A program made the position numbers and the translations under genes. DNA of 38,457 nucleotides, taken from the NCBI GenBank assembly GCA_949282255.1, contig CASDPA010000020.1, forward strand, positions 1-38,457, written 5' to 3'. How positions within the stretch are numbered: position 1 is the first letter of the stretch; every line of letters starts with the position of its first letter. The notes under the pieces are model-generated. The model saw nothing but the letters and a program-made list of their open reading frames with translations. It had not been told where the DNA came from and made no database searches. This document shows, in pieces, positions 1-38,457 of the stretch. Source of the DNA: an uncultured Spirochaetales bacterium. GTDB lineage: Bacteria > Spirochaetota > Spirochaetia > Sphaerochaetales > Sphaerochaetaceae.

Positions 1-328
1 AAATTCTATCTCCACAGCAAGATGTGAGCCAGCTCTTTATCTCGTAATTGTAAAATAAATCGATACCACACTTTCCTTCCCTTACATTGATGCTTATATT
101 ATGAGGGAAGGAAAAACTATTATGAAAGTCATTTGAAGATTATGATTATTCCATGTGGCAATCAAAAGGATGACAGCCATTTAGTCACGGTATATTGCTG
201 ATACACGATTTTAAACCTCAAAGACTTAACTTCCACACACGATATCCCCGAAAACAAATCAAATTTCACACTGATCGTGGGAATCGAAAATCCAGAGAAA
301 CATTAAAGCCCCAGAAGGTGGGCGTAAG
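1..328. other. Intergenic region upstream of the first Wzi-like gene
   Basis: No convincing gene is visible here. The region holds an 11-bp perfect inverted repeat (arms 72-82 and 104-114) and, at its end, the Shine-Dalgarno AGAAGGTGG (313-321) of the gene that starts at the TTG at 329. I could not find a promoter with both good boxes. Confidence 0.6.
72..114. repeat. 11-bp inverted repeat
   Basis: TTTCCTTCCCT (72-82) is followed after 21 nt by its exact reverse complement AGGGAAGGAAA (104-114). There is no T-run after either arm on the matching strand, so it is not a standard intrinsic terminator. It could be an operator or the 3' hairpin of a gene outside the window. Confidence 0.5.
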
Positions 329-2071
329 TTGAAAAAAAGAAATACCATGACCATACTGGTCATCCTGACTGCACTGATCGTTTATCCGATTACCGCGGAA
401 AATCTGCAAAAAACATATACGGTAAGAGATGAGGCATATCTGAGGGTAGATGCACTTTCCAGGCGTGCCGGAGTGCTTGGTCCATCGAGCTTTTCTCCGA
501 TGAGCGCGAGGGCCCTCATAATAGCGCTTGAAAGAATCGATGTCTCCTCGCTTTCTGCGCAGGACAAAAAAGAATATGAATATCTGATGCAGCTTTTAAA
601 AGAAGGCGACAAGATCCATAACTCTGACATCCTTGACATCGAATTGGATTTAGACATCAATCTGCAGGCAAATATTGCGGATTATGGGCAATTCAAATAC
701 TTTGAGGAAGAATATAAAACGGATAGGAGGGAGGAAATACCCATCCCCTACCGGTATCAAAACCCCTTCTTAAGCATATATCCAAAATTCTTCTTCGGAA
801 ACAATGTATTCATCGAAGGGGATTTCACACTTGAAAACAACAACATGGGACTCTACGAAAGCTCATTGGGCTGGCTCATTACGGGAGTGAACGGTCAAAT
901 AGACATTTTCAAAGACAATATCATGCAATACAATCCGCTCAAGGCAGGACTGTCCATAGGCAACGACTATATCAGCCTCATAATAGGCAGATACCCCCAC
1001 AGCATCGGATCGGGCGTAACAGGAAATATGATAGTCGGAGACAATTTCACTTACCAAGAAATAGGAGCGCTCTCATTTTTAAGCAACCATTTCAGCTACA
1101 GCATGTCACTTACCCGTTTTTCCCAACAGGAATACCTATCAGAAGAACCGGTTGATGTGAAATTCTCACGCCTGCAGTTTACGGGAATGCAACAGGTAAG
1201 ATCGGTGCACCGTATGGATGCCACATTCTTTGACAAGCTCCGCCTCGCCCTTGATTTCGGCACCATGTACAACACCGCTTCAAGTTTCGACCTAAGGTAT
1301 TTCATCCCGTTCATGCTGCAGCATAACTACTACAACTACACAAACGATGTCACAAAAGTTCCGTACGATGAGGCTAACAACATCATGGGAATAACATTGG
1401 AGTATATTCCGGTGAAAGGATTATCGCTGATGGCACAGTTCGTACTCGACCAATACCAGCTTCCCTCGGAGGATCCCGACAGCGTCCCGATAGCATACGG
1501 CGTCATGGCCAATATCAAACACAGTGCCTTAACAAGGAATGGCCAGATAAACTCGTATATCGAAGGAGTCTACACCAACCCGTTCATTTATCTCAACAGA
1601 AAGGAAAATGCCGACGGAACGATCGATGTCAACCTTGATTACTTCGTAGGCTATAACTACAACAACGAGTACAACTTCTCAGGCTACGCATACGGGCCGG
1701 ATGCCATCGCATTCTCACTAGGAAGCGAATATGCGGACATGGCTCGTACATGGAGCCTAGGTGGAAGACTGCTATATAAGATCCAGGGGGATAACAGGAT
1801 AAAAATATCCTCCTCCGGAATAGATATGAGTGGTGTGATATTTGGTCACGATCCGTCGTCCTATATGGGAATAAACACCCCCAGTTCAGGCTGGTATAAT
1901 GCTGAACACCTGATAAAGCTTACCGGATACGGCAACTATAATATCCAAAGATACGGCCTTTCCTTCTATGGAGCGGCGGGAATCAACACCTACTTCAACT
2001 ACGACAATGTCCAGGGGGAAATGAAATTCCTTCCTCAGGCGACCGTGGGGATGAAATGGTCCGCATTATGA
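329..2071 (+). CDS. Wzi-like outer-membrane beta-barrel protein (paralog 1)
   Basis: A 580-aa exported protein. The TTG start at 329 is preferred over the ATG at 347 because it follows AGAAGGTGG at 7 nt and supplies the basic KKR of the signal peptide, with likely cleavage after ITA near residue 23. An N-terminal helical segment (about 30-90) resembles the first domain of Wzi, the capsule-anchoring outer-membrane protein (AYLRVDALSRRAGVLGPS). The rest is aromatic-rich alternating beta-strand sequence typical of a barrel. Near residues 218-237 it has IGR...GSGVTGNMIVGD, the counterpart of the GRx..WGPG..G motif of the Wzi family. It is closest to the protein at 6848 in this window. A role in binding surface polysaccharide follows from the family and the adjacent glycosyltransferase; it is not proven. 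Confidence 0.75.
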   Translation: MKKRNTMTILVILTALIVYPITAENLQKTYTVRDEAYLRVDALSRRAGVLGPSSFSPMSARALIIALERIDVSSLSAQDKKEYEYLMQLLKEGDKIHNSDILDIELDLDINLQANIADYGQFKYFEEEYKTDRREEIPIPYRYQNPFLSIYPKFFFGNNVFIEGDFTLENNNMGLYESSLGWLITGVNGQIDIFKDNIMQYNPLKAGLSIGNDYISLIIGRYPHSIGSGVTGNMIVGDNFTYQEIGALSFLSNHFSYSMSLTRFSQQEYLSEEPVDVKFSRLQFTGMQQVRSVHRMDATFFDKLRLALDFGTMYNTASSFDLRYFIPFMLQHNYYNYTNDVTKVPYDEANNIMGITLEYIPVKGLSLMAQFVLDQYQLPSEDPDSVPIAYGVMANIKHSALTRNGQINSYIEGVYTNPFIYLNRKENADGTIDVNLDYFVGYNYNNEYNFSGYAYGPDAIAFSLGSEYADMARTWSLGGRLLYKIQGDNRIKISSSGIDMSGVIFGHDPSSYMGINTPSSGWYNAEHLIKLTGYGNYNIQRYGLSFYGAAGINTYFNYDNVQGEMKFLPQATVGMKWSAL

Positions 2072-2072
2072 C

Positions 2073-2097
2073 AAAAGGGCGCCGCAAGGCACCTTTT
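2073..2097 (+). terminator. Probable terminator of the first Wzi-like gene
   Basis: Directly after the TGA, AAAAGG (2073-2078) pairs with CCTTTT (2092-2097), and inner GCC pairs with GGC across a GCAA loop. The T-run is only four bases, so termination may be partial. Confidence 0.55.
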
Positions 2098-2183
2098 GCT
2101 TTCAGACTATAATAAAAGAAAACCATTCCTTATGTTTTAAACAATTAAATCATTTGATTGGAAAAAGTTATGAAGATAATATA

Positions 2184-2212
2184 TTGACAATAGCGTACAA
2201 AGAGCATATACT
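2184..2212 (+). promoter_or_regulatory. Near-consensus sigma70 promoter
   Basis: TTGACA (2184-2189), exactly 17 nt, then TATACT (2207-2212). Transcription should begin near 2219. This is one of the best-matched promoters in the window, yet the terminator at 2242-2270 follows within about 50 nt. Confidence 0.75.
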
Positions 2213-2218
2213 CGCGGT

Positions 2219-2270
2219 ATGAGCTCTGGAAAAGCTTATATAGGTCGGACTTGAAATCCGACCTTTTTTT
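2219..2270 (+). ncRNA. Possible ~50-nt small RNA or attenuated leader
   Basis: The span between the strong promoter and the terminator has no ORF. It can form a short 5' hairpin (GAGCT 2221-2225 with AGCTT 2233-2237) and then the terminator hairpin. It may be a free small RNA or a transcript that sometimes reads through into the glycosyltransferase gene at 2305. No known RNA family was recognised. Confidence 0.35.
2242..2270 (+). terminator. Intrinsic terminator upstream of the glycosyltransferase
   Basis: AGGTCGGA (2242-2249) pairs perfectly with TCCGACCT (2257-2264) around a 7-nt loop, followed by a run of seven T through 2270. Confidence 0.8.
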
Positions 2271-2292
2271 ATTACTAAACGCATAATTATAT

Positions 2293-2304
2293 TATAATGG
2301 AAGT
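2293..2304 (+). promoter_or_regulatory. -10 box for a leaderless glycosyltransferase mRNA
   Basis: TATAAT (2293-2298) ends 6 nt before the ATG at 2305. The -35 region is poor. GGAAG sits only 1 nt before the ATG, too close to serve as a ribosome-binding site. The same -10/ATG spacing recurs at 14211, 15738, 32767 and 37522. Confidence 0.5.
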
Positions 2305-3228
2305 ATGTATAAAAAATATCCTTTCAGACTAAAGATCTACAATACTCTTGACCGTATTGGTTTTGGGCGTCCATACCTAATATACAACGGAAAACAACAG
2401 TTGGTTATAAAGCACATGCATGAAGAATGCCAAGATCTGGTAGAAAAATATCAACTTGAAAAATATCCAGAGAACCCAATTCCGCGAAAAATATGGATTA
2501 TGTGGTATCAGGGACCTCCATATCCGCCGATAGTCAATGAATGTATAAGAAGAGTTACAGCATGCCGAAAGCTCGGTTATGAAGTGCACGTATTGGATAA
2601 AAACAACTTATCGGATTACATCGATATAGATGACGTGCTAAACATGTACAATAAAGCAGACAGACATGATAAGAAAGGTGTTTCCATGCAAATTGTATCC
2701 GATGTTATCAGGATGCGCTTATTATATTCACATGGTGGATTTTGGTTTGATTCAACCTTATTACTGACGGATCCGGCCAAATTAAATCATATTATCAACA
2801 ATCACAATTTCTTTTCTATCAAATTTGCACAATTTGATGATTATGATTCCGTAACAAAAGGATATGTAATGCCCTATTTCTGGGCCACAGGCGAAAAAAA
2901 CCCATTTTGCAGTTTTGTAGAAAAATGCATCGTGAGAGAACTTTGTATGCATGGACATCCCATCGATTATTTTGCCATAGAATATGCATCAATGATCGGA
3001 TATTACAATATTCCTTATATCAAGCGGATGATCGATCTCATACAGCCGTCAAATCCAAAGGTATACTCACTTACAAAACTTCTTGACTTACCGTATGATG
3101 AAAAAAAGTATCAGGAATTAATTAATTCAACATATCTGTTCAAATTAAAATGGAAATTGCATCCCAATAAGCTTAACGGCGGAGAATCAACTTTTTGGGA
3201 TTATCTAGAAAAAGAAGCATTAAAATGA
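2305..3228 (+). CDS. Capsular polysaccharide synthesis glycosyltransferase (Caps_synth-like)
   Basis: A 307-aa cytoplasmic protein with no signal peptide. It has PRKIWIMWYQGPPYPPIV (about 60-77), the opening beta-strand of the GT-A-type capsular polysaccharide synthesis family, then VSDVIRMRLLYSHGGFWFDST (about 132-152). This is the family's sugar-nucleotide/metal site, in which the Asp of WFDST is expected to bind the nucleotide sugar's metal. It probably adds one sugar to a surface polysaccharide. Its TGA overlaps the ATG of the next gene (ATGA at 3225-3228), so it is translationally coupled to a Wzi-like outer-membrane protein, which supports a capsule or exopolysaccharide role. The gene is visibly richer in A+T than its neighbours, suggesting acquisition by transfer, as is usual for such transferases. 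The substrate cannot be predicted. Confidence 0.8.
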   Translation: MYKKYPFRLKIYNTLDRIGFGRPYLIYNGKQQLVIKHMHEECQDLVEKYQLEKYPENPIPRKIWIMWYQGPPYPPIVNECIRRVTACRKLGYEVHVLDKNNLSDYIDIDDVLNMYNKADRHDKKGVSMQIVSDVIRMRLLYSHGGFWFDSTLLLTDPAKLNHIINNHNFFSIKFAQFDDYDSVTKGYVMPYFWATGEKNPFCSFVEKCIVRELCMHGHPIDYFAIEYASMIGYYNIPYIKRMIDLIQPSNPKVYSLTKLLDLPYDEKKYQELINSTYLFKLKWKLHPNKLNGGESTFWDYLEKEALK

Positions 3229-4949
3229 AACATCGCATAGTACTCATCTCAATATTAATCATCACGATTCATTCAATATTTGGTAATGTCAATCCATACA
3301 TTATTCCCCTCTCTTCGGATATCTATAAGGATATGGACGCTCTCTATCTGATAAGCGGAGAGGGCATCCCCTCCTACTCCCGTCCTTGGTCAAAAGCGGA
3401 AGCGGAGCTCATCTTCTCACGCATAGATAAAAACAAGCTTGATGGAAACGGCGTTCTGTTGTACGACCATATCGAAGCGGAGCTCGAGAAGATGGAGCCC
3501 CGGTGGAGCTTCTCCGACGGATTCGGACTTGGAGCGGAAATCGAAAGCAACTTCGAATACTACGGGCACACCAACGGAGATGATTTCGTGATAGACGACG
3601 ACTGGGTGTACAACTACGAGGACAGGAAACCCTTCTTGAAAGCAGGCCTCGAGTTTTCCGTAAAGGACTTCTTCTACACATATGCCGACCTGCAGTACAC
3701 GATGGGACGCTATCAGGGGGAAGGTGCCGTCACCTATAGCCCGGATGTCGATTTTCCGTACGGCATCGGAGCGATTGTCGGAAAGGACGAAGAGGTCACC
3801 ATTGTCAAAGAAAGCCGGCAGTACTATCAGAGCCATAGCATCAATCTTCCGATTGCCAGCAAGGATTTTGAATTCGACTGGCCTAAGAGGGCCCTGATTT
3901 CACTCGGAGGCAAAAACTGGAATTTCACAATTGGACGTGACAGGATAAGCTGGGGAGAGAGCATTATCGGGAATTTCATAATAGATGACCATGTGCAGTA
4001 TCATGACATGACCCGCCTGTCCTTCTTCACGGACATGTTCAAGTACGAATGGACAAATCTCTTTTTCGAGACGCTTCTACATCCTGAAAGCGAAGATGCG
4101 GGCAAAGAAAGGGAGATAAGGATGCTTATTGCGCACCGCCTTGAATTCCTCCCCGCATCCTGGATCAATCTTGCCATAAGCGAGAACGTGATGTACCGTG
4201 CACCGACGCTCAATATCAGATATCTCAATCCAGCCTTCATACTCCACAACCTCAATAACGCCTCGATGTTCAATGCGATCGCACAAGCGGAGCTGACGAT
4301 ACAGCCCGTGAAAGGCTTGAAAATATACGGACAGTTCGTGCTCGACCAGGCAAGAGCCCCGAACGAAGGCGACTCTCAGGCCGATGCATGGGGCGTGCTT
4401 GCAGGCTTGAACTATACTTCGATGATAAAAAGAGGATACCTTTCAAGCGGAATCGAATTTGCTTACACCACCCCGCTTCTGTACCGCCGGCATACAGTGG
4501 ATTTCCTGATGTACCAGAGATCATTCACATACGGTCTTGCAGGCAATACGATGAAACTCTATTATATCGGCTTCCCCTATGGCGGTGATGCAATCGTGCT
4601 CAAGGGAGAGCTTAAATACAGGATGCCCGGCGTTTTTGAGACAGGAATATCCATAGAAGGGATGCTTCACGGGGAAATGAACATGTTCAGAAGCCATAAC
4701 AGCGGCAACAATAACGACGATGACACCGATATAAAAGACGACACTCCGTATGGGAATAGGATATTGGAAAGCCTGAAGATGAGCATATACGGCAGATATG
4801 AATTCCCGAAATGGTGGAAAGAAATGGATATGTACGCCTTTGCCCAGCTTTCGTTTTTTGGAAGGGATTACTATGAAAAAACCACCGGATGCGCAACCGA
4901 AAAAGAGGCTGACATCCAGTGGGTTCTTGGTCTTGGAATAAAAATCTGA
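3225..4949 (+). CDS. Wzi-like outer-membrane beta-barrel protein (paralog 2)
   Basis: A 574-aa exported protein. The frame is open from a TTG at 3195, but the ATG at 3225 is chosen: it gives a proper signal peptide (MKHRIVLISILIITIHSIFG) and overlaps the upstream stop as ATGA. It has a Wzi-type N-terminal segment (DIYKDMDALYLISGEGIPSY, about 25-45) and the family motif IGRDRISWGESIIGNF near residues 235-250. It also shares RLEFLPASWINLAISENVMY and the VLDQARAPNE-type strand with its paralogs. The stop lies 1 nt from the stop of the convergent paralog 3. As partner of the glycosyltransferase it may anchor or guide that enzyme's polysaccharide product. Confidence 0.78.
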   Translation: MKHRIVLISILIITIHSIFGNVNPYIIPLSSDIYKDMDALYLISGEGIPSYSRPWSKAEAELIFSRIDKNKLDGNGVLLYDHIEAELEKMEPRWSFSDGFGLGAEIESNFEYYGHTNGDDFVIDDDWVYNYEDRKPFLKAGLEFSVKDFFYTYADLQYTMGRYQGEGAVTYSPDVDFPYGIGAIVGKDEEVTIVKESRQYYQSHSINLPIASKDFEFDWPKRALISLGGKNWNFTIGRDRISWGESIIGNFIIDDHVQYHDMTRLSFFTDMFKYEWTNLFFETLLHPESEDAGKEREIRMLIAHRLEFLPASWINLAISENVMYRAPTLNIRYLNPAFILHNLNNASMFNAIAQAELTIQPVKGLKIYGQFVLDQARAPNEGDSQADAWGVLAGLNYTSMIKRGYLSSGIEFAYTTPLLYRRHTVDFLMYQRSFTYGLAGNTMKLYYIGFPYGGDAIVLKGELKYRMPGVFETGISIEGMLHGEMNMFRSHNSGNNNDDDTDIKDDTPYGNRILESLKMSIYGRYEFPKWWKEMDMYAFAQLSFFGRDYYEKTTGCATEKEADIQWVLGLGIKI

Positions 4950-4950
4950 A

Positions 4951-6738
4951 CTAGATATAGTAGCTCACACCGATCGAGAACTGGAAATCGGAAGCATTCT
5001 TCCCCTTCAGGTTCTCGTAGTTGATGATATTCACGAAATCCGCCTTTGCATAGAAATTGAGATCCTCGTAAAGGGTGATGCCTCCCTGCAAAGACAACAG
5101 TATCGTATGGCTTACGGCGTTCTTCGTGCCGGGGTTCCTCAAGAAGCTTCCGGACGAGGACGGATTATCCGAAGGCGCGGCCGGATCCTCATCCGATCCT
5201 GGAACAACCTCTTTCCATCGGGTGAACATGTCATAGCAGCCATGGGCCATGTACATCAGCGTTCCATCCACATACCATGAGCCATAAACCTTGTATCCGG
5301 CGTTGAGGTTGGCTACGACCGCATCGTTTCCGTACCTGTAACCGAGGAAATCAAGATCGTAGTTCGCCCTGCCTGAATTTGCGAACTCGGGATTGGCCAC
5401 TATGAAATTGATTCCATATCTGTTCGAGCCGTACGAATCCCCATCATCCCTAAGATAGAGCCACGGATCTGTATAGACACCTTCCAATGAGGCATAGAAC
5501 ATGCCCTTGCCTATTGCCCAAGAGGTCTTTGCTCCAAGCTGGTAACCTGCGGCCGACGGAGGACCTGCTTTGGTTATATCAAACTCACCAGGGAGCCTGA
5601 ACTCATCGATCACCACCGCTCCATAGATGTTGAGATGGTCTATAGGCGTGTAGTCGATTTCGAACGACAGGAGGGAATTGGCATTTGAGCGGATATAATA
5701 ATTATGGAAAATCGCAGTCGGGCTCAGAACAAGGAAATCGAACTCCCCGTTATGGGACTGGTACATGATTGACTCCGTAAGAGCCATGTTGATCTTATCG
5801 ATGATCCTCCACTCCAAGCGGTGGGCAAGGAACATCTTAAGTCCGGTACGCTCTGTAGTCATGTCGAAATATGGATTGAAGTAATCTATTCCACCTTCTG
5901 TATCGATATAATTATCAGGATGCAGGAAGGATGACATGCTGAAGGTGTACTTGAAGCTGTTGGAAAATGCCGTAAAACGAGCATTGTTGTGATAAGGCAC
6001 CTGATCGCCGACCGTAAGGTTTCCAGACACTCCCGGACCCCAGCTGAGCTTGTCGCGCCCGATTGAGATGTTCCACCATGGGCCTCCGATGCTTCCAAAT
6101 GCCCGGTAAGGGATGTTGAGGTTCAGATCAGACATCTGCGTAGGCGGAACAAACAGGATATTGGTGGTATAATATGAAGGATTGTATACAACAGCCCCAT
6201 TCTCCGTCCCTTCGCAAAGACTCAAAAGAGACCTGTTAACACCGAAGGAGAAAGAGGAATAGCCATAGATGTTGTTCCCGATCCAGGTTTCCAGCGGGAA
6301 TGCAAGAAGAGGCTCTGGAACATTCCAATCACCGAATTTTCCCCAGTTCGCCCAAAGGTCCGGATTGGTGAAATCATCCTTGTTGGTGTGCACATGGAAA
6401 TCCCCGCGCACTTCCATTCCTATGTCCAGTCCGAAAATATCATCGGGGTTCAGGCGCGGCGAATGCCCAAGCTCAGAGGCGATATAGTCGTAAACAGCTT
6501 TTTCCGATGCATCGAGTTTCGAGACATCGATACTTTTAAGCATCATGTCAAGCTCCGCCGCAGACCATGGACCGGTGGTGGACGGAAGCGCGAGACCTGT
6601 GGAAATATACAGGTATTCCATAGCATCGTAGACAGGGCTGTCTACGGAATAGATTTCCTGTCTGTTGCTATCAGTTACAACAGAGAAGACAGGCATCAGA
6701 CAGAATACCACCAACAAAATTGCAATAGCCTTTTTCAT
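4951..6738 (-). CDS. Wzi-like outer-membrane beta-barrel protein (paralog 3)
   Basis: A 595-aa exported protein. The frame is open to 6927, but the ATG at 6738 follows AAGAGGTG at proper spacing and begins the signal peptide MKKAIAILLVVFCLMPVFS. The N-terminal Wzi-like segment is VYDAMEYLYISTGLALPST, about 41-59. The clearest family motif of the four paralogs, IGRDKLSWGPGVSGNLTVGD, lies near residues 226-245. Later come RLEWRIIDKINMALTESIMY and VVIDEFRLPGE. A Pro/Ser/Gly-rich loop (PGSDEDPAAPSDNPSSSG) sits in the last third and is probably extracellular. It is closest to paralog 2, with which it converges (1 nt between stops), suggesting local duplication and inversion. Confidence 0.8.
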   Translation of the reverse strand: MKKAIAILLVVFCLMPVFSVVTDSNRQEIYSVDSPVYDAMEYLYISTGLALPSTTGPWSAAELDMMLKSIDVSKLDASEKAVYDYIASELGHSPRLNPDDIFGLDIGMEVRGDFHVHTNKDDFTNPDLWANWGKFGDWNVPEPLLAFPLETWIGNNIYGYSSFSFGVNRSLLSLCEGTENGAVVYNPSYYTTNILFVPPTQMSDLNLNIPYRAFGSIGGPWWNISIGRDKLSWGPGVSGNLTVGDQVPYHNNARFTAFSNSFKYTFSMSSFLHPDNYIDTEGGIDYFNPYFDMTTERTGLKMFLAHRLEWRIIDKINMALTESIMYQSHNGEFDFLVLSPTAIFHNYYIRSNANSLLSFEIDYTPIDHLNIYGAVVIDEFRLPGEFDITKAGPPSAAGYQLGAKTSWAIGKGMFYASLEGVYTDPWLYLRDDGDSYGSNRYGINFIVANPEFANSGRANYDLDFLGYRYGNDAVVANLNAGYKVYGSWYVDGTLMYMAHGCYDMFTRWKEVVPGSDEDPAAPSDNPSSSGSFLRNPGTKNAVSHTILLSLQGGITLYEDLNFYAKADFVNIINYENLKGKNASDFQFSIGVSYYI

Positions 6739-6762
6739 TACACACCTCTTTAAATTAATACT

Positions 6763-6785
6763 ACATGCATAATCAAGGTTGTCAA
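6763..6785 (-). promoter_or_regulatory. Promoter for paralog 3
   Basis: On the minus strand TTGACA (6785-6780) is followed after 16 nt by TAGTAT (6763-6758), 19 nt before the start codon. A divergent promoter for the gene at 6848 lies in the same 109-bp gap. Confidence 0.5.
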
Positions 6786-6810
6786 ACTCAAAAACATCGG
6801 TTAAGACAAA

Positions 6811-6839
6811 TTGAGCTTTATCAATTAATGTTTTATCCT
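6811..6839 (+). promoter_or_regulatory. Promoter for paralog 4, possibly leaderless
   Basis: TTGAGC (6811-6816), 17 nt, TATCCT (6834-6839). The ATG at 6848 lies 8 nt further on and there is no Shine-Dalgarno, so the mRNA would have almost no leader. Confidence 0.5.
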
Positions 6840-6847
6840 TATGAGAT

Positions 6848-8590
6848 ATGAAAAAGTTCATTTTAGGCATGCTATTGACAATCATGGTATTGGCAGCCAT
6901 CAATGCCGCAAACCCAAAAATATACACGCAGGCGGATAATCAATGGCAAATTGTAAATCATCTTTGCCATGCATCAGGAGTCGCCGGTCCGTCTGTAACC
7001 ACCCCGATATCCACTCAGGAGCTTATGACCGCCCTAAAAAGAATTGATACGGCCAAGCTCAATGATGACGAAAAAAAACTTTATACGATAGTCGAAAAAC
7101 AGCTAGAGGATATCCCATACATATTCAAAGGAGACGGTGGAAGCTTTTATTTCGACGCTCCCGTATCACTGTATATGTATGGGCAGACATCCACAAAAGG
7201 AGATGATGTGCGCGATCTGGACTGGACCATCATGGATTACAGGTCCAGACCTGACATGGTTTCATTGATTGCCGAAGTCGGATTGTATAACACCCTTTAC
7301 GGCAAAATAGACTGGGGAATAAAGCCGATCATGGATGCTTCAGGATGGAATAAAAATTTTTATACATCCTTTAATGGAGATACACTATCCGATGCATCTC
7401 CGAAAGAGGCATACATAAGCCTTGGAAACAATTTTATAAGTTTCATACTCGGTCGGAGCCGTATGAATTACGGAAGCGGCTATTCCGGCAATATGTTTAT
7501 CGGCGATAATTTCGATTATCAAGAAATGGTGAAGCTCTCCTTCTTCAACAAATACTACACCGGATCCATCTCCCTAACTCATTTCGACCAGCAGGCCGAC
7601 GGCGATGACAGTATGGATTTTGTGGCATCTACATTCTCAAACAAGCACCAGATAAGGCTTGCAAACACGCATACGGTCACTCTTTTCAATAGGCTTTCCG
7701 TTTCGTTTATGCTCGGGACCATGCTTCAAACGGATTCAGCCTTCGATTTCAGGATGTTCAACCCGTTCATGTATTTTCACAACATGAACAATTTCTCTAA
7801 AGACACGATCTTCGAGGCCAATAATTTTGTGACGCTGGATATTGCATACACCTTCCTGCCCCACTGGACCATCACTGGGCAGGCCATTGTCGATCAAGCA
7901 CAGACAAAAGGAGAAATAGAGTACTTCGATTATCATGGCAATCTCGAGCCAAACGCATGGGGAGCGCTTATCAATCTAAGTTATTCAGACATAATTGGTA
8001 ACGGCCTGCTCAATGTATACCTGGAAGGGGCCTACACCAGTCCTGCTCTCTACCTGAATACAAAATATATCGATGAAAACGGCAATATCTACGAGCACAA
8101 TACAAAAGTGGACAACAGCATAGGCAACAAATACACATGGAACCAAGATCTTATTGTCGGCTACTGGAGAAAAAAAGGGGTTCATGACATCGGTTATTCA
8201 GGATACAAACACGGACCGGATTCTGCGGTGCTCTGTCTGGGAGCCACATATCAGATTCCAACTGGACTAACCTTGAAAACCGAGCTTCTTTATAAAGCGC
8301 ACGGAACACATGGGATTGCGTATTACGAAAGCCAGGACCCAACCTTTGTGGATCTTATGGGGAAAGAGAACATAAACAGATGGTCTCTTTGTGGTGAAAT
8401 TGTTGAACACACCCTGCAATGCACCATTGAATGCGAGTATATCGCCTATGACGGTGTCGAATTATATGGCGGCATAGGCTTTGTAAATAAGTGGAATTAC
8501 CAGAACATCACAGGAAAAACCTTTACAGATCTGCAATTGGCCGTAGGCGTAAGACTCAAACCCGGGATGCTGATAAAATCCTTTTTATAA
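6848..8590 (+). CDS. Wzi-like outer-membrane beta-barrel protein (paralog 4)
   Basis: A 580-aa exported protein with signal peptide MKKFILGMLLTIMVLAAINA and mature protein starting near ANPKIY. The N-terminal segment (WQIVNHLCHASGVAGPSVTTP, about 33-53) and the barrel motif LGRSRMNYGSGYSGNMFIGD (about 200-219) are closest to paralog 1, sharing GNMxxGDNFxYQE. In this pair the Trp of the WG motif is replaced by Tyr or Ile, whereas paralogs 2 and 3 keep Trp. The four proteins therefore form two subpairs (1/4 and 2/3). It is divergent from paralog 3. No strong terminator follows. Confidence 0.77.
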   Translation: MKKFILGMLLTIMVLAAINAANPKIYTQADNQWQIVNHLCHASGVAGPSVTTPISTQELMTALKRIDTAKLNDDEKKLYTIVEKQLEDIPYIFKGDGGSFYFDAPVSLYMYGQTSTKGDDVRDLDWTIMDYRSRPDMVSLIAEVGLYNTLYGKIDWGIKPIMDASGWNKNFYTSFNGDTLSDASPKEAYISLGNNFISFILGRSRMNYGSGYSGNMFIGDNFDYQEMVKLSFFNKYYTGSISLTHFDQQADGDDSMDFVASTFSNKHQIRLANTHTVTLFNRLSVSFMLGTMLQTDSAFDFRMFNPFMYFHNMNNFSKDTIFEANNFVTLDIAYTFLPHWTITGQAIVDQAQTKGEIEYFDYHGNLEPNAWGALINLSYSDIIGNGLLNVYLEGAYTSPALYLNTKYIDENGNIYEHNTKVDNSIGNKYTWNQDLIVGYWRKKGVHDIGYSGYKHGPDSAVLCLGATYQIPTGLTLKTELLYKAHGTHGIAYYESQDPTFVDLMGKENINRWSLCGEIVEHTLQCTIECEYIAYDGVELYGGIGFVNKWNYQNITGKTFTDLQLAVGVRLKPGMLIKSFL

Positions 8591-8638
8591 TAAAACGGGA
8601 AAGAGAACCTTTGTTTAGACGGTTAGCCCATTATGAAA

Positions 8639-8668
8639 TTGACAACTGCAAAGCATAAATGCTAATCT
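8639..8668 (+). promoter_or_regulatory. Promoter for the PpiD/SurA-like gene
   Basis: TTGACA (8639-8644), 18 nt, TAATCT (8663-8668). This leaves a leader of about 45 nt with the ribosome-binding site AAGGAAAATAAG just before the ATG at 8721. Confidence 0.6.
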
Positions 8669-8720
8669 TTCATAAGTCTTGCATTTAAGACATAATCATT
8701 CATTCATAAAGGAAAATAAG

Positions 8721-10232
8721 ATGGCAGCGGACGATAAAACATTGGAATTCGACAAATCTAAGAAAAAGGCGCCAAAGAACAAGAAAAGCATAGGCTGGAT
8801 AATCGGCGTCGTCGTTCTTATCTTGATTTCCATCACGTTCATACTCCCGGCAACGATGTTCACACCCAATGCGGGGGATATCGTGTTCGGAAGCTATAAC
8901 AAAGAAAAGATTTCTTACATGGACACCTATTTCCAGAGACAGCTGAACAATGTGGCAGCGCAGTACCAGGGAGATGCGAACTCTTTTGAGGGAGCGTTCA
9001 CAGTCTGGAACCAGGCGTTCCTTTCAACAGCACTCAACATCGCGCTTAATCAGGAAGCCAAGAAGGCTGGCATCAAGGCCGCCGACGAATGGGTCGACAT
9101 GGCAATAATAAACAGCGGTGTCTATAACGGGGAAGACGGCACATTCAGTGCGGACATCTATAACAGCACCTCCAACTATGACAAATCCCAGGTAAGGGAT
9201 TTCATGGAGCGCAGCGTGCCTGCAAGCATGGTTGCAAGCGATATCGCAGGGGTTCAGAGCTCCAAGGGCGAAATAGCCGCAGTGCAGAAGATCGCCTCCC
9301 ATGCCAGAAGTTTCGAGTATGTGGTCATCGACCGCAGCTCCTACCCTGACGAGCTTGCCGTAGAATATGCAAACAACAATCCCCAGCCCTTTATGCAGAT
9401 CGGCGTCAACTGCATAACAGTTGCAACCGAGACGGAGGCAAACACCATCCTCTCTGAAATCCAGAGCGGGGCAAAGACTTTCCAGCAGGCGGCAGCAGAA
9501 AGCTCAACAGACAGCTATAAGGAAAGCGAGGGAGCAAGAGGAAGCGTGATGCTCTCGACGCTCGAGAACGAGATGGTCAACGCAGAGGATGCCAACAAGG
9601 TTTTCTCCACAGCAGTCGGGGAAATCGCAGGACCGATCCACACCACATCAGGCTATGTGCTTTATGAGGTGACCGAGGCTCCGGCAATGGCTGACCTCAC
9701 GGATGAAGCGGTGCTCTCCACCATAAAGAGCCGCATTGCAAGCGACAGCGGAGAAGTGATGAGCACCTATCTTTCCGATCAGGCTCAGATCTTCCAGGAC
9801 CGGATTGCAGGCGGTGAGAACTTCTACGATCTTGCAAGCGAGTACGGCTACGAGATTGTTGATGTTGCGGCAACTACTCCCAACCCGGCCTCCTTCCCGC
9901 TCTTTTCATCCTTTGCAAGCACCGATCCCATGGGATATCTCTATTATGCGACATATATGGATCCAAGCCTCAACAACAGCCTTTATGAGAGCGAAGAGGA
10001 TGTGGTCTTGCCCACAGCGGACGTATCGGGGGCGAAGATCATCGTAAAGACAGGGGCCAAGACAGAGAATACTTCCACTTCCTCCCTGATCTCCACGATC
10101 TATCCTACCCTCCAGAGCGAGATGTCGCTTTCTGATATGCAGAACGGAATCCTTACAAATGATACGGCGTTTGAAAACAATTTCTATTCCGTATTCTTCT
10201 CAAAGATTCTTGGAAACACATCAAGCAACTGA
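8721..10232 (+). CDS. Membrane-anchored parvulin-type peptidyl-prolyl isomerase (PpiD/SurA-like)
   Basis: A 503-aa protein. The ATG at 8721 is chosen over an upstream in-frame codon because of AAGGAAAA just before it. The N-terminus is short and highly basic (KSKKKAPKNKKS), then one membrane helix (about 26-48), placing the rest in the periplasm. A SurA/PpiD-like helical chaperone region follows (YMDTYFQRQLNNVAAQY onward). A parvulin-like domain sits near residues 226-325 (ETEANTILSEIQSGAKTFQQAA and GEIAGPIHTTSGYVLYEV). The single anchor matches PpiD more than free SurA. It probably assists folding of exported outer-membrane proteins, of which this window encodes many. The isomerase site is degenerate, so catalysis is uncertain. 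Confidence 0.8.
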   Translation: MAADDKTLEFDKSKKKAPKNKKSIGWIIGVVVLILISITFILPATMFTPNAGDIVFGSYNKEKISYMDTYFQRQLNNVAAQYQGDANSFEGAFTVWNQAFLSTALNIALNQEAKKAGIKAADEWVDMAIINSGVYNGEDGTFSADIYNSTSNYDKSQVRDFMERSVPASMVASDIAGVQSSKGEIAAVQKIASHARSFEYVVIDRSSYPDELAVEYANNNPQPFMQIGVNCITVATETEANTILSEIQSGAKTFQQAAAESSTDSYKESEGARGSVMLSTLENEMVNAEDANKVFSTAVGEIAGPIHTTSGYVLYEVTEAPAMADLTDEAVLSTIKSRIASDSGEVMSTYLSDQAQIFQDRIAGGENFYDLASEYGYEIVDVAATTPNPASFPLFSSFASTDPMGYLYYATYMDPSLNNSLYESEEDVVLPTADVSGAKIIVKTGAKTENTSTSSLISTIYPTLQSEMSLSDMQNGILTNDTAFENNFYSVFFSKILGNTSSN

Positions 10233-10257
10233 CACCCAAAAGTCATGTTTATCACAA

Positions 10258-10299
10258 GGGACTGTTGCAAAAGTAAATTTGCAATGGTCTCTTTTTTTT
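10258..10299 (+). terminator. Strong intrinsic terminator
   Basis: A 14-bp stem with some G-T pairs (10258-10271 with 10278-10291, loop AGTAAA) followed by eight T (10292-10299), 26 nt after the stop of the PpiD/SurA-like gene. Confidence 0.85.
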
Positions 10300-10569
10300 G
10301 TATCTACATACCTTGAGTTCAAATGTTTGCATGATAAGCAAATAAAGCCTTGAAAACATCTTGAGAACATAAGAGGCAAGGATAGCAAAAAAGCAAATTC
10401 CATGCTATAATTTATTTAACTACAAACAATTACGCATAAGAAAAACTTGCTCAAATAATAATGACGTAAATATAAGCAATGGTCAACTCTATTTGAACCT
10501 CTCGCTACCTGTAGACATTTCATCTTTTTCAAGGTGAAATCTTACCGCTTGTATAAATATCTGAATTCT
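10300..10569. other. AT-rich intergenic region
   Basis: No gene with a plausible start and ribosome-binding site is visible. Near 10519-10542 an imperfect hairpin (ATTTCA with TGAAAT plus CTT/AAG) lies just beyond the 3' end of the minus-strand TOPRIM-like gene and may stabilise or end its transcript. There is no T-run. Confidence 0.5.
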
Positions 10570-11307
10570 TCATGATTCACCAATGCATCTCCAGACCATC
10601 TGCCAGTTGTAGTCTGATATGATGAACAGACTGGTATTCAACACCAAAATCTGCGACTCATCTTCAACACATTTAAGCTCTGCCTCAAGAATCGAACTTC
10701 CATTCCAGACAGAGTAATCGCTGAAAGAAGGTAAAACAGACATGCCGGATAGCATATTATTGCATTTGACCAGATTGAGCTTCAACAAACCAAGATAGAT
10801 ACGACGATCATACTTTCTTATATCCTGAAACTTCAGAAACGTTCCCACAGTTTTACAATAATCCCTTAAATCCGAAATGGGAAACTTTCTTTCAACATAA
10901 TCCTCTTCCCCTAAAAATGAGACATGTTTCAGGGATTCCATCATTGGATAATTAATAAAAAGCTTGCCGTGATCTGTAGAATCACAAAAGTAATCCAACA
11001 TCTTATGTAAAAAAAGAAAATCGGCGGCAGTATCCTGCGGATCAAAATCAAAAATCATGAATATATCGGTATATTTTCGTTTTAAGACCTCATTCTCCCC
11101 ATATATTTCAGTCAAAATACCTGTAATATCCAGATCATCATCCTCAAATTCCGGATACAGCCGCTTGATGGTTGATGAAAGCACATGAATATTTGTTTTA
11201 TAAGAATAAATTTCAACGGACAGGCCAATCACCTTGCTGAAAACATTTTCAACAAATTTCGGCTCATAAGAGGCTCCCTCAACTATGCACAGAATGTTCT
11301 TGGTCAC
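10570..11307 (-). CDS. TOPRIM-like protein of an ATPase-nuclease pair
   Basis: A 245-aa protein starting at a GTG (11307) preceded by GGAGAGTTTA. The first strand ILCIVEGASYEPKFVENVF (about 5-23) supplies the Glu of a TOPRIM fold. IFMIFDFDPQD (about 83-93) supplies the DxD-type acidic cluster. INYPMMESLKH (about 119-129) is a later conserved-looking segment. This layout is that of small TOPRIM partners of AAA ATPases, as in OLD-like, RloB-like or PARIS AriB-like systems. I cannot assign it to one of these. The gene overlaps the ATPase gene by 29 nt, so the two are surely co-translated. Predicted role: nuclease effector of a defence module. Confidence 0.6.
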   Translation of the reverse strand: MTKNILCIVEGASYEPKFVENVFSKVIGLSVEIYSYKTNIHVLSSTIKRLYPEFEDDDLDITGILTEIYGENEVLKRKYTDIFMIFDFDPQDTAADFLFLHKMLDYFCDSTDHGKLFINYPMMESLKHVSFLGEEDYVERKFPISDLRDYCKTVGTFLKFQDIRKYDRRIYLGLLKLNLVKCNNMLSGMSVLPSFSDYSVWNGSSILEAELKCVEDESQILVLNTSLFIISDYNWQMVWRCIGES

Positions 11308-12418
11308 TAAACTCTCCGTTCATCAACAGTTTTGGCAAATTATGTCCAAGCCTTATTTCCCGATCTGTTTTTTCAGGAAATGAAATTAGAGAACCATTCT
11401 CAAGCATGAAACAACAATCAGGACGAGTAATTTTATTATCCACCAAAAAAGGATTATGTGTCGTAAACACAATCTGGACATTCCTGTATTCCTTAACGGA
11501 TTCGAAAACGGCCACAGCCAAATCAAAATGGTAGAAAGCGTCAAACTCATCTATGAAAAGAAAGGAAATGCGGTCAAAATTCCTACTCCAAAAATAGAAT
11601 AGACTCAAAGCATTCATTCCACTGGAAGCAACAGAAAAAAATGGTATGTCCCTTGTTTTATGCTTTTCTATCAGCACAGGCTCGTTAGTGACTGGATTTT
11701 TCTTGATGCATAATTCACGCTTTACTCCGGATAAATTCTCCAGGAATTTGGAAAATTCAATCTCCTTATGCGACTCGCAAATCCACTTCTCGATAAAATC
11801 CCTCCCTGTCTTGAATCCGATATAATTATTCTCCTGCAAGGACCTGAACCAAAGCATCCGGGAAACAAAATCTATCGTCTTTTTGAACGGCGAGTTCATA
11901 TCCAGCTGCGTATTGTTCACTATATATCTCAAAACGGATAATTCCGGCTCCAGATAAACGAAATTCAAGCTTCCGGCAGACCACCGATCCAAGTTATACT
12001 CAACAAAACGTTTTTCTTCATAATCATAAAAATAGGCGGCCTCCCCGTTTATCTCCATTTTTTCAGATAATAGCTTCCGAGGTGCCTTTTTCTTATATTC
12101 AAAAGTAATCAACGTACCACTGAAATCAAATTCATAATGAAAAGAAGCCGCGCCATCATCACTATCAGCATTTAAAAAGCTTGTTTCATCCAACTGGTTC
12201 GCTGAAAGATTCTTATCGGTAAGAAGAGCAACAATATCGAAAATGGCATATCCAAGGTTACTCTTGCCTGATCCGTTTGCACCGTATACCAGTATTTTTG
12301 AAATATAATCACCACTGATACACGCTGTACTGAATCCATACTCATGCTTTTTTCTGAAATCAAACGTAACAGGTTTTGAAAACCCCTTGAACCCCTCAAC
12401 CGTGAAAAGTCTTATCAT
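11279..12418 (-). CDS. AAA family ATPase (SMC/ABC-like, AAA_15 type)
   Basis: A 379-aa protein. The start is the ATG at 12418, which begins MIRLFTVEGFKGF, the usual first strand of such ATPases; the upstream in-frame stretch is not conserved-looking. Walker A is YGANGSGKSN (about 45-54). Signature-like SSGMNALSLF comes near 270. Walker B ISFLFIDEFDAFYH is near 300, and the switch FTTHNPF near 330. The family senses or clamps DNA in anti-phage or abortive-infection modules and is nearly always paired with a nuclease, here the overlapping TOPRIM-like gene. The module is visibly richer in A+T than its flanks. Its promoter is excellent and gives a leaderless mRNA. Confidence 0.8.
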   Translation of the reverse strand: MIRLFTVEGFKGFSKPVTFDFRKKHEYGFSTACISGDYISKILVYGANGSGKSNLGYAIFDIVALLTDKNLSANQLDETSFLNADSDDGAASFHYEFDFSGTLITFEYKKKAPRKLLSEKMEINGEAAYFYDYEEKRFVEYNLDRWSAGSLNFVYLEPELSVLRYIVNNTQLDMNSPFKKTIDFVSRMLWFRSLQENNYIGFKTGRDFIEKWICESHKEIEFSKFLENLSGVKRELCIKKNPVTNEPVLIEKHKTRDIPFFSVASSGMNALSLFYFWSRNFDRISFLFIDEFDAFYHFDLAVAVFESVKEYRNVQIVFTTHNPFLVDNKITRPDCCFMLENGSLISFPEKTDREIRLGHNLPKLLMNGEFSDQEHSVHS

Positions 12419-12425
12419 GAATCTG

Positions 12426-12454
12426 ATTTTAGACAAGAAAAAAGCTGGCGTCAA
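12426..12454 (-). promoter_or_regulatory. Promoter of the ATPase/TOPRIM module, leaderless
   Basis: On the minus strand TTGACG (12454-12449), exactly 17 nt, TAAAAT (12431-12426), then only 7 nt to the ATG at 12418. No Shine-Dalgarno is present. Confidence 0.7.
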
Positions 12455-12517
12455 GTTTTCCGTAATTTTTTTACGGCATAAAAACCACCTTGCATATTCA
12501 CCAAGGCAGGACATAAG

Positions 12518-12526
12518 TGCTATCCT
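12518..12526 (+). promoter_or_regulatory. Extended -10 promoter for the small outer-membrane protein
   Basis: TGC-TATCCT (12518-12526) is an extended -10 element. The ATG at 12541 follows after 14 nt that include a G-rich stretch. A good -35 box is lacking, as expected for extended -10 promoters. Confidence 0.4.
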
Positions 12527-12540
12527 GAATGGGGCGGGCG

Positions 12541-13212
12541 ATGAAAAAGTTTCTGGGAGCCATATTCATTTTCTCATTTGCATGCATGTGCATATTCTCC
12601 TCTCCGATATCCATCGAGGGAGGAATAGCTTTGCATGATTCAAGCCTGTACAATATGCTTGTTGAAAGCAGTATGAAGGTCTCATATGGCAATCTTGAAC
12701 TCGGAGTAAATACAGGAAGCGGCAAATATTTGAACACTGCCGCACGATACACATGCCCCATATCCGATTACTTTTTCCTGAAAACCGACATTCACTGGGC
12801 ACACACATTCTCAAGCGGAGGATTCTTCACCCTTTCTGAGGAAGCGGATCTTGATATGAAACTCTTGGGACCATTTTATCTAGGCTTCGGATTCGGAATC
12901 CAAGCCGGAACATCCTACTCGCTTTATGCAAAAAGCTTTCACCCGTTTTCACTGAGCCCCTATGTGGCAATAAGGGCAGGAGCAAGGGCGAGGTATTTTC
13001 TGATCGAGGTATACACCTCGGGATCAACATTCTTCGAAAAGACATTCCAGGCCGTGCCTATGGCGGGACTGGACATAGCAATAGGGATAAACGACAACAA
13101 TTGGATAAAGATGGAAACATACATGAAGCTTGCCGACTACATGGCCGGTCCTCCGCTCCAGATAACGGATCTGGCAGCGAGGGTAAGCTACTGCTACAGG
13201 ACGGGAGTATGA
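12541..13212 (+). CDS. Small outer-membrane beta-barrel protein, unknown function
   Basis: A 223-aa exported protein. The ATG at 12541 gives signal peptide MKKFLGAIFIFSFACMCIFSS and mature protein from about SPISIEGG. The body is a series of amphipathic, aromatic strands with glycine turns (FYLGFGFGIQAGTSY, LSPYVAIRAGARARYFLIEVY), ending in an aromatic-rich strand VSYCYRTGV. It looks like an 8-10-stranded barrel. No family was recognised. Its stop overlaps the ATG of the lipoprotein gene that follows (ATGA), so the two are expected to work in the same envelope process. Confidence 0.65.
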   Translation: MKKFLGAIFIFSFACMCIFSSPISIEGGIALHDSSLYNMLVESSMKVSYGNLELGVNTGSGKYLNTAARYTCPISDYFFLKTDIHWAHTFSSGGFFTLSEEADLDMKLLGPFYLGFGFGIQAGTSYSLYAKSFHPFSLSPYVAIRAGARARYFLIEVYTSGSTFFEKTFQAVPMAGLDIAIGINDNNWIKMETYMKLADYMAGPPLQITDLAARVSYCYRTGV

Positions 13213-14186
13213 GAAAACTATCTTTGCTGATACTTTTTCTGTTTCTCCTCTGTTCCTGCGACATGGGATTTCTCAAATTAAGCCTTCCCCAATCCGGGCA
13301 AAACCCTTTTTCATCCCCCACTCCGATATACGAAAATGGAGACCCGGAAGAGGTGAAAAACGGTGGTACGATCCGCTTTATTGCCATGAGCGACGCACAT
13401 TTCGGACGATCGGGGAAAGACAGCAACGTAAGCTATGGAAATGAGAATTTCTTCTCCTTCCTGCAGGGCTTTGATGAAAGGATAGATTTCTTTGCCTTCA
13501 CAGGCGACATGATGGACACCTTCAGTGGGAAAAACGCATCCGAGCTGCATGAATTCTGCATAAAAATCAAGGAAACGGCAAAAGAAAACAGCAACATAAA
13601 CGCAAAGGGCATATATGTGGTGGGCAACCACGACTTTGTGAACGCCAATCCTGAAACTTGGGTCGGCGAATTTGCAGACGATGATTTCTTCCCCGGCCAT
13701 GCTCTTATGGACTCATACTCCATCGGTGATGTGGCAATCTACAAAACGGATTCATCCTACCGTGTCTTTGGAGGGGTGCAGCTTAATGATCTTGATGCTG
13801 CGATGAATGCATCAAGCGCAAAATACAACCTTATCTTAAACCATGTCCCGCTTGCTGCCGACACATTCGATCAGACGATATTCGAATTTGTGATAGCGGA
13901 CGCGAACGAAAGGAACATGATGCTAAAGATACTCTCATCCCATAAGCCGTCCCTGATGCTTTCAGGGCACCACCATAAGGGAAACATCCTCAACACCTGG
14001 TCCTCATCCGTGCACGAGATCATACTTGCAGCCTACCATAGAAGGGACATCATAATGGATCTCGAGAGCAAGGGATACTGGTATGTCGTTGAGATCGACC
14101 AGAACTCGGGAGAGGTGGCGATAAAAGGCTACAGGATCGATGATATCACAAACCCGGACAAAACCTGGGCCTTTTTCCTTGATTGA
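13209..14186 (+). CDS. Lipoprotein metallophosphoesterase
   Basis: A 325-aa protein. The frame is open from 13101, but the ATG at 13209 follows GGGAG and begins a lipoprotein signal (MRKLSLLILFLFLLCSC, lipobox LCSC). The calcineurin-like phosphoesterase motifs appear in order: DAHFG (near 67-71), GDMMD (near 101), GNHDF (near 139), NHVPL (near 214) and SGHHH (near 254). These bind two metal ions and hydrolyse phosphoesters. The enzyme would be membrane-tethered in the periplasm or on the surface. Its substrate is not predictable. It is coupled by ATGA overlap to the outer-membrane protein gene upstream. Confidence 0.82.
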   Translation: MRKLSLLILFLFLLCSCDMGFLKLSLPQSGQNPFSSPTPIYENGDPEEVKNGGTIRFIAMSDAHFGRSGKDSNVSYGNENFFSFLQGFDERIDFFAFTGDMMDTFSGKNASELHEFCIKIKETAKENSNINAKGIYVVGNHDFVNANPETWVGEFADDDFFPGHALMDSYSIGDVAIYKTDSSYRVFGGVQLNDLDAAMNASSAKYNLILNHVPLAADTFDQTIFEFVIADANERNMMLKILSSHKPSLMLSGHHHKGNILNTWSSSVHEIILAAYHRRDIIMDLESKGYWYVVEIDQNSGEVAIKGYRIDDITNPDKTWAFFLD

Positions 14187-14207
14187 TGCCCAGCAGGCCA
14201 AATTTTC

Positions 14208-14222
14208 TGCTATACTTCGGTT
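14208..14222 (+). promoter_or_regulatory. Extended -10 promoter, leaderless DUF2804 gene
   Basis: TGC-TATACT (14208-14216) ends 6 nt before the ATG at 14223. No Shine-Dalgarno and no good -35 box are seen. Confidence 0.55.
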
Positions 14223-15266
14223 ATGACTGAAAGGGAAATAACGGAATCCTTGGATCTGCTCGATCAAAAAGGAAGAATAACAGAGGAAGGCTGGGCCAGA
14301 GGCGCATTATGGAAATACGACCGCAAGAAGATAAGGCACGGCGCTTTCAAGATAAAGGAATGGGATTACTACCAGATAACAGACCCGAAGGAAGGATATG
14401 CTGTATGCTTCACGATATCCGATTTAGGATATCTTGCGCTCTTCTCGCTATCCTATATCGACTTTAACAAAAAAGCCTTCAGCCAAATTAACCGCATGAA
14501 GCCCTTTTCCCGCCATAAGACAGGCCTTGCCCCGAGCCCGGATGAGGACGACGGAGTCACATACTACGACGAGATGCTCACAATCACCTTCGTAAAGAAG
14601 GGAGAAAAACGCCAGATAATAGCAAACGCGCCATCCTTGGTCCTTCCTGATAAAAGGCGTGGGATCAAGGCAGACATCGTGCTTCATCAGAAAAGGGATC
14701 ACGAGAGCATCAATATCGCAACCAGCTGGAAGGAGGACCGCACCTGCTTCTACTACAACGAGAAGCTTGCCGCGCTTCCTGTCACGGGAAAAATCTACAG
14801 GGAGGACGACATAACTGACATCGAAAGCCATGGTGCGCTGGGACTGCTCGACTGGGGACGGGGCAAATGGCTTAGAAGCAGCACCTGGTATTGGTCGTCC
14901 ATCTCCTCGTTCGACGGAGCGATCCCATGGTCTATAAACCTGGGCTACGGCTTTACAGACAGGAGCCCCGCGAGCGAAAACGGCATAGTCTACGGGCAGA
15001 AAATCCATAAGCTGGGAAAAGTGTCCTTCGCGATACCTGAGAATTTCGAGAAGGATGCTTGGATCATGGAGGACGAGAAGGGACGGCTGAAGATGGAGAT
15101 GAGGCCGCTTTTGAACAGAAGGGACCATACGGATATCAAGATCATAAAATCCTTCCAGGACCAGGTGTTCGGCCTCTTCAGCGGGCATTTCATCCTCGAT
15201 GACGGAAAGATGGTCTCCTTTTCATCAGCATACGGTTTTGCCGAGATCGTGAAGAACAAATGGTGA
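14223..15266 (+). CDS. DUF2804 family protein
   Basis: A 347-aa soluble protein without signal peptide. It matches the DUF2804 pattern as I know it: an N-terminal GRITEEGWARGALWKYDR segment (about 18-35), IKEWDYYQI, a central W-rich stretch GLLDWGRGKWLRSSTWYWSS (about 203-222), then WSINLGYGFTDRSPASENGI. The family is common in bacteria and has no established function; beta-rich folding is expected. Its TGA abuts the stop of the convergent gene at 15267 with no base between, leaving no room for a separate terminator. The mRNA is probably leaderless. Confidence 0.75.
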   Translation: MTEREITESLDLLDQKGRITEEGWARGALWKYDRKKIRHGAFKIKEWDYYQITDPKEGYAVCFTISDLGYLALFSLSYIDFNKKAFSQINRMKPFSRHKTGLAPSPDEDDGVTYYDEMLTITFVKKGEKRQIIANAPSLVLPDKRRGIKADIVLHQKRDHESINIATSWKEDRTCFYYNEKLAALPVTGKIYREDDITDIESHGALGLLDWGRGKWLRSSTWYWSSISSFDGAIPWSINLGYGFTDRSPASENGIVYGQKIHKLGKVSFAIPENFEKDAWIMEDEKGRLKMEMRPLLNRRDHTDIKIIKSFQDQVFGLFSGHFILDDGKMVSFSSAYGFAEIVKNKW

Positions 15267-15731
15267 TCAAAGAGCGGGAAACTCAATAAGGACATCCTCT
15301 TCGGCAATGAATATGCAGAATACCGGATTATTCTCCTCATAAAGGATGAATGCGGAAAAATCCAGGCCGTGGAATACCCCCTCAAGACGCTTCTCCCCTT
15401 TTTTTACGCTCAAGACATAAGGAGCTCTTTTTGAATATAGGACTATGTCGAGACCGAGGCCGCTTCTTACTGTGCCTGCACTCTGGACAGCCTGCAGGCC
15501 TAAATGCTTTTCAAGCAGGGCCTTGGCATCGGCATTTACAGCCCACTTCTCCCCGTCGAGCATCATCATGAGCTCATCAAGCCCTGCGCTGTCGTATTCT
15601 GGGAGCCCTGCATGGCTTTGGGCCGCGCAAAATGAGACGATGCACAAAAAGATCACAAGGAGAAGGGAAACAGATGAGGCGGCAAAGAGCCTCTTTTCAT
15701 CTTCCAAGCTCATCTTTTTATCTTCTGCCAT
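15267..15731 (-). CDS. Small single-span membrane protein, unknown
   Basis: A 154-aa protein. A charged N-terminus (MAEDKKMSLEDEKRL) precedes one hydrophobic helix (about 19-38, SSVSLLLVIFLCIVSFCAAQ), which is an anchor or an uncleaved signal. The remaining ~115 residues are soluble and probably periplasmic, with strands such as GLGLDIVLYSK and SAFILYEENNPVFCIFIAEED. No family was recognised. It is transcribed from a TATAAT 6 nt before the ATG, divergent from the HD-domain gene. Confidence 0.6.
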   Translation of the reverse strand: MAEDKKMSLEDEKRLFAASSVSLLLVIFLCIVSFCAAQSHAGLPEYDSAGLDELMMMLDGEKWAVNADAKALLEKHLGLQAVQSAGTVRSGLGLDIVLYSKRAPYVLSVKKGEKRLEGVFHGLDFSAFILYEENNPVFCIFIAEEDVLIEFPAL

Positions 15732-15743
15732 GGAATAATTATA
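15732..15743 (-). promoter_or_regulatory. -10 box, leaderless mRNA for the gene at 15267
   Basis: TATAAT on the minus strand (15743-15738) ends 6 nt before the ATG at 15731. No Shine-Dalgarno is present and the -35 region is weak. Confidence 0.55.
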
Positions 15744-15764
15744 ACTTCTGCCGATCCAAACCTG

Positions 15765-15793
15765 TTACCAAACATGTCAACAATGGTTATAAT
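15765..15793 (+). promoter_or_regulatory. Promoter for the HD-domain gene
   Basis: TTACCA (15765-15770), 17 nt, TATAAT (15788-15793). AAAGGAG follows at about 15800-15806 before the ATG at 15814, so this gene uses a normal ribosome-binding site. Confidence 0.55.
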
Positions 15794-15813
15794 CCCCATA
15801 AAGGAGTAAAGAA

Positions 15814-16377
15814 ATGGTTACAAGAGACGAGGCTGAGAAGCTTTTCAAAAAATACAACAAGTCGGAGAGCCTTTATCACCATGCACTTGCAGTCGAGGCT
15901 GTTATGAGGGAGTATGCAAAAAAGCTCAATGAAGATGTCGAGTACTGGGGGATTGTCGGCTTCCTGCATGACATAGACTGGGAGATGTTCCCCGAGGAGC
16001 ACTGCAAGAAGGCTCCGGAGCTTTTGAAGGAGATAGACATGCCTGATGACATGATCCATGCAATCTGCTCCCATGGCTGGGGCCTGGTGAGCGATGTGGA
16101 GCCCGAACGTGAGATGGAGAAGATACTCTATACCATCGACGAGCTTACGGGGCTTGTGAACGCAACTGCGCTGATGAGGCCCGAAAGGATCGAGGGCATG
16201 GGCGTCAAGTCCGTCAAGAAGAAATGGAAGACGAAGGGCTTTGCCGCAGGAGTCAACCGCGAGCTCATAGAAAAAGGAAGCGAATTAAGCGGAATTGCTA
16301 TCGACGATCTAATCCAGACCACGATAGACGCCATGGGCGGCATAAAGGATCAGATAGGACTTAATAAGCCGGAGTGA
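15814..16377 (+). CDS. HD-domain phosphohydrolase
   Basis: A 187-aa cytoplasmic protein. It has the metal-binding pattern of the HD superfamily: YHHALAVEAVM (His near 23-24), FLHDIDWE (HD near 53-54), AICSHGW (His near 88) and the later Asp of YTIDELTGLV (near 109). This corresponds to the compact, predicted-hydrolase HD proteins of about 185-200 aa. The C-terminal half is helical (KKWKTKGFAAGVNRELIEKG). The substrate is unknown; small HD proteins act on nucleotides or other phosphate esters. It starts at ATG after AAAGGAG and is followed by a strong terminator, so it forms its own transcription unit. Confidence 0.8.
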   Translation: MVTRDEAEKLFKKYNKSESLYHHALAVEAVMREYAKKLNEDVEYWGIVGFLHDIDWEMFPEEHCKKAPELLKEIDMPDDMIHAICSHGWGLVSDVEPEREMEKILYTIDELTGLVNATALMRPERIEGMGVKSVKKKWKTKGFAAGVNRELIEKGSELSGIAIDDLIQTTIDAMGGIKDQIGLNKPE

Positions 16378-16393
16378 GCCTTTTATCGCAAAG

Positions 16394-16429
16394 AACCCAT
16401 CGCATAATCAAGGCGATGGGTTTTGTTTT
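16394..16429 (+). terminator. Intrinsic terminator after the HD gene
   Basis: AACCCATCGC (16394-16403) pairs perfectly with GCGATGGGTT (16413-16422), followed by TTGTTTTG. The symmetric stem may also stop minus-strand transcription leaving the pilus operon. Confidence 0.8.
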
Positions 16430-16438
16430 GATATTGTT

Positions 16439-16655
16439 TTACGCATAACAATTTCTAAACGGCATAATCGGCATAGCCTGATTGGATCGTATTTCTGAAA
16501 CAACGCAGGAGATGACGCGGCCAGCAGCCGATACCGCCTCCGAGGTCTTCAGCTGCCACGCAGGCTTATGCCGATTTAAAATCCTCTCCTGCACTTGTTC
16601 AAAGACCGGATATCCAGGCTGCACAGCAACGCCGCCGCCATATAAGATATGTGGT
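16439..16655 (-). pseudogene. Possible remnant of a ROK-type sugar kinase C-terminus
   Basis: Just downstream of the last pilus gene, in another frame, an open stretch reads SEPHILYGGGVAVQPGYPVF followed by EQVQERILNRHKPAW and ends at a TAA at 16439. The EPxILYGGGVA segment followed by an amphipathic helix resembles the C-terminal part of ROK-family kinases. There is no start codon or N-terminal domain of its own, so if real it is a broken leftover. The match is by eye and short. Confidence 0.3.
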
Positions 16656-17393
16656 TCAGACAGAATATTTATAATCATAAGCCACGTCGGCCTTGAACGC
16701 ATCCGATCCAGCAAGAGCTTCAGGGACATCGATCACCACCCTTAGCTTTGCTCCTGCAAGGAGATTCGCTCCTGACACGTTTCCCATATCCTCCTTGGTG
16801 AGCGCATATGAAGAACCGTCTTCTCCATGAACCGTTATTGCCAGGGAATTGAGCATCTGATGGACGCTTCCTGTATTCGTGATGAGTATTTCAAGCTTGC
16901 CTTCGGCATTGATTGAAGCGCTGGACGATATCCCTTCGACAACCTTGGGCGGAGCGACATAAGCCGTAGTGGAGTAAACGAACAGGAAGTTTATCATCTG
17001 CCCGGACTCATTGTTAGACGCTCCCGTGGAATACGGGATCTGCTCGGCCTCGATCCTGTAGCTGGCCTCCTTTGCAACCAGGCGGGGGCCTCTGTACTGC
17101 ACGCGTACAAGCTGGGTGCTCTGAGGCTTGACAATCATTTTGCTCGGCTGGATGGAGAAATAGGAAGAAGCGTCTTCAGTAATCTCCTCGCCGTCGATGC
17201 CGATGCTCCTTGTCAAGGCCTTGACCTGCACAGCTATGGGCGAATTTGAATCATTTGTGACAGTATACACCTTCGCGCTGCCGGCTCCTGAAGAATCGTA
17301 GGTTGCGGACATGGGCGAGAACTGGAAAGAGAATGCAGATGAGATTGCAAAACATAGAATTAAAACAAAAACAATTTTTTTCTTGATGTTCAA
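16656..17393 (-). CDS. Periplasmic pilus chaperone 1 (PapD/FimC-like)
   Basis: A 245-aa exported protein. The start is a TTG (17393) seven to eight nt after GGAGGAT, giving signal peptide MNIKKKIVFVLILCFAISSAFS. It has two Ig-like domains. Domain 1 begins FQFSPMSATYDSSG, then AKVYTVTNDSNSPIAVQV (41-58), IQPSKMIVKPQSTQLVRVQY (81-100) and EASYRIEAEQIP (109-120). This is the classical chaperone pattern of 'P..h.l.pg..q.vR' followed by 'E..yrl...ip', whose strand G1 donates to pilin subunits. Domain 2 holds NTGSVHQMLNSLAITV (172-187). It closes the pilus operon, 49 nt after the previous gene. It is paralogous to the chaperone at 23521. Confidence 0.85.
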   Translation of the reverse strand: MNIKKKIVFVLILCFAISSAFSFQFSPMSATYDSSGAGSAKVYTVTNDSNSPIAVQVKALTRSIGIDGEEITEDASSYFSIQPSKMIVKPQSTQLVRVQYRGPRLVAKEASYRIEAEQIPYSTGASNNESGQMINFLFVYSTTAYVAPPKVVEGISSSASINAEGKLEILITNTGSVHQMLNSLAITVHGEDGSSYALTKEDMGNVSGANLLAGAKLRVVIDVPEALAGSDAFKADVAYDYKYSV

Positions 17394-17442
17394 GTTATTT
17401 ATCCTCCAAATACAGACATGAATCAATATCGACAGGCATCAT

Positions 17443-18087
17443 CTAAATGACCGATGCTTCCACTATAACATATCCCGAATAAACGGTGGCCATCAAAAAT
17501 TGCGAATCTCCCATGGAAGGGGCATTGAGCGTAAGCTTGATATACGCCTTGCCTTGTATGGCTCCCTTAGTTTCGACACGCTTTATAATCGTCTCTAGAT
17601 GGCTCAAGCTGAGATTAGCGCTTGAAATGTCGCCTCCTGTCATTGTGATCAGGGGAGTAAACCCGCTATCGGCCGCATCGGAAACAGAAACGCTGTAATT
17701 CAATTTTATCACGTCCTCTCCCTTGGCCTCATCCCCCTGCAGCATGAAGCCCTCCCCTTCGTTGAAATAAGATGCGTTCGGGTATGCGTAGAATTTCGCC
17801 TTGATGTCGACAGAGTCTGTAGAGTTGAACGACCATCCCACGCCTACAACCATCTCCCAAGTGAAATTGCTGCCGCTGACCAGAGGAAAATAAAACTCGG
17901 CCTGTTCGCTGTCCGGATTGGATGGGGAGAAGAACCAAATGCGCTCAGGCACATTCTTGTTCAGGACAAACGTAAAACCCACATCACTGTCTGCGATGCT
18001 CAGATTTTCAGGCGTTGTGGAAACTGCGGCGGCAGGCAGATACAGCAAGAGGATGAGGATAAATAAGGCAAGGTATCTTTTCTTCAT
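17443..18087 (-). CDS. Pilus subunit-like secreted protein
   Basis: A 214-aa exported protein. The ATG at 18087 follows AGGAGG at 9 nt; signal peptide MKKRYLALFILILLLYLPAAA. It is beta-rich (VGFTFVLNKNVPERIWFFSP, FTWEMVVGVGWSFNS). The GF element and the strands before the C-terminus (KAYIKLTLNAP) resemble the other subunits. The terminal motif (VYSGYVIVEASVI) is looser than in its paralogs. It is the last subunit gene before chaperone 1, and that order suggests it may be that chaperone's client. Confidence 0.6.
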   Translation of the reverse strand: MKKRYLALFILILLLYLPAAAVSTTPENLSIADSDVGFTFVLNKNVPERIWFFSPSNPDSEQAEFYFPLVSGSNFTWEMVVGVGWSFNSTDSVDIKAKFYAYPNASYFNEGEGFMLQGDEAKGEDVIKLNYSVSVSDAADSGFTPLITMTGGDISSANLSLSHLETIIKRVETKGAIQGKAYIKLTLNAPSMGDSQFLMATVYSGYVIVEASVI

Positions 18088-18100
18088 ATTCAGCATCCTC

Positions 18101-18667
18101 CTATTCGTTTGCAATCAGCTTCAGCATGAAATCGGCTGAATACCCGCTCTCATCGATATTCTCCATCTTTGAACCTTCCACGGCAATGAGAATGGAGCAA
18201 TTATAGAATCTCGGCAAAGAAAGCTCATCCTCACCAAGCCCCAGGGCCGCCTCGTCAAAAAGCAGGAACGCCATATCGTATCCTTGATCGGGAGTTTCAA
18301 TCCTGTTTTCCGGTTTGATATCCCCAGTATATATCCATTTTATATTTTCCTTGGCCGCATCTTTCGGCTTGAAATCTGTCGCATGGAGCTCCACCCTCAT
18401 GGAGTTCACCGAAAAGGACTGGAAATATGCATAAAAATATGAACTGTGGAAATAATCGCTATCCAGAAGATAAGTCATATCAATCCGGGTAAGGCTCCCG
18501 CTATCATCCACCAACGGCTGAGTCTCTGCCTTGCGGCTGAATCCCAGCCGGTATGCATAGCTGGAATCATCATGGATGAAACCTATGCGTGCAGTTCTTG
18601 AAATATCACCGGCAAACATAAGTTCAGCCAGAAGAAGTATAAACAATAACAGTAATATCCTCTTCAT
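18101..18667 (-). CDS. Pilus subunit-like secreted protein
   Basis: A 188-aa exported protein with AGGAGG before the ATG at 18667. Signal peptide MKRILLLLFILLLAELMFAG. It keeps the YRLGFS element (39-44) seen across the family, but the VYVYW strand is replaced by YFYAYFQSFSV (about 77-87). It ends SGYSADFMLKLIANE, a variant of the shared C-terminal strand. The middle holds a DxxxxENIKWIYTGDI segment in place of the LxWxhSW element. It has no paired cysteines. Its 13-nt spacing to the next gene fits a single operon. Confidence 0.6.
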   Translation of the reverse strand: MKRILLLLFILLLAELMFAGDISRTARIGFIHDDSSYAYRLGFSRKAETQPLVDDSGSLTRIDMTYLLDSDYFHSSYFYAYFQSFSVNSMRVELHATDFKPKDAAKENIKWIYTGDIKPENRIETPDQGYDMAFLLFDEAALGLGEDELSLPRFYNCSILIAVEGSKMENIDESGYSADFMLKLIANE

Positions 18668-18676
18668 CCGTTCCTC

Positions 18677-19288
18677 CTATTCAACGGAAATCAGCGAGAG
18701 CTTTATCTGGGCGATGTAGGTTCCGCTCTGCTTAGATGAATAATCATCGGTCTCTACATCAAGTTTTTTGCTGCCCGCCTCGCCTATCCCCTGAGCAGGA
18801 CGTCCTGAATACTTATGGACCAGAAGCCCGTAATCTTTACGGTAGTAGCCGCTGTCAACATCATAACCATACATCTTGTCTCCATCCTCATCCACCTTCA
18901 CATAATTATTTTTTGAAAAAGACAACGTCCATCCAAGCCACCTGTCATTCTCACTGCTATTCTCACTGATAAGCGGACCGACCGCATCCACATAGATGCC
19001 AAGAGCGGATGCCGAGATTATTTTCCAATATACATAGATGTTGTCGTTATCAGTTCCGTATGTCTGATTTTCTGAGGCAATGAGGCTGTATGTGTTGTCG
19101 GCGATGGTCTGCACCGGCTGGTTGAGTGCATCCACCATTCCAATTGAAAAACCTATCTCATACATATCCGCCGCGGATGGGGATAAGACTAGAGTGATGG
19201 AGGGTGCCGGAGCGGTGTCTGCGGCATACAGGAAGGACAAGCTGCAGACCAGAGATAACATCATAAACCCTTTCTTCAAGAACATCAT
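18677..19288 (-). CDS. Pilus subunit-like secreted protein
   Basis: A 203-aa exported protein; signal peptide ends near SFLYAA (22). All four shared elements are present: YEIGFS (43-48), IYVYWK (84-89), LGWTLSF (118-124) and C-terminal SGTYIAQIKLSLISVE (188-203). Pilin-type subunits normally end in such a beta-strand, which pairs with the chaperone and later with the groove of the fold. It lies directly downstream of the large candidate tip gene, and the terminal motif is among the best conserved. Confidence 0.7.
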   Translation of the reverse strand: MMFLKKGFMMLSLVCSLSFLYAADTAPAPSITLVLSPSAADMYEIGFSIGMVDALNQPVQTIADNTYSLIASENQTYGTDNDNIYVYWKIISASALGIYVDAVGPLISENSSENDRWLGWTLSFSKNNYVKVDEDGDKMYGYDVDSGYYRKDYGLLVHKYSGRPAQGIGEAGSKKLDVETDDYSSKQSGTYIAQIKLSLISVE

Positions 19289-19309
19289 ATTTTTTCACCC
19301 ATCCTTCAG

Positions 19310-20566
19310 CTACCTGTACGAATATATATGAAGATACAGCTCATCCTCATAACGCCCTTCTTTCATCAAGGCCAGCGGGGTATCGAGCATAATCTGTATA
19401 GTCCCGTCCATTACGCTTGAATACATATCATCTTTTTCCTGCACCGAATAGGATACGACCTGAGAACTGGCGGCGCCCAAAGCATCGAATTCTTCCTTGC
19501 TTGGAGAAACGCTCACAAATTCCTTGCCATTGAATTCCCCAGATACTACGGCATCGCTCGTCCTATATATCCTGGCCTTATACGCCAGGGATTCATCCAT
19601 GCCGGGATCTATATGGCTTGATGCGTTCTCGTTTATCAAAAGGAACCCCTGAAGGTCGCTCACCTGCGGATTGGCGTTTGCAGAAAGGAAAAACCGGCAG
19701 TCATAAGAAGGCCTGGAAGTATCGTTGAACATCTTGAAATTGAAATTGGCAACATCGATCCATCTGCCATAATCCGTTGCTATGTCCAAATTTGTGGAAT
19801 ATCCGGTAGGTGCAAGGTACAAGCTGCTAGTAGTCGGGAGGCTGCTTGCAGAAGAGGATGACTCAGGCACATAACCCGAGAAAGGAATGACAATGGACTG
19901 ATTTACCTCCTTGCGGGGACAAGCCCATACCATGGAAATCGTGACAAGTGCCGAATAATCGTCATTAGGTGCTATGTTATAAACCTTGTTGTCATATTCC
20001 AAAACATTGTTGCCGTTGGTGGTATCATTGTTATAATTATCTGCAGGAAGCACAAGCACCATGTCGAACCAGATTCCGGGGGATGTCACCCCTCCCGCAA
20101 TATCAGGATAGATTATCTCCGCAGTATTTGTCGTATTTGGAGAGATCCGATATGTTTCCCCAGTTCCTGTACCGCCATAAGCATCAAAGTATCTTTCAAC
20201 AATATCAATCTCAAATGGCACCTTATAGGCGGAATTGCTCTGAGATGTGAAAAAGAAGCCGCCGGGGCAGTTTACAGTCACAGTTATGGGATAATTCCTC
20301 AAATCATCATAAGATACATCACTTTTGCCTTGCTTTCCGTTCAGGATGCCGCCCAAAGCAATCATCTCATCATCACTGTACACGCCTTCATCATAATTTG
20401 GTCCGCTGTCAGTCCCCCCATAACCGTTGGCCCCTCCATCAAAGCCCCTGCTCAAAAGATTGACGCCGCCACCGCCTTTGAACGGTGAGATGAAATTCAC
20501 ATCTGCGGCAGCAAGCAACCCCTGAACAACTAAAAGAATGCAGCAGAAAAACAGCTTTTTCCTCAT
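19310..20566 (-). CDS. Large secreted subunit, candidate pilus tip adhesin
   Basis: A 418-aa exported protein, twice the size of the other subunits. The ATG at 20566 sits 8 nt after GGAG; an ATG 6 nt earlier overlaps the upstream stop but is too close to that site. The signal peptide is MRKKLFFCCILLVVQGLLAAA. The mature part opens with a glycine-rich stretch (FKGGGGVNLLSRGFDGG, GANGYGG) and is then beta-rich with many Asn/Ser/Thr/Tyr. It ends ALMKEGRYEDELYLHIYSYR, like the subunit C-terminal strand with a G..Y motif. In classical pili a two-domain adhesin of about twice pilin size sits at the tip, so the size and terminal motif suggest that role. No sugar-binding motif was recognised. Confidence 0.6.
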   Translation of the reverse strand: MRKKLFFCCILLVVQGLLAAADVNFISPFKGGGGVNLLSRGFDGGANGYGGTDSGPNYDEGVYSDDEMIALGGILNGKQGKSDVSYDDLRNYPITVTVNCPGGFFFTSQSNSAYKVPFEIDIVERYFDAYGGTGTGETYRISPNTTNTAEIIYPDIAGGVTSPGIWFDMVLVLPADNYNNDTTNGNNVLEYDNKVYNIAPNDDYSALVTISMVWACPRKEVNQSIVIPFSGYVPESSSSASSLPTTSSLYLAPTGYSTNLDIATDYGRWIDVANFNFKMFNDTSRPSYDCRFFLSANANPQVSDLQGFLLINENASSHIDPGMDESLAYKARIYRTSDAVVSGEFNGKEFVSVSPSKEEFDALGAASSQVVSYSVQEKDDMYSSVMDGTIQIMLDTPLALMKEGRYEDELYLHIYSYR

Positions 20567-20568
20567 CG

Positions 20569-21207
20569 TCATATCTCCGTAAGCTTGATTTTGACATCGG
20601 CATAATAATTGCCGATAGGAGCAGAATCAATATCAGATTCTTTAACAGAATCAGCAAATTTGAAATAAATGTTTCCATCATTGCCGCCGATGAAAAGCGT
20701 CTTATTGATCAATCCCAAGCCGCTGATTATGTTTGTGACAGCCGTACTTGTCCCGATATCGGCCTTTGTGACTTCTCCTATCAAATCGGGAGAGGAAACT
20801 GAGAACGTTTTTGTTTCGGTCTTGTTTATCGTATCGCCGATGTAATATCCGAGACTGTATTCGAATGTCAGGATGTATGGAAGCGAATAATCGGAATTCT
20901 CGCTGACCAAAGGTTCCAGCGTCACGCTTATTGTGAAATTTTCGGCATTGGACAGCAGCTGCCAATAAGCAATCCTGCGGCCATTGCCCTTGTTGGCGGA
21001 TTGGACGGCAGAATCCTCTATGCTGAAAGGCATGCCTATAAGATATTGCTGGGTCTGGGAAGGTATTGGCTCCACGCTTATTGAAAGGACCGATCCATAT
21101 CCTGCCTGCAGCTTCAATGGTTTTGAAATCTCTTTCGTCCATTCAGCAGAGAACAAATATGTAGAAAGAAGCAACGGGAAAAGAAGAATCAGAATCGCTT
21201 TTTTCAT
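20569..21207 (-). CDS. Pilus subunit-like secreted protein
   Basis: A 212-aa exported protein; GGAGGATG precedes the ATG. Signal peptide MKKAILILLFPLLLSTYLFS. It has IAYWQLLS (about 79-86), aligning with the VYVYW strand, then TISVTLEPLVSENSDYSLPY and a C-terminal GNYYADVKIKLTEI (199-212). A long Thr/Ser/Ile-rich loop (KADIGTSTAVTNIISGLGLI) before the last strands is peculiar to this member. It precedes and nearly overlaps the candidate tip gene, so it may act as its adaptor. Confidence 0.65.
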   Translation of the reverse strand: MKKAILILLFPLLLSTYLFSAEWTKEISKPLKLQAGYGSVLSISVEPIPSQTQQYLIGMPFSIEDSAVQSANKGNGRRIAYWQLLSNAENFTISVTLEPLVSENSDYSLPYILTFEYSLGYYIGDTINKTETKTFSVSSPDLIGEVTKADIGTSTAVTNIISGLGLINKTLFIGGNDGNIYFKFADSVKESDIDSAPIGNYYADVKIKLTEI

Positions 21208-21219
21208 TTCACATCCTCC

Positions 21220-21900
21220 TTACTGCGCACTAAGTGTGATTGTGCATGCCGCCTTGTACTTCCCCCCTTCGGCATCGGCATACGAACTTTTATATGAATC
21301 GTTTGATACGGCCAGCAGTCCCATGGCGATTGCGCCTCTCGCAATCCACACATCGTCAAGAAGCTCGCTGTTATTATCCACAGTCCAAGATACCGTAATC
21401 TGCCCGCTTTTAGACAAGCCCTCATCATCTCCCAGCCTTATCATCGTTGCAGATGGGGTTCCAGGCGTGATTATGCCCGATGCATCTGCTCCTGATGTCA
21501 ATACATATGTGACATTGCCTAACTGATATGCGGTATCGATATAATAAGCAGTATCACTATTTTCATTTTTCAAAGCGTTTAATGAGATTTTCAAATTGAA
21601 AGTGCCTCTGGAGTTGCCTTCCACCCTGTATGAGAACACAACCTGATTCTCAAAAATCATTTCAGCGGAGCTGGATACCAGCAATCTGTGCACATAAGGA
21701 TCCAGCACTAGCTCTTGGCCGTTAAGATGAGCATCAAGCCCGTAATTCAAAGCATCGGTGACGACAAGTTTGCATTGTGGAGTTGAGGAATCTGAAAAGC
21801 CGACCTTGAAAGCTTTAATTGTGAAATCCGCCTCCTTGTTGGAAAAAGCGGAGGAAAGCGAAAGTAAAATGACAAATGTCAGGATAAACAGCCTTTTCAT
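21220..21900 (-). CDS. Pilus subunit-like secreted protein
   Basis: A 226-aa exported protein; ATG at 21900 overlaps the upstream stop as ATGA. Signal peptide MKRLFILTFVILLSLSSAFS. FKVGFSDSST (31-40) matches the GFS element. QVVFSYRVEG replaces VYVYW. QITVSWTVDNN may correspond to the LxWxhSW element. It ends GGKYKAACTITLSAQ (212-226). It is one of the longest members owing to an inserted GADASGIITPGTPSATMIRL loop. It contains an unpaired-looking Cys in the last strand. Confidence 0.62.
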   Translation of the reverse strand: MKRLFILTFVILLSLSSAFSNKEADFTIKAFKVGFSDSSTPQCKLVVTDALNYGLDAHLNGQELVLDPYVHRLLVSSSAEMIFENQVVFSYRVEGNSRGTFNLKISLNALKNENSDTAYYIDTAYQLGNVTYVLTSGADASGIITPGTPSATMIRLGDDEGLSKSGQITVSWTVDNNSELLDDVWIARGAIAMGLLAVSNDSYKSSYADAEGGKYKAACTITLSAQ

Positions 21901-22427
21901 GTGTTGCTCACCTCCACAGTGATGGTTGAAGAATAAGAATCTAACTTATCAATACTTAATCCATTTGTAATGATCTTTATCAAAAAGGAGCCGCAGCAGG
22001 CAAAATCATCTCCGATATCGATATAATCGGTCTTGGGATTATCGGATGGATCTACCATTATTGTCTTATCACCAAAAGAAAGCGAATAGCCCAAAGCATT
22101 GCCTCCGCTGCCGATCAACGGGGATGCCGTGATGCTGATATTTTTCGTACCCTCGTATGCGAACTGGTAGGAAAGATAGGCCGTACCGTCAAATTCGCCA
22201 TATATCTCATAACCGTTGCGTTTTGCATCAAGAACAAAATCCTCTGCATATATTTCCGATTCCAGCTGTTTCCTGAAATCCTTTATCTCTCCCTTTGAAA
22301 TGAAACAGCGCACGATATTGCCGCTGAAATCGGATTTGACATAAAGGGTGTCTGTTGGCAGATCCGCAGGATAAAGCCGGGTGGATGCAAGAATAAGCAG
22401 GCTTATCAATATTGCTCTCGCTCTCAT
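21897..22427 (-). CDS. Pilus subunit-like secreted protein
   Basis: A 176-aa exported protein. Its ATG (22427) overlaps the upstream stop (ATGA) and its own stop overlaps the next start, so it is coupled on both sides. Signal peptide MRARAILISLLILASTRLYPA. It is more divergent: FVLDAKRNGYEIYGEFDG, then ISITASPLIGSGGNALGYSL, which aligns with the 'I.l...GPL......W' region. It carries a vicinal pair DFACCGS near 142-148 and ends SYSSTITVEVSNT. No VYVYW strand is obvious, although AYLSYQFAYEG is a candidate. Confidence 0.58.
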   Translation of the reverse strand: MRARAILISLLILASTRLYPADLPTDTLYVKSDFSGNIVRCFISKGEIKDFRKQLESEIYAEDFVLDAKRNGYEIYGEFDGTAYLSYQFAYEGTKNISITASPLIGSGGNALGYSLSFGDKTIMVDPSDNPKTDYIDIGDDFACCGSFLIKIITNGLSIDKLDSYSSTITVEVSNT

Positions 22428-22948
22428 TTCGCCACAACCTCCAATTTAGCTGTACCTTTATAGGTGCCGGTTTCCTTTCCTCTCAGATCCTCAGTCCTGA
22501 ACAGCAATTCATAAGACCCAAGCTTCAATATGTTCTGATCATCCTGCATATGGGTGATTGTTATGCTATCTTTATAATTCTTGTCGGAGGCAAGCGCAAC
22601 CTCCCATTTCAGAGTTGCGGAAGTATCCTGCAGATCGGTCCCAACCGATACGATAATATCCAATGGAGCCGCATAGATCATCTGCGCATAAACATAAACC
22701 TTGTCATTATTTGAAAGGCGCACCGTACCATCGTCGAATTCATTCACAACAAGTTTCAGAGGATCGCTGTCAGTATAACAAGGAGTCACCGAAGTGAAAT
22801 CGCTGACTACAGCATTGGTGAATCCGGCCTTGCAATAGCGCAGATCGCTCGTCTTATATTCCAGTGTAAGGTTTTTTTCTTCTGCATCAGCCCAGAGAAA
22901 AGAGCCGAGGATGAATATGGCAAGCATCAGAAACAGTTTTCTCATCAT
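22424..22948 (-). CDS. Pilus subunit-like secreted protein
   Basis: A 174-aa exported protein; AAGGAG precedes ATG by 6 nt. Signal peptide MMRKLFLMLAIFILGSFLWA. Elements: CKAGFT (39-44), VYVYAQ (84-89, the Trp replaced by Ala), LKWEVAL (113-119) and GTYKGTAKLEVVAK (161-174). Two Cys (39 and 57) flank the first strands and could form a disulfide, as in many classical pilins. It is the shortest member and close to the typical size of a major pilin. Confidence 0.65.
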   Translation of the reverse strand: MMRKLFLMLAIFILGSFLWADAEEKNLTLEYKTSDLRYCKAGFTNAVVSDFTSVTPCYTDSDPLKLVVNEFDDGTVRLSNNDKVYVYAQMIYAAPLDIIVSVGTDLQDTSATLKWEVALASDKNYKDSITITHMQDDQNILKLGSYELLFRTEDLRGKETGTYKGTAKLEVVAK

Positions 22949-22958
22949 CGCATACTCC

Positions 22959-23510
22959 TTAATAAGACTCCAGCCGCAGGATGAGATTCGCCTGCAGCAC
23001 TCCGCTGCTTATGCTCGTAACGCTCTTATCCCATAAAACAGAACTCACACCAAACTTCAGGCACCCTTGATCCAATAAAGACTTACCATCATGGTCTTTT
23101 ATAATAATAGCATTCTCAAAGCCGTATGCAGAGGTGGACATCCCGTCGTTTTCATCTGCAACCGTCCAGGATGACTCCCCCAGAGGACCGCTCTCATATA
23201 AATACAGCTTCATCGGATACGCGGTATAAAGATCCCAATAAATATATATATCCCGACTATTGACTATTTTGACTGTACCATTATCACCAGGAACACCGGA
23301 CAGAGCAACTTTATTGTTTTCAAATGGTTCAGCGATATTGCCACCGGAGAATGTCACCTCTGTTGAGGAAAAACCGAAATCGGTTCTGAAAGTGGATGGC
23401 TCGCCGATATCAAGGGATATGTAGGTATAGGCAGATACGGGAGAGAAATCGGAATAAGCCGGCAGCAGCAGGACTGCGGACAGCAAAATGGAAAATATTA
23501 TTCTTCTCAT
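22959..23510 (-). CDS. Pilus subunit-like secreted protein
   Basis: A 183-aa exported protein. The frame extends upstream into chaperone 2, but the ATG at 23510 follows GGGAGGAAGG and gives signal peptide MRRIIFSILLSAVLLLPAYS. Elements: FGFSSTEV (45-52), DIYIYWDLY (87-95), SGPLGESSWTV (107-117) and C-terminal SGVLQANLILRLESY (169-183). It ends in Tyr as its final residue, reminiscent of the penultimate-Tyr ending of classical pilins. It lies 10 nt downstream of chaperone 2. Confidence 0.66.
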   Translation of the reverse strand: MRRIIFSILLSAVLLLPAYSDFSPVSAYTYISLDIGEPSTFRTDFGFSSTEVTFSGGNIAEPFENNKVALSGVPGDNGTVKIVNSRDIYIYWDLYTAYPMKLYLYESGPLGESSWTVADENDGMSTSAYGFENAIIIKDHDGKSLLDQGCLKFGVSSVLWDKSVTSISSGVLQANLILRLESY

Positions 23511-23520
23511 CCTTCCTCCC

Positions 23521-24267
23521 CTATAGAAGACCGTATTCATAATCATAGGACACCTCCACCGAAAATGAACCGGCACCATCCAGTTCCAACGGCATGTCGA
23601 TGGTCTTTTCCAAAACCGTCGAAGAATATATCGACCTGCCCTGCCAATCATTAAGTTCGGCATCGGACAGCCTATAACAGCTTCCATCATCCCCATATAC
23701 GCTGATTGAAAGCGAATACAGCATCTGATGGACGTTCCCGGCATTTTCAAGCCTTATCGTAAGCTTATCGCATCCGGTACGCGATGCATGCGCTTCCACC
23801 TTCTCCACCACCTTGGCAGGAGCGACGAAACTTGTCGTGGTGAAAACGATCAATACGGATAAGGGCCCCTCCCCTTCATCCTTGATCCCGACATTGTACG
23901 GGACCTGCTCGAAAACGAAATGGAAAGCCATCTCGCTCAGAAGTATCTTCGGTCCGCGATATGAGATCCTCACCAGCTGGGACCTTCCGGGCGGGATTAT
24001 CATCTTCGCGGGCTGTATGGAGAAATATGCGCCTCCATCAACGGAGCTCTCGCTTCCGTCCGCGTTTATGTTCCTCTTGTTTACGCCCACTACCACGGCA
24101 ATCGTGGAATCGGTATCGTTCGAGATCGAATAGATCCTCGCCGCCCCATTTCCAGTTGTGGTGAAATCGGCATCAAGAGGAGACAGCTGAAAAGCAAGAA
24201 GCCCTACTGGTGACATGAATGCCACCAATAGGAATAAGAATATTGTTTTCTTGCCTTGCTCTGCCAT
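23521..24267 (-). CDS. Periplasmic pilus chaperone 2 (PapD/FimC-like)
   Basis: A 248-aa exported protein with signal peptide through LLA near residue 25. Domain 1 starts FQLSPLDADFTTTGNGAARI (26-45). It continues with IQPAKMIIPPGRSQLVRISY (84-103) and EMAFHFVFEQVPYN (112-125), the strand F1/G1 region with conserved Arg and Glu. The following DEGEGPLSVLIVFTTTSFVA contains alternating hydrophobics expected of the donor strand. Domain 2 contains NAGNVHQMLYSLSISV (175-190), nearly identical to chaperone 1. Two Cys (166 and 197) in domain 2 are absent from chaperone 1. It sits in mid-operon between two blocks of subunit genes. Confidence 0.86.
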   Translation of the reverse strand: MAEQGKKTIFLFLLVAFMSPVGLLAFQLSPLDADFTTTGNGAARIYSISNDTDSTIAVVVGVNKRNINADGSESSVDGGAYFSIQPAKMIIPPGRSQLVRISYRGPKILLSEMAFHFVFEQVPYNVGIKDEGEGPLSVLIVFTTTSFVAPAKVVEKVEAHASRTGCDKLTIRLENAGNVHQMLYSLSISVYGDDGSCYRLSDAELNDWQGRSIYSSTVLEKTIDMPLELDGAGSFSVEVSYDYEYGLL

Positions 24268-24274
24268 AATAACC

Positions 24275-24880
24275 TTAAGAATTTATCGCCTTAAGATAAA
24301 TTGTCCCAGAATAACTATCTCCTTCACTGACCGTAGTGGAATCTGTACTCACATTCAACTCCATAGTTCCGCATGAATCCTGTATGATAGAGCTAGACTC
24401 AATAGTGACAACTGTATTCTCTGTAGAGTCGGAAGTAAAATTTGTGTTGGCTTGCGTAGCTTTATTACTTCCCTCATTCCACAGGATGCTCCAATTAAGT
24501 TTTTTACTACCAGATTCCATCTGACCGTTTGTATATATGCCCAATTTTACATTTTCTGAAGACCTGATTTGCCAATAAACCCACACGGTCCCAACACCAC
24601 TATATTTTTTCTCACCTACATCATTTTCATTCTGAATCTCAGTATTCAACGTTAAAGGCCCACTATAAGAAGATATCTGAGAATTATAATTTATATTTTC
24701 TTTATTTTCTTCAATAAAGCCAAATTTATACCCAGTCAAAGCACCAACATCTATGGTCCACTTAACAGACAAATCCGCGGCACCAGTAGGAGCAGTATTT
24801 CCTTTTACCGATACATAGGGGTCTGCAAAGATTATAAACGGAACAAGCAACACTATTGCAAAAACAAATATTCTTTTCAT
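24275..24880 (-). CDS. Pilus subunit-like secreted protein
   Basis: A 201-aa exported protein with signal peptide MKRIFVFAIVLLVPFIIFA. Elements: YKFGFI (51-56), VWVYWQI (99-105), LNWSILW (128-134) and GDSYSGTIYLKAINS (187-201). It is notably rich in Asn, Ser and Thr, and the gene is more A+T-rich than its neighbours, so it may have a different history or be under diversifying pressure. One Cys only. It lies 7 nt upstream of chaperone 2. Confidence 0.68.
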   Translation of the reverse strand: MKRIFVFAIVLLVPFIIFADPYVSVKGNTAPTGAADLSVKWTIDVGALTGYKFGFIEENKENINYNSQISSYSGPLTLNTEIQNENDVGEKKYSGVGTVWVYWQIRSSENVKLGIYTNGQMESGSKKLNWSILWNEGSNKATQANTNFTSDSTENTVVTIESSSIIQDSCGTMELNVSTDSTTVSEGDSYSGTIYLKAINS

Positions 24881-24896
24881 TTTTTCTCCTTAAAAC

Positions 24897-25559
24897 CTAA
24901 TTATTTGTAGCTATTTCCAAAGTAAGGGTGCCATAGTATGCACCTTCCTTGTTAGCGGTATCATCGGGTGCATAAGCATTTGCCGTCTCAATATCCACCT
25001 TTGTCGATCCGACTACCCTCTTGACCTCTGTTTCAGATCTTCCGCTTTGGGAATATACATCCTGCTTTGCGTATACGATGCTTTCATCCCCAAGAATTTC
25101 TCTGTCGGTTGTTCCAGACACCATGCTGCCCTGAACTGACCCGGTCGGGTTCTTCTTGGTCCAGCTTGCCTGCCAGTTAAGTCTTTCTGTATCATCTGCA
25201 GCATTATCAGACAGCTCCATATGTCCATCGTTTTTTAAGGAAATGGTGAGATCTTTATAAGATTCTATAATCCAATAAACATAAACTTCACCTTTTCCGG
25301 CTGCAAATTCTTCAGACATGTCAGGAGAGTCCAGTACAACCTCATTGCCTGAAACATCCGTTGGGTTCGGGGAAGAAGAACTGACTTCCGTCTCCGAAAA
25401 ACCAATCTTATACAAATCTTCAGAAGAATAAGTCCACACAACTTTCTGCTGAACTTTTGCAGTGCCGTTAGCAAGCTGAGCATCCTTAAACGTTTCTCCT
25501 GCAAAAACCGTTGCACAACATAATAATGCAACCATAAACAAAAGAACCTTTTTTATCAT
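24897..25559 (-). CDS. Pilus subunit-like secreted protein
   Basis: A 220-aa exported protein. The ATG at 25559 follows GGGAGGATTTC; signal peptide MIKKVLLFMVALLCCATVFAG. Elements are textbook for this family: YKIGFS (50-55), EVYVYWII (91-98), LNWQASW (127-133) and EGAYYGTLTLEIATNN (205-220). This C-terminus is very like the closing strand of spore-coat-U/Csu-type archaic pilins (GxYxxTLTL). It carries an extra charged loop between the third and last elements (about 150-200). A good query for homology searches. Confidence 0.7.
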   Translation of the reverse strand: MIKKVLLFMVALLCCATVFAGETFKDAQLANGTAKVQQKVVWTYSSEDLYKIGFSETEVSSSSPNPTDVSGNEVVLDSPDMSEEFAAGKGEVYVYWIIESYKDLTISLKNDGHMELSDNAADDTERLNWQASWTKKNPTGSVQGSMVSGTTDREILGDESIVYAKQDVYSQSGRSETEVKRVVGSTKVDIETANAYAPDDTANKEGAYYGTLTLEIATNN

Positions 25560-25596
25560 GAAATCCTCCCTATATCGTTCTGATGTTTTCTTCTGC

Positions 25597-26160
25597 TCAA
25601 ATCTGCGTGACGGTAAGCAACAGCGAGCTGCTGTACCATCCTGCAGGTTTATCCCTGATATCTTCTGTCTCAATTATCAACTCGACATATCCCCTTTCTT
25701 CCTCTTTTGACATGGAAGTCCGCCTGAACACGCAGAGCTCGCTCCCATATCCGTTCTCACCTCCTATCAGACAGTCACGGGTTTCCCCGTCGACAATCCC
25801 TGTCCAAGATACAAACCAATCTATCTCATCCGCAGCCCCTTTTAAGGAATCTGCGGCCTTTAGCGTTATCTCCAACGGGAACGAATAGTTCATCCTCCAG
25901 TAGACATAAACCTCGTTCTCGTTTACGAATGTGGAATCGGCTTCGCTTATCTCCAAGTTCCCTGCAGTCTCTTCAACAGCTTCTCCCGCTTTGTTTACTG
26001 AATAGAAACCGACCCTGATGCTCTCCATATTGTTGTTAGGCACAACATATGTCACTGAAAGGGACAGGCTGTCTTTCCCAGACCAGCCTGTGATGCTGGA
26101 TGCAAAAAGCATGGAATAAATTCCAGCAATCAGGATAAATAATGAAAACACCTTCTTCAT
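25597..26160 (-). CDS. Pilus subunit-like secreted protein
   Basis: A 187-aa exported protein; ATG at 26160 follows AAGGAAAG, giving signal peptide MKKVFSLFILIAGIYSMLFA. Elements: IRVGFYS (48-54), EVYVYWRM (83-90), IDWFVSW (113-119) and AGWYSSSLLLTVTQI (173-187). Two Cys (130 and 143) bracket a Gly-rich turn (IGGENGYGSEL) and could form a disulfide hairpin. The element order and spacing equal those of the neighbour at 24897, so the two are close paralogs. Confidence 0.68.
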   Translation of the reverse strand: MKKVFSLFILIAGIYSMLFASSITGWSGKDSLSLSVTYVVPNNNMESIRVGFYSVNKAGEAVEETAGNLEISEADSTFVNENEVYVYWRMNYSFPLEITLKAADSLKGAADEIDWFVSWTGIVDGETRDCLIGGENGYGSELCVFRRTSMSKEEERGYVELIIETEDIRDKPAGWYSSSLLLTVTQI

Positions 26161-26193
26161 TCTTTCCTTTTCCCCTTTCAAAACGGATACGGC

Positions 26194-26751
26194 TCAATTG
26201 CCTTTGTATGTCAAAGTCAACGTACCTGTATATGTGATATCCGACGCAACAGCCTCAACCGGGCCTGTCTCAAGCAAAAACTTACAAGCGCCGCTTCTGT
26301 TTGCCGATGTTACGGACACATGAAGCTCCCCCGATTCCCCAGCGGACCATTCCCCTCCTTGAGGATTGCTTATGGCCCACCCGACCTGCGATGCAGCATC
26401 TCCGACATGCAGATACGCATCATCCTGTTTGACAGACAGCGTTCCTCCATTTTCACCCACTATCCACCAAAAAGCATAAAGCTCGCCATTCCCATACAGC
26501 TTCCCGTCATCCTTGATGGTATTGGAATCCACAGTAAACTCAGATATGCCAATGCCGTCAGAAGGAAGCTCATCCGTATCGGAAAATCCAAATACCGTGA
26601 ATCCAGAAGACCCGGCAGGATTGAAAACAACCTTTTTCTCAAAAGAGCCGAAACCTTCCAGGTTCGAGTAATAGGCGGCCCCGTCCTCTGCAAAAGCAGG
26701 AACAAGAAGAATGGTTAATATGATCAATATGAAACAACCTTTCTTCACCAT
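26194..26751 (-). CDS. Pilus subunit-like secreted protein
   Basis: A 185-aa exported protein; signal peptide MVKKGCFILIILTILLVPAFA. Elements: FTVFGFSDTDE (51-61), ELYAFWWI (90-97), VGWAISN (123-129) and DITYTGTLTLTYKGN (171-185). The YTGTLTLTY ending again matches archaic pilin subunits. The gene starts 4 nt after the stop of the gene at 26756's frame, with only a weak GAGG site, so translation probably depends on coupling. Confidence 0.67.
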   Translation of the reverse strand: MVKKGCFILIILTILLVPAFAEDGAAYYSNLEGFGSFEKKVVFNPAGSSGFTVFGFSDTDELPSDGIGISEFTVDSNTIKDDGKLYGNGELYAFWWIVGENGGTLSVKQDDAYLHVGDAASQVGWAISNPQGGEWSAGESGELHVSVTSANRSGACKFLLETGPVEAVASDITYTGTLTLTYKGN

Positions 26752-26755
26752 GGCC

Positions 26756-27364
26756 TCAACTCATCCTCAGCTCAATCCTCAACTGTGCCGAATAACTTCC
26801 GGCTAAAAGATCCGCATCCCCATCCCACATCAGCTCAACATCCACAACAGGAATCCCCCTTCTTGGCCCAGAGGCAGGGATATGTATGTAAGCCTCGTTG
26901 GTTCCCAGCGAATGGCATAAAACATCATCCGGCCGATCATCGGACGGCTCCATGGAGACAATGACTGGGATATGATATGAGATTCCTCTTCTTTCCAGCT
27001 TCAATCCGCTTCCGATATCCATGACAAGATAAGCATCGTAATCGTCTTCCTTGTTTCCGTAATACAGCATCCTGAAAGAGAAGCTGTTCCCATTCTCTTG
27101 CATGCTGCCAAGCGATATCTCGTCTTTGGAGATCAAGCTGCGCCCCTGCCAGGATGCAAAATCTTCCAAATCTTCCAGTTCGATTATGTTTTCGAAGACA
27201 AAACCGTCCAGCATGAGAACGTCCTCGGGGAAAACAACTCCAAAATCCTCCGGAACGTACGCGGTGAAATCCAGCACGTCAAACTGGTAGCTGCGCGTTC
27301 CCGCTGTCAGAAGGCCAACCGAGGCCAAGATGACGATACAAACGATCAATAATCTTTTTCTCAT
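26756..27364 (-). CDS. Pilus subunit-like secreted protein, first after the usher
   Basis: A 202-aa exported protein. The ATG at 27364 is 10 nt after AGGAGG; a GTG at 27370 (4 nt after that site) is an alternative. Both overlap the end of the usher gene. Signal peptide MRKRLLIVCIVILASVGLLTAG. It is a divergent member: no VYVYW strand, but FSFRMLYYGN and GISYHIPVIVSMEP strands and the shared C-terminus AGSYSAQLRIELRMS (188-202). Its position next to the usher suggests an early-assembled or base component. This is inference from order only. Confidence 0.6.
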   Translation of the reverse strand: MRKRLLIVCIVILASVGLLTAGTRSYQFDVLDFTAYVPEDFGVVFPEDVLMLDGFVFENIIELEDLEDFASWQGRSLISKDEISLGSMQENGNSFSFRMLYYGNKEDDYDAYLVMDIGSGLKLERRGISYHIPVIVSMEPSDDRPDDVLCHSLGTNEAYIHIPASGPRRGIPVVDVELMWDGDADLLAGSYSAQLRIELRMS

Positions 27365-27366
27365 CC

Positions 27367-30300
27367 TCACAACACCTCCTGCGGATAAAGCATATTCCAG
27401 AAATCATCGCTGCTGAGATTGCTCATATAAACCATATGCCCGATGCCGGAATACGGTTCCATTGCAATCTCTTCGTATGATCCGTCCATCACGACCATGT
27501 TCACCCCTTCTGTTTTGCTGTCATCCCCAACCTCGAACACCACCATGTACCAGAAATCTCCGCAGAGCACATCGAAAGCATAGGTTCCCGCCTCAAGATC
27601 GCTGAGGATGAAACGGCCTGTCTCATCTGTGAAAAGGTAATATTCGCTTTCCTCCAGCGTTGCACCGCCATCATCGGAAGCAATATATCTGTACACAGGG
27701 GAAGACCCGTTGATGAAAGCATTCCCATCAGGGAGAAGAACGATGCCCGAATAAACATATTTTTTCTCCGCTTCAAGAGTAATCACATATCCGGCAAGCT
27801 CCGAGCCCGGTATCGTCACGTCAAAGCTCACAGCACCGCCGAAAGCATCCTCATTTAGGCTGAATATCGAAAGGCTTGCAGGATTTCCGAGGGAAAGCCC
27901 CTGGTAGATTCCAATTCCGAACATGCTGTCTATCTCCTCGGAATAAGACGAACCGACCATTCCGACCGAAAGCTTATTTCCCTTCAGATTCCCTTTCTGC
28001 CTTATGAGGATGAAATTGTTTGGCCTTGATGGCACAAAGGTGAACATCCCGTCAGCAAACAGGGAAGTGAGGCCAAGATTCGCCGAATACGAAAGCCCTT
28101 CTAGCCCTCCGCGGGTGGCCACATTGATACCAAAATCCAAAAGCCTGCCGCTGTACCTGTAATTTGCGCCAAGCGAATACGAGGAAGGATCCATCCAATC
28201 GGTTATTCCTGCATTTGCATAGAAATAATGCCTGCCTTCGCTGATGCTCATGTTCAGTGATGTGCTGTTGATGATATCGGAACTGGCGTTTATGGATGCA
28301 GGCCCAAGACGCAGGCTCATTCCAACCGAACCATAGACTGCACCAGATGCAGCCTCGCGGCCGGAATACCCTAAAGAACCGGAGAGAGACACCTTGTTGC
28401 CCAATGGGACGCTTATGCTCGACGAAAGCATCCAAAGATCTTTCGATACAGCATCCAAACCCCATGTGTAATAGCCGCTGAGGCTCCAGCCCAGCATTCC
28501 GGCACGGCCGGAAACGGAAGACGAAAGGGATATCGTGTTCCTCACGGCATCCTTATCCGAGAATCTTCCGCTGTATGCAACCGACGAATTGAATACGGAA
28601 ATACCATCCCATCCGGTATATACCTGATGGCTGAGCCTGAAATTCAGATCAGGAGCGTAAAAACCGGAAGAATCCAGCTTCTCATCTATATCCAGGTTAT
28701 ATTTCGTTGTCCCCAGGACATTGGCATGCGTGAGCTCGAAAGACCCGGAGGAAGACAGATTGAAGGCCGAAGATGAAGTGACTTTATTCTTCAGCCCCAT
28801 GGATGCGGAAAGTGAAAGGTTCTCCAATATTCCGATATCAAACGTCCCGGATAAGACAAGATTGCGGATATCATATTCCCAGGCCTGGGATCTGAACCAA
28901 GGGATGCGCACAGCCCCGGAAACAGATGAAGACGAGGATGGCACAAGCTTCCTTCCTGTAAAAATACCGACACCCCAGGTCATTTCCCCTGGGGCGAGAA
29001 GACTGCTGGAAAAATTGATGTTCAATTCCATTTCCCTTGGCGGCGACCCGTCAAGGGGCTCGATTATGATCTTTATCCTGTTGGCACCTGTATAAAGCAC
29101 AAAATCCCTCAACAGATAATTGCCGACATCAAGGGTTTTCCTATAAATCTCACGCCCCTCGTTATAAATCGTAACATCGGAGCGTTTTTCTATCGTAAGG
29201 ACTTCCTCTATCTGGCTCTTACGCCGTTCAAGACTTTCCCTGTACTTATTTATTTTTATGCCCAGCGTCGTCCCTTCCGGAGAAAGCTCATATGAAGAGA
29301 TATTTCCCCAAGAAAGCCGATAAAGTCCGTCTTGGAAATCGGTATACATGTTGTAAGAGCCTATATTGAATAAGACCTTACTATCCGCATAGCTCAGCGA
29401 ATAATTGAAACTGCCATAAACGCGACCCAGCCGGAAATCATTATTGATATAAAGGCCTGCATTCAACGAGTCTTTGATGGCATCCAATCCGACACCCCTG
29501 GCATTCAGATATAAAGAATAATCGCTCGACAGGACAAAAAAGGCAGGAGAAAGCTGGAGCGCTCCGGTTACAGGCCTGAACTGGTTGATCCTGCCGCTGG
29601 AGCTTATGTTGATGATCCTCACAGGCATGTCGTCATTGCTGAAATATAGATAAACATCAAACGTGTCGAAATTGCAGTCCGTCTCAACACCGCAATCCTC
29701 AAGATAGCCGAGCCCGATATACTCAGCATCATTTCTGAATATTCTGAGCTTGGCCATATCTGTCAGATATCCACTGACATAACCTTCTGTTTCAGCGGTA
29801 TTTATGAAGATGTCCCCATTTTCCACCAATGTGGCAACAACGCCGACAAAAACATCGTCCACGTTCAGATTCATGTAATATATTCCATCTTCAAGAACAA
29901 GCTCGTCCTCTCCTGCAATATAGAAATCCGCCCAGAAATCATCCTCATCCGAAACGGTTTCCTCAGCATCGTAGACAATCGCAAAAGGTGGCATGGCCAT
30001 GACGGGAGCTTCTGGAACAGCCGTAATTCCAGGGCTGGCTGGATCTTCAGGGAAAGTGGTTTCAGCGGTTTGCTCAGGCCCTTGGGCCATCACCTCTTCA
30101 AATGCCGCTTCACCAGACACCTCCGGCTCATCGGGTTTCTCAACAGCCTCCGTCCTGCCAATCACAGCAGAAACATCCTCTTTCAAATCAGACAGGCCAG
30201 ATGGAGCCGTATCGGAAATCTCGTCGATAATAGTTCCTGTCGCCGGGAGCTCCTCTTGCATCGCCCATTCTTCGGTGGTTGCAGATTCAATAACTTTTGT

Positions 30301-30861
30301 GGGATGGGTTATGAAAGTTGTGGCACGGGTTTCATCTGCAACCGCCGCAGGAGATACCTTCACCGGCTGCACGAGACACAGGATCGCCAGCATCACAAGC
30401 AGCAGGATCATAAACAGCGTTATTATCACCGATAACCTGACCGGCTGCTCATAGGCCTCTTTATTCTCGTCCCCCGACCAAAGGAAATAAACGACGATTT
30501 CTGAAACGGCATAAGAAAAAGCCAACAAGAGGAAAATTGTTTCGACAGGATTATCTGTAAACGGAGGGTACACCTCGGCGACAAGAACTGAGAAAGCAAA
30601 TATGGCAAGGAAAACCGCAACTGATTTCCTTGCTCTCTCCTCTTTTCTGCCCATTTTCTTATTTTTTATCAGGGAAGAATTGAGGAAAACCAATTCAACG
30701 ATGGCATATATAAGCAGGAAGAGAACAAATAACAGCCCGATATCGGACAATAAGGATACATCTGAAGCTAACAGCATGATGAGAAATACCATGGCGGCAA
30801 AAAATAACGGCGCCATGATGATTAGAAGAATAAATGATCTTTTCTTCTGTTTCTCATCCAT
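27367..30861 (-). CDS. Outer-membrane usher-like protein with N-terminal five-helix membrane domain
   Basis: A 1164-aa protein; ATG at 30861 lies 9 nt after AAGAGG (in-frame ATG 30867 and GTG 30870 are alternatives). Ushers are normally about 800-870 aa. Here residues 9-32, 41-60, 80-97, 107-127 and 143-164 are hydrophobic helices, followed by a Glu/Pro/Thr-rich linker (170-305). From about 320 the usher part begins: LEDGIYYMNLNVDDVFVGVV resembles the usher N-terminal chaperone-binding domain. A long barrel region follows, with SDVTIYNEGREIYRKTLDVGN and YTGANRIKIIIEPLDG, the usual 'V.hy.nG..iy....v..G.f.l.d' and 'G.l.v.h.e.dG' usher pattern. The C-terminus (about 1055-1130, DETGRFILSDLEAGTYAFDV) is the regulatory-like usher C-domain. 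PVKVSPAA after helix 5 could be a signal-peptidase site. It would secrete and order the subunits at the outer membrane. Confidence 0.78.
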   Translation of the reverse strand: MDEKQKKRSFILLIIMAPLFFAAMVFLIMLLASDVSLLSDIGLLFVLFLLIYAIVELVFLNSSLIKNKKMGRKEERARKSVAVFLAIFAFSVLVAEVYPPFTDNPVETIFLLLAFSYAVSEIVVYFLWSGDENKEAYEQPVRLSVIITLFMILLLVMLAILCLVQPVKVSPAAVADETRATTFITHPTKVIESATTEEWAMQEELPATGTIIDEISDTAPSGLSDLKEDVSAVIGRTEAVEKPDEPEVSGEAAFEEVMAQGPEQTAETTFPEDPASPGITAVPEAPVMAMPPFAIVYDAEETVSDEDDFWADFYIAGEDELVLEDGIYYMNLNVDDVFVGVVATLVENGDIFINTAETEGYVSGYLTDMAKLRIFRNDAEYIGLGYLEDCGVETDCNFDTFDVYLYFSNDDMPVRIINISSSGRINQFRPVTGALQLSPAFFVLSSDYSLYLNARGVGLDAIKDSLNAGLYINNDFRLGRVYGSFNYSLSYADSKVLFNIGSYNMYTDFQDGLYRLSWGNISSYELSPEGTTLGIKINKYRESLERRKSQIEEVLTIEKRSDVTIYNEGREIYRKTLDVGNYLLRDFVLYTGANRIKIIIEPLDGSPPREMELNINFSSSLLAPGEMTWGVGIFTGRKLVPSSSSSVSGAVRIPWFRSQAWEYDIRNLVLSGTFDIGILENLSLSASMGLKNKVTSSSAFNLSSSGSFELTHANVLGTTKYNLDIDEKLDSSGFYAPDLNFRLSHQVYTGWDGISVFNSSVAYSGRFSDKDAVRNTISLSSSVSGRAGMLGWSLSGYYTWGLDAVSKDLWMLSSSISVPLGNKVSLSGSLGYSGREAASGAVYGSVGMSLRLGPASINASSDIINSTSLNMSISEGRHYFYANAGITDWMDPSSYSLGANYRYSGRLLDFGINVATRGGLEGLSYSANLGLTSLFADGMFTFVPSRPNNFILIRQKGNLKGNKLSVGMVGSSYSEEIDSMFGIGIYQGLSLGNPASLSIFSLNEDAFGGAVSFDVTIPGSELAGYVITLEAEKKYVYSGIVLLPDGNAFINGSSPVYRYIASDDGGATLEESEYYLFTDETGRFILSDLEAGTYAFDVLCGDFWYMVVFEVGDDSKTEGVNMVVMDGSYEEIAMEPYSGIGHMVYMSNLSSDDFWNMLYPQEVL

Positions 30862-30882
30862 TCCCATCACCCTCTTGAAAAA

Positions 30883-31233
30883 TCAGAAACCCCTTCGGAC
30901 AATGCAGGAAGAACCTGTATGTTTCGTGGCTGCACAAAAGTCGGCAGCTGCCATATTGCAGGATCCAATAAGGCAACAGCCGTCATTGCAATATCGAGCA
31001 AAAAGGTCATCTTGGGCTTCATTGCAGGACAGGCCTTGTTTTCTGCAATAAGATGCATACTGGCACATTTCCGCATTATTTTTAGAAACATTGGCAACTG
31101 AACAAACCTTCCGGCCATACATTGCGGAAGAAAAATATATTGCATCCAGCGATGACAGCTGATAAGCGTAAGCGCTTGGTGTAAATAAAAGCATGAAAGA
31201 AAACACCAGAGCAAACAAAGTCTTTTTCCTCAT
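30883..31233 (-). CDS. Cys-rich secreted protein with chaperone-like N-terminus
   Basis: A 116-aa exported protein; ATG at 31233 follows GTGAGG by 5 nt. Signal peptide MRKKTLFALVFSFMLLFTPSAYA. The mature start YQLSSLDAIYFSSAMYGRKV plus CSVANVSKNN aligns with the first two strands of both pilus chaperones (FQLSPLDADF..., FQFSPMSATYDSSG). After that, homology stops and a tail with ten Cys in all follows, with repeated C-N motifs (SCNEA, YCND, SCNMA). Other frames of the tail do not restore a chaperone, so it is not a simple frameshift. It is the first gene of the operon. It may be a disulfide-stapled accessory or a mosaic from a truncated third chaperone gene. Confidence 0.6.
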   Translation of the reverse strand: MRKKTLFALVFSFMLLFTPSAYAYQLSSLDAIYFSSAMYGRKVCSVANVSKNNAEMCQYASYCRKQGLSCNEAQDDLFARYCNDGCCLIGSCNMAAADFCAATKHTGSSCIVRRGF

Positions 31234-31322
31234 AAAAACCTCACTTGTATCTGGATGAATGCATAGGAAAAATGAGATAAAACTTACCCCATAAAAACCA
31301 TCCACTGCCACATCTTTTGTTT

Positions 31323-31351
31323 AGATTAATGCCGTACATATGCCTTGTCAA
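31323..31351 (-). promoter_or_regulatory. Promoter of the pilus operon
   Basis: On the minus strand TTGACA (31351-31346), exactly 17 nt, TAATCT (31328-31323). Transcription should begin near 31316, giving a leader of about 80 nt before the first gene. Confidence 0.75.
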
Positions 31352-31398
31352 TAATTTTTTCTGATATTTATGTCATAAGTTCAACTTGTAGGAAGGTG

Positions 31399-31410
31399 CC
31401 CCCCCCCCCC
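31399..31410. repeat. Homopolymer of 12 C (12 G on the operon's coding strand)
   Basis: A run of exactly 12 C (31399-31410) lies 48 bp upstream of the -35 box of the pilus operon. It is within an otherwise very AT-rich gap. Runs of this length are prone to slipped-strand changes and, upstream of surface-structure genes, commonly alter transcription. The length given is that of this sequence and could be variable in the population. Confidence 0.9.
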
Positions 31411-31544
31411 TAGCTGATTCGGACATGTAATTTCTTTATATATATAATATTAATTTAATTTATCTTTTTAAATATTTTTTGTCATTTTGATTTACGTTTT
31501 TAGCATTATAGACTGATGACATATGTTTATTAAGAACATATAAA
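31411..31544. other. AT-rich intergenic stretch
   Basis: About 130 bp, mostly A and T, with no credible gene. It lies between the C-tract and the terminator of the oxidoreductase gene. It could contain UP-element-like or regulator-binding sites for the pilus promoter, but no specific dyad is evident. Confidence 0.5.
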
Positions 31545-31570
31545 GCCTTCTGCCGCTTATGACAGAAGGC
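31540..31570 (-). terminator. Terminator of the oxidoreductase gene
   Basis: GCCTTCTG and CAGAAGGC (31545-31552 and 31563-31570) form an 8-bp stem with a 10-nt loop. On the minus strand it is followed by TTTAT, 27 nt after the stop of the gene at 31597. It separates that gene from the pilus operon. Confidence 0.7.
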
Positions 31571-31596
31571 ACTTTAAAATTCAAACAAATAAAAAC

Positions 31597-32760
31597 TCAG
31601 GCCCAGGCGGTCATTGATTTATCAAAAGGACGGCCCAAAGCTTTCTGGTAAGAGGACAAGTTCTCCTTCGACCCGACTGCCACAACCCCTTTCAGCACCC
31701 CGTCGCCAGAGAGGAATAAAGCTTCCATCCTTCCCTGTTTCTCGAACTCCACTCTCTCGTTTGCAGGAGAGATATCGCCTAGGCTGTATGCATCTATGCC
31801 TGCGCATGAGATATACGCACTTGGGGCTGCAAGGCTCATTACCGCCTCTCCGCCTGCAGCATTGAGGGCTGCGACACGTGCGCTTTCGTTGGCAAAATAG
31901 ACAAGCCCCGGACAAAGACCGTTGTACTCGGCGGCATCGCCGACGGCATATATATCTAGATCATTTGTCCGAGCAGAAGAATCGATCATGATCCCGCGTC
32001 CGCATTCCAGGCCGCATCCGGCAGCAAGATCTTTAACGGGAGACACACCGACAGCCTGTACCACCATATCCGCATCAAGAATCCTTTCGTCGTTCAGCAC
32101 GAGAGAAGAAACACGGCCCAGCGCGGAAGAGAAGGACGAAGGCGAGGCTCCCTTTGAAAAATGCAGCCCCTTTGCATTCAGCAGCTTCTCAAGATAGATG
32201 GAGGATGCCTCATCGAACTGACGGGGGAGAAGATGCCCTGCCGTCTCAACCACGAGAACATCCTTTCCGCTCCTCTCATGCACTGCCTGGGCAGCCTCAA
32301 GCCCGAGCAATCCAGCACCGACCACCACGGGATGGGAAACACCGGACGAGACGTAAGAAATGATTTCATCGGCATCATGAAGGCTTCTGAGCGTGAAGAT
32401 TCCTTCCGCATCCCCGCCGGGAATGGAGAGCCTGTTGGCTTTGGAGCCGGTTGCGATTATGAGCTTATCGTATGAGACATCGCTTCCATCCTCAAGATGT
32501 ACGGCCTTCTCCTTCCTCGAGATCGACATGCATCTCGAGCCAATCCGATTTAGCCCTTTGGCGGCATAGGAGGAAAAAGCGTCTGTCTCAAAGAAAGACC
32601 TAGGCACGGATCCCCTGATGTATTCAGGCAGCCTGGGGCGCGGATAAGGGCCGATCTGGCCATCCTCAACGATGGTGACATCGCAACGTCCCGGCTGCTT
32701 ATAAATTTCCATCACAGCGCGCTGCGCTGCGATCCCATTTCCAATTATCACGATTTTCAT
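31597..32760 (-). CDS. FAD/NAD(P)-dependent oxidoreductase
   Basis: A 387-aa cytoplasmic flavoprotein. The frame is open to 32805, but the ATG at 32760 begins MKIVIIGNGIAAQRAV, the N-terminal FAD-binding Rossmann motif. YDKLIIATGSKA (about 95-106) and VVVGAGLLGLEAAQAV (about 146-161, NAD-binding) follow, then DIYAVGDAAEY (about 275-285, second FAD contact). The layout fits the pyridine-nucleotide-disulfide oxidoreductase class 'NADH oxidase / nitrite reductase / rubredoxin reductase', without the redox CxxxxC of disulfide reductases. Its partner is unknown. It is probably used in oxygen or electron handling in an anaerobe. It is expressed from a leaderless promoter. Confidence 0.85.
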   Translation of the reverse strand: MKIVIIGNGIAAQRAVMEIYKQPGRCDVTIVEDGQIGPYPRPRLPEYIRGSVPRSFFETDAFSSYAAKGLNRIGSRCMSISRKEKAVHLEDGSDVSYDKLIIATGSKANRLSIPGGDAEGIFTLRSLHDADEIISYVSSGVSHPVVVGAGLLGLEAAQAVHERSGKDVLVVETAGHLLPRQFDEASSIYLEKLLNAKGLHFSKGASPSSFSSALGRVSSLVLNDERILDADMVVQAVGVSPVKDLAAGCGLECGRGIMIDSSARTNDLDIYAVGDAAEYNGLCPGLVYFANESARVAALNAAGGEAVMSLAAPSAYISCAGIDAYSLGDISPANERVEFEKQGRMEALFLSGDGVLKGVVAVGSKENLSSYQKALGRPFDKSMTAWA

Positions 32761-32795
32761 ACTAGGATTATAACAGGAAAAATGCCTGCCACCAA
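32761..32795 (-). promoter_or_regulatory. Promoter of the oxidoreductase gene, leaderless
   Basis: On the minus strand TTGGTG (32795-32790), 17 nt, TATAAT (32772-32767), then 6 nt to the ATG. No Shine-Dalgarno. Confidence 0.65.
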
Positions 32796-32848
32796 TACTG
32801 CGCAAGCATTATATACAAAATGAATCTTAAATTCCGAGTACGGAATAA

Positions 32849-33208
32849 TTATAGTTTACCTAATGATTCCAATCCTTTTAAAACACATCCATCAATGAAT
32901 GGAACACCCTTTTCGCCCAACAGCGCCTTTATCTCATCACTGCCCGCCCCCGGCTGTATTATGACAGCAGGAATGTTCTTCGAACAGGATTTTATAAGCT
33001 CCAGTCCTTTCACCGGATGGATGCACAGGTCAAGCACATCGAAATCCGAAGGAACATCATCAATGGACGCAAGTTCCTTCCCGACAGAAAAAACCACGTA
33101 CCCTGAATCCTGCAGGGCCTTTTTTATCTTGAAGGCGTACTTCTCCTCGTTGACCGTATCTCCGGCAACCACGAAAACCTTATTCTGCAAAAGCTGTTCA
33201 ACAGTCAT
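32849..33208 (-). CDS. CoA-binding domain protein (YccU-like)
   Basis: A 119-aa protein; ATG at 33208 follows TTTTAGGAGGAAAG, so the longer frame to 33268 is not used. It is a single Rossmann-like CoA_binding_2 domain: NKVFVVAGDTVNEEKYAFKI (about 9-28), GYVVFSVGKE, DFDVLDLCIHPVKGLELIKSC and a late IPAVIIQPGAGSDEIKALL. The family is widespread, about 120-150 aa, and binds CoA or a related nucleotide; its physiological role is not settled. Confidence 0.8.
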   Translation of the reverse strand: MTVEQLLQNKVFVVAGDTVNEEKYAFKIKKALQDSGYVVFSVGKELASIDDVPSDFDVLDLCIHPVKGLELIKSCSKNIPAVIIQPGAGSDEIKALLGEKGVPFIDGCVLKGLESLGKL

Positions 33209-33264
33209 CTTTCCTCCTAAAAATGTCGTCCCCCCATATGATGCCGTCCACATAAGGGGCACAC

Positions 33265-33594
33265 TCAATCTTCTCCAACCTTGTTACCAACACTTTCAAC
33301 AAGATCCTCAACCTTGCCGCCAAAGCTTTCAATGGCCTCTTCCGCCTTGTCTCCGGCATTCTCAAAAACCCTTGTAACACTTTCCGCCGAAGATTCTATC
33401 CCATTCTCAAGGCTGTCAGCCTGTTCGGTAAAAAGCGATTCGGCCCTGACCATGATGACCTCCACCTCATGTTCGACAGCAGATGTATTGAAACCTGATG
33501 TGACAAAGATATAAGCCAGATAAACCGCAGATGCAACCAGTGCCACGCATAAAATCAAAATGACCGCCTTTACAACCCCTCTAATAACTTTCAT
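33265..33594 (-). CDS. Small membrane protein with amphipathic helical tail
   Basis: A 109-aa protein; the ATG at 33594 gives basic MKVIRGVVK followed by one membrane helix (about 10-32, AVILILCVALVASAVYLAYIF). The rest is Glu/Ser/Val-rich amphipathic helix with recurring 'SV...ENAGDKAEEAIESFGGKVEDLVESVGNKV', which looks like a coiled coil or lipid-surface helix. No family assigned. Likely inner-membrane anchored with a periplasmic tail, or a secreted helical protein. It has its own promoter in the 45-bp gap behind the radical SAM gene. Confidence 0.6.
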   Translation of the reverse strand: MKVIRGVVKAVILILCVALVASAVYLAYIFVTSGFNTSAVEHEVEVIMVRAESLFTEQADSLENGIESSAESVTRVFENAGDKAEEAIESFGGKVEDLVESVGNKVGED

Positions 33595-33604
33595 AACAAC
33601 TTGT

Positions 33605-33633
33605 ACTCTAAATTGCCAATGGGCATTTGTCAA
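33605..33633 (-). promoter_or_regulatory. Promoter of the small membrane protein gene
   Basis: On the minus strand TTGACA (33633-33628), exactly 17 nt, TAGAGT (33610-33605). The ATG is 10 nt after the -10 box without a Shine-Dalgarno, so the leader would be only a few bases. Confidence 0.65.
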
Positions 33634-33639
33634 CAAAGG

Positions 33640-34782
33640 CTATCTGTTGCTGTATCCGGCTATGTATGAAGAAAAGCTCATATGCATCGATTCCTTCACC
33701 TTGGCCCCAAGCTCAACCATCCTCGGTCCCGCATAGGTATAAAACGTCTTTAAGGCACCGCAGAACCTGTAACGTCCTGATCCATCCCGGAATCTTCTAC
33801 AACCGCTGCGGCATATCACATAAGCCTCGCAACGCCTGCAGTCAGAGGGAAGACACTTGCTTTCCTCGATGAACCCGGTCTGCTTCCTCCTTGCATCCAG
33901 GGCTGCAAAATCATCATCTTTGACATTGCCAAGATAATATTTGTCCAAACAATAGAAATCGCATGGATAAACTGCCCCGTCAGCTTCGACCACATAAGAT
34001 ATGTTGCATTTACCGCACATGTCGCAGCTCTCAGGCTTGTAGCCCATGATCATATCCATGAAATTCTCGAAAGTCCGCACCGAAACATAGGTCTCGTTCG
34101 CCATGCTCTCATACCAAAGATCAAACAGACGGCATAAGAACCGTGCATAGGCCTCGGAGGAAAGGTGATACCTTTCACTTCCGTCGGATCCGATCGGGTC
34201 CATGCATGGGATGTACTGCTGATGCATGTAGTTGTGCCCCACAAGGAAATTCCATGCATAATTGGCATTGTCGGCAAGCTCCGCCGTAACGACTGCAAGG
34301 ATATTGAATTCGACCTGATGGCGCTCAAGTATCCTGGTGGAGGAATTGACATACTTGTATGTGGGATTGCCATCCTTGTCCAATCGGTAGATGTTGTTTA
34401 TGGCCGGTCCGCCGTCAAGTGAGATGCCGATCAGAAAATGGTTCTCCTTGAAAAAGTCCGCCCATTTGTCGTCGATCGCAACCCCGTTGGTCTGAAGCGA
34501 ATGGAAGAACCTGGTTTCCGGATGTTCCTTTTCCATGGCTATGAAGCGCTCGAAAAATCCCAGGCCGGCCAAAGTCGGCTCCCCTCCCTGAAAAAGGAAA
34601 AGCACGGCCTCGCTTGCCTGCGCGCTCTTCTCAACCAGGGACCGCGCAATCTCATCGCTCATCACGCCGCGCTCGGGCACACAGCGGTTTTCCTCCTCGT
34701 CCTTGTAGAAGCAGTAGGCGCAATCGAGATTACACGCACCTCCTGCTGGCTTGATCATCACAGTTAGTATCTTTCTTCTCAA
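33640..34782 (-). CDS. Radical SAM/SPASM enzyme, anaerobic sulfatase-maturase-like
   Basis: A 380-aa cytoplasmic enzyme. The TTG at 34782 is chosen: it lies 7 nt after AGGAGG and gives MRRKILTVMIKPAGG. The radical SAM cluster motif is C17-N-L-D-C21-A-Y-C24. FQGGEPTLAG (about 69-78) binds SAM. The C-terminal SPASM region has many Cys (MCGKCNISYVVEADGAVYPC, then CLPSDCRRCEAYVICRSGC) for two auxiliary 4Fe-4S clusters. This is the architecture of anaerobic sulfatase-maturating enzymes, which oxidise Cys or Ser to formylglycine. No sulfatase is encoded in the window, so the target lies elsewhere or differs. Expressed singly. Confidence 0.85.
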   Translation of the reverse strand: MRRKILTVMIKPAGGACNLDCAYCFYKDEEENRCVPERGVMSDEIARSLVEKSAQASEAVLFLFQGGEPTLAGLGFFERFIAMEKEHPETRFFHSLQTNGVAIDDKWADFFKENHFLIGISLDGGPAINNIYRLDKDGNPTYKYVNSSTRILERHQVEFNILAVVTAELADNANYAWNFLVGHNYMHQQYIPCMDPIGSDGSERYHLSSEAYARFLCRLFDLWYESMANETYVSVRTFENFMDMIMGYKPESCDMCGKCNISYVVEADGAVYPCDFYCLDKYYLGNVKDDDFAALDARRKQTGFIEESKCLPSDCRRCEAYVICRSGCRRFRDGSGRYRFCGALKTFYTYAGPRMVELGAKVKESMHMSFSSYIAGYSNR

Positions 34783-35135
34783 TAAACAGCCTCCTAAGAT
34801 TGGTTTCAATAATTAACAGGTCCGCCCGGAAATGTCCCTTTTCCCGTTTGAATCTGAAAATGAATATCCTTAATTTTACCACATGGAGAAAGGCAAAGGA
34901 AAGCAAATCAAGGGAAAAATAGGGTAAAATCGGTATAATTATTCTTACTTATTAATAATAACATATTATGCTGAAACACTTTATGTTTTGCACAAAAATT
35001 AGAAAAAGAAGAATATAAGTACGGCTTCCTAATAAATGGAAAAACAGGCCCGGGCATCAGGCATGAAGGTTTCATTCTTCACCTGTTTATAATATAATCC
35101 AATATAACAAAGCCAAAACAACACGGAGAAAAGAG
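34783..35135. other. Intergenic region between the anSME-like and ACT-domain genes
   Basis: No gene visible. It contains an 8-bp inverted repeat ATTTTACC / GGTAAAAT (34873-34880 and 34923-34930) just before a TATAAT (34935-34940). A further hairpin AAACAGG / CCTGTTT (35042-35048 and 35082-35088) lies just before two overlapping TATAAT boxes (35088-35093 and 35093-35098). These are plausible control elements for the ACT/DUF711 operon. I do not recognise a known riboswitch. Confidence 0.45.
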
Positions 35136-35408
35136 ATGCAGAAATCAATCATCACCGTGGTCGGAAAGGACCAGGTCGGCATCATAAGCAGGGTCTGCAC
35201 ATATCTTGCGGACAACAACATCAATATCCTGGACATCAGCCAGACAATCGTGCAGGGATACTTCAACATGATGATGATCACGGATACGAACAACGCAAAG
35301 AAAGACTTCAACACATTATCCGACGAGCTGGACAGGCTCGGAAGCGATATCGGGGTCATAATCAAGCTTCAGCGGGAAGACATATTCATCAAAATGCAGA
35401 GGATCTAG
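35136..35408 (+). CDS. ACT domain-containing protein
   Basis: A 90-aa protein; ATG follows CGGAGAAAAGAG. It is a single ACT domain: [34 protein letters not shown] (3-36), the typical beta-alpha-beta start with the G-I-I ligand-binding turn. It then has [10 protein letters not shown] and a final helix/strand. ACT domains bind small ligands, usually amino acids. This stand-alone form (UPF0237) sits beside DUF711/UPF0210 genes in many bacteria, exactly as here: the stop is 1 nt before the next start. The ligand is unknown. Confidence 0.88.
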
Positions 35409-35409
35409 C

Positions 35410-36774
35410 ATGATCAACATAAACGAAGTAATAGAAACCAACCGCATGATCGAGAAGGAAAACCTCGACGTGAGGACCATAACCCTCGGCATCAGCCTGC
35501 TTGACACCATCACCGACGACATAGACACGTTATGCGAGAACATCTATGCCAAGATCACCGAAACAGCACGGGATCTCATAAAGGTCGGCCGGCAGATAGA
35601 AAAGGAATATGCCATACCTATCATAAACAAGCGCATAAGCGTCACTCCGATCTCGATAATCGGATCATCGGCATGCGAAAGCGAAAAGGATTATGTGAAA
35701 ATCGCAAAGACGCTTGATGAGGCGGCAAAGAAAGTCGGAGTCAATTTTCTCGGGGGATTCTCAGCTCTGCCTGCAAAAGGCATGACCAGATCGGAAGAGC
35801 TGCTGATCAGAAGCATTCCTGAAGCCCTTGCGGCCACCGACAACGTCTGCGCTTCTGTCAACCTTGGATCCACAAAAACCGGAATCAACATGGATGCGGT
35901 AAAACTCATGGGGAGGATCATAAAGGATACCGCCTACAACACCCGCGAGCGGGACAGCATCGGATGCGCGAAGCTTGTGGTGTTCACAAACGCGCCCGAT
36001 GACAATCCGTTCATGGCCGGGGCGTTCCATGGGGTTACGGAGACCGACAATGTGATAAACGTCGGCGTTAGCGGCCCCGGGGTCATCAAAACAGTGCTGG
36101 AGCATGCAAAAGGACTGGATTTCTGCGAGCTTTGCGAAGTTATAAAGAAGACAGCGTTCAAAATCACCAGGCTGGGACAGCTGGTGGCTCAGGAAGCCAG
36201 CCGCCGGCTTGATATCCCATTTGGAATCGTCGACCTGTCTCTTGCACCCACGCCTGCAATCGGGGACAGCATTGCGGAGATTCTGGAGATAATGGGACTT
36301 GAGAAGGTCGGAGCTCCGGGAACAACCGCGGCACTCGCGCTATTGAACGACAGCGTAAAGAAAGGCGGAATCATGGCAAGCCCGTCGGTCGGAGGCCTGA
36401 GCGGTGCGTTCATCCCTGTCAGCGAAGACCATGGCATGATAGATGCGGTGATAAAAGGATCTTTGAACCTCGAGAAACTGGAGGCGATGACATGCGTATG
36501 CTCGGTGGGACTGGATATGATAGCAATCCCTGGAGATACGTCGGAATCCACGATAAGCGGCATAATTGCAGATGAGATGGCAATCGGGATGATAAACCAG
36601 AAAACCACCGCCGCACGCCTTATACCTGTCTGGGGCAAGGGTGTGGGTGAATCGGCGGAATTCGGTGGCCTTTTGGGCTCTGCGCCGATAATGGCGGTGA
36701 ACACCTTCAGCTGCAAGGAATTCATCGACCGGGGCGGAAGGATCCCAGCACCGATCCATAGCTTCAAAAACTGA
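35410..36774 (+). CDS. UPF0210 / DUF711 family protein
   Basis: A 454-aa protein. The start [20 protein letters not shown] followed by [10 protein letters not shown] is characteristic of the UPF0210 (PFL-like, DUF711) family, whose usual length is about 450 aa. Further recognisable segments are [36 protein letters not shown] (about 199-221), [19 protein letters not shown] and [16 protein letters not shown]. The fold is related to pyruvate-formate-lyase-like barrels but the glycyl-radical loop is not seen. Function is not established. Co-transcribed with the ACT protein, which probably senses its ligand. Confidence 0.9.
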
Positions 36775-36800
36775 AAGGAGGCACCTCAGGGTGCCTTCTT
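36775..36800 (+). terminator. Terminator of the ACT/DUF711 operon
   Basis: Immediately after the TGA, AAGGAGGCACC (36775-36785) pairs with GGTGCCTTCTT (36790-36800) around TCAG, an 11-bp stem with one G-T pair and a T-rich 3' arm. It may serve the convergent small gene as well. Confidence 0.75.
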
Positions 36801-36803
36801 GCA

Positions 36804-36968
36804 TCAAACGAACAGTATGTCTTCAGCGTATAGGACGAATAGGAAAAAAGCGGCCACAGAGGCTGAAAAGCAGATTACTATAGGTAATGTTCCGGCGGAA
36901 CCGGATCGGGAATAGACAATAAGACCCGCCCAGATGCAGAAAAAGAAAAGTAAAACAAGCAGATACAT
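36804..36968 (-). CDS. 54-aa two-helix membrane protein
   Basis: A short gene easily missed. The ATG at 36968 is preceded by GGAGGAG at good spacing. The product begins MYLLVLLFFFCIWAGLIVYS (helix 1). A polar turn follows (RSGSAGT), then helix 2 (LPIVICFSASVAAFFLFVLY) and the end AEDILFV. Nearly the whole protein is in the membrane. Family and role unknown; small two-helix proteins often bind and tune larger membrane complexes. Confidence 0.6.
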   Translation of the reverse strand: MYLLVLLFFFCIWAGLIVYSRSGSAGTLPIVICFSASVAAFFLFVLYAEDILFV

Positions 36969-37116
36969 TTTTATTCTCCTCCAGCACTTCCACCATCACA
37001 CCCCGGTTAAATAAATAAAGATACCGGAAAAAGGATACACCTATTATCGATAAAAAGATATACATTAGGTAAAAATAATGATAAAGATACGACGATGGGC
37101 GCATCTTGCCGGAAAT

Positions 37117-37515
37117 TCACTTAAGAAGAAAACATATGTACCGGCCGTCAGGGCAATCACCCTCCGATACGGCCTTGAAGCCATAGCCAGTGTAAAAGCT
37201 TACCGCACCGGCATTAGCCTTAAGGCATTTTAACGATAAGGGACGGCCGAATGTTTTTTCCACATGCCCCAACAGCTTGCGTCCAATCCCCATCATGCGG
37301 TACTTTTCATCGACAGCGAGAAAATGTATGAACGAATCCTCCTGCCAAACAGAAACAAAGCCGGCAACCTCATCATTGATGAAAGCCGCATAAACAGTTT
37401 CTCCCCGTACAGCATCTTCAAATACAGGATGGGATGAGAAACAATCGGTGAAAATCTTTTTGAAAAGAGGGGCTATACGTTTTAATCCATCCCCTTCGAT
37501 TTTCCTGATTACCAT
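37117..37515 (-). CDS. GNAT family N-acetyltransferase
   Basis: A 132-aa protein. The ATG at 37515 begins MVIRKIEGDGLKRI; the longer frame to 37551 is not used. The GNAT fold is shown by VYAAFINDEVAGFVSVW (about 41-57), FIHFLAVDEKYRMMGIGRKLLGHVE (about 62-86; the acetyl-CoA loop is RMMGIG) and AVSFYTGYGFKAVSE (about 103-117). It transfers an acetyl group from acetyl-CoA to an amine that cannot be predicted. Leaderless by the -10 position. Confidence 0.85.
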   Translation of the reverse strand: MVIRKIEGDGLKRIAPLFKKIFTDCFSSHPVFEDAVRGETVYAAFINDEVAGFVSVWQEDSFIHFLAVDEKYRMMGIGRKLLGHVEKTFGRPLSLKCLKANAGAVSFYTGYGFKAVSEGDCPDGRYICFLLK

Positions 37516-37530
37516 ACGCTCATGATAGCA
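37516..37530 (-). promoter_or_regulatory. Extended -10 promoter of the GNAT gene, leaderless
   Basis: On the minus strand TGC-TATCAT (37530-37522) ends 6 nt before the ATG at 37515. TTGTGT (37551-37546) at 18 nt is a possible -35. The element is almost the same as the one before the DUF2804 gene. Confidence 0.6.
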
Positions 37531-37671
37531 GATGAAAAGGCACAAACACAATAAAATCAGGCCTCTTCAATCGGAACATGGTTTTCAGCAAGAATTGGAT
37601 AAAGCATATACGAGCCCGCCTTCATAGGATCACTCCGATAAGGAAATGTTTAAGAATTCCTTGTATTGATT

Positions 37672-37684
37672 TTGCATTATGCAA
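37672..37684. promoter_or_regulatory. 13-bp palindrome, possible operator
   Basis: TTGCAT-T-ATGCAA is a perfect dyad located 50 bp upstream of the -35 box of the QueD-like gene. It could be a regulator-binding site. Confidence 0.35.
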
Positions 37685-37733
37685 GTTATCTGACCATTAT
37701 TTAATAAAACTAATTATTTAATAATAATTATTA

Positions 37734-37762
37734 TTGACAAGTAATATATTCCTTGTTACTCT
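37734..37762 (+). promoter_or_regulatory. Promoter of the QueD-like gene
   Basis: TTGACA (37734-37739), 17 nt, TACTCT (37757-37762), with an extended TG before the -10. The leader is about 35 nt and ends in CAGGAGG. I see no preQ1 riboswitch in this short leader. Confidence 0.5.
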
Positions 37763-37803
37763 TTACATACATAAATCATCTGGAACCAGGAGGACTAAAA
37801 GAG

Positions 37804-38367
37804 ATGAGAAGCATCACCACATTCGATTTGCAATACGCACATAGGTTTTATGGATTCAAAGGAGAAGCCCAGTACCTCCACGGACATACGGGTGTTTTGA
37901 CCATAGAGGTCGAGGATCCGATCAACGAAGGCGTGAATATGGTTTTTCCCTGTAATGAGATACAGAAGACCGCATGGGCTGTCTTGAAAAATTTCGACCA
38001 TGCTCTCGTACTAAGGCATGACGATCCGCTTCTTCCAGCAATTTTGGACGTATACGAAAAGCAGGGGATCAGGAACGGACATCCCAACAATGTGATGAAG
38101 GGCGAGGCCTTCAAAACCGAACTTGCAACCGCATATCCCGACTGCAGGCTTGTGGTCACAAAGGAGACGATGACGGTGGAAGGCATGATCAAGATCGTAT
38201 ACGACCTGCTCAAGGACAAGCTGAACATCTGCAGGATAACCTTCACAAGCGGAGTGAATGCGGCAAGTGCCGAGTTCAAGACAGAAAACAAAATAGACAG
38301 ATGTCCCCTTTGCGGCATAGCGCTCGATGAAAACGGCGTATGTCAGAAATGCGGATATAAATCATGA
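37804..38367 (+). CDS. 6-carboxytetrahydropterin synthase (QueD)-like protein with zinc ribbon, catalytic Cys missing
   Basis: A 187-aa protein; ATG at 37804 follows CAGGAGG, so the longer frame from 37753 is not used. It has the T-fold pterin-enzyme pattern: FDLQYAHRFYGF (about 7-18), the zinc site YLHGHTG (about 25-31), FDHALVLRHDD (about 66-76) and VVTKETMTVEGM (about 118-129). The first His and HGH that bind Zn and the Asp-His and Glu residues are present. The catalytic Cys that precedes HGH in QueD (CxxxHGH) is Ala here (AQYLHGH). The Glu of the PTPS-III type is not in its expected place either. The last 27 residues form a CxxC...CxxC zinc ribbon (RCPLCG, CQKCG) absent from ordinary QueD. 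It is either a divergent pterin enzyme or a binding protein. Confidence 0.75.
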   Translation: MRSITTFDLQYAHRFYGFKGEAQYLHGHTGVLTIEVEDPINEGVNMVFPCNEIQKTAWAVLKNFDHALVLRHDDPLLPAILDVYEKQGIRNGHPNNVMKGEAFKTELATAYPDCRLVVTKETMTVEGMIKIVYDLLKDKLNICRITFTSGVNAASAEFKTENKIDRCPLCGIALDENGVCQKCGYKS

Positions 38368-38387
38368 CTACCGGCTCAGCCGGTAGT
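38367..38387 (+). terminator. Hairpin after the QueD-like gene
   Basis: ACTACCGGC (38367-38375) and GCCGGTAGT (38379-38387) form a perfect 9-bp stem with a TCA loop. It is followed by TTGC, not a T-run. It may be a weak terminator or the end of a mobile or REP-like element. Confidence 0.45.
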
Positions 38388-38395
38388 TTGCTCTG

Positions 38396-38410
38396 ACCCT
38401 ATAAGGGTCT
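38396..38410. repeat. Second hairpin at window end
   Basis: GACCC-TATAA-GGGTC (38396-38410) is a perfect 5-bp stem 8 nt after the first hairpin. The tail to 38457 contains no gene. Two consecutive hairpins are typical of IS200/IS605-type ends and of REP-like repeats, but no transposase is in view. Confidence 0.4.
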
Positions 38411-38457
38411 GGTACCAACCAGCGCGACAGCGCCCTGAATTGTAACGCCACGTGCAC

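What the first reader, a model, noticed from the sequence alone, without database searches (positions are those of the whole stretch)
16656..31233. An 18-gene chaperone-usher pilus operon with an unusual composition, probably in a spirochaete
The sequence shows two paralogous PapD-type chaperones, one usher-like protein, 14 short signal-peptide beta-rich proteins sharing a C-terminal strand motif, and one Cys-rich protein. All are on one strand with overlaps or gaps of less than about 50 nt. Chaperone-usher pili are well known from Proteobacteria; I know of no characterised one in spirochaetes (established knowledge as far as I can state it). The number of subunits greatly exceeds the usual 4-8. 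This is the best candidate for the undescribed system in this window.
Basis: partly seen in the sequence, partly recalled or inferred. Interest (0 to 1): 0.92.

Follow-up and report, generated by a model that had tools for sequence, protein, structure and literature searches.

The report
Spirochaete pilus operon, membrane-anchored usher
Gut spirochaetes without flagella carry a complete gene set for a hair-like surface pilus, and the outer-membrane pore that builds it appears to be leashed to the inner membrane by a built-in anchor and a long flexible strap, an arrangement I found in no described pilus of this kind.

Summary
Window 16656-31233 (minus strand) is a tight gene run: one usher, two PapD-like chaperones, 13 paralogous pilin-type subunits and a 420-aa probable tip subunit. 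The "Cys-rich" first ORF is a degenerate chaperone. The genus is Candidatus Ornithospirochaeta (Sphaerochaetaceae), without flagellin in 36 genomes; 26 other loci carry the same kind of operon. The usher has no cleavable signal peptide. It starts with five transmembrane helices, then about 150 disordered acidic, Pro-rich residues, then the usher. In 54 complete family ushers the helix count is 1, 3, 5 or 7 in 53, loop charges fit cytoplasm-in, and the linker is never under 113 aa. Spirochaete ushers outside the family that I could read have a plain signal peptide. The best reading is an inner-membrane-tethered usher spanning both membranes: a new variant of the chaperone-usher pathway. Retention of the tether in the mature protein is inferred, not shown.

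The parts
30883..31233 (-). Degenerate chaperone remnant (116-aa ORF, Cys-rich after the first ~45 residues) in the place of the chaperone upstream of the usher; keeps the ancestral upstream region and signal peptide
   Evidence: DNA alignment to the L021 chaperone and upstream region, score 243 vs shuffled maximum 74; similarity fades after ~170 nt
27367..30861 (-). Usher, 1164 aa, with N-terminal inner-membrane anchor, linker and usher domain
   Evidence: AF2; FimD/PapC are the best matches; homologues in 48 of 100 related genomes
30373..30861 (-). Usher N-terminal anchor: five predicted TM helices (model residues 6-34, 40-69, 75-100, 108-131, 138-166; model numbered from the GTG at 30870)
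   Evidence: parity and loop charge across the family
29905..30378 (-). Disordered acidic/Pro-rich linker of the usher (model residues ~165-322)
   Evidence: pLDDT 25-41; composition, lengths
27367..29898 (-). Usher domain: N-terminal domain, barrel with plug, C-terminal domains (model residues ~325-1167)
   Evidence: 3rfz_E aligned over 325-1132
26756..27364 (-). Pilin-type subunit 1 (202 aa), single-copy orthologue of the gene at position 4 in 21 relatives
26194..26751 (-). Pilin-type subunit 2
25597..26160 (-). Pilin-type subunit 3
24897..25559 (-). Pilin-type subunit 4
24275..24880 (-). Pilin-type subunit 5
23521..24267 (-). Second PapD-like chaperone (ch2); His in place of the otherwise conserved anchor Arg
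   Evidence: (PapD_N 2.4e-4)
22959..23510 (-). Pilin-type subunit 7 (start probably at MRRIIFSILL)
22424..22948 (-). Pilin-type subunit 8
21897..22427 (-). Pilin-type subunit 9
21220..21900 (-). Subunit A: orthologue of the first subunit after the usher in relatives
20569..21207 (-). Subunit B: orthologue of the second subunit after the usher in relatives
19310..20566 (-). 418-420 aa probable two-domain tip subunit (adhesin candidate); single copy, third gene after the usher in 26 relatives (414-565 aa); pilin-like C-terminal half in orthologues
18677..19288 (-). Pilin-type subunit 13 (the one modelled; pLDDT 88)
18101..18667 (-). Pilin-type subunit 14
17443..18087 (-). Pilin-type subunit 15
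16656..17393 (-). PapD-like chaperone (ch1), closest to the chaperone that lies upstream of the usher in relatives; has the anchor Arg
   Evidence: (PapD_N 31.2 bits)

Best explanation
This is a chaperone-usher pilus locus of a flagellum-less Sphaerochaetaceae spirochaete. Its usher has exchanged the usual cleavable signal peptide for a permanent N-terminal anchor in the inner membrane. Proposed working: Sec inserts the helices (N-in, C-out, hence an odd number); a flexible acidic/Pro-rich linker of more than 110 residues crosses the periplasm; the C-terminal usher barrel folds into the outer membrane. PapD-like chaperones carry Ig-like subunits that lack their last strand to the usher N-terminal domain, where donor-strand exchange polymerises them into a fibre led by the 420-aa tip subunit and built from several of about 13 paralogous subunits. 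The tether would hold the pilus base to the cell cylinder and keep the assembly platform at a fixed reach from the inner membrane. Shown by computation: gene order, homology of chaperone and usher, pilin-like fold of a subunit, conserved anchor topology and linker. Inferred: that the anchor stays on the mature usher, that one chain bridges both membranes, and what that is for.
For: Usher: AF2 model with five TM helices, disordered 164-322 and a usher body. Foldseek: the 19 best matches are all FimD/PapC, best E 1.6e-28. VIA-align: the 15 best rows are FimD/PapC, Z 18.7-21.9, the next unrelated barrel 16.2. A related spirochaete usher (L039) passes Pfam Usher at 33.8 bits, and the window usher is found by a profile of such ushers, E 1.2e-20. 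Chaperones; their profile finds EcpB at E 1.9e-5 and CsuC at 0.013. Subunits: one paralogous family; model pLDDT 88; matches CS17 and CfaB pilins, CsuE Z 7.5, CfaE 6.6, EcpA 6.1. Tether: 53 of 54 complete family ushers have 1, 3, 5 or 7 helices, and K+R density is 0.30 on predicted cytoplasmic against 0.07 on predicted periplasmic loops. The tree puts all 55 anchored ushers on one side of a branch with full support, signal-peptide ushers outside; 3/5/7-helix forms make one supported group. Linkers are 113-279 aa, rich in Pro and Glu. Signal-peptidase-like sites follow the hydrophobic run in 77% of pilins but 30-44% of usher anchors, and the run is longer (median 21-22 against 16). Ushers of other spirochaete families have open frames of 786-905 aa; the eight with readable N-termini have a signal peptide next to the usher domain. 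No flagellin in 36 genomes of the genus.
Against: No experiment shows pili in these bacteria. Retention of the anchor is not shown; an unusual protease could remove it. One usher (L062) has two predicted helices. The helix count is from hydropathy, confirmed by AF2 only for the window protein. pTM of the usher model is 0.53 and domain placement is loose (rmsd 7-9 A against FimD). The subunit fold matches are middling (Foldseek E 3.5e-3; Z under 8), although pilins dominate the list. Outside the genus the same anchored usher stands next to V-ATPase genes or other unrelated genes, without adjacent subunits.
Confidence: 0.74

Rival explanations
1. The N-terminal helices are only an elaborate targeting sequence: they are cut off after export, and the mature protein is an ordinary outer-membrane usher with or without a leftover disordered tail.
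For: Some sequences have an AxA-like site after the last helix (window: SPAAVADE, seen). A usher barrel has to reach the outer membrane, which a cut would ease.
Against: Signal-peptidase-like sites after the last helix occur at low frequency (8/27 and 12/27, against 196/254 in pilins). 3, 5 or 7 helices are not needed for targeting. A minimum linker length of 113 aa and the odd helix parity are not explained.
Confidence: 0.18
2. An ordinary chaperone-usher pilus operon, of interest only because of its host phylum; the N-terminal extension has no role.
For: All usual parts are present; other spirochaete families have plain archaic-type loci (SCPU subunit, chaperone, usher, SCPU-containing larger subunit).
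Against: The extension is kept in all 55 complete family ushers in the tree with constrained topology, while its sequence diverges widely.
Confidence: 0.07
3. Not a pilus: a beta-barrel and chaperone system that exports secreted or surface proteins that do not form fibres.
For: Outside the genus the chaperone-usher pair has no adjacent subunits.
Against: In the genus every complete operon holds many Ig-like subunits of one family with pilin-type C-termini, and related genes occur elsewhere in Sphaerochaeta genomes. Usher-type export of other cargo exists (P-usher of Pseudomonas, cited in PMC4793230), but the cargo here looks like pilins.
Confidence: 0.05

Closest known systems
Archaic (sigma) chaperone-usher pili, e.g. 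Csu of Acinetobacter (CsuC/CsuD/CsuE)
   Same: Chaperone, usher, small subunits and a larger tip subunit; the non-classical anchor Arg of the chaperone is kept in 26 of 27 sequences; best VIA match of the subunit is CsuE; related spirochaete loci carry Pfam SCPU subunits
   Different: No SCPU match in 14 Sphaerochaetaceae genomes; 13 paralogous subunits instead of a few; usher anchored in the inner membrane; two chaperones in the window
Alternative (CS1/CFA/I, ECP) chaperone-usher pili of E. coli
   Same: Best sequence match of the chaperone profile is EcpB; the subunit model resembles CfaB, CfaE, CS17 and EcpA; two-domain tip subunit
   Different: Usher with inner-membrane anchor and linker; large subunit set; other phylum
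Type 1 and P pili (FimD, PapC)
   Same: Usher body: N-terminal domain, barrel with plug, C-terminal domains (VIA Z 19-22)
   Different: FimD and PapC have a cleaved signal peptide (general knowledge); the anchor residue kept in the chaperones here is the non-classical one
TonB and TolA inner-membrane tethers
   Same: N-terminal membrane anchor followed by a long Pro/acid-rich linker that crosses the periplasm
   Different: No TonB C-terminal domain; the linker is fused to an outer-membrane barrel instead of binding one; up to seven helices
P-usher CupB3 of Pseudomonas aeruginosa (Ruer et al. 2008, cited in PMC4793230)
   Same: A usher-type protein with an added domain
   Different: There the fusion is with a two-partner-secretion type translocator part, not a membrane anchor

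Membership tests
Chaperone-usher pathway | PapD-like periplasmic chaperone | tested here: met
   PapD_N 31.2 bits over cut-off for ch1; 21.5 bits, just under, for ch2; profile finds EcpB and CsuC
Chaperone-usher pathway | Outer-membrane usher with N-terminal domain, barrel with plug, C-terminal domains | tested here: met
   AF2 (about 24 barrel strands by my count), Foldseek E 1.6e-28 to FimD, VIA Z 18.7-21.9
Chaperone-usher pathway | Subunits with incomplete Ig-like fold and N-terminal donor extension | tested here: met
   One subunit modelled, pLDDT 88; aligned strands begin at residue 40-42 and the last strand (191-201) ends the chain; pilins dominate the matches, Z up to 7.5. The remaining subunits are linked by sequence profile. 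Fold match only middling
Chaperone-usher pathway | Assembly by donor-strand exchange, fibre on the surface | not testable with these tools
   needs microscopy and biochemistry
Chaperone-usher pathway | Usher delivered by a cleavable signal peptide | tested here: not met
   five-helix anchor in the window, 1-7 helices in the family, few signal-peptidase-like sites. This is the variant feature; it is usual in the pathway rather than defining, so I do not count it as decisive
Non-classical (archaic/alternative) chaperones | Conserved subunit-anchoring Arg (CsuC Arg89), described as the most characteristic sequence feature (PMC4654587) | tested here: met
   column R124 of ch1 in alignment A2, Arg in 26 of 27; aligned to CsuC ...YRLIVDELP. 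ch2 of the window has His
Archaic (sigma) pili | Spore-coat-U (SCPU) type subunits | tested here: not met
   no PF05229 match in 14 Sphaerochaetaceae genomes including the window's; matches in 3 of 4 genomes of other spirochaete families, and in L039 by hmmscan
TonB family | TonB C-terminal domain | tested here: not met
   no such match in the usher; only anchor and linker resemble TonB

The most novel reading that the evidence does not exclude
The usher is a one-chain machine that spans both membranes, and its helix bundle does something active: it captures subunits leaving the Sec channel, senses load or assembly state, or couples to an inner-membrane energy source, in a pathway otherwise held to work without energy input.
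Probability: 0.25. Interest if true: 0.86.

Novelty: new variant of a known kind. Interest (0 to 1): 0.72.

Why it matters
Chaperone-usher pili are among the best understood surface fibres, and their usher is described as an outer-membrane protein that works alone. A whole bacterial family in which the usher is chained to the inner membrane would change that picture and offer a natural experiment on how a pilus base is held when the outer membrane is loosely attached, as in spirochaetes. It also extends the pathway, with a gene-level case, to a phylum not on the published list I could read, and points to how flagellum-less gut spirochaetes may attach in animal guts.

Tried and rejected
The Pfam PapD_N whole-genome search of the window's own assembly gave no match, although hmmscan on the translated proteins did; the six-frame first look is less sensitive. 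PDB sequence searches with usher profiles gave only low-complexity matches, so the usher case rests on folds and transitive homology. A family-wide usher alignment was too diverged for the contig scan and was redone at genus level. Considered and rejected: 30867-31214 as a real Cys-rich gene; a frame artefact for the anchor (no stop in any open frame; 55 complete anchored ushers in the tree); lipoprotein anchoring of the one-helix forms (Cys near the helix end in some, absent in others). Literature searches for a membrane-anchored usher or a spirochaete chaperone-usher pilus found none in the open library; this does not cover subscription papers. In the tree L062 was labelled TM3 by hand although two helices are predicted.
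Full report
Observation. Window 16656-31233 carries, all on the minus strand, a compact gene run. With refined starts every gene has a Shine-Dalgarno-like motif and the gaps are -26 to +49 nt. In order of transcription: a decayed chaperone ORF (30883-31233), the usher (27367-30861), five small subunits, chaperone 2 (23521-24267), five small subunits of which the last two are the orthologues A and B, the 420-aa subunit (19310-20566), three small subunits, and chaperone 1 (16656-17393).

Chaperones. Chaperone 1 passes the Pfam PapD_N cut-off (31.2 against 23 bits); chaperone 2 lies just under it (21.5). A profile of 27 spirochaete chaperones finds EcpB (E 1.9e-5) and CsuC (0.013) in the PDB. The subunit-anchoring Arg that PMC4654587 calls the most characteristic feature of archaic and alternative chaperones is present in 26 of 27 sequences; chaperone 2 of the window has His there. 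In other loci of the genus a single chaperone lies directly upstream of the usher. In the window that place holds a remnant: the upstream region and the first ~170 nt match the L021 chaperone closely (score 243, shuffled maximum 74), then the similarity breaks up.

Usher. No Pfam usher match is found for the window protein itself, but homologous spirochaete ushers match PF00577 at 33.8 bits, and a profile of these finds the window protein at E 1.2e-20. The AlphaFold model shows five helices at residues 6-34, 40-69, 75-100, 108-131 and 138-166, a disordered stretch 164-322, and a beta-rich body from 329 with about 24 barrel strands by my count, a plug region and C-terminal domains. Foldseek ranks 19 FimD/PapC chains first (best E 1.6e-28). 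VIA-align gives the 15 best rows to FimD/PapC (Z 18.7-21.9, rmsd 5-10 A) and the next unrelated barrel 16.2; 3rfz_E aligns over 325-1132, so the N-terminal domain is included.

The anchor. I counted N-terminal hydropathy helices in 54 complete ushers of the family: 27 have one, 17 three, 7 five, 2 seven, and one (L062) two. K+R density is 0.298 in the loops that an N-in topology puts in the cytoplasm and 0.073 in the others. After the last helix comes a linker of 113-279 residues (median 164) with 11% Pro and 16% Glu against 3.6% and 4.9% in the usher body; at 0.36 nm a residue even the shortest could reach about 41 nm. Signal-peptidase-like sites after the hydrophobic run occur in 196 of 254 pilins but only 8 of 27 one-helix and 12 of 27 multi-helix ushers, and the run is longer (median 21-22 against 16). 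This site count is crude: it also misses five of eight signal-peptide ushers. Ushers of other spirochaete families have open frames of 786-905 aa; of those read here, eight have an ordinary signal peptide directly before the usher domain, while four gave unclear starts with the simple ORF caller. In a maximum-likelihood tree all 55 anchored ushers lie on one side of a fully supported branch, the one-helix forms are basal, and the 3/5/7-helix forms make one supported group within which the number changes several times, nearly always by two (quick method, no bootstrap, long outgroup branches). Parity, loop charge and minimum linker length together are what a protein fixed in the inner membrane and reaching across the periplasm would show. 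That the anchor remains on the mature protein is an inference.

Subunits. An iterative profile search from almost any of the small proteins collects 200-290 of 321 candidates downstream of the usher in 27 loci, and all 13 small subunits of the window match one profile over nearly full length. The one modelled (18677-19288, 84-sequence alignment) has mean pLDDT 88; its strands run from residue 42 to 201, and the last strand ends the chain. Best Foldseek matches are CS17 and CfaB pilins (E 3.5e-3 to 9.6e-3); VIA-align gives CsuE 7.5, CfaE 6.6, CS17 6.4 and EcpA 6.1. These Z values are middling by the tool's own note; pilins dominate the list, but some unrelated beta-sandwich domains score in the same range. 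The second refutation condition is not met. The 420-aa protein is single-copy in 27 loci, third after the usher in 26 of them (414-565 aa), and in several orthologues its C-terminal half matches the subunit profile, as expected of a two-domain tip subunit; I did not model it.

Distribution. 48 of 100 related genomes have the usher, 13 of 46 genera. The window genus is Candidatus Ornithospirochaeta: two named contigs (L055, L063) have the lengths of contigs in G045 and G021, which are listed as the same genus. Flagellin is absent in all 36 genomes of the genus tested and present in 19 of 24 genomes of other families of the class. In other genera of the family the chaperone-usher pair stands next to V-type ATPase genes or other genes, without adjacent subunits, while subunit-like genes occur elsewhere, in Sphaerochaeta-group genomes beside TonB-ExbB-ExbD genes. 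Genome G058 has both a one-helix usher without subunits and a three-helix usher with a subunit operon.

Comparison. By chaperone sequence and subunit fold the system sides with the non-classical pathways. It is not filed as archaic, since SCPU subunits, present in plain spirochaete loci of other families, are absent in 14 family genomes. PMC4654587 lists Proteobacteria, Cyanobacteria and Deinococcus-Thermus as the range of the most widespread class. [quoted passage not shown] this link is my inference.

Verdict. New variant of a known kind.

Noticed in passing
window 10570-12514 (-): Two-gene candidate anti-phage defence pair: PDC-M12A-like AAA ATPase (E 2.9e-108) and PDC-M12B (E 1.2e-40) in PADLOC.
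   Followed up: partly
L154:8972-18280 and L152:8595-16700: In two complete Sphaerochaeta-group genomes, scattered copies of subunit-like genes lie beside a TonB-dependent receptor, ExbB, ExbD-like genes and TonB. A link between such fibres and TonB energy is untested.
   Followed up: partly
L033:9203-16075 (Pfam tested); L036, L037 with genes of the same sizes and order: Outside the genus the chaperone-usher pair is followed by genes of a V-type ATPase (AC39 subunit, subunit I), with no pilin beside it.
   Followed up: partly
L030:2862-6236 and L031:11712-15029 (both genome G058): One genome holds both usher types, three-helix with subunit operon and one-helix without, suggesting an old duplication in the family.
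   Followed up: partly
window 23521-24267 (-): Second chaperone with His in place of the conserved subunit-anchoring Arg; it may serve a subset of subunits or be drifting.
   Followed up: no
window 329-8590: Four exported proteins of 580-658 aa that look related to each other and barrel-like surround a capsular polysaccharide synthesis glycosyltransferase (2305-3228); the two scanned (329-2071, 4951-6927) have no Pfam match at E 0.001.
   Followed up: no
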